Assembly: GCF_000878135.1 (NCBI RefSeq)
Contig: NZ_JXQZ01000004.1
Coordinates: forward strand, 1-38,368
Reading direction: 5' to 3'
Length of the DNA: 38,368 nt
Source of the DNA: Frigoribacterium sp. MEB024
GTDB taxonomy: Bacteria > Actinomycetota > Actinomycetes > Actinomycetales > Microbacteriaceae
Part shown: one piece after another, positions 1-38,368 of the stretch
How positions within the stretch are numbered: position 1 is the stretch's first letter
Layout: every line of letters starts with the position of its first letter
The notes under the pieces: generated by a model
What the model was told of the DNA's origin: nothing
Databases searched by the model: none
The model's input: only the letters and a program-made list of their open reading frames with translations
Position numbers and translations under genes: made by a program

Positions 1-1
1 G

Positions 2-1129
2 CCGCCTCCGAGTGGCGACCGCGAACCCACCTTCACCGAGATCCTCGGCGTCGTCCCGTCGTCCTCCGCCGAGGACGTCCTGACCGTGGACGCTCGGCAC
101 GAGCCCGAGCCCGAGCACGCCGTGCCCTCGGCGGAGGTCCCGGCCGCGTGGTCCCTGTCCGGCTCGGGCGAGGTGCCCCTGCTCGACGTCGAGCCGTCGC
201 CCGGCGTCGAGTCGTCGTCCGACGTCGAGCGGTCGTCCGACGACGTCGAGGACGACGACGAGGGCCTGGACGATGCAGCCGAGGTGACGACCGCGACCGC
301 CTTGTTCGCGCCTCCTCGGTCCGCCCGCGACGAGGCCCTCGACGAGGCCCGCGACGCCGCCGACGCCCCGGCCGTCGCCACGCCGGTGCTGCCCGGCGTC
401 TCGATGAGCACCACCGCCGCTCCGGAGGGCGAGCGGCCGCGCCGTGAGGTCGGAGGAGCCGGCGTCTTCGTGCCGCAGACCCGTCCGGTGGACGAGAAGC
501 CTGCCACGACACCCCGCGGGCCGGGCCTGGCCGACTGGGTCCGCGGACACCGGACGCTGGCCGCCGTCGGCGCCGGCCTCGTGATCGTGCTGTTGCTGGT
601 CGCGTTGTTCTTCATCTCGCGCTCGCTCTTCGCGTCGACCGACGACCTGGGCTCCGACCCGTCCGTGGCGGCGGAGCCGACCGGGACCCGCACCGTGACC
701 GCCGCCCCCGCGGCACCCGCCGCCGAGGTCGTTCCGACCGGCCCGCTGGCGGCCGGCACCCACTCGTACACCGACCTCCAGGGCGGCGAGTGCTTCTCGA
801 GCTTCGAGTCGGCCTGGCAGCAGGACTACGAGGTCTCCGACTGTGCTCAGCCGCACGTGGCTCAGCTGACCCGCCTCGGCAGCCTCGACGGCGACGCGTC
901 GGCCGCGTATCCCGGGACCGACGTGCTGCAGAGCCAGATGAACCTGCTCTGCACGGGCTCGGACGCCCTCGACCGCCAGGCCGCCGCGGCCTATCCCGAC
1001 GTGCAGCTGCTCGCGAGCTTCCCCGCAGACGCCGACGCCTGGGCGGCCGGCGACCGCACGTATTCGTGCTTCGTCAACCGCAGCGGCGGAGAGGCCCTGA
1101 CGACGAGCCTCGTCGCGGTGGCGGGCTGA
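2..1129 (+). CDS. Septum-formation-domain membrane protein, 5' partial
   Basis: The reading frame is open from base 2 of the window, so the start codon lies outside; the first GTG at 86 is not needed. Three parts are visible: a long acidic Asp/Glu/Ser/Val-rich, probably disordered cytoplasmic region; one transmembrane segment (about bases 550-630, VIVLLLVALFFI); and, after an Ala/Pro linker, an extracytoplasmic domain with GGECFSSF, VSDCAQPHVAQ, a CTG and GDRTYSCFVNRS. The Cys-x-QPH pattern, the four spaced cysteines and the late W-x-x-GDR-x-x-x-C match the actinobacterial septum-formation domain family (Pfam Septum_form). That family is found in membrane-anchored proteins of cell division or envelope context, and its molecular role is not established. 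The acidic N-terminal region is low complexity. The family call is fairly sure; the function is inference. Confidence 0.7.
   Translation, partial: PPPSGDREPTFTEILGVVPSSSAEDVLTVDARHEPEPEHAVPSAEVPAAWSLSGSGEVPLLDVEPSPGVESSSDVERSSDDVEDDDEGLDDAAEVTTATALFAPPRSARDEALDEARDAADAPAVATPVLPGVSMSTTAAPEGERPRREVGGAGVFVPQTRPVDEKPATTPRGPGLADWVRGHRTLAAVGAGLVIVLLLVALFFISRSLFASTDDLGSDPSVAAEPTGTRTVTAAPAAPAAEVVPTGPLAAGTHSYTDLQGGECFSSFESAWQQDYEVSDCAQPHVAQLTRLGSLDGDASAAYPGTDVLQSQMNLLCTGSDALDRQAAAAYPDVQLLASFPADADAWAAGDRTYSCFVNRSGGEALTTSLVAVAG
307..316 (-). repeat. Copy of interspersed AGGAGGCGCG decamer
   Basis: This is the first exact copy of a decamer that recurs through the window (see the finding on the repeat). 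Here it lies inside the partial septum-domain gene, in its disordered coding region. Confidence 0.6.
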
Positions 1130-1160
1130 CGGGTCGACCCGCCCCGCGCCTCCTGGGGTG

Positions 1161-1973
1161 CTAGGCCTCGGATGGCACCACGTCGGACTCGACGGGTTCG
1201 CTGCGCACCAGCTCGTGCACCCCGGCCAGGATCTCGTTGGGCCGGAACGGGTAGCGGTCGATCTCGGCCTGGTCGCTGATGCCCGTCATCACGAGGATCG
1301 TGTGCAGTCCGGCCTCGATGCCGGCCATGATGTCGGTGTCCATCCGGTCACCGATCATGGCGGTGTTCTCGCTGTGGGCGCCGATGCGGTTCATCGCCGA
1401 GCGGAACATCATCGGGTTGGGCTTGCCGACCACGTAGGGCTCTTTGTTGGTGGCCTTCGAGATCATGGCGGCGATCGCGCCCGTCGCGGGCAGCACGCCG
1501 TCGGCGCTGGGCCCGGTCGCGTCGGGGTTCGTCACGATGAACCGCGCGCCGCCGAGGATCAGTCGGACGGCCTTGGTGATCGAGTCGAACGAGTAGTTGC
1601 GGGTCTCGCCCACGACGACGTAGTCGGGGTTCGTCTCGGTCATGATGAAGCCGGCCTCGTGCAGGGCGGTCGTCATGCCGGCCTCGCCGATGACGAAGGC
1701 CGAGCCGCCGGGCATCTGCGAGCGGCAGAAGTCGGCCGTGGCGAGCGCGCTCGTCCAGATGCGCTCTTCGGGCACGTGCAGCCCCGAGGCGCGCAACCGC
1801 GCGGCGAGGTCGCGGGGCGTGAAGATCGAGTTGTTGGTGAGCACGAGGTAGGGCGTGCCTTCGTCCTGCCATTGCTGGATCAGCTCGGCGGCACCGGGCA
1901 GTGCGTGGTTCTCGTGGACGAGCACGCCGTCCATGTCGGTCAGCCAGCACTCGACGTCTTCTCGTGAACCCAT
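1161..1973 (-). CDS. HAD-IIA family sugar-phosphatase-like hydrolase
   Basis: This 270-residue protein has the full haloacid dehalogenase set. Motif I is LTDMDGVLV, with nucleophile Asp13 and acid/base Asp15. Motif II is VLTNNS (Thr46). The motif III lysine lies in VGKPNPMMFRSA, and motif IV is MIGDRMDTDI. The cap between motifs II and III and the GKPNP signature place it in subclass IIA (NagD / phosphoglycolate-phosphatase-like / p-nitrophenylphosphatase group), cytosolic Mg-dependent phosphatases whose substrates cannot be read from sequence. The ATG at 1973 is supported by a TAAGGT -10 box six bases upstream, giving a leaderless message divergent from the methyltransferase gene. Most such proteins are housekeeping phosphatases. 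The substrate is unknown, so I give no symbol. Confidence 0.88.
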   Translation of the reverse strand: MGSREDVECWLTDMDGVLVHENHALPGAAELIQQWQDEGTPYLVLTNNSIFTPRDLAARLRASGLHVPEERIWTSALATADFCRSQMPGGSAFVIGEAGMTTALHEAGFIMTETNPDYVVVGETRNYSFDSITKAVRLILGGARFIVTNPDATGPSADGVLPATGAIAAMISKATNKEPYVVGKPNPMMFRSAMNRIGAHSENTAMIGDRMDTDIMAGIEAGLHTILVMTGISDQAEIDRYPFRPNEILAGVHELVRSEPVESDVVPSEA

Positions 1974-1979
1974 GCGGTC

Positions 1980-1985
1980 ACCTTA
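1980..1985 (-). promoter_or_regulatory. -10 box (TAAGGT) of leaderless HAD gene
   Basis: On the minus strand TAAGGT is followed by exactly six bases and then the ATG at 1973, so the transcript should begin at or within a base of the start codon. No Shine-Dalgarno sequence is present. Confidence 0.6.
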
Positions 1986-2037
1986 GCGAGGTGCTCTGCG
2001 AGCCGAGGAGGCGCGGGTCGGGTCCGTGGAGAACACC

Positions 2038-2043
2038 TACCCT
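2038..2043 (+). promoter_or_regulatory. -10 box (TACCCT) of leaderless TrmH-family gene
   Basis: TACCCT is followed by six bases and a GTG at 2050. This spacing argues for GTG 2050 rather than the in-frame GTG at 2026, which lies upstream of the -10 box and would not be in the transcript. Confidence 0.6.
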
Positions 2044-2049
2044 GGTCGG

Positions 2050-2742
2050 GTGCCCCAGGACGACGACCTACCCCCGCTCGAGCCCGAGGGGCTCGCCCGC
2101 CCCGACCGCCCGGACGACCCCGAACCGACCGTCGAGCCCGAGCACGGCGTCGGTCCCTGGCCCGGTGGCGAGGCCGACCGGCCGGACGGCGACCACTGGG
2201 ACCCCGAGCTGCTCCGCATGGGCGACCGTCGCAACGTCGTCGACCGCTACCGGTACTGGACGATGGAGGCGATCGTCGCCGACATCGACGCGCACCGGCA
2301 CCCCTTCCACGTCGCCGTCGAGAACTGGCAACACGACATGAACATCGGGTCGATCGTCCGCAGCGCGAACGCCTTCGCCGCCGACACGGTGCACATCATC
2401 GGCCGACGGCGGTGGAACAAGCGCGGAGCGATGGTCACCGACCGGTACCAGCACGTGCTGCACCACCCCGACGTCGAGACGTTCCTGGCCTGGGCGCGCG
2501 AGCAGTGCCTCCCCGTCCTCGCGGTCGACAACGTCGAGGGCTCGGTGCCGATCGAGACCTTCGACCTGCCCGAGCGGTGCGTGCTGCTCTTCGGCCAAGA
2601 GGGACCCGGTCTCTCGGCCGAGGCGATCGCGGGCTCGGAGGCGGTGCTCGAGATCTCGCAGTTCGGCTCGACCCGCAGCATCAACGCGAGCGCGGCGGCG
2701 GCCGTCGTGATGCACGCCTGGGTGGTGCGGCACCGCTTCTGA
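2050..2742 (+). CDS. TrmH/SpoU-family RNA 2'-O-methyltransferase
   Basis: This is a 230-residue protein from the preferred GTG at 2050. A GTG at 2026 would add eight residues. After an acidic, Pro-rich N-terminal extension it carries the three SPOUT (trefoil-knot) motifs: motif 1 NIGSIVRSANAF, motif 2 VLLFGQEGPGLS, and motif 3 LEISQFGSTRSINASAAAAV. These bind S-adenosylmethionine in the knot and supply the catalytic arginine (motif 1). The family methylates ribose 2'-OH groups in tRNA or rRNA in the cytosol; which nucleotide this one modifies cannot be told. It is divergent from the HAD gene, and both seem leaderless. The class call is secure. Confidence 0.9.
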   Translation: MPQDDDLPPLEPEGLARPDRPDDPEPTVEPEHGVGPWPGGEADRPDGDHWDPELLRMGDRRNVVDRYRYWTMEAIVADIDAHRHPFHVAVENWQHDMNIGSIVRSANAFAADTVHIIGRRRWNKRGAMVTDRYQHVLHHPDVETFLAWAREQCLPVLAVDNVEGSVPIETFDLPERCVLLFGQEGPGLSAEAIAGSEAVLEISQFGSTRSINASAAAAVVMHAWVVRHRF

Positions 2743-2758
2743 TCCCTGCCCGGTCGCG

Positions 2759-2788
2759 TTGACGCGTCCGACATGTCACATATAAACT
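2759..2788 (+). promoter_or_regulatory. Strong sigma-70-type promoter of exopolysaccharide operon
   Basis: TTGACG (2759-2764) is followed either by TAAACT (2783-2788, 18-bp spacer) or TATAAA (2781-2786, 16-bp spacer). It is one of the few A/T-rich patches in the window and close to consensus. The start would be near 2795, leaving a leader of about 55 nt before the GTG at 2850. TGAC and GTCA half-sites flank the spacer (2760-2763 and 2775-2778), which could be an operator. Confidence 0.7.
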
Positions 2789-2849
2789 CTGGACCGTCGG
2801 CGGCCGGAGGGGGCGTCGGTTGTGACACGACCAGAAGCGAGGGCGCCCC

Positions 2850-3950
2850 GTGCCGCCGATTCCCACGCGACCCGCGTCCGACCCGACGCGGGTGTGCTTC
2901 GTCGCCGCCCCGTTGATGGCCCGCAGTGGCGTCTACCGCTCGACGCACGATCTCGTCGTCGAGGCCCGATCGCGGGGGCTCGACTGGCGGGCCGTGCTCG
3001 GCACGCGTCCCACGGCGCAGGGCCGACGAACCGAGACGCCGGGCGTCCGGGAGGTGACGATCACGCGGCACGGTCGCGCCGTCGTCGACGAGGTGCGCGA
3101 GGTGCTCGACGACGTGCCCGAGGTGGCGCGGGCCGACGTCGTCGTCACGCTCGTGACCCAGAGCGACGTCGCCTGGTCGCGGTCGACCGCCCGGCGGGGC
3201 CGGCTCTGGGTGGCCTGGGTGCGCGGCCTGCCGTGGCCCGCGCCGGGTGAGCAGTCGACGGCGCGGCGGGTGGCCCTCCGGTTGGTCGAGTCGGCCGCGC
3301 TCCGCCGAGCCGACGACGTGTGGGCGACGACCGAGGTCCTCGGGGCCGACGTCGCGCGCGTCCGACGGCCCCATCTCGTGCCCGCGGGCATCCGTCTGCC
3401 CGCCCGCACGTCCTTCGGCGAACGGTCGGTGCCCATGGTCTGGGCCGCCCGCCTCGACGTCGACAAGCGCCCTCGGGCCTTCGTGGACATCGCCGAGAGG
3501 TCCGGGGTGCCGGGGCGCCTGCACGGCCAGGGGCCGCTCGAAGCGGGGCTGCGCTCCGAGCTGCCCCCGATCGTGTCGATGCCCGGCTGGACGGACGCGT
3601 CCGAGCTCTGGGACGGCGCGGGGTTCTTCGTCGGGACGGCCTCGCGCGAGGCGTTCGGTCGCAGTGCCGTCGAGGCCGCGGCGACGGGCCTGCCGATCGT
3701 TCTCGGCGACCGGTACGGGGCCGCCCCCCTGCTCGTGACCGACGCCGAGCTGCGCCGACGCTTCGTCCTGCCCACAGGCGAGACGGGCCGGTGGATCACG
3801 GCGGTGCGAGACCTCGCCGGCGACGCCGACCTGCGGCGACGGATGTCCGACCACGTGGCGGGCAACGCGTCGCGCTCGTCCGTCACCGCGTCGGTCGACG
3901 CCGTCCATGACCGCCTCGTCGAGCTCGGCGTCGGCGGGTCCGCACGATGA
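2850..3950 (+). CDS. Glycosyltransferase, GT4-like, first gene of EPS operon
   Basis: This 366-residue cytosolic protein has two Rossmann-like halves. The second half shows VWAARLDVDKRPRAFVDIAE (start of the nucleotide-sugar-binding domain), LHGQGPLEAGL, and TASREAFGRSAVEAAATGLP. In the last, two glutamates seven residues apart (E-x7-E) follow the GT4 retaining-glycosyltransferase pattern. The start is GTG 2850, preceded by a purine-rich stretch; no closer alternative keeps the N-terminal VCFVAAPLMARSGVYRS strand. It leads an operon with a second glycosyltransferase (4-bp overlap), a flippase and a polymerase, so it should add a sugar to the lipid-linked repeat unit. Donor and acceptor are unknown. 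The family is rather divergent, but the fold-level call is good. Confidence 0.8.
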   Translation: MPPIPTRPASDPTRVCFVAAPLMARSGVYRSTHDLVVEARSRGLDWRAVLGTRPTAQGRRTETPGVREVTITRHGRAVVDEVREVLDDVPEVARADVVVTLVTQSDVAWSRSTARRGRLWVAWVRGLPWPAPGEQSTARRVALRLVESAALRRADDVWATTEVLGADVARVRRPHLVPAGIRLPARTSFGERSVPMVWAARLDVDKRPRAFVDIAERSGVPGRLHGQGPLEAGLRSELPPIVSMPGWTDASELWDGAGFFVGTASREAFGRSAVEAAATGLPIVLGDRYGAAPLLVTDAELRRRFVLPTGETGRWITAVRDLAGDADLRRRMSDHVAGNASRSSVTASVDAVHDRLVELGVGGSAR

Positions 3951-5113
3951 ACCGCGCGGCAGCCGTCACGGCGGCGAGGCGTCGACCGCTCCGCGTGGTC
4001 CAGTACGGCGTGCACGATCCCTCGTACCCGCGCAACTCCCGGCTCCGCGCGGTCCTCGAGGGACAGCTGGGCGCCCGGGTGCGCGTCGTCCGGCGCTCGA
4101 GGGCGGGGGCCCGGCCCCTGCGGGCACTGCGCGACCTGCGTTCGCTGTGTCGCGCGGCGGCGGGGGCCGACCTCGTGGTGCTGTCGGAGTTCCGCAGCAG
4201 CCAGGCGCTCGTGGTGCGCGCGGTGGCGTCGCTCAGTCGCGCGCGCCTCCTGGTGGACTGCTTCGTCCTGTCGCACGAGACGGCCGTCGGTGACTGGGGG
4301 CGTCCGTCACCGCGTTCGCCCGGGGCCCTGCGGCTCGCGGTGCTCGACGCGCTCGCCGTGCACTGCGCCCACCTCGTCCTCACCGACACCGAGCCGCGGG
4401 CGGCCGAGCTCGTCCGTCGGCACCGTCCCGCCGCCGTCGTGCTGCCCCTCGCCGTCGGGGCGCCGGGGTGGGCCCGATGGCAGCCCCCGCCGGAGCCGCA
4501 CGACGACCTGCGCGTGCTCTACTACGGCGGCTACGTGCCCCTGCACGGGGTCGACCTGGTGGTCGACGCGCTCGCGGCGATCGACGGCCGCCGGGACGTC
4601 TCGATGGTCTTCGTCGGTGACGGACCCGATCGTGGACGCATCGAGGCCCGCGTCGCCGGGCTCGGACCCGGCGTCCGGTGCGAGTTCGTCGGCGCGGTGC
4701 CCGAGTCCGAGCTGAGGGGGTATGTCGCCCGTGCCGACGTCGTCCTCGGGGTGTTCGGCACGTCCGTCAAGGCCCGCGGCGTCGTCGCCAACAAGGTCTG
4801 GCAGGGACTCGCCTGCGGCCGCTCGGTGATCACGCAGCGGTCGTCCGCCCTGGCCCCCCTCGCCGCGGTGGTCGGCGGGTCGCTCGTCCAGACCGAGCCG
4901 GGGTGCGCCTCGTCGCTCGCTCAGGCGCTCGTCGACGTGCGCCCGTCGACCCCCTCCACCGACGTCGACGTGCACCGACGGCTCGACGAACTCGTCGCCG
5001 CATCGTGGCAGCCGCTCGCCGGACACCTCATGGCGCTGGTGCGGGGCGACCGCCGGGCTCGCCACGGGCGTGGTGCGAGGTCGGGCACGGGCCGCGATCG
5101 CGAGGGCCGATGA
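3947..5113 (+). CDS. Glycosyltransferase, GT4-like, second gene of EPS operon
   Basis: This 388-residue protein begins at ATG 3947, overlapping the previous stop by 4 bp. The C-terminal half has VLYYGGYVPLHGVDLVVDAL (typical first strand and helix of the GT-B donor domain), MVFVGDGPDRGRIEA, FVGAVPESELRGYVARADV and NKVWQGLACGRSVI. The order and spacing fit GT4 enzymes. The usual E-x7-E is not obvious: the equivalent region reads KARGVVANKVWQGLACG, so the donor-site carboxylate arrangement may be unusual. The last 25 residues are Arg/Gly/Ala-rich and likely disordered. Context says that it extends the exopolysaccharide repeat unit at the inner membrane face. Linkage and sugar are unknown. Confidence 0.8.
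   Translation: MNRAAAVTAARRRPLRVVQYGVHDPSYPRNSRLRAVLEGQLGARVRVVRRSRAGARPLRALRDLRSLCRAAAGADLVVLSEFRSSQALVVRAVASLSRARLLVDCFVLSHETAVGDWGRPSPRSPGALRLAVLDALAVHCAHLVLTDTEPRAAELVRRHRPAAVVLPLAVGAPGWARWQPPPEPHDDLRVLYYGGYVPLHGVDLVVDALAAIDGRRDVSMVFVGDGPDRGRIEARVAGLGPGVRCEFVGAVPESELRGYVARADVVLGVFGTSVKARGVVANKVWQGLACGRSVITQRSSALAPLAAVVGGSLVQTEPGCASSLAQALVDVRPSTPSTDVDVHRRLDELVAASWQPLAGHLMALVRGDRRARHGRGARSGTGRDREGR
4242..4251 (-). repeat. Copy of interspersed AGGAGGCGCG decamer
   Basis: This is an exact copy inside the second glycosyltransferase gene, read on the minus strand. Confidence 0.6.
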
Positions 5114-6414
5114 CCGGCACACGGGGTGTGGCGCGGGCGGCGCGACAGATGCGTCGGCTCGCGTTGCACGTGCTCGTCCCGGCCGTGGGGGCGGCCGCGC
5201 CCCTGGCCGTCGTCCCCGCCGTGACGTCGACGGCAGGTGCCGCGGGCTGGGCCGCGATCGCCGTCGGGCTCTCGGTCGGGGTGGCCGCAGCCGTCGTGGC
5301 CGAGCTCGGTTGGGGGATCGTCGGCCCCCAGCGCGTCGTCCGGCAGCCCGCCGCCCGGTCCCGGCTCTACGCTGCCGCCCTCGCCAGCAGGCTGGTCGCC
5401 GTCGTACTGACCACGCCGCTGGCGGCGGTCGTCACAGGCCTCGTCGTCGTGGAACACCGCCCGGCGGCGGTGCTCGTCGCGGTGGGGGTGTCGCTCGGGG
5501 CGCTCAGCCCGGCCTGGTTCTTCATCGGTCTCGGCCGGCCGGTCGTCGTGCTGCTGGCCGAGACGTCTCCTCGGGTGGTTACGTCGCTGGCGTCGGCCGT
5601 CGCGATCGTCCACGGCGCCCCCCTCGAGGTGTACGGCTCCGGGCTGATCGTCTCGGTCGTCGCGGCGCTCGCGCTCGCGAGTCTGCTCGACGACGCCGCG
5701 CGTCCACCTCGCCGACGGGACTTCGCCGGAGTCCCGGCCACCTTGCGCGAGCAACGCGTCCTGGTGCTGGGGCGGGCCGTCACCACCACCTACAAGTCGT
5801 TGCCCTCCGCGATGTTGGGCGGTGTCGCCCCCGGCGCGGTGGCCGGCTTCGCGGCCGTCGACCGTCCACTGCGCATGGGGCTGCAGGTCGTCTCGGCCGT
5901 GCCCGACCGTCTGCAGACCTGGGTCGGGCACCCGTCGCCCGGCCTCGCCCGCCGACGCAGCCTCTGGTCCCTGCTCGCCAACGCCGTGCTCGGGCTCGTC
6001 GTGGGCGTCGCCTTCGCCACCCTCATGCCCTCGGTCGGTCGGCTGCTCTTCACCGGCGCGGTCGACGTCCCGCCGACGCTCGCCGTGTGGGGTGGAGTCC
6101 TCGCGGGGGTCGTCTGCGCCTCCCGGGGGGCCGGCCTCGCACTGGTCAGCGCCGGCCGCCCCGGGTGCACGACCCTCGCCGCGTCCTGCTCGGCCGCCGT
6201 CGGCGTGCCCGGGCTGCTGGTCCTGGGGGAGCGCGCCGGTGCCGCGGGGGCACTCGCCGCGCTCGCCGCCGCCGAGACCGTCGGCCTCGTCGTGCAACTC
6301 GTCGCCGTCGCCCACCGCCGCGGCGGCCACGGCCCCGGCAGCCACGGCCCCGGCAGCCACGGCCACGTCCGGGGCAGCCACGGGCGGCCCGACGACCTGG
6401 TGCCGCCGACGTGA
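5110..6414 (+). CDS. Wzx-like polysaccharide flippase (MOP superfamily)
   Basis: This 434-residue, very hydrophobic protein has about 12 predicted membrane segments, starting near residue 17 (LHVLVPAVGAAAPLAVVPAV). ATG 5110 overlaps the upstream stop as ATGA. The conserved-looking mid part is RAVTTTYKSLPSAMLGGVAP, followed by GFAAVDRPLRMGLQVVSAVPDRLQTWVG. This resembles RfbX/Wzx-type transporters, where this region links the two six-helix halves. Its position between glycosyltransferases and a Wzy-like polymerase supports export of lipid-linked repeat units. The C-terminal tail after the last helix is a Gly/Ser/His repeat (GPGSHGPGSHG) from a 15-bp tandem duplication at 6331-6360. Sequence similarity to characterised flippases is weak by eye, so the call rests on topology and context. 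Confidence 0.75.
   Translation: MTGTRGVARAARQMRRLALHVLVPAVGAAAPLAVVPAVTSTAGAAGWAAIAVGLSVGVAAAVVAELGWGIVGPQRVVRQPAARSRLYAAALASRLVAVVLTTPLAAVVTGLVVVEHRPAAVLVAVGVSLGALSPAWFFIGLGRPVVVLLAETSPRVVTSLASAVAIVHGAPLEVYGSGLIVSVVAALALASLLDDAARPPRRRDFAGVPATLREQRVLVLGRAVTTTYKSLPSAMLGGVAPGAVAGFAAVDRPLRMGLQVVSAVPDRLQTWVGHPSPGLARRRSLWSLLANAVLGLVVGVAFATLMPSVGRLLFTGAVDVPPTLAVWGGVLAGVVCASRGAGLALVSAGRPGCTTLAASCSAAVGVPGLLVLGERAGAAGALAALAAAETVGLVVQLVAVAHRRGGHGPGSHGPGSHGHVRGSHGRPDDLVPPT
6331..6360 (+). repeat. 15-bp tandem duplication in flippase C-terminal tail
   Basis: GGCCCCGGCAGCCAC is present twice in direct tandem (6331-6345 and 6346-6360), followed by degenerate versions to about 6390. It is in frame and encodes a His/Gly/Ser-rich tail. 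Confidence 0.85.
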
Positions 6415-7769
6415 CCGTCCTGCTCGGTGTCCTTGCCGCACTCCTCGCCGTCGCCGTCGGTGGGCTGCTCGTGCCCGCCGACCGTCGTCGCGGCGTCGCC
6501 CTCGTCGTCGCGTTCGCCCTGCTGACGGCGGCCGGTTCGCTGACGGTCCCGACCGACGTCCGGGGCGCGGCGGTCGCCGTGGCAGCCGGGGTGACCGCGG
6601 CGGCGCTGCTCTCGCCTCGTGACTGGCCCGTCGAACGGGCACGAGCCTCGACGTGGACCCTGGCCTGGTTCGCCTGGGCCGTCGGCTGCGTGGTCGCCAT
6701 CGCACCGTCGACCATCGTCTTCATGGCGCAGCTCGCCGTCGTGGGGCTGACGCTGTCGTGGGCGGTCGCCACGTCGTCCCGTGCCGACGTCCGGGTGTTC
6801 CTGCGCGGGCTCGTCGGCATCGGGGTCGCCCAGGTCGTCCTCGGCGTCGTCGAGCTGACGGTCATCCACCGGCCCGTGCCGTGGGGCCACAAGGTGCTCG
6901 CGACCGGCCGGTCGTTCGTCAGCGACAACAAGGTGCTGCCGGGTGACCTGATGCGGGTCGAGGGGTCGGTGGGCCATCCCATCCCGTACGCGGTCCTGCT
7001 CGCGGTCTGTCTCGTCGTCGTCGTGGTGGCCGAGCGCGGCGTCTTCTCGAACGCGGCGAGGTGGGCGGTCGTGCCCGTGCTGTCGACGGGCATCCTGCTG
7101 TCGGGCAGCCGCAGCGTGCTGACGGCGGTTCTGCTGGCGCTCGGCTACGTGGTGCTGACGACCGACCTGCGCCACCGGGCGGTCAAGATCGTGTCGTCGG
7201 TCTCGGTGGTGGTCGTGGCCGGCGCGCTGCTCGCCTCCGAGGTCGTGTCGGCCGTCGCGGTCCTGGTCGCGTCGGGCTCGTACGAGAACCGCGTCGGCGC
7301 GCTGCGGGCCGTTCCGGGGTTGGTGGCCCGACCGCCGACCGAGTCGCTCGTCGGCAGCGGCTTCGGCAGTGAGCCCGAGCTCTACGCCCGGGGGTTGCTG
7401 CCGCAGGAGGGCTTCACGGTGGTCGACAACCAGCTCGTGACGACCCTCGCGACGTTCGGCCTGATCGGACTCGTCCTCGTGGTCGGCGTCTTCGTCGTCG
7501 GTCTGACGAGGACCTCGAGGACGGGGACGGCGGTGACGATCGTCATGGCGACCGTGCTCTTCTCCTTCGACTACCTCGTGTGGTTCTCGATGTCGGGGCT
7601 CGCCTTCGCGTTCTGTGCCCTCGCCCGCACGGACGGCGCCCGTTCCGACGACGTCCGGCCCCACGGCGCCCGTTCGGACGACGTCGGGCACGACGACGTC
7701 CGGCCCGACCGCGTCGAGTCGTCGACGCTCAGCCGACGACGGGGCCGAGGTAGCGGCTCACCAGCGTGA
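6411..7769 (+). CDS. Wzy/O-antigen-ligase-like polysaccharide polymerase
   Basis: This 452-residue polytopic membrane protein starts at GTG 6411, overlapping the flippase stop (GTGA). It has about 10-11 hydrophobic segments. A long polar loop contains VEGSVGHPIPYAVLLAVC, then VLSTGILLSGSRSVLTAVLL, the usual hallmark of O-antigen ligase/polymerase family proteins (PF04932-like), and later GSGFGSEPELYARGLL and DNQLVTTLATFGLIGLVL. It is expected to polymerise repeat units on the outer face of the membrane after flipping. The C-terminus is a hydrophilic tail built from a 30-bp repeat (7635-7709). Its last 41 bp overlap the 3' end of the oppositely transcribed phosphatase gene. Confidence 0.82.
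   Translation: MTVLLGVLAALLAVAVGGLLVPADRRRGVALVVAFALLTAAGSLTVPTDVRGAAVAVAAGVTAAALLSPRDWPVERARASTWTLAWFAWAVGCVVAIAPSTIVFMAQLAVVGLTLSWAVATSSRADVRVFLRGLVGIGVAQVVLGVVELTVIHRPVPWGHKVLATGRSFVSDNKVLPGDLMRVEGSVGHPIPYAVLLAVCLVVVVVAERGVFSNAARWAVVPVLSTGILLSGSRSVLTAVLLALGYVVLTTDLRHRAVKIVSSVSVVVVAGALLASEVVSAVAVLVASGSYENRVGALRAVPGLVARPPTESLVGSGFGSEPELYARGLLPQEGFTVVDNQLVTTLATFGLIGLVLVVGVFVVGLTRTSRTGTAVTIVMATVLFSFDYLVWFSMSGLAFAFCALARTDGARSDDVRPHGARSDDVGHDDVRPDRVESSTLSRRRGRGSGSPA
7635..7709 (+). repeat. 30-bp tandem repeat encoding polymerase tail
   Basis: Two 30-bp units (7635-7664 and 7665-7694) differ at only a few bases. A partial third copy (7692-7709) follows. They encode the GARSDDVRPH / GARSDDVGHD decapeptide repeat at the cytoplasmic or extracellular end of the polymerase. 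Copy-number change would lengthen or shorten the tail by ten residues in frame. Confidence 0.8.
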
Positions 7770-8352
7770 CGGCGTCGACGATCTGGCGGGTCGACAGGTC
7801 GTAGGTCGCGGCGTCGAGCCCGATCGGGTCGACCACGTCGTCGTCCTCCGGCCCGACGAGCGGCCCGCTGCCCCGGCGGGCGGCGACGAGGGCGACGGCG
7901 ACCCGGAGGCGATCGTCGGGGGCCACGCCGTGCAGGGCGACGTCGGCCTGGGCCGGGGCGACGAGCGCGCTCAGCCGCGCGAACTCTCGCAGGGTGAAGG
8001 TGACGCGCGTGACGCGTGGCACCAGCGAGACGACCGCCCGGCGGTGCTCGCGGGCCATGGCCAGCACGAGTCCCGGCCCGGCGAGGGTGCCTTCGACGAG
8101 CTGCCGGGCCCGGTGTCGTCCGAGGTCGAGGCCCAGGTCGCGCGCCCGGTCGAGGGTGGGGCGGGGTGGCGTCGCACCCTCGGGGGCCCGGGTGCCGGCG
8201 CTGCCCGTCGAGGCGCCGGGCAGGACGGCCCCGGGCAGGGCGTCGGCGAGGAGGGCCGCGGCGAGGGGCGAGCGGCAGAGATTGCCGGTGCAGACGGTCA
8301 GGACGGTCGCAACGGTCGCGAGGGTCGGGACGGTCGGTGCGGGAGGCGTCAT
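7729..8352 (-). CDS. Low-molecular-weight protein-tyrosine phosphatase
   Basis: This 207-residue protein has the P-loop VCTGNLCRSP with nucleophile Cys21 and Arg27 (C-x5-R). The late general-acid motif is DPIG, with Asp175 in the expected place. These are the defining features of LMW phosphatases such as Wzb/PtpA. ATG 8352 overlaps the kinase stop (ATGA), so kinase and phosphatase are co-translated. The partner very likely removes phosphate from the Tyr-rich tail of the adjacent BY-kinase and so cycles polysaccharide assembly; that link is from known kinase-phosphatase pairs, not shown here. About 40 residues longer than the usual LMW-PTP, with an Arg/Pro/Gly-rich insertion after the P-loop. 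The 3' end overlaps the polymerase gene by 41 bp. Confidence 0.92.
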   Translation of the reverse strand: MTPPAPTVPTLATVATVLTVCTGNLCRSPLAAALLADALPGAVLPGASTGSAGTRAPEGATPPRPTLDRARDLGLDLGRHRARQLVEGTLAGPGLVLAMAREHRRAVVSLVPRVTRVTFTLREFARLSALVAPAQADVALHGVAPDDRLRVAVALVAARRGSGPLVGPEDDDVVDPIGLDAATYDLSTRQIVDAVTLVSRYLGPVVG

Positions 8353-9752
8353 CGGCGTCGCTCTTCGGGCCCGGGGGTGGCGGACTGTGTCGTGAAGTAC
8401 CCCGTGTACGAGCCGTACCCGTAGGCGCCGGCCCCCCGCGCCGGGACCATGGTGAGGACGACGCCCAGGGTGCGGCTGCCGATCTCGGAGACCGAGGTCA
8501 GTGCCTGGCGCAGCTGGTGGCGGGTGGACCTTCGTGCCGCGGCGACCACGACGACGCCGCTCACACACCGGCTGAGCACGGCGGCGTCGGTCACGGGAAG
8601 CAGCGGAGGCGAGTCGATCACGACGAAGTCGTACGCGGCTTCGATCTCGGTGAGCAGGCTCACCATCGCCATCGAACCCAGGAGCTCGCTCGGGTTGGGC
8701 GGCACGCTGCCCGAGGGCAGCACACGGAGTCCGAGGAACCCCCACGGTTGGACGACGTCGTCGAGTTCGGCTCTGCCGACGAGCAGGTCGGTCAGGCCGG
8801 CCGCTCCTTCGAGGCCCATCACCTCGGCGACCCGGGGGCGGCGGAGGTCGGCATCGACGAGCAGCACGCTCGCCCCCGTCTCGGACAGGCAGACGGCGAG
8901 GTTGGCCGCCGTCGTCGACTTGCCCTCGCTCGGCATGGCCGACGTGACGACGAACGATCGGCGGCTGCCCTCGAAGGCCAGGAACTGCAGGTTGGTCCGC
9001 AGTGCACGGAACGACTCGGCGAGGGGGCTGCGAGGCTCGTCGTGGACGATGAGCGGCGTGGTCGAGGCGTCCGCGTGGAATCCGACGGCACCGATCACGG
9101 GGGTGTCGCCGAGTGCCTCGACGTCGCCCTTGCCGCGGATGCGTGTGTCGAGGGTGGAGCGCAGCAGGGCGAGGACGACTCCCCCGAGCAGGCCGACCGC
9201 GGCGGCGAGGCCGATCCACAGCACGGGGCGCGGGTTGGTCGGAGTCGTGGGGACGACGGGCTCGTCGAGCGTCTCGACCGTGACCAGGCTGCTGCCGCCG
9301 CCCTCGGGCCGTTCGAGCTCGTCCTCGACCACGGTCTCGAAGCTCGCCGCCACCGCGCCCGCGAGTCGGGCGGACCGCGCGGGGTCGGTGTCGGTGACGC
9401 GGATCGTGATCAGAGAGGTGTTGACCGGACTGCTCGCCTCGACGCGTGCGGCGAGCTGTGCCGGTGTGGTGTCGAGCTGCCACTCGTCGATGACCGGTTG
9501 CAGGACGCGCCCCGAGGTGACGACGTCGACGTACGACCGCACCTTGGCCTGGGCCGCGCTGCTGCCCTGGACGAGGTCGCCGGCGTCGGACGCGCCGAGC
9601 GACGACACCGAGACGAACAGCTGGGTGCGGGACGAGTATGTCTTGGTCGTCAGCAACGACGCGACGGCACCGACCAGGACGGCTCCGATGGCCAGGACGA
9701 CGATGAGTTGCCAGCTCGACCGGACCACGGCGACGAAGGCTCTGAGTTCCAC
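8349..9752 (-). CDS. Wzz-domain/bacterial tyrosine kinase (chain-length regulator)
   Basis: This 467-residue fusion has an N-terminal Wzz (chain-length determinant) domain between two membrane helices (about residues 17-35 and 176-197). A cytoplasmic BY-kinase ATPase follows. Walker A is SAMPSEGKSTTAANLA (Lys278), Walker A' is LLVDADLRRP (Asp300, Asp302), and Walker B is FVVIDSPP (Asp380). The C-terminal Tyr cluster is GAYGYGSYTGYF, the expected autophosphorylation site. Such proteins control export and chain length of capsule or exopolysaccharide through phosphorylation cycling. The single-polypeptide layout resembles the proteobacterial Wzc form and is also common in actinobacteria. ATG 9752 is preceded by a GGAGGAAC Shine-Dalgarno sequence. 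The downstream phosphatase overlaps by 4 bp. Confidence 0.93.
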   Translation of the reverse strand: MELRAFVAVVRSSWQLIVVLAIGAVLVGAVASLLTTKTYSSRTQLFVSVSSLGASDAGDLVQGSSAAQAKVRSYVDVVTSGRVLQPVIDEWQLDTTPAQLAARVEASSPVNTSLITIRVTDTDPARSARLAGAVAASFETVVEDELERPEGGGSSLVTVETLDEPVVPTTPTNPRPVLWIGLAAAVGLLGGVVLALLRSTLDTRIRGKGDVEALGDTPVIGAVGFHADASTTPLIVHDEPRSPLAESFRALRTNLQFLAFEGSRRSFVVTSAMPSEGKSTTAANLAVCLSETGASVLLVDADLRRPRVAEVMGLEGAAGLTDLLVGRAELDDVVQPWGFLGLRVLPSGSVPPNPSELLGSMAMVSLLTEIEAAYDFVVIDSPPLLPVTDAAVLSRCVSGVVVVAAARRSTRHQLRQALTSVSEIGSRTLGVVLTMVPARGAGAYGYGSYTGYFTTQSATPGPEERRR

Positions 9753-9776
9753 GGGGGTTCCTCCAGGTGGTCGCGG

Positions 9777-10979
9777 TCAGGCCCGGGTGAGGGCCGCGAG
9801 CACGACGTCGGCCTTGTGGCGCCATGTGGCGTCGCGCGGGATGGCGGCCGGGCGCCGGGGCACGCGGGCCCCGTCCCTGGTCAGGGCGGCGAGGGCGGTG
9901 GCGTGGCGGTCGAGGTCTTCGACCACCACCCCGTCGAGACCCCTCTGGTCGACGCCGCAGATCGGGGTGCTCAGCACGGGGAGCCCGGCGGCGCGGTACT
10001 CGTAGGTCTTGATCACGTCACCGCCGACCTCGCGCTCGCCCACGTGGTGCGGGACCCACCCGACGTCGAAGGATCGCAGCAGCTCGGGGACGTGCGTGTA
10101 GTGGACGTCGCCCGTCATCGTCACGTTGGGCTCGCGGTCGAGCACCCGGTACTCGCGGTCGAGCACGGGCCCGGCGAAGACGAAGGTCGTGTCGCGGCGG
10201 GCGGCGACGGTCGCGAGGACTCCCGCGAGGTCGACGCGTCGTCCGATCTTGCCGACGTAGCCCACGGTCGTGGGCCCGATGGCCGTCGACCGCTGGTCGA
10301 AGCGGTGCGGGTCGCAGCCGTTGGGCAGCTCGACGACGTCGTCGCGGCCGTGACGGCGTGCCAGGTCGGCCGTGCCGGCGCCGTTCGCCGTGACGACGTC
10401 GGCGCGGTCGAACGCCACCGCGTACGCCTCGTCGACCGCGGATCGGACGCCGGCGAACGCGTAGTGACGGCTCCAGTCGTCGAGCAGGTCGAGGACGACG
10501 CGGCGCCGACCGTCGAAGGGGCTGGCGCCGTGCTGGGCGAGGGCGACGAAGGGGTTCCAGACGAGGGCGGGCACGTCGGCCACCGACTCGGGCAGCACCG
10601 GGTACGACCTCGCCGACGTCGCCCACCAGCGGCGGCGGTCGCGCGGGTCGGGCACCCGCGCCACCCTGGTCTCGACCGGATGGGTGCCGGTCGCGGGCCG
10701 CCCGGGCGGACGCCGTCGGACGACCCGCGTGAGGGCCGGCTCGGGGCGCGACACGACGGCGACGCCGCCGCGGTCGGCGAGGTCGTGGCCCAGCCACTCG
10801 ATCAGGTGGCCGTCGCGGGTGCGGTAGCCCTCGCGCAGCAGCTTGTGCTGCCCGTGCATGGGGTAGGCGAGCAGGGCGGGGGCTCGGTCGGTGGAGACGG
10901 GCAGTCGGAAGGCGCGGTGAGGTCGCACGAGGGCCTCTCGGAGATCGGCAGGACGCACGGGCAGGTGCGGTGACCGCAC
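9777..10979 (-). CDS. Glycosyltransferase, GT4/GT1-like, EPS cluster
   Basis: This 400-residue cytosolic protein starts at GTG 10979; I see no clear alternative start before LVRPHRAFRLP. The acceptor-side half has WNPFVALAQHGASPFDGRR, LDLLDDWSRHYAFAGVR and VVTANGAGTADLARRHG, where a substrate-binding 'DxxDDW' pattern typical of several EPS glycosyltransferases is visible. The donor half has TTVGYVGKIGRRVDLAGVLATV, TFVFAGPVLDREY and DVIKTYEYRAAGLPVLSTPICGV, matching a GT-B fold. It is the promoter-proximal gene of the minus-strand operon with the kinase and phosphatase (24-bp gap). It should act with the two plus-strand transferases on the same glycan. The sugar specificity is unknown. Confidence 0.82.
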   Translation of the reverse strand: MRSPHLPVRPADLREALVRPHRAFRLPVSTDRAPALLAYPMHGQHKLLREGYRTRDGHLIEWLGHDLADRGGVAVVSRPEPALTRVVRRRPPGRPATGTHPVETRVARVPDPRDRRRWWATSARSYPVLPESVADVPALVWNPFVALAQHGASPFDGRRRVVLDLLDDWSRHYAFAGVRSAVDEAYAVAFDRADVVTANGAGTADLARRHGRDDVVELPNGCDPHRFDQRSTAIGPTTVGYVGKIGRRVDLAGVLATVAARRDTTFVFAGPVLDREYRVLDREPNVTMTGDVHYTHVPELLRSFDVGWVPHHVGEREVGGDVIKTYEYRAAGLPVLSTPICGVDQRGLDGVVVEDLDRHATALAALTRDGARVPRRPAAIPRDATWRHKADVVLAALTRA

Positions 10980-11088
10980 GCCACCGTGACGGCGTCATGT
11001 CACGCGTGGCATGCGCAGTATTGCATTAAATCCACCGGCTCGGGTCGGGGTCGATCGGCCACGGCGACGACTCGTGGATGATGGGTGC
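10980..11088. promoter_or_regulatory. Divergent promoter region of EPS operon and DUF3151 gene
   Basis: These 109 bp separate divergent genes. They include an A/T-rich patch (TATTGCATTAAAT, 11019-11031) likely to hold the minus-strand promoter. A palindrome, CGTGAC-N8-GTCACG (10985-11004), sits between that patch and the glycosyltransferase start. For the plus-strand gene, GATGAT (11077-11082) stands six bases before ATG 11089 and is a weak candidate -10 for a leaderless message. The exact promoters are uncertain. Confidence 0.45.
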
Positions 11089-11505
11089 ATGACCTCCACG
11101 AACCTGCTCGGCGTGCCCGAGACCCGGCTGCCCGCCGAACCCGCCGTCCTCGCCGACCTCGAGACCCTCACCACGGCCGAGGTCGTCACGGCCCACCCCA
11201 CGTCGTCCCTGGCCTGGGCGCTGCTCAGCGACGAGGCCGCCGCCCGCGGGGCCGAGCTCGAGGCCTACGCCTACGCCCGGGTCGGCTACCACCGCGGGCT
11301 CGACGCCCTGCGCAAGGCGGGCTGGCGCGGCCAGGGCCCCGTGCCGTGGTCGCACGAGCCCAACCGCGGCGTGCTGCGGTCTCTCTTCGCCCTCCGTCGG
11401 GGCGCGACCGCCATCGGCGAGACCGACGAGGTCGAGCGCCTGACGACGTTCCTCGGTGACGCCGACCCGAGCGTCCTGCTGACGCTCGAGGCCCAGGCGG
11501 GCTGA
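11089..11505 (+). CDS. DUF3151 family protein
   Basis: This 138-residue protein matches the actinobacterial DUF3151 family by its signature stretches NLLGVPETRLP, VVTAHPTSSLAWALLSDEAA, AYAYARVGYHRGLDALRKAG and GPVPWSHEPNRG. It has no membrane segment or signal peptide, so it is presumably cytosolic. No biochemical function is established for the family, and its His/Trp-rich core is strongly conserved. ATG 11089 is preferred: it gives the usual family length and N-terminus, while upstream in-frame codons from 11011 add unrelated residues. It is monocistronic and followed by a perfect hairpin terminator. Confidence 0.88.
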   Translation: MTSTNLLGVPETRLPAEPAVLADLETLTTAEVVTAHPTSSLAWALLSDEAAARGAELEAYAYARVGYHRGLDALRKAGWRGQGPVPWSHEPNRGVLRSLFALRRGATAIGETDEVERLTTFLGDADPSVLLTLEAQAG

Positions 11506-11524
11506 CCGGCGCGACCGACGTCGA

Positions 11525-11568
11525 GAACGCAGGAGGCGCGGGTCACCCGACCCGCGCCTCCTGCGTTC
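11525..11568. terminator. Perfect 20-bp hairpin between convergent genes
   Basis: A 20-bp perfect stem (11525-11544 with 11549-11568) closes a 4-nt ACCC loop. It sits between the stops of the DUF3151 gene and the oppositely oriented YhgE/Pip gene, so it can end transcription from both sides. There is no U-tract. Each arm contains one AGGAGGCGCG decamer, so the terminator is built from two inverted copies of the repeat. Confidence 0.85.
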
Positions 11569-11595
11569 CCGACGGCGACCGCCGCCGCGCCGGCC

Positions 11596-13599
11596 TCAGC
11601 CGATCAGTGACGGCCGCAGATCGCGCAGCGTGCGCGCACGCGTCATCCGGGAGGTCGCCACCCAGGTCAGCACGAGCGCGCCCAGCAGCCAGGCCGCCAG
11701 CACGCCGGCGTCGCCCCAGGCCGCGGCCGAGCTGCCGCCGTACATCACCTGGCGCAGGCCGTCGGTGGCGTAGCTCATCGGCAGCACGAAGTGCAGCGCC
11801 GCGAGCGGGGCGGGCAGGGTCTGCCAGGGGAACGTGCCGCCGGCCGTGACGAGCTGCACGACCATCAACACCAGGCCGAGGAACTGCCCGACGCTGCCGA
11901 GCCAGACGTTGAGCGTCATGATGATCGCCGCGAACGCCGCCGAGGCGAGGGCCATCAGTCCGATCATGCCGAGCGGGTGGGCGACCTCGAAACCGAGCGC
12001 CTGCGTGACGATCACGTAGAGCGCCACCATCTGGACGACGCCGAGCACGACCGGGGCCAGCCAGCCGGCCAGCGAGATTCGTACGGGGGCCTTGACGGCC
12101 GTGATCGCCCGCTTCGAGATCGGCTTCACGATCAGGAACAGTGCGTACATGCCGATCCAGGCCGCGAGGCTGATGAAGAACGGGGCGAGCCCCGCTCCGT
12201 AGGTGCCGGCACTGGTCAGCGCGGCGTCCTTCACCGAGACGGGGTCGCTGATGGCGCTGGCCTGGTCGTCACGCGTCTGCTCGGTGCTCGAGGGGATCTC
12301 GCCGAGTCCGCTCTGCAGCCCGTCGCGGAGCTGTGTGGTGCCGGTGTCGAGGCTGACCACGCCGTCGCGCAGCGAGGTGGCGCCGCTGCTCAGGGTGTCG
12401 AGGCCGGTCGCGAGGGTCGAGGCTCCCGTGGCGGCGCTCGCCGCACCCGTGGCGAGCTGCGACGAGCCGGTGGCGGCCGACGAGATGCCCTGGGTCAGGG
12501 CCGGCGTGGCGGCGGACAGGGTCGCGGCACCGGTCGAGACCTGGTCGGCGCCCGTGGCGAGCTGCCCCACCTGGGTGTTCAGCCCTTGGATCTGAGTGTT
12601 CGCGTCCTGGAGGGCGGTCGTCAGCGACTCGGTCGCGGGGGCGAAGGTCGCGGCGATCTGCTGGATCTGCTCGTCGGTGTACCCCTGCTGCCGCAGGGCT
12701 CCGGCGATCTGCTGCTGCGCCTGCTGCTGGGCGGCGGGCAGGGCGGCCGCGGCCGTCGCGCTCGTCGTCGCCGCGTCGGCCACGCCGGTGGCCAACGCGT
12801 CGTTGCCTGCCGCGACCTGGGCGGCGCCGTCCGCCAGGGTCTGGGTCTGCGCGGGCAGGTCCGTCGTCTGGGTCTTCAGGGTCTGCAGACCGGTGTCCAG
12901 CGCGGACGCGCCCGAGCTGAGCTGGCTCGCGCCGTCGGCGAGGGTGTGGGCCCCGGTCGCCGCGTCGGCCGCGCCGTCGGCCAGCTGGTTCGCCCCGGCG
13001 ACGGCCGAACCGGTGCCGGCGACGAGCTGGTTCGCCCCGTCGACCGCGCTGCCCAGGTTCGCGCGCACGTCGGCCAGGCCGACCAGCAGTCGGCCCGCTG
13101 CTTCTTTGCCGACCTTCTCGGTGACCGACGCCCGGATGGTCTTCGCGGCCTGCTCGGCGATCGTGGACGAGAGGTAGCTGTTGACGTCGCTCGTCGCGAG
13201 GGTGATCTGTGCCCGCTTCGGGTCGTCGCCGCTCGCCGAGGTCAGGTCGTCGCTGAAACCCTTCGGGATCGTGAAGGTGAAGTCGTAGGTCTGGTCGCGC
13301 AGGCCCGCCGCGGCCTGGGCCGCCGAGACCACGTGCCAGTCGAAGTCGCCGCCGTCGGTGATCTGGTCGGTGACCTCGTCGCCGTAGTTCACCGTCTCGC
13401 CGTCGACCGTCGTGCCGGCGTCGGTGTTGACGAGTGCGGCCGGGATCTGGTCGAGCTTCGCGTAGGGGTCCTGGTTGGCCCAGAGGTACAGGCCGCCGTA
13501 CAGCAGCGGCACGGTCATCAGCGCGACGAGTGCCAGGCGGGCGAGCGGGGTGGCGGTGAGGCGCTGCAGCTCGGAACGGACGAGGGCGTAGATCTTCAC
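11596..13599 (-). CDS. YhgE/Pip-type ABC-2-like membrane protein
   Basis: This 667-residue protein has an N-terminal membrane helix (LALVALMTVPLLYGGLYLW), then the characteristic YhgE/Pip stretch (PYAKLDQIPAALVNTDAG) and an extracytoplasmic region. A long coil of degenerate GAxxLxxG-type repeats runs about residues 185-430. Five C-terminal membrane helices start near residue 478 and include the ABC-2-like VQLVTAGGTFPWQTLP. Length and order fit the YhgE/Pip family, which includes phage-infection proteins and ESX/type VII-associated or lipid-export-related proteins; exact transport roles are unsettled. GTG 13599 overlaps the upstream gene's stop by 4 bp (GTGA). Last gene of the TetR operon. Confidence 0.88.
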   Translation of the reverse strand: MKIYALVRSELQRLTATPLARLALVALMTVPLLYGGLYLWANQDPYAKLDQIPAALVNTDAGTTVDGETVNYGDEVTDQITDGGDFDWHVVSAAQAAAGLRDQTYDFTFTIPKGFSDDLTSASGDDPKRAQITLATSDVNSYLSSTIAEQAAKTIRASVTEKVGKEAAGRLLVGLADVRANLGSAVDGANQLVAGTGSAVAGANQLADGAADAATGAHTLADGASQLSSGASALDTGLQTLKTQTTDLPAQTQTLADGAAQVAAGNDALATGVADAATTSATAAAALPAAQQQAQQQIAGALRQQGYTDEQIQQIAATFAPATESLTTALQDANTQIQGLNTQVGQLATGADQVSTGAATLSAATPALTQGISSAATGSSQLATGAASAATGASTLATGLDTLSSGATSLRDGVVSLDTGTTQLRDGLQSGLGEIPSSTEQTRDDQASAISDPVSVKDAALTSAGTYGAGLAPFFISLAAWIGMYALFLIVKPISKRAITAVKAPVRISLAGWLAPVVLGVVQMVALYVIVTQALGFEVAHPLGMIGLMALASAAFAAIIMTLNVWLGSVGQFLGLVLMVVQLVTAGGTFPWQTLPAPLAALHFVLPMSYATDGLRQVMYGGSSAAAWGDAGVLAAWLLGALVLTWVATSRMTRARTLRDLRPSLIG

Positions 13600-14324
13600 G
13601 GCTGGTCGCTTTCGACGGGGGTGTCGGTGGTGGTGGCGACCACGGTGTCGTCGGGGGAGGAAGGAGGGGCGGTGTCGGTCTCGGGCACGGTGTCGGTCTC
13701 GACCGCAGCCGTCGGGGCGAACTCGGGCGTGGGCAGCGACTCGATCGTCGCGAGGGCCGCGAACCCGGTGATCGTCAGCACCGTGTAGTCACGACCGACG
13801 AGGTCGTGGACGACCGAGAGCCAGGCGGCGACGTCGCCCCCGTGACGTTCGGGGGTCGTCACGATCAGCCCGCGTACCTCGGGACGCAGCACGGCCAACT
13901 CGCAGAGCAGGCGGACGCGCAGTTCGGTGGGCAGGGCGCTCAGGCGCGTCCGCTCGTGTTCGCGCAGGCCGATCTCGTCGAGCAGCAGTCGAGCCGAGGC
14001 CTTGTCGGCTCGGAGCCCGGCCAGGGCGAGTTCTTCCCGGGCGACCTGCACGACCGTGAGGGCGGCGAAGGGTTCGGCGACGGTGGGTGTGTCGACGAGG
14101 GCGAAGGAGGCGCGGATCGCCGCGTCGTCCGACCGGCCGTCGACCGTCACCCGGCCGGCCTCGGGGCGCATGCGGCCGCCCGCGACGAGCGATGCGAGGG
14201 TGGGCGCGTTCTCGGTCTCGACCGCCACGAAGCCGGGGGTCCAGCGGTCGGCGACCGCGCTGAGCGGGGGCAGGGCCGCCCCGGGGCCGTCGCCGATCGC
14301 GACGTCGTGCAGTTCGAGTCTCAT
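13596..14324 (-). CDS. Degenerate ABC-ATPase-like protein, no Walker motifs
   Basis: This 242-residue cytosolic protein lines up with an ABC transporter ATPase but lacks the catalytic residues. Where a Walker A loop (GxxGxGKST) should lie before LRPxxGxVxVDG, it reads ETENAPTLASLVAGGRMRPE, with no lysine. The signature region reads LSALPTELRVRLLCELAVL instead of LSGGxxxR. The Walker B position reads VRGLIVTTPE instead of LLLLDEP. The overall spacing (VDG, Q-loop-like FALVDTP, signature, B-like) is kept, so this looks like a pseudo-ATPase, not a frameshifted gene. The last 40 residues are an acidic Thr/Asp/Pro tail. ATG 14324 overlaps the TetR stop and its own stop overlaps the YhgE/Pip start, implying tight co-translation and complex formation. 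The ABC ancestry is my inference from pattern. Confidence 0.6.
   Translation of the reverse strand: MRLELHDVAIGDGPGAALPPLSAVADRWTPGFVAVETENAPTLASLVAGGRMRPEAGRVTVDGRSDDAAIRASFALVDTPTVAEPFAALTVVQVAREELALAGLRADKASARLLLDEIGLREHERTRLSALPTELRVRLLCELAVLRPEVRGLIVTTPERHGGDVAAWLSVVHDLVGRDYTVLTITGFAALATIESLPTPEFAPTAAVETDTVPETDTAPPSSPDDTVVATTTDTPVESDQP
14105..14114 (+). repeat. Copy of interspersed AGGAGGCGCG decamer
   Basis: This is an exact copy inside the ABC-ATPase-like gene; a one-mismatch copy lies nearby in the TetR gene at 14350. Confidence 0.6.
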
Positions 14325-15013
14325 GCGGGTTCTCCGGTCGGGGGCGTCGAGGAGGCGCCGGTCGCCTGTTCGGGAGGGAGCGCGAGTTCCGGGGCCGTCG
14401 CGACGAGGTCTCCGGCGGTGCGCCAGTCGAGGCCGACGACGCCGAGCACGGCGAGCATGACGAGTCGGTGGCCCTCGGCGCGGCTGAGTCGCTGCGTCGT
14501 GGCCTCGTCGAGCACCGACAGGGCGGCACCCTCGACGAGGTGCGCGAGCGTGCGGGGAGCGATGTCGTCGCGCATGCGTCCGGACTCGACGCCGCGCCGC
14601 ACGACGTCGCGCACGGCCTTGCGGAGCGGGGCGAGCGCCTCGCCGACCTCGTGGGCCATCGGACCGCGCACGGTCAGCTGGGCCATGACCCGCACGTGCT
14701 CGACCTCGGCCCAGAGCAGGGCGGCCAGGGAGGCGAGCTGCACGACCGGATCCGCGATCGGGGCGGGTCGAGCGGCGACGGCGATGCGGGCGGCACCGCG
14801 GAGGCTGACCTCGCGCACCAGGTCGTCCCGCGTGGCGAAGTGGCCGTAGACCGAGCGACGCGAGAGGCCCGCCTCGGCGGCGATGGCTTCGAGCGACACG
14901 GACGGGTCGCGGTTGAGCAGCAACGCCGCGGCGGTGATCAGCGCATCGCGGTTCGCGGTGGCGTCACGGCGTGGCGCGCGGGTGGCGCGGACGAGGGGAT
15001 CGGCGGCAGGCAT
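14321..15013 (-). CDS. TetR-family transcriptional regulator of YhgE/Pip operon
   Basis: This 230-residue protein has a TetR N-terminal helix-turn-helix: RDALITAAALLLNRDPSVSLEAIAAEAGLSRRSVYGHFATRDDLVREV (about residues 22-70). The variable C-terminal domain contains many Leu/Val/Ala and is of ligand-binding type. It is the first gene of a three-gene overlapping operon with the ABC-like and YhgE/Pip genes, so it most likely regulates this operon. ATG 15013 has a TACGAT -10 box six bases upstream, giving a leaderless transcript, with TTGCAC as -35. A 7-bp-arm palindrome overlaps the -35, as expected for autorepression. The ligand is unknown. Confidence 0.88.
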   Translation of the reverse strand: MPAADPLVRATRAPRRDATANRDALITAAALLLNRDPSVSLEAIAAEAGLSRRSVYGHFATRDDLVREVSLRGAARIAVAARPAPIADPVVQLASLAALLWAEVEHVRVMAQLTVRGPMAHEVGEALAPLRKAVRDVVRRGVESGRMRDDIAPRTLAHLVEGAALSVLDEATTQRLSRAEGHRLVMLAVLGVVGLDWRTAGDLVATAPELALPPEQATGASSTPPTGEPA

Positions 15014-15019
15014 GCCCTG

Positions 15020-15048
15020 ATCGTACGATCTTGCACACCTTTGTGCAA
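15020..15048 (-). promoter_or_regulatory. TetR-operon promoter with candidate autoregulatory operator
   Basis: On the minus strand TTGCAC (15048-15043), a 17-bp spacer and TACGAT (15025-15020) form a near-ideal promoter, six bases before ATG 15013. The -35 lies in the palindrome TTGCACACCTTTGTGCAA (15031-15048; 7-bp arms, 4-bp centre). The -10 lies in the 12-bp palindrome GATCGTACGATC (15020-15031, give or take one base). Either could bind the TetR dimer. Confidence 0.7.
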
Positions 15049-15073
15049 CTTATTTTGGCACCGCGGTCGTCGG

Positions 15074-16222
15074 TCAGCGCGAGCGGGGCAGGGTCGCTCG
15101 CAGCGCCTCCTCGTAGGCGTCGCAGACGGACCGCCAGGTGTAGGCGTCCGCAGCACGAGCGAGGGCCGCCTCGCTGAGGCGCTGCTGCTCGGCGGGGTCG
15201 TCGAGCAGCGCGGTGACGGCGGCGGCGATGGCGGCGGGCTCGGGCGCCACCAGGACGCCGGCACCGTCGAGCACCTCGCGGTTGTAGACGGTGTCGCGCG
15301 CGACGACGGGGGCGCCCGCGAACATGGCCTGCACCAGTGCGGGGTTCGTGCCGCCGACGCTGTGGCCGTGGAAGTAGGCCCCGGCGTGCTGCCAGAGAGC
15401 GTGCAGACGGTCGTCGTCGCTGACGTGACCGAGCCAGGTCACGCGGTCGTCCTCGTCGGCCAGGCCGCGCACGAGCTCGTCGAGCTCGCCGCCGTAGCCG
15501 GTCGAGCCGACGATGACCACGTCGTGCCGCTCGGCGATCGCGCGGGCCGCCTCGACGAACTCGACCACGGTGTTCTCGGGGACGAAGCGTGCGACGACGA
15601 GGGCGTACCCCCGGTGTCGCTGGCCCGGCTCGACCGGCAGGTCGCGGACCGGGTCGCCGCCGTAGGGGATGAACAGGCCGTCCACGCCGAAGTCGGCCTG
15701 CCAGCGCCGGACGATCTCGCGGGCGTCGCAGATCAGCCCGTTCGCGAAGCGCGCGCTGGCCTTGGCTCCGAGGCGGAACACCGTCTTCGCCGCGCGTCCC
15801 CACTTGGCACGCTCCCACTCGATGCCGTCCACGTTGACCAGGACGGGGATGCCGCGCAGCCTGAGCAAGGGCAGCCAGAAGCCGTTGGCCACGTTCATCA
15901 CGAGGGCCGCGTCGGGCCGGCGCACGAGGGCGTCCAGCACGGCGGTGAGGCCGTAGCTCAGGGTGCTGAGGGACTTGCTCTCGACGCCCTTCGTCAGGCG
16001 GGAGGTCACGCGACGGTCGCGGGCGGGGTCGTCGTCGCGCGTCGACCCGTCGCGACCGTAGACCGTGACGTCCCAGCCGGCGTCGACCAGGGCGGGGGCG
16101 ATCCGGCGCACCGCGGTCTCGAACCCGCCGTAGTAGCTGGGGTAACCGCGGGTGCCGATGACGGCGACCGACGGACGGCCGGTGGGAGCGTGACGGCGGC
16201 GGCGGCGGAGGCGTGCGGGCAA
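15074..16222 (-). CDS. Glycosyltransferase with DUF1972-type N-terminus
   Basis: This is a 382-residue GT-B protein. The N-terminal SVAVIGTRGYPSYYGGFETAVRRIAPALV is characteristic of DUF1972-type transferases (rhamnosyltransferase-like group). The C-terminal half has GYALVVARFVPENTVVEFVEAARAI, VTWLGHVSDDDRLHALWQHAGAYFHGHSVGGTNPALVQAMFAGAPVVARD and ends WRSVCDAYEEAL. The start is uncertain: TTG 16222 is my choice, since upstream codons in this frame are Arg/Pro-rich; a GTG further upstream (near 16270) is possible. It transfers a sugar from a nucleotide donor in the cytosol, probably for cell-surface glycan. It stands apart from the EPS cluster, between two operators, and its own promoter is not clear. 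A terminator hairpin separates it from xylA. Confidence 0.82.
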   Translation of the reverse strand: MPARLRRRRRHAPTGRPSVAVIGTRGYPSYYGGFETAVRRIAPALVDAGWDVTVYGRDGSTRDDDPARDRRVTSRLTKGVESKSLSTLSYGLTAVLDALVRRPDAALVMNVANGFWLPLLRLRGIPVLVNVDGIEWERAKWGRAAKTVFRLGAKASARFANGLICDAREIVRRWQADFGVDGLFIPYGGDPVRDLPVEPGQRHRGYALVVARFVPENTVVEFVEAARAIAERHDVVIVGSTGYGGELDELVRGLADEDDRVTWLGHVSDDDRLHALWQHAGAYFHGHSVGGTNPALVQAMFAGAPVVARDTVYNREVLDGAGVLVAPEPAAIAAAVTALLDDPAEQQRLSEAALARAADAYTWRSVCDAYEEALRATLPRSR

Positions 16223-16294
16223 GGTCGGTGTCCGTTCGGTCGGGCGGGGTGCTCCTGCACGGTAGCGCACGACGGGACCTGCCCGAGATGACAC

Positions 16295-16330
16295 GACTCG
16301 CCGCTCACGTCCTGGCGTGAGCGGCGAGTC
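16295..16330. terminator. 15-bp perfect hairpin downstream of xylA
   Basis: GACTCGCCGCTCACG (16295-16309) pairs perfectly with 16316-16330 around a 6-nt loop. It is 24 bp past the xylA stop in the direction of transcription and should end xylA transcripts before the glycosyltransferase gene. There is no strong T-tract on either side. Confidence 0.8.
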
Positions 16331-16353
16331 GCCACCGTTCGGAGGGTGGCCGT

Positions 16354-17544
16354 CTAGCGAGCGCCCATCAGGTGCTCGAGGGCGAGCTGCTGCAGGCGCA
16401 CGAAGCCGTAGCCGTGTCCACCGAAGTGGGCGTCGGCGTCGAAGTCCTCGTAGGAGGCGCGGTCGGCGAGCAACTGCTCGTAGCCTTCGCCGTCGGCGAG
16501 GGTGTTCACCGAGAGTTCGGCGACCTGGCTGGCGACCAGGGCCTCCTGCACCTCGGGGTCGGCGCGGAACGCCTGCGCGCGCTCCTTGAGGAGCAGGTAC
16601 ATCCGCATGTTGGCGGCCGCGGACTCCCACACGCCGTCGATCGTCTCGGTGCGCGAGGGCTTGTAGTCGAAGTGGCGCGGGCCGTCGTAGGTCGGTCCGC
16701 CCTGGGGCGAGCCGTGCTCGAGCAGGTCGACGAGCGAGAAGGCGTTCTGCAGGTCGCCGTGGCCGAACACGAGGTCCTGGTCGTACTTGATGCCGCGCTG
16801 GCCGTTGAGGTCGATGTGGAACAGCTTGCCCTGGTACAGCGCCTGGGCGATGCCGGCCGTGAAGTTCAGCCCGGCCATCTGCTCGTGACCGACCTCGGGG
16901 TTCACGCCGGCCATCTCGGGGTGCTCGAGCGTCTCGATGAACGCGATGGCGTGCCCGAGGGTCGGCAGCAGGATGTCGCCGCGGGGCTCGTTGGGCTTGG
17001 GCTCGATCGCGAAGCGCAGGTCGTAACCCTTGTCGAGCACGTACTGCGAGAGCATGTCGACGCCCTCCTTGTAGCGCGAGAGGGCGGCCTGCACGTCCTT
17101 GGCGCTGTCGTACTCGGCACCCTCACGGCCGCCCCACATGACGAAGGTCTTCGCGCCGAGCTCGGCGGCGAGGTCGATGTTGCGCAACACCTTGCGCAAG
17201 GCGAAACGACGGACGCCGCGGTCGTTCGAGGTGAAGCCGCCGTCCTTGAAGACGGGTGCGCTGAAGAGGTTCGTGGTGACCATCGGCACGACGATGCCGG
17301 TCGCGTCGAGCGCGCCCTTGAGGCGGTCGATCTGCTTCTGGCGCTCGGCGTCGGTCGAGCCGAAGGCGAACAGGTCGTCGTCGTGGAAGGTCAGTCCGTA
17401 GGCGCCGAGACGGTCGAGGTTCTCGACGGCCTCGACGACGTCGAGCTGCGGGCGGGTCGGGCCGCCGAAGGGGTCCGAGCCGTTGTAGCCGATCGTCCAG
17501 AGGCCGAACGAGAACTTGTCTTCGCGGGTGGGGGTGGTGGACAT
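16354..17544 (-). CDS. xylA: Xylose isomerase
   Basis: This 396-residue class I xylose isomerase (D-xylose to D-xylulose, cytosolic, Mg/Mn/Co-dependent) has all catalytic positions at the Streptomyces numbering. His54 and Asp57 are in TFHDDD. Glu181 and Lys183 are in [10 protein letters not shown]. Glu217 and His220 are in NPEVGHEQM. Asp245, Asp255 and Asp257 are in [18 protein letters not shown] 17544 is chosen over an upstream in-frame codon at 17577 because it places residues at the family positions and has a GGAAGGGA Shine-Dalgarno sequence. It is divergent from the LacI regulator and monocistronic, ended by a hairpin. The upstream region contains two candidate operators. Its partner xylulokinase lies about 9 kb away on the same strand. 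Confidence 0.97.
16452..16461 (+). repeat. Copy of interspersed AGGAGGCGCG decamer
   Basis: This is an exact copy inside the xylA coding region. Confidence 0.6.
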
Positions 17545-17602
17545 CGGTGTCCCTTCCAGGGTCGAGCGGGCGGTCACGTGGGGCGATCCCGCCCCTGCGT
17601 GA

Positions 17603-17621
17603 ATGTTGTGAGACTCAACAT
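17603..17621 (-). promoter_or_regulatory. ATGTTG-N7-CAACAT palindrome over xylA -10 region
   Basis: A 19-bp palindrome with 6-bp arms lies between xylA and the LacI gene. On the minus strand its edge forms TATGTT (17622-17617), a fitting -10 box for xylA with the start near 17610 and a leader of about 65 nt. A repressor here would block xylA. It could equally belong to the XylR/ROK or LacI system; which protein binds is unknown. Confidence 0.5.
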
Positions 17622-17658
17622 ATCCGGTCGTCGCGTCGATCGGAAGGGGCGCGGGTCA

Positions 17659-17679
17659 TTTGTCGCGGGCTCCCACAAA
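17659..17679. promoter_or_regulatory. Candidate ROK/XylR operator, xylA side
   Basis: A 21-bp palindrome has ends TTTGTCG and CCACAAA, with a 7-bp centre. TTTGT and ACAAA arms are 11 bp apart. An almost identical site with the same spacing lies upstream of xylB (28135-28155); 15 of 21 bases match. A/T-rich arms of this kind are rare in the window. The shared site links the two xylose-catabolic genes. Confidence 0.7.
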
Positions 17680-17683
17680 AGAC

Positions 17684-17713
17684 TTGCGCGCCGCGTCGCG
17701 GCTGTCGTAGTGT
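17684..17713 (+). promoter_or_regulatory. Promoter of LacI-family regulator gene
   Basis: TTGCGC (17684-17689), an 18-bp spacer and TAGTGT (17708-17713) face the LacI gene. The start would be near 17720. The palindrome GTCGAAGCGCTTC begins eight bases past it, in the transcribed leader. Confidence 0.65.
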
Positions 17714-17727
17714 CTCGACCCGCGGCG

Positions 17728-17740
17728 GTCGAAGCGCTTC
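17728..17740. promoter_or_regulatory. LacI-family operator in front of its own gene
   Basis: GTCGAAGCGCTTC contains the perfect 10-bp palindrome GAAGCGCTTC with a central CG, typical of LacI/GalR operators. The near-identical CGTCGAAACGCTTCGACG lies upstream of the transporter gene. Position downstream of the promoter implies repression by roadblock or autoregulation. Confidence 0.7.
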
Positions 17741-17773
17741 CGCATCCGTTCGACATCCGACAGCGAGGTCATC

Positions 17774-18790
17774 ATGACGACGATCCACGACGTGGCCCAG
17801 GCCGCCGGTGTGTCGATCTCGACGGTCTCGTACGCCCTGTCCGGCAAGCGTTCGATCGCGGCGTCGACCCGGCAGCGGGTCACCGACGCCGTCGAGCGGC
17901 TCGGCTACCGACCCCATGCCGGAGCCCGCATGCTCGCCGGCGCCCGGACCAACATCCTGGCGCTCAGCGCGCCGATCCGGCCCGACAACCACCAGCCCAC
18001 CCAGATGCGGTTCGTCACCGCCGTCGTCGAGGCGGCTCGTCGTCGGGACTACGACGTGCTGCTGCTCGCCACCGACGACGAGGTGTCGGGCATCCGTCGC
18101 GTGGCCTCGAGTTCGCTCGTCGACGGCGTCGTCGCGATCGGCGTGGCGACCGTCGACGAACGCGTCGACCTCGTCCGCGAGCTCGACCTGCCGGCCGGCT
18201 TCATCGGCATCCCACAGGGCGTCGACGACCTCGCCTGCATCGACCTCGACTTCGCCGCAGCTGCCGCCGAGAGCGTCGATCGCCTGGCCGACGCCGGGCA
18301 CCGGTCCATCGGCGTCATCGGCCACCCGGCGTCGTACGGCGAGCGTGACACCGGCTTCATCCGTCGCTTCGACGACGCCTTCGCCACCCGCGCCGACGGC
18401 CGCGGTGTCGAGACCCTGACCGTGGCGGCGGACCTCGGGCGGGCGTCGGCCGTCCGGGCGTTCGACGACCTCCGCGAGCGGTTGCCGGGCATGACCGCGC
18501 TCGTGCTGCACTGCAGCGAGCCCACCGCCGAGGCCGTCCTCCAGCGCGTCCGGCGCCTCGGGCTCGAGATACCTCGGGACCTCTCGGTGCTGGCGGCCTG
18601 TGCCAGCTACCCCGCCGACGAGTTCGAGCCGGCCCTCGACACCATCCCGCTGCCGATCGACGAGATGTGCTCCCGGGCGGTCGAGGCCGCCTTCGAGCGG
18701 ATCGACGGCCGTCTCGACACGGGCGTCGAGCTGATCGCACCCACCTATCTGGCGAAGGGCTCGGTCTCCGGGCCGGCCCGCGCCTCCTGA
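17774..18790 (+). CDS. LacI-family transcriptional regulator of sugar uptake
   Basis: This 338-residue protein has an N-terminal LacI helix-turn-helix (TIHDVAQAAGVSISTVSYALSG) and the hinge-helix region (YRPHAGARMLAGARTNILAL). A periplasmic-binding-protein-like effector domain follows, with DGVVAIGV, GHRSIGVIGHP and RDLSVLAACASYPADEFEPALDTIPLP. The ATG follows an AGCGAGG Shine-Dalgarno sequence. It is transcribed toward the ABC transporter, 142 bp upstream of the binding protein gene. The two matching palindromes (17728 and 18881) strongly suggest that it controls both itself and the transporter/GH31 genes, probably induced by the imported xyloside. Its last codons fall in a copy of the decamer, giving the terminal Arg-Ala-Ser. 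Confidence 0.92.
   Translation: MTTIHDVAQAAGVSISTVSYALSGKRSIAASTRQRVTDAVERLGYRPHAGARMLAGARTNILALSAPIRPDNHQPTQMRFVTAVVEAARRRDYDVLLLATDDEVSGIRRVASSSLVDGVVAIGVATVDERVDLVRELDLPAGFIGIPQGVDDLACIDLDFAAAAAESVDRLADAGHRSIGVIGHPASYGERDTGFIRRFDDAFATRADGRGVETLTVAADLGRASAVRAFDDLRERLPGMTALVLHCSEPTAEAVLQRVRRLGLEIPRDLSVLAACASYPADEFEPALDTIPLPIDEMCSRAVEAAFERIDGRLDTGVELIAPTYLAKGSVSGPARAS
18779..18788 (-). repeat. Decamer copy forming the 3' end of the LacI gene
   Basis: CGCGCCTCCT supplies the last codons (Arg-Ala-Ser) and the first base of the stop codon TGA. The ROK repressor gene ends the same way at 25759-25768. Confidence 0.7.
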
Positions 18791-18880
18791 ACGTCCACCG
18801 ACCGCACCACCGCAACAACGCAGCACCGCACCACCGCACCACCGTCATCCGACGGACAGAACACATCGCTCCACGCCGAT

Positions 18881-18898
18881 CGTCGAAACGCTTCGACG
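18881..18898. promoter_or_regulatory. LacI-family operator upstream of transporter operon
   Basis: CGTCGAAACGCTTCGACG is an 18-bp palindrome with only the central pair of positions mismatched. It shares GTCGAARCGCTTC with the site at 17728-17740. It lies 34 bp before the start of the binding-protein gene. No clear -10/-35 was seen in the 18791-18931 spacer, which carries short ACC/GCACC repeats. Confidence 0.75.
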
Positions 18899-18931
18899 GC
18901 CCGCAGGGGGCTTCTACGAGGAGGTAGACAC

Positions 18932-20227
18932 ATGAAGAAACGACGCATCGTCGCCGTCGGGACGGCCCTCGCGGCCACCGCGGCCCTGCTGACCGGCTGC
19001 TCGGCCGGCAGCGGAGGGTCCTCCGACCCCAACGTGCTGAAGCTCTGGCACTTCGAGAGCGAGACCAGCGCGATGGGCATCGCCTGGGACCAGGCCATCA
19101 AGACCTTCGAGGAAGAGACCGGTGCGAAGGTCGAATTCGAGGAGAAGAGCTTCGAGCAGATCCGTTCGACCGCCAGCCAGGTGCTCAACTCGAACGAGGC
19201 GCCCGACATCCTCGAGTACAACAAGGGCAACGCCACGGCGGGCCTGCTCGCGAGCCAGGGGCTGCTCGCGAACCTCGACGACGCCGTCGACGAGTACGGC
19301 TGGGACGACGACCTCGCCCCGTCGATCGCCACGACCTCGAAGTACGACGAGAAGGGCGTCATGGGCTCGGGCAGCTGGTACGGCATCCCGAACTACGGCG
19401 AGTACGTCGAGGTGTACTACAACAAGGACGCCTTCGCCGAGCAGGGCATCGCGGTGCCCACGACGTACGACGAGTTCGAGGCGGCCCTGCAGACCTTCGC
19501 CGACGCCGGCATCACGCCGCTCGCCGAGGCCGGTGGCGAGTACCCGCTCGGGCAGTTGTTCTACCAGCTGGCCCTCTCGAAGGCCGACCGCTCGTTCGTC
19601 GACGACTACCAGCTCTACGAAGGTGACGTCGACTGGCAGGGCCCTGAGCTGACCTACGCCGCCGACAAGCTGAAGGAGTACGTCGACAACGGCTGGATCT
19701 CGAAGGACGTCACCGGCATCAAGGCGGAAGACATGGGCACGACCTTCATGAGCGGCGGGGCGCCGATCATGGTCTCCGGCAGCTGGTGGGCCGGGCGGGT
19801 CGCCGACGAGGCGACCTTCGACTGGGGCACCTTCCTGTTCCCCGGCAGCGACATGGCACCGGGGTCGGGTGGCAACCTCTGGGTCGTCCCCGAGAACGCG
19901 GCCAACAAGGACCTCGCGTACGAGTTCATCGACATCACGATGCGCCCCGAGATCCAGAACCTCATCGGGAACAACGGCGGCGTGCCGGTCAAGGCCGACC
20001 CGGCCGACATCACCGATCCGAAGAGCCAGGAGCTCATCGCGAACTTCAACACCCTGCTCGACCGCGACGGCCTGGCGTTCTACCCGGACTGGCCCACGCC
20101 GACCTTCTACGACCAGCTGGTCGCCGGCACCCAAGAACTCGTCAACGGCACGACCACGCCGGACGAGATGCTGACCACCCTGGGCGACCAGTACCAGAGC
20201 GGCGTCGACGACATCACCGGGAAGTAG
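18932..20227 (+). CDS. ABC sugar transporter substrate-binding lipoprotein
   Basis: This 431-residue protein has a lipoprotein signal peptide (charged MKKRR, hydrophobic core, lipobox LLTGC with Cys23), so it is exported and anchored to the outer face of the membrane. The mature part fits the extracellular solute-binding protein family 1 (LKLWHFESETS, YYNKDAFAEQGIAVPTTYDEFEAAL, MSGGAPIMVSGSWWAGRVAD, GSGGNLWVVPENAANKD). ATG 18932 follows a GAGGAGG Shine-Dalgarno sequence. It is the first gene of an operon with two permeases and an alpha-xylosidase, so the ligand is probably an alpha-xyloside. No ATPase gene is present, as is usual for this class, where a shared MsiK-like ATPase serves several importers. 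Confidence 0.92.
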   Translation: MKKRRIVAVGTALAATAALLTGCSAGSGGSSDPNVLKLWHFESETSAMGIAWDQAIKTFEEETGAKVEFEEKSFEQIRSTASQVLNSNEAPDILEYNKGNATAGLLASQGLLANLDDAVDEYGWDDDLAPSIATTSKYDEKGVMGSGSWYGIPNYGEYVEVYYNKDAFAEQGIAVPTTYDEFEAALQTFADAGITPLAEAGGEYPLGQLFYQLALSKADRSFVDDYQLYEGDVDWQGPELTYAADKLKEYVDNGWISKDVTGIKAEDMGTTFMSGGAPIMVSGSWWAGRVADEATFDWGTFLFPGSDMAPGSGGNLWVVPENAANKDLAYEFIDITMRPEIQNLIGNNGGVPVKADPADITDPKSQELIANFNTLLDRDGLAFYPDWPTPTFYDQLVAGTQELVNGTTTPDEMLTTLGDQYQSGVDDITGK

Positions 20228-20229
20228 CC

Positions 20230-21228
20230 GTGACCTCCCTCGACACCCGACCCGGTGCCAGGGAGGCGCGCCCCCGTCGCGAGGGCCGACGCACGTCGTC
20301 GGCCCTCCCGCCGGAGGAGAGCCTCCTGCCCGGAGCCCGCCGCGCGGGCTTCTGGCTGTACCTGATCCCCGGCTTCGTCCTGTTCACCGTCGTGATCCTG
20401 GTCCCGCTGATCTGGAACGTCTACCTCAGCTTCACCGACTACCGCGGCATCCGCCCACCGACCTGGGCGGGGCTCGACAACTGGCGCGAGCTGATGAGCG
20501 ACGACCGGTTCTGGACGTCCTTCCTCAACAGCGTCTTCCTGATCATCGCGATGGTGGTCGTCCCCACGGTGCTGGGCCTGCTGCTCGCCGCGATGCTCTT
20601 CGACCTCATCGGCCGAAAGTTCGGCGGCCGTCTCGCGTCGTTCCTGCGGGCGACCTACTACCTGCCGCAGATCCTGCCCGTGGCGATCGCCGCGATCGTC
20701 ATCGGCTGGATACTCCGCCCCGAGAACGGCGCCCTCAACACCGTGCTCGACGCGGTGGGGCTGGGCGCCCTGCAGCACAACTGGCTCGGCAGCCCCGACA
20801 CCGCCCTGCTCAGCATCATGGTGGTGATGGTCTGGGTGCAGCTCGGCTATCCCGTCGTCATCTTCATGGCCGCCCTGCAACGGGTCGACCCCGAGCTGTA
20901 CGAAGCCGCCGAACTCGACGGCGCCGGCTGGTTCCAGCGGTTCCGGGCGATCACGGTCAGCATCATCCGCCCCGAGATCTTCGTCGTCGTGCTGACCTGC
21001 ACGATCGCCGCGCTGAAGGTCTTCGGGCCGATCTACGCCCTGACCCGCGGCGGCCCCGGCGACTCGACGATCGTGCCGAGCTACTACGCGTACAGCGAGT
21101 TCTTCCAGAGCCAGCAGGTCGGCTACGGCGCGACCATCGCGACGGCGCTGACGCTCGTCATCGTCGTCATCACGATCTTCTTCATCCGGGCACAGAACCG
21201 GGTCGAACGAGCAGAGAGGGACCGCTGA
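20230..21228 (+). CDS. ABC sugar transporter permease, MalF-like
   Basis: This 332-residue inner-membrane protein starts at GTG 20230, two bases after the binding-protein stop. A basic Pro/Arg-rich N-terminus precedes six membrane helices, the first at GFWLYLIPGFVLFTVVILVP. The EAA loop is ELYEAAELDGAGWFQRFRAI, which contacts the ATPase. NNWREL-like and TFPxYALTRGGPGDST-like stretches (FGPIYALTRGGPGDSTIVPSYYA) match family-1 carbohydrate permeases. Stop TGA overlaps the next ATG by one base. It forms the heterodimeric channel with the next gene. Confidence 0.92.
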   Translation: MTSLDTRPGAREARPRREGRRTSSALPPEESLLPGARRAGFWLYLIPGFVLFTVVILVPLIWNVYLSFTDYRGIRPPTWAGLDNWRELMSDDRFWTSFLNSVFLIIAMVVVPTVLGLLLAAMLFDLIGRKFGGRLASFLRATYYLPQILPVAIAAIVIGWILRPENGALNTVLDAVGLGALQHNWLGSPDTALLSIMVVMVWVQLGYPVVIFMAALQRVDPELYEAAELDGAGWFQRFRAITVSIIRPEIFVVVLTCTIAALKVFGPIYALTRGGPGDSTIVPSYYAYSEFFQSQQVGYGATIATALTLVIVVITIFFIRAQNRVERAERDR

Positions 21229-22142
21229 TGGCCACGACCGTCGCGCCGCCGGTGAAAGACGACCGCATCCGTCCCGCGGTGCCCAGCCCGCGCCTCCCGA
21301 AGGCCGATCGACGGGGGCGCAAGAAGACGGCCACCGACTGGCTGATCCTCGGCGCGGCGATCGCCTTCGGCGTGCTGATCGCCCTGCCGTTCCTGTTGAT
21401 CCTCGTCAACTCGTTCAAGTCGCCCGCCGACTACACGGCCGGTGGGCCGCTCAGCCTGCCGACATCGCTGTACTTCGACGGCCTCGTGGACTTCTGGAAC
21501 CGTGTCGAGTTCCCCGCCAAGCTCTGGAACAGCTTCGTCATCGCCGGGCTGGTGGCCCTGTTCGCCGTGGTCATCTCGGTGTTCAACGCCTACGCGCTCG
21601 GCATCGGTCGGGTGCGCGGTCGCACCTGGATCATCGTGCTGTTCCTGCTGGCGAACATGCTGCCGCAGGAGGCCCTGCTCTACCCGCTGTACTTCATGTT
21701 CAAACAGGTGGGCCTCTACGACAACATCTGGGCGGTCATCATCATCTTCACGGTGATCCAGAGCGCCTTCGGCACCTACCTGCTCTCGAGCGTGTACGGC
21801 ACGTTCCCGAAAGAGGTGCTCGAGGCGGCGTCGCTCGACGGGGCGAGCCGGTGGCAGATCCTCTGGCGGGTCATCGTGCCGATCAGCCGGCCGACCCTGT
21901 CGGTGCTCGCGATCTTCTTCTTCATCTGGACCTGGAACGAGTTCCTCATCCCGCTCACCTTCCTGGTCTCGAACGGCAACCAGACGGTCCCCGTCGCCAT
22001 CACCGCCCTGCAGGGCGACCGGCTGATGGACGTCACCACGACGAGCGCGTCGGCCCTGCTCGGGTTGATCCCCACGCTCGTCTTCTTCCTGATCTTCCAG
22101 CGCACCCTGACCCGCGGCATCACGGCCGGCGCGGTCAAGTGA
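21228..22142 (+). CDS. ABC sugar transporter permease, MalG-like
   Basis: This 304-residue inner-membrane protein's ATG overlaps the previous stop (TGATG). The first helix is DWLILGAAIAFGVLIALPFL; the EAA loop is EVLEAASLDGASRWQILWRV, followed by IVPISRPTLSVLAIFFFIWTWNEFLIPL, the conserved MalG-type stretch. The C-terminal TRGITAGAVK is typical of this subunit. It is the second half of the channel. The alpha-xylosidase gene begins 26 bp later with its own GAAAGG Shine-Dalgarno-like sequence, so all four genes are likely one transcript. Confidence 0.92.
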   Translation: MATTVAPPVKDDRIRPAVPSPRLPKADRRGRKKTATDWLILGAAIAFGVLIALPFLLILVNSFKSPADYTAGGPLSLPTSLYFDGLVDFWNRVEFPAKLWNSFVIAGLVALFAVVISVFNAYALGIGRVRGRTWIIVLFLLANMLPQEALLYPLYFMFKQVGLYDNIWAVIIIFTVIQSAFGTYLLSSVYGTFPKEVLEAASLDGASRWQILWRVIVPISRPTLSVLAIFFFIWTWNEFLIPLTFLVSNGNQTVPVAITALQGDRLMDVTTTSASALLGLIPTLVFFLIFQRTLTRGITAGAVK

Positions 22143-22167
22143 CGCGTTCCACCCCGAAAGGCTCCAC

Positions 22168-24450
22168 ATGAAGTTCACCGACGGTTTCTGGCAGATCCGA
22201 CCGGGGGTCGAGTCCCTCTTCGCCCAGGAGGCCCACGACGTCGAGGCCCGGGAGGACGGACGCTGGATCGAGGTCACCGCGCCCACCAAGGTGATCGCCT
22301 CGCGGGGCGACACCCTCAACCGCCCGACGCTCACGATCGCGCTGAGTTCACCGATGGAAGGTGTCATCGCCGTCGACGTCACCCACTTCGCCGGTGGTCG
22401 CGACGAGATCGGGTTCGACCTGGTGGGCTCCGAGGGCGGCCCCGCCGGAGTGGGGGTCGTCGAGACGAGCGAAGGAGGCGCGACCCTGACCTCGGGACGC
22501 CTCACCGCCACCGTCGGTCGCGGGGCACCGTTCGAGCTGACGTTCCGCGACGGCGACACCGTGCTCACCCGGTCGGGCCACAAGTCGGTCGGCTACCACC
22601 GGGTCGCCGCGGACGCCCAGGTCGACGGGGCGATGCTCGGCAACGCCCGGGCCGGCACCGGACGCGTCCTCGCGCCGAGCTACGTCTCGCAGCAACTCTC
22701 GTTGGGCGTCGGCGAGCTCGTCTACGGCCTCGGCGAGCGGTTCGGCCCGTTGGTCAAGAACGGCCAGACGGTCGACGTGTGGAACGCCGACGGCGGCACG
22801 TCGAGCGAACAGGCCTACAAGAACGTCCCGTTCTACGTGACGAACCGCGGGTACGGCGTCCTCGTCGACCACCCGGGCCACGTCTCGTACGAGATCGGCT
22901 CCGAGTCGGTCGAACGGGTGCAGTTCTCGGTGGCGGGCGAGACCCTGCGCTACCTGGTGATCGCCGGCCCGACCCCGGCCGACGTGCTCGACCGCTACAC
23001 GCGGCTGACCGGCCGCCCGGCTCACGTTCCGGCCTGGTCGTACGGCCTGTGGCTGTCGACGTCGTTCACGACGGACTACGACGAGGCGACGGTGACGGGC
23101 TTCGTCGACGAGATGGCCCGCCGTGACATGCCGGTCAGCGTGTTCCACTTCGACTGCTTCTGGATGCGTGAGTTCCAGTGGTGCGACTTCGAGTGGGATC
23201 CCCGCGTGTTCCCCGACCCCGAGGGCATGCTCGCCCGGCTGCACGAGCGCGACCTGCGCGTCTGCGTCTGGATCAACCCGTACATCGGTCAGCGCTCGGC
23301 GCTGTTCCGCGAGGCGGCCGAAGCCGGTTACCTCGTCCGGAACCCCGACGGCAGCGTCTGGCAGTGGGACCTCTGGCAGGCCGGCATGGGCCTGGTCGAC
23401 TTCACGAACCCCGAGGCGACGGCCTGGTTCCAGGGGCACCTGCGTCGTCTGCAGTCCCAGGGCGTCGACGCCTTCAAGACCGACTTCGGCGAGCGCATCC
23501 CCACCGACGTCGTCTGGCACGACGGCTCCGACCCCGAGCGCATGCACAACTGGTACACGCAGCTCTACAACCGGGCGGTCTTCGAGGTGCTCGAGGAGGT
23601 GCGCGGCGAGGGCGACGCCGTCGTCTTCGCCCGCTCGGCGACGACGGGCGGTCAGGCGCTTCCCGTGCACTGGGGTGGCGACTCGACGTCGACCTTCGAG
23701 TCGATGGCCGAGACCCTGCGCGGCGGACTGTCCCTGGCGATGAGCGGCTTCTCGTTCTGGAGCCACGACATCGGCGGCTTCGAGGGGACTCCCGACGCCG
23801 AGGTCTACAAGCGGTGGACGGCCTTCGGTCTGCTGTCGAGCCATAGCCGGTTCCACGGCAGCTCGTCGTACCGGGTGCCGTGGGCCTTCGACGACGAGGC
23901 CGTCGAGGTCACCCGCCGCTTCACGAAGCTGAAGCTGTCCCTCATGCCCTATCTCTACGCCGCCGGGCTCGAGTCGTCGCGCTCGGGACTGCCGGTCATG
24001 CGACCGATGGCCCTGGCCTTCCCCGACGACCGAGGCGCCGCCCACGTCGACACGCAGTACCTCCTCGGCGACGACCTGCTCGTCGCGCCGGTCTTCTCGG
24101 CCGACGGCACCGTCGAGGTGTACCTGCCGGCCGGACGCTGGACGAACTGGTGGACCGGCGACGTCGTCGACGCGGGCGCCGGCGTCTGGCGCACCGAGGT
24201 GCACGACGTGCTGAGCCTGCCGCTCTACGTGCGTGAGGGGGCGGTGATCCCGGTCGGTGCGCGGGACGACCGCCCCGACCACGACTACCTCGACGGTCTC
24301 GTGCTCAAGGTGTTCCCCGGCGGGGACGGCACCCGCTCGCTCACGGTGACGACGCCCGGTGGCGAGTCCGCCGACTTCGTCGTCACGCGGTCAGGAGGCG
24401 CGGTGTCGGTCGAGACCGCCGCCACCGGCTGGCAGATCGACGAGGTCTGA
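22168..24450 (+). CDS. yicI: GH31 alpha-xylosidase (YicI type)
   Basis: This 760-residue cytosolic glycoside hydrolase of family 31 is collinear with E. coli YicI (772 residues). The catalytic nucleophile is Asp439 in AFKTDFGER. The acid/base is Asp505 in HWGGDS. The substrate-pocket Cys330-Phe331 in FHFDCFWMREF is equivalent to the YicI Cys-Phe pair that favours xylose over glucose. The stretches VFARSATTGGQALPVHWGGDS, GLSLAMSGFSFWSHDIGGF and YKRWTAFGLLSSHSRFHGSSSYRVPWAF match YicI closely. No signal peptide is present, so substrate arrives through the upstream ABC importer. It releases alpha-linked xylose from xyloglucan-type oligosaccharides or isoprimeverose. It contains two decamer copies. 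Could also act on other alpha-xylosides; alpha-glucosidase activity is less likely. Confidence 0.95.
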   Translation: MKFTDGFWQIRPGVESLFAQEAHDVEAREDGRWIEVTAPTKVIASRGDTLNRPTLTIALSSPMEGVIAVDVTHFAGGRDEIGFDLVGSEGGPAGVGVVETSEGGATLTSGRLTATVGRGAPFELTFRDGDTVLTRSGHKSVGYHRVAADAQVDGAMLGNARAGTGRVLAPSYVSQQLSLGVGELVYGLGERFGPLVKNGQTVDVWNADGGTSSEQAYKNVPFYVTNRGYGVLVDHPGHVSYEIGSESVERVQFSVAGETLRYLVIAGPTPADVLDRYTRLTGRPAHVPAWSYGLWLSTSFTTDYDEATVTGFVDEMARRDMPVSVFHFDCFWMREFQWCDFEWDPRVFPDPEGMLARLHERDLRVCVWINPYIGQRSALFREAAEAGYLVRNPDGSVWQWDLWQAGMGLVDFTNPEATAWFQGHLRRLQSQGVDAFKTDFGERIPTDVVWHDGSDPERMHNWYTQLYNRAVFEVLEEVRGEGDAVVFARSATTGGQALPVHWGGDSTSTFESMAETLRGGLSLAMSGFSFWSHDIGGFEGTPDAEVYKRWTAFGLLSSHSRFHGSSSYRVPWAFDDEAVEVTRRFTKLKLSLMPYLYAAGLESSRSGLPVMRPMALAFPDDRGAAHVDTQYLLGDDLLVAPVFSADGTVEVYLPAGRWTNWWTGDVVDAGAGVWRTEVHDVLSLPLYVREGAVIPVGARDDRPDHDYLDGLVLKVFPGGDGTRSLTVTTPGGESADFVVTRSGGAVSVETAATGWQIDEV
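22473..22482 (+). repeat. Copy of interspersed AGGAGGCGCG decamer
   Basis: This is an exact in-frame copy in the alpha-xylosidase gene (encodes Gly-Gly-Ala). A second lies at 24393-24402 in the same gene, again encoding Gly-Gly-Ala. Confidence 0.6.
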
Positions 24451-24522
24451 CGCCGGGCGGCGGCGGGCGGCACCGTGGCGGGCGTCACGACCCCGCCGAC
24501 GCGCCGCTCGTCGAGGTCGAGG

Positions 24523-24528
24523 TAGCCT
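24523..24528 (+). promoter_or_regulatory. -10 box (TAGCCT) of ROK regulator
   Basis: TAGCCT (24523-24528) lies 21 bases before GTG 24550. The leader would be short (about 15 nt) and includes a GGAGGGG Shine-Dalgarno sequence. Confidence 0.5.
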
Positions 24529-24549
24529 CGATCGACGGAGGGGTGGGGC

Positions 24550-25770
24550 GTGACGACACAGCAGGGCGGTGGCGAGACCGAGGCGACACCCGACCTCGGT
24601 GCTCGGTTCGACCGGGTCCGGCGCGACAACCTCGCGACGGTGCTCGGCATCGTCCACACCGACGGGGCCACCTCGCGGTCGGCCCTCACGCAGGCGACCG
24701 GGCTCAACCGGTCGACGATCGCGGCGCTCGTGGGCGAACTCGTCGACCGGGGGCTCGTCGTCGAGACCGACCCGGTCGGCACCAACCGGGTCGGGCGTCC
24801 CAGCCCCGTCGTGGCCCCGAGCCCCCGTGTCGTCGCGATCGCGGTCAACCCCGAGATCGACGCCGTCACGGTCGGGGCCGTGGGGCTCGACGGCGTCGTG
24901 CAGCACCGCGTCCGTCGTGAGACCGACGGGGTGCCCAGCGCGCCCCAGGCCGCGGCGCTCGCCGCCGAGGTGATCGCCGAGCTGCGGTCCACCGCGCTGT
25001 CTCCCGACGTGCGGGTGCTCGGGGTGGGTCTCGCGGTGCCCGGCCTGGTCGGCTCCGACGGGGGAGTGGTGCGCCTGGCCCCGCACCTCGGCTGGATCGA
25101 CGAGCCGTTCGCGGCGGTCGTCGCGTCGGCGACGGGGTTGCCGACGCGGGCCGCCAACGACGCGTCGCTCGGTGCGGTCGCCGAGGGGCGCTTCGGAGCC
25201 GGGCGGGGCGTCGACGACCTCGTGTTCCTGAACGGCGGTGCGAGTGGTGTCGGCGGGGGAGTCCTGATCGGCGGCAGTCCGGTGACCGGCGTGGGTGGTT
25301 TCGCCGGTGAGATCGGGCACACCCTCGTCAACTCGGTCGGTCAGCTCTGCCACTGCGGCGCCGTGGGCTGCCTCGAGACCGAGGTCGGGCAGGCCCGCCT
25401 GCTCGCCGTCACGGGGCTCGACCGCGGTCAGGTCGACCAGCTCGACGCGGCGCTCGCCGGTGCCGAGCCCGGTTCGTCCGTGGCCGTCGAGGTGCGGCGT
25501 CAGATCGACTTCCTGGCCGTGGCTCTGCGGGGCGTCGTCAACTCGTTCAACCCCGAGCTGATCGTGCTCGGCGGCTTCCTCGGATCGCTGCACGCGGCCG
25601 ACCCCGGCCGGCTCGCCGAGCGGGTCCGCGGTCAGTCCCTGCCCGGCGCCCGCGACGACGTGCGGATCACCCGAGCCGCGCTCGGCGTGGACCGGCTGAC
25701 GATCGGTGCCGCCGAACTGGCCTTCGCCGCCGTGCTGGCCGACCCGGCGTCCGTGACCCGCGCCTCCTGA
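24550..25770 (+). CDS. ROK-family transcriptional repressor, XylR-like
   Basis: This 406-residue protein has an N-terminal winged helix-turn-helix (RRDNLATVLGIVHTDGATSRSALTQATGLNRSTIAALVGEL, about residues 17-60) and a ROK domain. The zinc-binding motif is His257 and Cys267-x-Cys269-x4-Cys274 in GHTLVNSVGQLCHCGAVGC. The kinase-type DxGxT ATP loop is missing, replaced by AIAVNPEIDAVTVG. It is therefore a regulator and not a sugar kinase. ROK repressors of the XylR type bind sugar in this domain and release DNA. It lies between the alpha-xylosidase and xylB genes; candidate binding sites are 17659-17679 and 28135-28155. Starts at GTG 24550 with a GGAGGGG Shine-Dalgarno sequence. The gene ends in a decamer copy. 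Confidence 0.9.
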   Translation: MTTQQGGGETEATPDLGARFDRVRRDNLATVLGIVHTDGATSRSALTQATGLNRSTIAALVGELVDRGLVVETDPVGTNRVGRPSPVVAPSPRVVAIAVNPEIDAVTVGAVGLDGVVQHRVRRETDGVPSAPQAAALAAEVIAELRSTALSPDVRVLGVGLAVPGLVGSDGGVVRLAPHLGWIDEPFAAVVASATGLPTRAANDASLGAVAEGRFGAGRGVDDLVFLNGGASGVGGGVLIGGSPVTGVGGFAGEIGHTLVNSVGQLCHCGAVGCLETEVGQARLLAVTGLDRGQVDQLDAALAGAEPGSSVAVEVRRQIDFLAVALRGVVNSFNPELIVLGGFLGSLHAADPGRLAERVRGQSLPGARDDVRITRAALGVDRLTIGAAELAFAAVLADPASVTRAS

Positions 25771-25787
25771 CCCGACCCGCGCCTCCT
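25759..25787 (-). repeat. Tandem pair of AGGAGGCGCG decamers at ROK gene end
   Basis: GACCCGCGCCTCCTG occurs twice, 19 bp apart (decamers at 25759-25768 and 25778-25787). The first copy spans the last codons and the stop of the ROK gene; the second lies just beyond. This looks like a duplication of the repeat unit with its GACC flank. Confidence 0.7.
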
Positions 25788-25804
25788 GCCGTCGTCCTCG
25801 TGGC

Positions 25805-25832
25805 GGGCAGGCGGGCAGGCGGGCCGGAGGGG
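25805..25832 (+). other. G-run array, candidate G-quadruplex
   Basis: Four runs of three or more G (25805-25807, 25813-25815, 25821-25823, 25829-25832) are separated by 5-nt loops, the first two being CAGGC. They come from an 8-bp GGCGGGCA-type tandem repeat. The array lies in the 93-bp gap between convergent stops of the ROK and DtxR-family genes, where a conventional terminator was not found. It could act as a transcription stop signal in RNA or DNA. Confidence 0.5.
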
Positions 25833-25863
25833 CCACCCGCAGCCGGGGCTGCTCGCCGCCGCG

Positions 25864-26586
25864 TCAGGCGTGCGTGTGCGGTTCGGAGTTCGCCCACACC
25901 GACGCCGCGGCGACGCCGGCCAGCTCGACGCTGCCGACCGCGCGGTCGTGCGCGTCGGTCAGCACGACCTGCAGCGAGCCGGCGTAGTCGCGACGCTCGC
26001 CGACGCGGACGTGCGCGCCGACCCGCAGGTCGAGCGAGCTGAGGTAGCGCAGCAGCTCGGGTTCGTCGTCCGAGACGCGGACGACGAAGCCGCACTCGCC
26101 CTCGACGAAGTCGCCCAGCGGGTGGGCGGGAGGCCGCACGACCGTGCCGTCGGCCGAGGGGATCGGGTCGCCGTGCGGGTCGGCCGTGGGGTGTCCGAGC
26201 TCGAGGTCGAACCGGTCGAGCAACCGGTCGCTGACCGCGTGCTCGAGCACCTCGGCCTCGTCGTGCACCTCGTCCCAGCCGTAGCCCAGTCGTTCGACCA
26301 GGTACGTCTCGATGAGGCGGTGGCGACGCACCATGGACACGGCGATCGCCCGGCCCTGGTCGCTCAGGGCGATGCGCCGGTAGGGCTCGTAGTCGAGGTA
26401 GCCGTCGCGGTCGAGCTTGCGCAGGTTGCCCGAGACGGTCGACGCGCTGACGCCGAGCGTGGCGGCGATCTCGTTGGTCGAGATGCCGGAGTCGCTGCCG
26501 GCCTCGGCCCACTCCTCGGCCTTCCAGATGACCTTGAGGTAGTCCTCGGCCATGGTCGTGCGCGTGCTGGCCGGGTCGCTGGGCAT
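25864..26586 (-). CDS. DtxR/MntR-family metal-dependent regulator
   Basis: This 240-residue protein has a winged-helix DNA-binding domain (MAEDYLKVIWKAEEW, then ISTNEIAATLGVSASTVSGNLRKLDRDGYLDYEPYRRIALS). A dimerisation/metal-binding domain follows (RRHRLIETYLVERLGYGWDEVHDEAEVLEHAVSD). At the position of the DtxR metal-binding Cys102 (in HDEACRWEH) it has Glu (HDEAEVLEH), which favours Mn over Fe control. HPTADPHGDPIPSADG and a C-terminal SH3-like/FeoA-like domain (VVRVSDDEPELLRYLSSLDLRVGAHVRV) complete the family layout. ATG 26586 is leaderless: TAGGAT lies six bases upstream. It is unrelated to xylose use and interrupts the xyl block. Mn specificity is inference. Confidence 0.9.
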   Translation of the reverse strand: MPSDPASTRTTMAEDYLKVIWKAEEWAEAGSDSGISTNEIAATLGVSASTVSGNLRKLDRDGYLDYEPYRRIALSDQGRAIAVSMVRRHRLIETYLVERLGYGWDEVHDEAEVLEHAVSDRLLDRFDLELGHPTADPHGDPIPSADGTVVRPPAHPLGDFVEGECGFVVRVSDDEPELLRYLSSLDLRVGAHVRVGERRDYAGSLQVVLTDAHDRAVGSVELAGVAAASVWANSEPHTHA

Positions 26587-26592
26587 GGTCCG

Positions 26593-26598
26593 ATCCTA
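26593..26598 (-). promoter_or_regulatory. -10 box (TAGGAT) of leaderless DtxR-family gene
   Basis: On the minus strand TAGGAT is followed by six bases and ATG 26586. No Shine-Dalgarno sequence is present. Confidence 0.6.
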
Positions 26599-26647
26599 GG
26601 TGGCGTCACCCGCGCCTCCCTCGTCGCCCGGGCCCCGTGCCCCGGCG

Positions 26648-28126
26648 TCAGGGCCTCGGCAGCGACCCCAGACCCTGCGCGGCCCGGTAGCGCTCGCCGA
26701 CGGCGGGTCGCAGGTCGGCCGCGAAGGAGGCGCTGGTCGCCGGAGCCCAGGACGGTCGCGTCCCCGACAGGGCCCAGCCCGCCTGCCGTGCCGCACCGTC
26801 GGCGACGTACTCGCCGGGCTCGGGCACGACCACGGGCAGGTCGAACACCTGCCGCGCGACTTCTTGCACGGCCGGGTTGAGGGCCGCCCCGCCGATGAGC
26901 AGGACCCGCGTCGCCTCGACGCCCTGACGGCGGACCGCGGCCGCACCGTCGGACAGCGCCGACAACATGCCCTCGACGGCGGCGCGGGCCAGGTTCTCGC
27001 GGGTCGAGCTCGCCAGGGTCAGGCCCGAGAGCGTCGCGGTGGCGTCGGGCAGGTCGGGGGTGCGTTCGCCCTCGAAGTAGGGCACGAGCGTGACGCCACC
27101 CGCGCCCGGCTCGGCCGCGAGGGCCAGGCGGGCCAGTTCGTCGTGGTCGACGCCGAGCAGCCCGCCGATCGACGACAGCACCCGGGCCGCGTTCAACGTG
27201 GCGATCAAGGGCAGGTAGCCGCCCGCGGCGTCGGCGAAGCCGGCCACCGTGCCGCTGGGGTCGGTCACGGGCCGGTCGGTGACGGCGAAGGCCGTGCCGC
27301 TGGTGCCGATGCTGATGACGAGGTCGCCGACCGTGGCGTCGAGGCCGAGGGCCGCGCCGGCGTTGTCGCCCGCACCGGCCCCGACCACGATGCCGGTGGG
27401 CACGGGGCCGTCCGCGACCGTCGTCCCGGCCGCCCGGTCGGCCTGCAACACCCGCGGCAACACGATGCGGTCGTCGTCGCCCGCGGGGGAGCCGGTGGCC
27501 TCGCGTGCCCCGCGGCCGAAGGCGTGCTCGAACAGGTCGAGGTCGTACGCCTCGTCGGTGGGGCTCCAGTACGAGGTGCCGCTGGCGTCCGAGCGGTCGG
27601 TGACCAGGGCGTCGAGGTCGGGTCCGAGCGGGCTCTCGTCGGCAGGGCCGAAACCGAGGAGGCGCCAGGTCAGCCAGTCGTGCGGCAGGGCCACCGCGGC
27701 GACTCGCGCCGCGTTCTCGGGCTCGGCGTCGCGCAGCCAGCGCAGCTTGGTCGCGGTGAACGACGCGACGGGGACGGAGCCCGTGCGTCGGGCCCACTCG
27801 TCGGCCCCGAGCTCGTCGATCAGGTCGCGGGCCGCCGGGGCGCTGCGGGTGTCGTTCCAGAGCAGGGCGTCGCGCACGACGCGTCCCTCGGCGTCGAGGG
27901 CGACGAGGCCGTGCTGCTGACCGGCGACCGAGAGCGCGGCGACGTCGTCGAGTCCTCCGGCGTCCGCGATCGCCGCGAGCAGTGCCTCCCACCAGGCGGC
28001 CGGGGGTACCTCGGTGCCCTCGGGGTGCCCTGCCGACCCCTGCCGGACGAGTTCGCCCGTCGAGAGATCACGGACGACGACTTTGCAACTCTGGGTCGAT
28101 GAGTCGACCCCGGCGACGAGACTCAT
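26648..28126 (-). CDS. xylB: Xylulokinase
   Basis: This 492-residue FGGY-family sugar kinase phosphorylates D-xylulose to xylulose 5-phosphate in the cytosol. The first ATP-site motif is [16 protein letters not shown]. The substrate region is [12 protein letters not shown] and [16 protein letters not shown] (including the WxDxR-like motif). The second domain has [16 protein letters not shown] (phosphate-binding loop), [12 protein letters not shown] and [29 protein letters not shown] (adenosine motif, then [20 protein letters not shown]). ATG 28126 is preferred over an upstream in-frame ATG at 28162, because that one lies upstream of the operator and the candidate -10 (CAAACT, six bases before 28126). 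Probably leaderless and repressed through the 28135-28155 site. It pairs with xylA. Confidence 0.95.
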
Positions 28127-28134
28127 GGGCACAG

Positions 28135-28155
28135 TTTGTCGTACGTGACCACAAA
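28135..28155. promoter_or_regulatory. Candidate ROK/XylR operator overlapping xylB promoter
   Basis: A 21-bp palindrome has ends TTTGTCG and CCACAAA and TTTGT/ACAAA arms 11 bp apart. It has the same arms and spacing as the site at 17659-17679 upstream of xylA. It begins nine bases before the xylB start and overlaps its candidate -10, so a bound repressor would block transcription. Confidence 0.75.
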
Positions 28156-28187
28156 TGGCCACCGGGGGTGTTCCGTGGGTCTCGCGC

Positions 28188-28197
28188 CGCGCCTCCT
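28188..28197 (-). repeat. Decamer copy in xylB-purA intergenic region
   Basis: This is an exact copy in the 166-bp gap between divergent xylB and purA. Confidence 0.6.
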
Positions 28198-28241
28198 CGG
28201 CGGGTCCCCGACCGTCCGGGCGGCCCGGACGAGCCTGTCGG

Positions 28242-28247
28242 TAGACT
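28242..28247 (+). promoter_or_regulatory. -10 box (TAGACT) of purA
   Basis: TAGACT is followed by a leader of about 40 nt with a GAGGAGAAA Shine-Dalgarno sequence before ATG 28293. No good -35 is seen. Confidence 0.55.
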
Positions 28248-28292
28248 CAAGTGCACCTCACCCGGTGCGTTCCCCGACATGAGGAGAAACCC

Positions 28293-29579
28293 ATGCCAGC
28301 AGTGGTGATCATCGGAGCCCAGTGGGGCGACGAGGGCAAGGGCAAGGCCACCGACCTGTTGTCGAGCCGCATCGACTACGTCGTCAAGTTCAACGGCGGC
28401 AACAACGCCGGCCACACCGTGGTGATCGGCGACCAGAAGTACGCGTTGCACCTGCTGCCCTCCGGCATCCTCTCGCCGGGCGTCACGCCCGTCATCGGCA
28501 ACGGCGTCGTCGTCGACATCGAGGTCCTCTTCGACGAACTCGACGCGCTGATCGCGCGCGGCATCGACGTCTCCCGGTTGCGGGTCAGCGCCAACGCGCA
28601 CGTCATCACGCACTACCACCGCACCCTCGACAAGGTGACCGAGCGCTTCCTCGGCAAGCGCCAGATCGGCACCACCGGTCGGGGCATCGGCCCGACCTAC
28701 GCCGACAAGATCAACCGCGTCGGCATCCGCGTGCAGGACATCTTCGACGAGGGCATCCTGCGGCAGAAGGTCGAGGCGGCCCTCGACCAGAAGAACCACC
28801 TGCTGGTCAAGATCTACAACCGTCGCGCGATCGAGGTCGACGAGGTCGTCGAGTCGCTGCTGTCGTACGCCGAGCGACTCAAGCCGATGGTCGCCGACAC
28901 GGCGCTCGAGATCCACCAGGCGCTCGAGGCCGACAAGACCGTCCTCTTCGAGGCGGGCCAGGCGACCATGCTCGACGTCGACCACGGCACCTACCCGTTC
29001 GTCACCTCGTCGTCCGCCACCGCAGGAGGCGCCTCGACCGGTTCGGGCATCGGGCCGGGCCGGATCGAGCGCGTCATCGGCATCGTCAAGGCGTACACGA
29101 CCCGTGTCGGCGCCGGGCCGTTCCCGACCGAGCTCTTCGACGCCTCGGGCGAGTTCCTCCGGGCCAACGGCTTCGAGTTCGGCACGACCACGGGCCGTCC
29201 TCGCCGCTGCGGCTGGTACGACGCCCCGATCGCCCGCTACACGGCGCGCATCAACGGCGTCACCGACTTCGTGCTGACCAAGCTCGACGTGCTGACCGGT
29301 CTCGAGACGATCCCCGTCTGTGTCGCCTACGACGTCGACGGCGTCCGCCACGACGAGGTCCCCGTCTCGCAGAGCGACTTCCACCACGCGACGCCGATCT
29401 ACGAAGAGTTCCCCGGCTGGACCGAAGACATCACCGGGGCCCGCGACTTCGACGACCTGCCGAAGGCCGCGCAGGACTACGTGCTCGCCGTCGAGGCGAT
29501 GAGCGGTGCCCGCATCTCGGCGATCGGCGTGGGCCCGGGCCGTGACGCCATCGTGCAGCGTCACGACCTGCTGGGCTGA
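28293..29579 (+). CDS. purA: Adenylosuccinate synthetase
   Basis: This 428-residue enzyme of AMP synthesis joins IMP and aspartate using GTP. The N-terminal GTP loop is [19 protein letters not shown], with the catalytic Asp. Further signatures are [12 protein letters not shown] (His general acid), [63 protein letters not shown] (IMP site) and TKLDVLTG near the GTP guanine site. Full length, cytosolic. ATG 28293 follows GAGGAG at good spacing; an in-frame GTG at 28251 is just past the -10 box and would add a foreign leader. Confidence 0.98.
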
Positions 29580-29628
29580 GCCGCGCTACCACACTCACCC
29601 GCCACCGAGCCAACTCCCAGAATCTAGG

Positions 29629-29634
29629 TATGGT
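29629..29634 (+). promoter_or_regulatory. -10 box (TATGGT) of Ohr-type gene
   Basis: TATGGT lies nine bases before ATG 29644, so the 5' leader would be only about 3 nt. An overlapping TAGGTA at 29625 is an alternative. Confidence 0.45.
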
Positions 29635-29643
29635 CTTCTCCTC

Positions 29644-30069
29644 ATGACACTCGACATCGCCTACACCGCCATCGCCCACGCCACCGGTGGCGGTCGTGAC
29701 GGCCACGTCCGCAGCGAAGACGACCGACTCGACTTCGACACGCGGCCCCCCAAAGAACTCGGTGGCTCCGGCGAGGGCACCAACCCCGAGCAGCTGTTCG
29801 CCGCGGGCTTCGCCGCCTGCTTCCTCAGCGCCATGCACGGCGCGGGCAAGAAGCTCGGCGTCGACACCAAGGACGCCGAGGTCTCGGCGAGCGTCGGCAT
29901 CGGCGGCAACGGCGAGGGCGGGTTCGGCCTCGCGGTCGAGCTCGACATCTACACCCCGAACGTCGACCCCGAGCGTCGTCAAGAGCTCGCCGACGCCGCC
30001 CACCACGTGTGCCCGTACTCGAACGCCACGCGCGGCAACGTCGAGGTCACGCTCACGCTGGTCGACTGA
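29644..30069 (+). CDS. Organic hydroperoxide resistance protein, Ohr/OsmC type
   Basis: This 141-residue OsmC-fold cytosolic peroxidase reduces organic hydroperoxides with two cysteines: the peroxidatic one in GFAACFLSAMHGAGKK and the resolving one in HHVCPYSNATRGNVEV. Both are present, and the Arg in DTRPPKELGG-region is in the usual place. Ohr proteins are about 140 residues, as here. ATG 29644 gives the family N-terminus IAYTAIAHATGGGRDGHV. A hairpin terminator follows 22 bp after the stop. Ohr versus the close OsmC subgroup is favoured by the NPEQLFAAGFAAC motif and length. Confidence 0.92.
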   Translation: MTLDIAYTAIAHATGGGRDGHVRSEDDRLDFDTRPPKELGGSGEGTNPEQLFAAGFAACFLSAMHGAGKKLGVDTKDAEVSASVGIGGNGEGGFGLAVELDIYTPNVDPERRQELADAAHHVCPYSNATRGNVEVTLTLVD

Positions 30070-30090
30070 ACCCACCCGGGCCGACCCGGC

Positions 30091-30136
30091 CGTGAAGGAG
30101 GCGCGTCCTGCGAGAGCGGGACGCGCCTCCTTCGTG
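30091..30136. terminator. Hairpin of inverted decamers downstream of Ohr gene
   Basis: A stem of about 18 bp (one G-T wobble), with arms 30094-30111 and 30116-30133, closes a GAGA tetraloop (30112-30115), and weaker pairs extend it on each side. Each arm holds one AGGAGGCGCG decamer (30096-30105 and 30122-30131). No long T-tract follows; the 3' flank has only TTCGTG. Confidence 0.85.
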
Positions 30137-30177
30137 CGTGGGCGGTCCGTCGGTGGTCTCACCGACGGGCGCGCCGA

Positions 30178-30183
30178 TAGGGT
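30178..30183 (+). promoter_or_regulatory. -10 box (TAGGGT) of leaderless chorismate mutase gene
   Basis: TAGGGT is followed by six bases and ATG 30190. No Shine-Dalgarno sequence is present. Confidence 0.6.
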
Positions 30184-30189
30184 CGGGGC

Positions 30190-30549
30190 ATGGCACTCGA
30201 CAGTCCTTTCGGGGCGGACAGCCCCCTCAGCTCGGCCGACCAGGGCGCGATCGACGAACTCGCGGGCATCCGCCAGAGCATCGACAACATCGACGCCGCC
30301 CTCGTCCACATGCTCGCCGAGCGGTTCAAGTACACGCAGTCCGTCGGCCTGCTCAAGGCGGCGGCGGGCATGCCGGCGAGCGACCCCGAACGTGAGCGCG
30401 TGCAGATCCAGCGCCTGCGCCGCCTGGCTGAAGAGGCCCGCCTCGACCCGGCCTTCGCCGAGTCCTTCCTGAACTTCATCGTCGCCGAGGTGATCCACCA
30501 CCACGAGCGCATCGCCGCGGGCGACGACCCGACGGCGGGCCGCGCGTGA
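30190..30549 (+). CDS. Chorismate mutase, AroQ type
   Basis: This 119-residue all-helical protein carries the AroQ pattern: IRQSIDNIDAALVHMLAERFKYTQSVGLLKAAAGM (first helix with the Arg/Asp active-site side chains), then SDPERERVQIQRLRRLAEEARLDPAFAESFLNFIVAEVIHHH. It converts chorismate to prephenate for phenylalanine and tyrosine synthesis. The monofunctional short form is common in actinobacteria, where it acts with DAHP synthase. Leaderless ATG 30190. The stop overlaps the start of the lactonase gene by 4 bp. Confidence 0.9.
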   Translation: MALDSPFGADSPLSSADQGAIDELAGIRQSIDNIDAALVHMLAERFKYTQSVGLLKAAAGMPASDPERERVQIQRLRRLAEEARLDPAFAESFLNFIVAEVIHHHERIAAGDDPTAGRA

Positions 30550-31607
30550 GCGACCCCGACCCGTCCGCCCCGACGCGCCTCTACGTCGGCTCGTACACCG
30601 CGGTCAGCGGTGGCCACGGCGTCGGCATCACCGTCCTCGAGCGGTCGCGGGCCGACGGGCGCTGGCAGGCCGGGCAGGTCGTCGAGGCCGACGACCCGTC
30701 GTTCCTGGTCGTCACCGAGGGGGCGTTGCACGCCGTCGCCGAGACGAACGAGGGCCGTGTGCTGTCGTACACGATCGCGGCGGGCCGCCTGGTCGAGGCC
30801 GGCGTCGCCGCGTCCGGCGGTGCCTCGCCCTGCCACATCGCGCACGACCCGGCCTCGAACGCCCTGCTCGTCGCGAACTACGTCGGCGGCACCTTCGGGG
30901 TGTTGAGCTCCGAGGCCACCGATCCCGCGCGCGTCACCGCGACCGTCGCGCTCCCGTCGGGCTCCGGCCCGGTCGCCGATCGCCAGGGCGGGCCGCACGC
31001 CCACCAGATCGTCGCGACGCCGTGGGGCACGCATCTGGTCAGCGACCTGGGCACCGACCGACTGATCGAGGTCGCCGTCGACGTCGTCACGCTCGAGCCG
31101 TCGATCGTCGCCGTCCACCCGATGCCCCCCGGCTCGGGCCCGCGACACCTCGCCTGGCTCGGCGACGACCTGCTCGTCGTGGGCGAGCTCGACGCCCGGC
31201 TGTACGTCGTCCGCCGCCAGGGCGACGAGCTCGTCATCCCGTACTCGGTGGCGGTCGTCGAGGGCGAGCCGAACGAGCGGGGCGACCTCCCGTCGCACCT
31301 GGCCGTGCACGGCTCGCGGGTCTACGTCGCCACGCGCGGCCGCGACACGATCAGCGTGCTCGAGACCTCGGTCGACGCCGAGGGCGGCTCCGACGGTGGC
31401 GAGCCGTCGCGGCTCCGCCTGGTCGGGCAGGTGCCCTGTGGTGGCGACTGGCCTCGACACTTCGCCATCGCCGACGGCCTGCTCTACTGCGCCAACCAGG
31501 GCTCCGACACCGTCTCGGTGCTGCCGCTCGACGAGACGACCGGTCTGCCCGGCGCTCCCGTCGACCTGTTCACCCTCGGCAGCCCCGCCTGCATCGTCGC
31601 CGTCTGA
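30546..31607 (+). CDS. Lactonase family beta-propeller protein (YbhE/Pgl type)
   Basis: This 353-residue protein starts at GTG 30546 in the chorismate mutase stop (GTGA). It has the seven-bladed propeller pattern of YbhE-type 6-phosphogluconolactonases: RLYVGSYTA, SFLVVTEGALHAVAET, GGASPCHIAHDP, NALLVANYVGGTFGVL, GGPHAHQIVATPWGTHLVSDLGTDRLIEV, GSGPRHLAWL, LPSHLAVHGSRVYVATRGRDTISVLE and DWPRHFAIADGLLYCANQGSDTVSVLPLD. The His/Arg/Asp residues at the lactone site are present. Probable hydrolysis of a sugar lactone in the cytosol; the natural substrate is not certain. No signal peptide. Confidence 0.88.
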   Translation: MSDPDPSAPTRLYVGSYTAVSGGHGVGITVLERSRADGRWQAGQVVEADDPSFLVVTEGALHAVAETNEGRVLSYTIAAGRLVEAGVAASGGASPCHIAHDPASNALLVANYVGGTFGVLSSEATDPARVTATVALPSGSGPVADRQGGPHAHQIVATPWGTHLVSDLGTDRLIEVAVDVVTLEPSIVAVHPMPPGSGPRHLAWLGDDLLVVGELDARLYVVRRQGDELVIPYSVAVVEGEPNERGDLPSHLAVHGSRVYVATRGRDTISVLETSVDAEGGSDGGEPSRLRLVGQVPCGGDWPRHFAIADGLLYCANQGSDTVSVLPLDETTGLPGAPVDLFTLGSPACIVAV

Positions 31608-31616
31608 CCGGGCCGC

Positions 31617-31626
31617 AGGAGGCGCG
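31617..31626 (+). repeat. Decamer copy between convergent lactonase and TetR genes
   Basis: This is an exact copy within the 21-bp gap between convergent genes and the last bases of the TetR gene. Confidence 0.6.
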
Positions 31627-31628
31627 GG

Positions 31629-32195
31629 TCAGCGTCGCGGCACGAGCCGCTGCAGCACGGCGATGACGTCGTCGATCGACGTGTCGTGGCGCGGGTCGCC
31701 GCCCGAGTCCACCGGTGAGAAGGGCCGCGGCGTGAAGTAGAGCCCGTCGGACACGAGCGACACCACCCGGGCGACCGCGGGGTCGCCGACGGCGTCGAGC
31801 ACGACCTGGTGCCAGCGGGACTGCATGGCGGTGAGGGCCTCGAGCGCCCGGGGGTGGCGTCCGCTCGACGCGAGGTTCGAGACGGCGGTGATGCAGCGGT
31901 CGAGCGGGTCGTCGGCCGGGATGGCCGCGGGTGACGAGGTGCGGACGAAGTAGTCCACGACGCCCTCCGGTGCGCTGGTCATCGCCGCGACGTCGTCGTC
32001 GAGCAGTGCGGTGAGGCGGTCGACGAGGGCGTCGACCAGTGCCTCGCGCGTGGGGAAGTGGTAGAGCAGGCCGCCCTTCGAGACTCCGGCCGCAGCGGCC
32101 ACGGCGTCGAAGGTCGCGGCGCGTTCGCCGTCGTCGACGACGAGCGTCTCGAACGTGTCGAGCATCGATTCCCGGGCTGACGGTCGAGGGCTCAT
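31629..32195 (-). CDS. TetR-family regulator of MFS efflux gene
   Basis: This 188-residue protein has a Tet[57 protein letters not shown] (about residues 6-58). The C-terminal region (about 100 residues) matches the TetR_C_6-like group with [22 protein letters not shown] 32195 is leaderless (TACAGT six bases upstream) and keeps the HTH; an in-frame start 89 codons upstream is a reading-frame artefact. It is divergent from the MFS transporter, and two tandem 14-bp palindromes occupy the shared control region. Probably relieves repression on binding an exported drug. The ligand is unknown. Confidence 0.9.
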
Positions 32196-32201
32196 TCTGT
32201 T

Positions 32202-32242
32202 ACTGTACCGTCTGGACGGTGTAACTGTACCGTCCGGACGGT
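32202..32242. promoter_or_regulatory. Divergent promoter with tandem TetR operators
   Basis: Two 14-bp palindromes, ACCGTCTGGACGGT (32207-32220, central mismatch) and ACCGTCCGGACGGT (32229-32242, perfect), lie 22 bp apart, centre to centre, about two helical turns, so two dimers could bind the same face. Each is preceded by ACTGT, making a 22-bp tandem unit. The minus-strand -10 TACAGT (32207-32202) abuts the first palindrome. Confidence 0.8.
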
Positions 32243-32249
32243 CGGCACG

Positions 32250-32259
32250 CGCGCCTCCT
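32250..32259 (-). repeat. Decamer copy upstream of MFS gene
   Basis: This is an exact copy eight bases past the second TetR palindrome, in the leader of the MFS gene. Confidence 0.6.
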
Positions 32260-32337
32260 GCCCTCGTCGGGCCGCCGACGCGCGGCGGTGGCGCACCGTC
32301 GACCGACCCGCCGCTCCACCGACCGCGAGAGAACGCC

Positions 32338-33882
32338 ATGACCCGCCCCGCCACCGTCACCGCCACGACCCCGACCGGCGTCCCGCCGCGTGCCGGCCGA
32401 CGACAGTGGGCCGCGCTGGTCGTGCTCATGCTGCCGGTGCTGCTCGTCTCGGTCGACAACACGGTGCTGAGCTTCGCGCTGCCCGAGATCTCGACCGCCC
32501 TGCAGCCGAGCGCCGCAGGTCAGCTCTGGATCGTCGACGTCTACTCGCTCGTCCTCGCCGGCCTGCTCGTGGCCATGGGGTCGATGGGCGACCGGTTCGG
32601 GCGCCGCAAGCTGCTGCTGATCGGTGCGAGCGGATTCGCCGTCGTCTCGGTGCTCGCAGCGTTCTCCACGAGCGCCGAGCAGCTCATCACGGCACGAGCC
32701 GTGCTGGGCTTCTTCGGCGCGATGATCATGCCGGCGACCCTCTCGCTGCTGCGCAGCACCTTCCTCGACCGAGAGCAGCGCCGGCTCGCGATCGCCGTCT
32801 GGGCCTCGGGCTTCGCCGCCGGGTCGGCCCTCGGCCCGATCGTCGGCGGCGTGCTCCTCGAGCACTTCGCCTGGGGTTCGGTGTTCCTCATCGCGGTGCC
32901 CGTGCTCGTCCCCCTGCTGATCGCCGGCCCGCTGCTGCTGACCGAGAGCCGCGATCCCGCGCCGGGGCCCGCCGACCCGTTCTCGGTGCTGCTGTCGCTC
33001 GCGGCCATGGCGCCGGTCGTCGCGGCGATCAAACTGCTCGCGACCGACGGCTTCGTCTGGCCCGTCGCCGCCCTGGCCGTGGTGGGAGTGGGCTCGGGCT
33101 GGCTGTTCGTCAGGCGCCAGCTCGCCCGCCCGCGTCCGCTGCTCGACGTGCGGCTCTTCACGAACCCGGTGTTCGCTGGCTCGGTCATGGTCAACCTGCT
33201 CGCCGTGGTGGCGCTCGTGGCCTTCCTGTTCTTCACGACCCAGCACCTGCAGCTCGTCGTGGGGTTGCGGCCGTTGCAGGCCGCGCTGACGCTGGTGCCC
33301 GGCCTCGTCGTCATGATCCTCGCCGGTCTCGGCGTCGTGCGGGTCGTCCGGTGGCTGCGCCCGCGCACCATCGTCGCGATCGGCCTCGCCTCCGCCGCGC
33401 TGGCCTACGGGGCGGTCTTCGCCACCGGCGCCGGGGCCCCGGTGGTCGTGTTCGTCGTGGCCTTCGCCTTCGTGGGTCTGGGCGTGGGCGCTGCCGAGAC
33501 GATCTCGAACGACCTGATCATCGCGGCGGTGCCCGCGAACCGGGCCGGGGCGGCCTCCGCCGTGTCCGAGACCGCCTACGAGGTCGGCGCCGTGCTCGGC
33601 ACCGCGGTGCTCGGCAGCATGCTCACCGCCATCTACCGGGGTGCACTCGTCGTCCCCGCCGGCGTCCCCGCCCAGGCCGGCGAGGCCGCCCGCGAGACCC
33701 TGGGAGGCGCGGTGGCGGTCTCCGACGGGCTGCCCGAGTCGCTCGCCGGGCCCCTGCTGCGCGCCGCCACCGACGCCTTCGACCAGGGCCTCGTCGCCAC
33801 GGCCGGGGTCGGGGCACTGGTGATGGTCGCCGCGGTGGTGGTCGCGCTCACGACCCTCCGCCGCGCCTCCTCGGCCGACTGA
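32338..33882 (+). CDS. DHA2-family MFS drug efflux transporter, 14 TMS
   Basis: This 514-residue inner-membrane protein has about 14 predicted helices. Helix 1 has the acidic residue in [18 protein letters not shown]. The loop 2-3 motif A is [17 protein letters not shown]. Motif C-like PIVGGVLLE follows [12 protein letters not shown] in helix 5 (drug/H+ antiporter signature). It resembles QacA/SmvA/LfrA-type proton-driven exporters of cationic drugs or dyes. ATG 32338 is preceded by GAGAGAA; upstream codons in frame are not hydrophobic. The long C-terminal loop before the last helix (about residues 440-480) is Ala/Gly-rich. It has a one-mismatch decamer and ends beside a decamer copy. Substrate unknown. 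Confidence 0.9.
33862..33871 (-). repeat. Decamer copy near the 3' end of the MFS gene
   Basis: This is an exact copy in the last codons (Arg-Ala-Ser-Ser), the same peptide context as at the ends of the LacI and ROK genes. Confidence 0.6.
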
Positions 33883-33890
33883 GGCCCGGG

Positions 33891-33914
33891 CCGTGCCGGG
33901 CCACCCCGGCACGG
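33891..33914. terminator. 10-bp G/C hairpin after MFS gene
   Basis: CCGTGCCGGG (33891-33900) pairs with CCCGGCACGG (33905-33914) around a CCAC loop, eight bases after the MFS stop. No T-tract follows. Confidence 0.65.
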
Positions 33915-33961
33915 GTGGACCGACCCTGCCGCCCGGCCCGCGCGGCCCTCCTGCCCACGGG

Positions 33962-33967
33962 TAAAGT
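33962..33967 (+). promoter_or_regulatory. -10 box (TAAAGT) of leuB-ilvE operon
   Basis: TAAAGT at 33962-33967 gives a leader of about 25 nt with an AGGAGAA Shine-Dalgarno sequence before ATG 33999. I see no leader peptide or attenuator. Confidence 0.6.
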
Positions 33968-33998
33968 GTGGCGAGCCCCCCGAGACGCCAGGAGAACC

Positions 33999-35084
33999 AT
34001 GCCCCGCACCGTCAGACTCGCCGCCATCCCCGGAGACGGCATCGGCCCCGAGGTCGTCGCCGAGGCGCTCAAGGTGCTCGAGGTCGCGGCGGGCGACGAC
34101 GCGGCCTTCGACGTCACGACGTTCTCGCTCGGTGCGGCACGCTACCTCGAGACGGGCGACATCCTCACCGACGACGACCTGTCGGCCGTCGCCTCGCACG
34201 ACGCGATCCTGCTCGGCGCGGTGGGGGGAGACCCCCGCGACCCGCGGCTGGCCGGGGGCATCATCGAGCGCGGGCTGCTGCTGAAGCTGCGCTTCGCCCT
34301 CGACCACTACGTCAACCTGCGGCCGACCAAGGTCCATCCCGGCGTCGCCTCGCCCCTCTCGGCGCCCGGCGAGGTCGACTTCGTCGTCGTGCGCGAGGGC
34401 ACGGAGGGCCCCTACGTGGGCAACGGAGGCGCGCTGCGGCAGGGCACGCCGCACGAGATCGCGAACGAGGTCAGCGTCAACACGGCATACGGCGTCGAGC
34501 GCGTGGTGCGCTTCGCCTTCGAGAAGGCCCGCAGCCGTCGTGGTCGCCTGACCCTCGTGCACAAGACCAACGTGCTCGTGTTCTCGGGCAGCCTCTGGCA
34601 GCGCACCGTCGACGCCGTGGCCACCGAGTACCCCGACGTCGCCGTCGACTACCAGCACGTCGACGCGGCCACCATCCACCTCGTGGTCGATCCCTCCCGA
34701 TTCGACGTCATCGTCACCGACAACCTCTTCGGCGACATCCTCACCGACCTCGCCGGCGCCATCAGCGGCGGCATCGGGCTCGCGGCCTCGGGCAACCTCA
34801 ACCCCGACGGCGCCTTCCCGAGCATGTTCGAGCCCGTGCACGGCTCGGCTCCGGACATCGCCGGTCAGCAGAAGGCCGACCCGACGGCGGCGATCCTCTC
34901 GGTCGCGCTCCTGCTCGACCACCTCGGCCTGTCCGACGCGGCGGCCCGCGTCACCCTGGCCGTCGACGCCGACATCGCCGACCGCGCCTCGCGTGACGCG
35001 TCCGTCCCCGCCCGCCGCACGGCCGAGATCGGCACGGCGATCGCCGACCGCGTGCGCACCCTGTCCCCGTCTGCCTCCGCCTGA
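33999..35084 (+). CDS. leuB: 3-Isopropylmalate dehydrogenase
   Basis: This 361-residue enzyme carries out NAD-dependent oxidative decarboxylation of 3-isopropylmalate in leucine synthesis. The first motif is [17 protein letters not shown] (nucleotide-binding-like). Tyr139 is in [10 protein letters not shown] and Lys189 in [12 protein letters not shown], the catalytic pair. The metal-site Asp residues are in [24 protein letters not shown]. The NAD-site [24 protein letters not shown] follows. ATG 33999 follows GGAGAA. The ilvE gene starts 8 bp after the stop, so both branched-chain amino-acid genes form one operon. It contains a one-mismatch decamer (34424). Confidence 0.97.
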
Positions 35085-35092
35085 AGGGCATC

Positions 35093-36226
35093 ATGACCAC
35101 CACCGACAACGTCTCCGCCCCGACCGACGACTCGGCCGACTTCCCGCTGCAGTTCGAGCTGACGCCGTCCGAGACGGCTCGCGACGACGCCGAACGCGAG
35201 ACGATCCTCAGCGATCCCGGCTTCGGCAAGCACTTCACCGACCACATGGTGACCATCGAGTGGACCCTCGCCGACGGGTGGCACGCGGCGTCCGTCCACC
35301 CGTACGGTCCGCTGCAGCTCGATCCGTCGGCGTCGGTGTTGCACTACGCGCAAGAGATCTTCGAGGGCATGAAGGCCTACCGGCACGCGGACGGCTCGGT
35401 CTGGTCGTTCCGGCCGGACGCCAACGGTCGCCGCCTGCAGCGCTCGGCCCGCCGACTCGCGCTGCCCGAGCTCAGCACGGACGACTTCGTCGAGTCCGTC
35501 CGCCAGCTCGTCCGGGCCGATCTCGGGTGGGTGCCGTCGGCCCCCGAGACGAGCCTCTACCTGCGACCGTTCATGATCGCCACCGAGGCGTTCCTGGGGG
35601 TCCGGGCCGCGCACGAGGTGTCGTACCACGTCATCGCGAGCCCGGCCGGCGCCTACTTCAGCGGCGGCGTCTCTCCCGTCTCGATCTGGCTGACCACGAA
35701 CTACGCCCGCGCCGGCAAGGGCGGCACGGGTGCCGCCAAGACCGGCGGCAACTACGCGTCGTCGTTGCTTCCCCAGCAAGAGGCCTACGAGAACGGCTGC
35801 CAGCAGGTGCTCTTCCTCGACTCGTCCGAGAGCAACTACATCGAAGAACTCGGCGGCATGAACGTGGTGCTCGTCAAGAAGGACGGCACCCTCGTCACGC
35901 CCGACAGCGACTCGATCCTCGAGGGCATCACGCGCGACTCGATCCTCGAGCTGGCCGAGGCCCGGGGGCACCGCGTCGAACGCCGTCGCGTGACGATCGA
36001 CGAGTGGAAGGACGGCGTCGAGTCCGGTGACATCGTCGAGGTCTTCGCCTGCGGCACGGCCGCGGTCGTCGTCCCCATCGCCGAGCTCAAGGGTGAGGGC
36101 ATCCACATCGGGTCGCCTGCCGCGTCCGGCGGCGAACTGACCATGTCACTGCGTGAAGAGCTGACCGACATCCAGTACGGCCGGCGTCCCGACGTCCACG
36201 GCTGGATGACTAGGCTCGACGCGTGA
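35093..36226 (+). CDS. ilvE: Branched-chain amino-acid aminotransferase
   Basis: This 377-residue PLP enzyme of fold type IV transaminates the keto acids of Leu, Ile and Val. LHYAQEIFEGMKAYRHADG (N-terminal motif) and YLRPFMIATEAFLGV are followed by the PLP lysine Lys216 in TGAAKTGGNYASSL. NGCQQVLFLDSSESNYIEELGGMNVVLVKKDGTLVTP and CGTAAVVVPIAELK complete the class IV signature. Length and motifs match the actinobacterial BCAT2-like IlvE. The ATG lies 8 bp after leuB. The end of the coding sequence contains the -10 box and start of the next gene, overlapping by 4 bp. Confidence 0.97.
   Translation: MTTTDNVSAPTDDSADFPLQFELTPSETARDDAERETILSDPGFGKHFTDHMVTIEWTLADGWHAASVHPYGPLQLDPSASVLHYAQEIFEGMKAYRHADGSVWSFRPDANGRRLQRSARRLALPELSTDDFVESVRQLVRADLGWVPSAPETSLYLRPFMIATEAFLGVRAAHEVSYHVIASPAGAYFSGGVSPVSIWLTTNYARAGKGGTGAAKTGGNYASSLLPQQEAYENGCQQVLFLDSSESNYIEELGGMNVVLVKKDGTLVTPDSDSILEGITRDSILELAEARGHRVERRRVTIDEWKDGVESGDIVEVFACGTAAVVVPIAELKGEGIHIGSPAASGGELTMSLREELTDIQYGRRPDVHGWMTRLDA
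36211..36216 (+). promoter_or_regulatory. -10 box (TAGGCT) inside ilvE 3' end
   Basis: TAGGCT is six bases before GTG 36223, so the next gene can be transcribed separately as a leaderless mRNA despite overlapping ilvE. It lies in ilvE codons near Thr-Arg-Leu. Confidence 0.55.
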
Positions 36227-36993
36227 AGATCGCCCGTTTCGCCACGCCCGGAGAAGACCCCCGCTACGGCATCGTCGACGAGCGCGAGCTCATCGTCCTC
36301 GCCGGTGACCCGATGTACAGCGGGTACGAGACGACGGGCGAGCGGGTGTCCCTGCGTCAGGCCAAACTGCTGGCGCCGGTCATCCCGCGCTCCAAGGTCG
36401 TGGGGGTCGGCCTGAACTACCAGGACCACGCCGACGAGCTCGGCCAGTCCGCGCCCGAGGCGCCCGTCCTGTTCCTCAAGCCCAACACGACGGTCATCGG
36501 CTTCGGCGACTCGATCCAGCTGCCGCCCGACGTCGGCCGGGTCGACTTCGAGGGTGAACTCGCCATCGTCATCGGCTCGATCGCCAAGCGCGTGAAGGCC
36601 GAGGACTACCAGGACGTGGTCTTCGGCTACACCGTGGCCAACGACGTCACGGCCCGCGACGTGCAGAACGCCGACGGCCAGTGGACCCGCGCCAAGGGCT
36701 ACGACACGTTCCTGCCGCTCGGGCCCTACATCGAGAACGAGTTCGACTGGGCGGACGCCACCATCGAGACCCGGGTCGACGGCGAGGTCATGCAGCGTGA
36801 GTCGACGATGCAGATGATCCACAAGATCCCCGAGCTGATCGAGTACGTCACCGACGTGTTCACCCTTCTGCCCGGCGACGTCATCCTGACCGGCACGCCC
36901 GCCGGCATCGGTCCGTTCACGTCGGGCCAGACCGTCGAGGTCGCGATCTCGGGCCTCGGCTCGCTGATCAACCCCGCCAAGAACCGGGTCTAG
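36223..36993 (+). CDS. Fumarylacetoacetate hydrolase family protein
   Basis: This 256-residue protein has the FAH-fold pattern: VVGVGLNYQDHADE (His active-site region), PVLFLKPNTTVIGFGDSIQLP, VDFEGELAIVIG (metal-binding Glu residues), GYTVANDVTARDVQ, QWTRAKGYDTFLPLGPYI and GDVILTGTPAGIGPFTSGQTVEVAISGLG. The metal-binding E-x-E-like acids and the KGYDTF lysine are present. Members hydrolyse or decarboxylate 2-keto-diacid-type compounds in aromatic or oxaloacetate metabolism. GTG 36223 overlaps the ilvE stop. The substrate cannot be read; oxaloacetate decarboxylase-like activity is possible. Confidence 0.92.
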   Translation: MKIARFATPGEDPRYGIVDERELIVLAGDPMYSGYETTGERVSLRQAKLLAPVIPRSKVVGVGLNYQDHADELGQSAPEAPVLFLKPNTTVIGFGDSIQLPPDVGRVDFEGELAIVIGSIAKRVKAEDYQDVVFGYTVANDVTARDVQNADGQWTRAKGYDTFLPLGPYIENEFDWADATIETRVDGEVMQRESTMQMIHKIPELIEYVTDVFTLLPGDVILTGTPAGIGPFTSGQTVEVAISGLGSLINPAKNRV

Positions 36994-36996
36994 GTC
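36991..36996 (+). promoter_or_regulatory. Weak -10-like TAGGTC before YeiH-type gene
   Basis: TAGGTC overlaps the FAH stop codon and lies six bases before GTG 37003, as in the other leaderless genes, though its last base does not fit consensus. Confidence 0.35.
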
Positions 36997-37002
36997 CGTC
37001 CT

Positions 37003-38019
37003 GTGAGCCCCGGCGCCGTCGACACGCCCTCGCCCGCGCGTCCGGTGCCGGGGCTCCTCGTCGCCGGGGCCGCGTACGGGGTGGCGTGGGGCCTGCATCT
37101 CGTGCTGCCGGCGGTGCCCGTCCTGACCTGGTGCGTCCTGCTGGGCATCGCCGTCGCCCAGGTCCGGCCCCTCCGTCCGGTGCTCGACGGCAGCTGGAAG
37201 CCCGGACTGACCCTCGCCTCCAAGAGACTGTTGCGCATCGGCGTCGTGTTGCTCGGCCTCCAGCTCAGCCTGATCGATGTCGCCGGTCTCGGGTGGGTGA
37301 CGGTCGTCGTGGTGATCGCGATCCTCGCGATCACCTTCGGCGTCACCTACCTGCTCGGCCGATGGGCCCGACTCCCCGGCGACCAGCCCCTCCTGCTCGC
37401 GGCCGGCTTCTCGATCTGCGGGGCGTCGGCCATCGGGGCGATGAGTGCCGTCACCCGAGACCGGGGCAAGGACGCGGCGACCCCCGTGGCCCTCGTCACC
37501 TTGTTCGGCACGCTCGCGATCGCCGTCCTGCCCCTGGTCGGCGGGTGGGTCGGTCTCACCGACCTCGAGTTCGGAGCCTGGGTCGGAGCGAGCGTCCACG
37601 ACGTCGGTCAGGTCGTCGCCACGGCGCAGACCGCCGGAGCGGCCGCACTCGCGATCGCGGTCATCGTCAAGCTCACGCGGGTGCTGATGCTCGCGCCGAT
37701 CGTGGCGATCACGTCGACCGTGGTCCGCCGACGGGGTGACGGCGCCGGCACCCGGCCGCCCATCGTGCCGTTGTTCGTCGTCGGCTTCGCCGTCGCGGTC
37801 GTCGTCCGGACGGTGGTGCCGGTCCCGGAGGCGCTGCTCGCCACCGCGGGGACGGTCCAGTCGGTCATGCTCGGGCTCGCGCTCGTCGGCCTCGGGTCGG
37901 GCATCCGCCTCGAGCGCCTCGTCCGCACCGGTGGCCGCGCCTTCCTCGTGGGCCTGGCCTCGTGGATCGTCATCGCCTCGGTGTCCCTGGGCGCCGTGCT
38001 CGTGCTGCCCCTGGGGTAG
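37003..38019 (+). CDS. YeiH-family (UPF0324) membrane protein
   Basis: This 338-residue membrane protein has about 10 helices. The family marks are WCVLLGIAVAQVRP, KRLLRIGVVLLGLQLSLIDV, LLLAAGFSICGASAIGAMSAV, LFGTLAIAVLPLVGGWVGL, FGAWVGASVHDVGQVVATAQTAG and IVIKLTRVLMLAPIVAI-like VIVKLTRVLMLAPIV. The 'SICGASAI' and 'GASVHDVGQV' motifs are strict for YeiH-type proteins, annotated as putative sulfate exporters without clear biochemical proof. GTG 37003 lies nine bases after the FAH stop; the two may be co-transcribed. Last gene before the rRNA leader. Confidence 0.9.
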   Translation: MSPGAVDTPSPARPVPGLLVAGAAYGVAWGLHLVLPAVPVLTWCVLLGIAVAQVRPLRPVLDGSWKPGLTLASKRLLRIGVVLLGLQLSLIDVAGLGWVTVVVVIAILAITFGVTYLLGRWARLPGDQPLLLAAGFSICGASAIGAMSAVTRDRGKDAATPVALVTLFGTLAIAVLPLVGGWVGLTDLEFGAWVGASVHDVGQVVATAQTAGAAALAIAVIVKLTRVLMLAPIVAITSTVVRRRGDGAGTRPPIVPLFVVGFAVAVVVRTVVPVPEALLATAGTVQSVMLGLALVGLGSGIRLERLVRTGGRAFLVGLASWIVIASVSLGAVLVLPLG

Positions 38020-38097
38020 CAGCCCCGTCCCCCCTCGGGACGTCACCGCGACACGCCCGGGATGCGGCACGTTTGGCCATACCCGTCAGGGGCTGCG

Positions 38098-38103
38098 TAA
38101 AGT
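38098..38103 (+). promoter_or_regulatory. Upstream rrn promoter candidate, -10 box TAAAGT
   Basis: TAAAGT (38098-38103) with TTGGCC (38073-38078, 19-bp spacer, long) could be a first rRNA promoter 135 bp upstream of the stronger one. The 38020-38208 stretch holds no gene I can support. Confidence 0.4.
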
Positions 38104-38208
38104 AATCACTCGTCACCCCAAAGGTGCGGCGGAGCGAAGCTTCCCCGGCCCTCAAGCGGGACCAACTTCCAAGTCCTCGAGTTGCTTCACAGCCTCGGAC
38201 CAAGCGAG

Positions 38209-38238
38209 TTGCGAACACTGATCAAAGTGATGTAGAGT
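38209..38238 (+). promoter_or_regulatory. rRNA operon promoter
   Basis: TTGCGA (38209-38214), an 18-bp spacer and TAGAGT (38233-38238) lie just upstream of a sequence with actinobacterial pre-16S leader features. The start would be near 38245. Confidence 0.7.
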
Positions 38239-38368
38239 TACGGCTCGTTCCGCAAGGGACATCGGCACGGACTCAACATCGTCGGTCAGTGCAAAAGGTT
38301 ATAGAACAGCTTCGGGCGATGGTCTTCATGGGCCGGGTTTCGGGTGCGTTTGGTCCTTGAGAACTCAA
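38239..38368 (+). other. 5' leader of rRNA operon (16S gene beyond window)
   Basis: The window ends in CCTTGAGAACTCAA, a sequence typical of the actinobacterial pre-16S leader, where it lies a short way upstream of the 16S gene within antitermination/RNase III processing elements. TTTCGGGTGCGTTTGG just before resembles the same leader block. The 16S gene itself is not in the window. Confidence 0.75.

Follow-up and report, generated by a model that had tools for sequence, protein, structure and literature searches.

A dispersed decamer abundant across the genus Frigoribacterium is a candidate DNA uptake sequence

The window analysed here is a 38,368-nucleotide stretch of the Frigoribacterium sp. 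MEB024 genome. It contains 19 exact copies of the decamer AGGAGGCGCG, the number reached by eye in a sequence-only reading of this DNA, with eight on the plus strand and 11 on the minus strand. Copies inside genes lie at 307..316 (−) in gene 86–1129 (+), 4242..4251 (−) in gene 3995–5113 (+), 14105..14114 (+) in gene 13596–14324 (−), 16452..16461 (+) in a xylose isomerase gene (16354–17544, −) and 22473..22482 (+) in a GH31 alpha-xylosidase gene (22168–24450, +), whose 3′ end carries another at 24393..24402 (+). The last codons of a gene are occupied at 18779..18788 (−; gene 17774–18790, +), 25759..25768 (−; ROK-family gene 24550–25770, +) and 33862..33871 (−; gene 32338–33882, +). Copies between convergent genes are found at 1145..1154 (−; genes 86–1129 (+) and 1161–1973 (−)), 31617..31626 (+; genes 30546–31607 (+) and 31629–32165 (−)) and 25778..25787 (−). 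The last of these is a direct repeat of the copy at 25759..25768, and this close pair forms no hairpin, folding no better than shuffles. Divergent genes flank the copy at 28188..28197 (−), between a xylulokinase-like gene (−) and purA (+), and, as called, the copy at 32250..32259 (−), where a longer minus-strand ORF to 32462 is possible. They also flank the copy at 2006..2015 (+), in which the distance from the end of AGGAGG to the start at 2026 is 14 nt; this copy is among the few with a possible double role as a Shine-Dalgarno sequence.

The remaining copies form the arms of two hairpins. A near-perfect hairpin at 11519..11574 (−54.4 and −58.3 kcal/mol, z about −12) is built on the copies at 11531..11540 (+, left arm) and 11553..11562 (−, right arm). 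It lies between convergent genes that end at 11505 (+) and 11596 (−) and is a probable bidirectional terminator. A second hairpin at 30084..30145 (−49.4 and −42.6 kcal/mol; z −7.2 and −6.4) is built on the copies at 30096..30105 (+, left arm) and 30122..30131 (−, right arm), between tandem genes of which one ends at 30069 and the next starts at 30190, and is probably a terminator as well. The earlier statement that inverted pairs form terminators thus stands for the long stems of both pairs, and the terminator role itself is putative.

All nine one-mismatch sites listed previously are present, within a window total of 13. Matches with at most one mismatch number 32; dinucleotide shuffles give 13.1 ± 3.4 and never more than 21. 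The prediction of an order-3 Markov model is 0.25 exact copies on both strands of the window, so the excess is about 75-fold rather than the 20-fold first estimated. The interspersed decamer is therefore confirmed, with an excess larger than originally stated.

The same excess extends throughout the host genome (3,406,371 b), which holds 1420 exact copies (722 forward, 698 reverse), or about one per 2.4 kb, against 10 copies of the reversed word. A 355,459 b portion that includes the window has 156 copies versus 2.9 expected. When synonymous codons were shuffled within genes (200 rounds, maximum 20 copies), 12.6 ± 2.9 coding copies were expected and 85 are observed, so the excess does not vanish once codon usage is modelled. 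The word has the core GGAGGCGCG with a preferred first base A. The GGTC flank described earlier is reduced to a weak 3′ preference of the form G-G/T-T/G-C (G 72%, then G 47% or T 24%, T 36% or G 33%, C 66%). Across the 156 copies, no homology extends beyond the word, flanking positions each carrying at most 0.40 bit. An interspersed repeat of the REP or MITE type was rejected because homology is confined to this short word.

As previously noted, copies occupy coding and non-coding DNA on both strands. Within the 355,459 b portion, 85 of 156 lie in genes, 38 sense and 47 antisense, which argues against an RNA-level signal, and the reading frame that needs AGG AGG codons is almost avoided (2 of 38 sense copies). 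Density reaches 4.5 per kb between convergent genes versus 0.27 per kb in genes. The observation that copies often sit at gene ends also holds, with 50 of 156 being non-coding and at most 80 nt past a stop, versus 5.5 expected. Close pairs number 21, compared with 5.4 for random placement, and 12 of the 21 are in the hairpin order AGG..CCT; inverted pairs within 80 b account for 32 of the 156 copies. A Shine-Dalgarno position, 3–14 nt upstream of a same-strand start, is taken by 5/156 and 3/132 copies, in agreement with the earlier doubt about a Shine-Dalgarno core. The decamer occurs in each of 21 stretches sampled around one chromosome. No replication polarity was seen in the complete contig of a related genome (G110), where the leading/lagging share stays at 45–55% over all origin placements and is 63 versus 69 copies with the origin at the contig start. 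In one complete contig, density correlates with position (Spearman −0.52, p 0.015).

Among the genomes surveyed, abundance at this level is restricted to Frigoribacterium. In a survey of 299 family genomes, all seven Frigoribacterium genomes hold 513–1420 copies, with 10–51 copies of the reversed-word control. The highest count in the remaining 292 is 216 (control 75), in a genome of another genus, G055, and the highest among 395 others sampled from the phylum is 149 (control 62). A 161,920 b sample of G055 contains five decamer copies, and the inner word GGAGGCGC is only slightly over-represented in it (73 versus 33). G110 is more tolerant than the host genome of changes at positions 7, 9 and 10, and the comparison of these two relatives revealed no clean second dialect. 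In F. faeni, whole-genome one-mismatch counts give no clear sign of decay of the word. In 93 kb of that genome, 16 copies of the first-base variant GGGAGGCGCG stand beside 22 exact copies, a high share compared with the host genome (27 versus 156), but Leaf186 has a relatively high share too (11 versus 31).

Comparison with the sister species Leaf186 shows that copies are maintained. Of 62 aligned copies, 50 are intact, compared with about 40% of other 10-mers. This holds for coding copies (26/29 versus 39% of other 10-mers) and intergenic copies (24/33 versus 40%), and the substitution rate is 0.038 inside the word versus 0.116–0.193 in the flanks. Retention is below background in F. endophyticum (2/26 intact) and not above background in the congener G035 (6/26 intact), and in both the word is substituted at least as fast as other 10-mers. 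Individual decamer sites are thus replaced over time between more distant congeners.

Frigoribacterium encodes ComEA, ComEC, ComM and DprA. A type IV pilus locus adjoining rpoC encodes PilB/PilT-type ATPases, PilC, PilD, PilM and two N-methylated pilins, and Tad pilus genes are encoded too. With the type IV pilus marker PilM present in 62 of 120 genomes of the family, the pilus does not by itself account for the restriction to one genus. The pilins differ greatly among closely related species and therefore offer no obvious conserved receptor, and a receptor search by pilin charge and conservation singled out no candidate. In F. faeni, dprA is split by a prophage and a two-domain PilC was not found in the genome. 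Its 1204 decamer copies despite the split gene suggest either a recent or strain-only loss of competence or another role for the signal. The prophage that separates the two parts of dprA carries no copy in about 18 kb versus about 6.4 expected, an expectation drawn from mean F. faeni density for a single prophage with a GC content lower than that of its host.

Taken together, these features suggest that AGGAGGCGCG probably serves the genus Frigoribacterium as a DNA uptake sequence, similar to DUS and USS, with secondary use in terminators. The idea of an uptake-sequence-like genome-wide signal, raised in the sequence-only reading, is supported by most genomic tests: the word is abundant, confined to one genus, present on both strands without polarity, placed in genes and at terminator-like sites, maintained in Leaf186 and missing from one prophage, and a competence gene set is encoded. 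Retention in more distant congeners and the high count in F. faeni with its split dprA lend no such support. Uptake itself is putative, and binding, uptake bias, a receptor and terminator activity are inferred. A surface pilin or other competence protein would bind double-stranded DNA with the decamer, pilus retraction would hand the bound DNA to ComEA, ComEC would bring in one strand, and DprA and RecA would recombine it. The proposed bias in transformation, in which decamer DNA is taken up and recombined more often, would cause the word to accumulate and persist chromosome-wide, spreading in either orientation wherever coding permits. Inverted pairs past genes may then have been co-opted as terminator hairpins.

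Other origins of the word are less well matched by these data. GC content, codon usage or a Shine-Dalgarno-like AGGAGG could yield it as a by-product, since AGGAGG lies within the word and the host is GC-rich, and codon shuffling does leave about 13 copies in 317 kb of coding sequence. The 85 copies observed contradict this origin, as do the rarity of the reversed word, the lack of such an excess in related GC-rich genera and the few copies near starts, and it merits almost no credence. A polar chromosome signal, either a Chi-like recombination hotspot or an FtsK-orienting KOPS, would suit the spacing of one copy per 2.4 kb. Chi and KOPS have a strong strand bias along each replichore. The even strand share for any origin contradicts such a signal, which is very improbable, and identity with Chi or KOPS was rejected on these grounds.

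An unlikely explanation is that the decamer marks a genome-wide site of a cytoplasmic DNA-binding or modifying protein, such as a nucleoid protein, orphan methyltransferase or chromosome organiser, with a spread comparable to that of cyanobacterial HIP1 and with terminators and spread as side effects. A short, genus-restricted word maintained in a sister species would fit this explanation, as would its retention in F. faeni with a split dprA and the position-dependent density in one complete contig. It is opposed by the turnover of sites between species, the presence of the word in all 21 stretches sampled and the absence of a palindrome, unlike HIP1. We also know of no terminator-like inverted pairs at genome-wide protein sites. 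Such pairs are a habit of DUS and USS in passages of PMC12616744. The decamer might instead be primarily a terminator or 3′-end module that spread, leaving gene-internal copies as leftovers. The convergent intergenic density, the copies just past stops, the surplus of close pairs, many in the order AGG..CCT, and the strong hairpins all agree with that origin. However, 124 of 156 copies lie outside inverted pairs within 80 b, more than half are inside genes with sense and antisense nearly balanced, and gene copies are conserved in Leaf186 at least as well as intergenic ones, making a terminator origin quite improbable.

As a self-recognition uptake tag, AGGAGGCGCG would be a novelty in this bacterial lineage. 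No report of it as an uptake word was found in one open-licence library of published papers. The 18 open-licence papers containing the exact decamer string appear, judged by titles and abstract starts, to concern unrelated contexts, and no paper combining 'Frigoribacterium' with 'natural transformation' was found in the open-licence literature searched. An unrelated nonamer, CGGCATACC, behaves alike, with 1210 copies in Phycicoccus, 1158 in Pedococcus and up to 2198 per genome in their family, suggesting that such codes are perhaps an overlooked actinobacterial trait. GTGAGAGAG of Arthrobacter was rejected as a further candidate; in the loci examined it forms a local array with 32-b spacing and is not dispersed. 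The balance tips slightly towards several mutually unrelated DNA self-recognition codes having arisen independently within the Actinobacteria, with AGGAGGCGCG used by Frigoribacterium and CGGCATACC by the Phycicoccus/Pedococcus family. If so, these would be the third and probably fourth independent cases, in high-GC single-membrane bacteria. Sequence-biased transformation would then be a recurrent outcome of competence, single-membrane bacteria included, and uptake bias no peculiarity of two Gram-negative families. The origin of uptake words would become testable, as molecular drive versus selection for kin DNA. New protein–DNA recognition systems would exist on pili, and adding the word to DNA may ease transformation of such environmental actinobacteria.

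HIP1 of cyanobacteria is a short palindrome, extremely over-represented genome-wide. The decamer shares with it the extreme excess of a short word, but is no palindrome and forms inverted-pair hairpins. The actinobacterium Micrococcus luteus undergoes natural transformation with ComEA, ComEC and a Tad/Flp pilus, according to passages of PMC4322843, a paper from which the term 'uptake sequence' is absent. Frigoribacterium has all of these genes and, in contrast, also a type IV pilus locus with two-domain PilC. The Pasteurellaceae USS words, AAGTGCGGT and ACAAGCGGT, match the decamer in abundance class and genomic habits as described in passages of PMC12616744, but have another core word and belong to another phylum; the receptor is putative in both. 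Neither inner core given in those passages, CTG for DUS and GCGG for USS, lies within AGGAGGCGCG. With its commonest next base, G (72%), the decamer ends in GCGCGG and so includes GCGG, a likeness taken as chance because T follows in only 24%. The DUS of Neisseriaceae is a word of about 10 b that, in passages of PMC3630211 and PMC12616744, is repeated a great many times, both within genes and as inverted terminator pairs, follows the phylogeny of a related group and accompanies competence genes and type IV pili. The Frigoribacterium word shares word length, abundance, gene and inverted-pair positions, clade restriction, competence genes and type IV pili with this system, while differing in sequence, in its actinobacterial, single-membrane host and in a putative uptake bias and ComP-type receptor.

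All 19 exact copies of the decamer AGGAGGCGCG counted by eye in the sequence-only reading are in place in the window, 8 on the plus strand and 11 on the minus strand, and the nine sites it listed in claiming at least nine with one mismatch are among the window's 13. The order-3 Markov expectation is 0.25 exact copies, and matches including one mismatch reach 32 against 13.1 ± 3.4 in dinucleotide shuffles. The genome containing the window (3,406,371 b, 136 contigs) carries 722 + 698 decamers, one per 2.4 kb, against 10 copies of the reversed word, which serves as control; 355,459 b of it hold 156 copies where 2.9 are expected. The over-representation is thus real and exceeds the original claim.

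Strong enrichment within the family is found only in Frigoribacterium: across 299 genomes of 85 genera, all 7 Frigoribacterium genomes hold 513–1420 copies against 10–51 of the control. Among named genomes, counts are high in the sister species Frigoribacterium sp. Leaf186 (1381; control 15), F. faeni (1204; 29) and F. endophyticum (513; 51), whose IlvE proteins are 98%, 92% and 90% identical to that of the window and so place its host in Frigoribacterium. IlvE of Clavibacter, Curtobacterium, Rathayibacter and Cryobacterium, other Microbacteriaceae among the best matches, is 70–78% identical, and decamer counts (control) are 99 (96) in one Clavibacter, 30–35 (51–73) in three Curtobacterium, 91 (120) in Rathayibacter and 16 (33) in Cryobacterium; Agrococcus has 42 (23). 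The highest count outside Frigoribacterium in this survey is 216 (75), in G055, a genome of another genus that nevertheless yields 5 copies in 161,920 b sampled. Apart from the window's own genome, none in a phylum sample of 396 exceeds 149 copies (control 62).

Hardly any information in the 156 copies lies outside the ten bases, although the 3' flank shows a weak preference (G 72%, then G/T, T/G and C 66%). Single-base variants at positions 1 and 10 are clearly above expectation in the same genome, T at position 7 occurs 7 times against 2.3 expected, and most variants at positions 2–9 are close to or under expectation. From these variants the core is read as GGAGGCGC(G), with A preferred before it. 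Another Frigoribacterium species, G110, also tolerates T at 7, G at 9 and any base at 10; its sampled stretches (480 kb) contain 7 copies of TTCCTGAATGAG and 8 of TCCTGAATGAGG, with an expectation near zero.

Of the 156 decamers in the 355,459 b, a home-made gene caller places 85 in genes (0.27 per kb; 38 sense, 47 antisense). Convergent gene pairs have 22 copies between them (4.5 per kb), tandem pairs 31 (1.6 per kb) and divergent pairs 6 (0.69 per kb); the other 12 fall near the ends of stretches, past the last gene call. Fifty non-coding copies fall at most 80 nt past a stop codon, where 5.5 are expected, bearing out the proposed preference for gene ends. The 85 genic copies compare with 12.6 ± 2.9 (maximum 20) in 200 within-gene synonymous-codon shuffles, and the excess recurs in G110 (79 against 15.6), Leaf186 (14 against 1.8) and F. 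faeni (10 against 2.6); the sense frame requiring two AGG codons is almost unused (2 of 38). Pairs within 80 b number 21 against 5.4 under random placement (12 AGG..CCT, 4 CCT..AGG, 5 direct), and 32 of the 156 copies belong to inverted pairs. The suggestion that inverted pairs form terminators holds as far as structure goes, each of the window's two pairs forming a long stem whichever strand is folded (z about −12 for one, −7.2/−6.4 for the other); position and fold make such pairs putative terminators.

In alignment with Leaf186, with 30 unaligned sites set aside, the full word is preserved at 55 of 69 decamers and its last nine bases at 6 others; permuted decamers are retained in 164 of 573 cases. 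The substitution rate is 0.038 within the decamer and 0.116–0.193 in its flanks. On contig C1 and the window, Leaf186 keeps 26 of 29 coding copies (other coding 10-mers 39%) and 24 of 33 intergenic ones (other intergenic 10-mers 40%). Retention weakens with distance, to 11/30 in F. faeni (other 10-mers 23% and 18%), and is no better than background in the congener G035 (6/26; 23% and 17%) and in F. endophyticum (2/26; 20% and 17%). Retention in Leaf186 and its fading farther off therefore argue that the word is kept genome-wide while single sites turn over, a pattern that we take to indicate a signal independent of position. The same fading would arise from poorer local decamer density in distant genomes; genome G301 has 3 decamers in 88 kb sampled.

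The window's genome encodes ComEA (SLBB and HhH domains), ComEC, ComM and DprA with a winged helix, as well as Tad genes and a type IV pilus locus adjoining rpoC. This locus comprises two T2SSE ATPases, taken as PilB and PilT from gene order and domain, a two-domain PilC, PilD, PilM, a PilN-like protein without a Pfam match, two N-methylated proteins (a pilin of 151 aa and a pilin-like one), and two more pilin-like proteins read from position and N-terminus, with no Pfam pilin match. Among Frigoribacterium genomes searched, ComEC is present in 6 of 6, DprA in 9 of 9 (split in F. faeni) and two-domain PilC in 8 of 9, none being found in F. faeni. PilM occurs in 62 of 120 genomes of the family, and the pilus is therefore older or wider than the decamer. 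The pilins, 35–58% identical to those of Leaf186 against 99% for PilB, are too divergent between close species to point to a conserved reader; a small conserved pilin surface could be hidden amid the divergence. The pilin cassette (PilX-, PilW-, PilV-like and PilA; locus L170, 2937–7386, compared with L171–L174, L178 and L179) is 35–58% identical to that of Leaf186, though nearby PilB and PilM reach 98–99%, and 63–78% identical to that of F. endophyticum, a more distant species, which suggests exchange between lineages.

The dprA of F. faeni (G300) lies in two pieces, at C1 170,167–170,430 and 188,500–188,922. The DNA between them (about 170,431–188,499; L176) has lower GC, about 56–65% per kb, carries terminase, portal, capsid/protease, head-tail, tail and tape-measure genes, and is a prophage. 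The only decamer in C1 170,001–190,000, at 189,559, falls beyond the insert, leaving the insert with none; about 6.4 are expected in its ~18 kb at 1204 per 3.4 Mb, in a single case of differing composition. This strain may no longer transform, yet it keeps its 1204 decamers.

An unrelated nonamer, CGGCATACC, was first met in the named loci fetched by IlvE, standing out in that of Phycicoccus sp. Soil802 (L041; 11 copies in 21 kb). Genome counts (control) are 1210 (4) in Soil802, 1158 (1) in Pedococcus cremeus (L086), 75 (9) in Allobranchiibius, 20 (10) in Sinomonas, 12 (20) in Microbacterium and 8 (1) in Clavibacter, and the Leaf186 genome has none. Across 119 genomes of the Phycicoccus/Pedococcus family, counts start at background (down to 2), where many members lie, and are topped by G772 with 2198 (6), G796 with 1989 (7) and G745 with 1850 (3); these three, G699 and G700 hold 1158–2198 against 1–7 for the reversed word. 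Soil802 has 46 copies in 121 kb where 0.84 are expected; 8 inverted pairs lie within 80 b, four of them at a distance of exactly 22 b. G772 has 28 in 44 kb against 0.95. Where sampled, the nonamer is dispersed, with inverted pairs. It matches the genomic habits of the Frigoribacterium decamer, the sequences being unrelated, and gives another actinobacterial family an uptake-sequence-like signal of its own, the second such case.

Other repeats occur in the fetched loci. Arthrobacter/Paenarthrobacter relatives have GTGAGAGAG arrays near ilvE (L061 3288–3393 and 11184–11407; L071 3351–3391 and 11194–11429), and L060 has a TATGTGAGT array near ilvE (8340–8700), all with 32-b spacing or multiples. 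L011, an F. endophyticum contig of 8,282 b, contains 71 overlapping nine-base G (or C) words, a long homopolymer that is possibly an assembly artefact.

The main rival to an uptake function is that the decamer is the site of a cytoplasmic binding or modifying protein. A Chi- or KOPS-like signal is disfavoured by strand usage in the single-contig genome G110 (21 stretches, 480 kb), where 45–55% of decamers lie on the putative leading strand for every origin placement. Decamer density along G110 C1 declines away from the contig start (Spearman −0.52, p 0.015), and is ~2-fold higher in the half-circle around it (21 stretches).

In most features visible in a genome, the decamer agrees with DUS and USS, the uptake words of Neisseriaceae and Pasteurellaceae, as a functional class. 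The uptake-sequence-like reading favoured at the outset is the best supported; we consider the decamer a fairly likely candidate DNA uptake sequence of Frigoribacterium. Passages of PMC3630211 give 2,245 to 3,603 DUS copies per genome for single dialects and describe DUS inverted pairs as numerous. Among actinobacteria, Micrococcus luteus is an established case of natural transformation, involving Tad genes and ComEA/ComEC (PMC4322843). Uptake words are known as a kind; here the candidate belongs to a phylum new to them, and a different family of that phylum has a second word unrelated to it.
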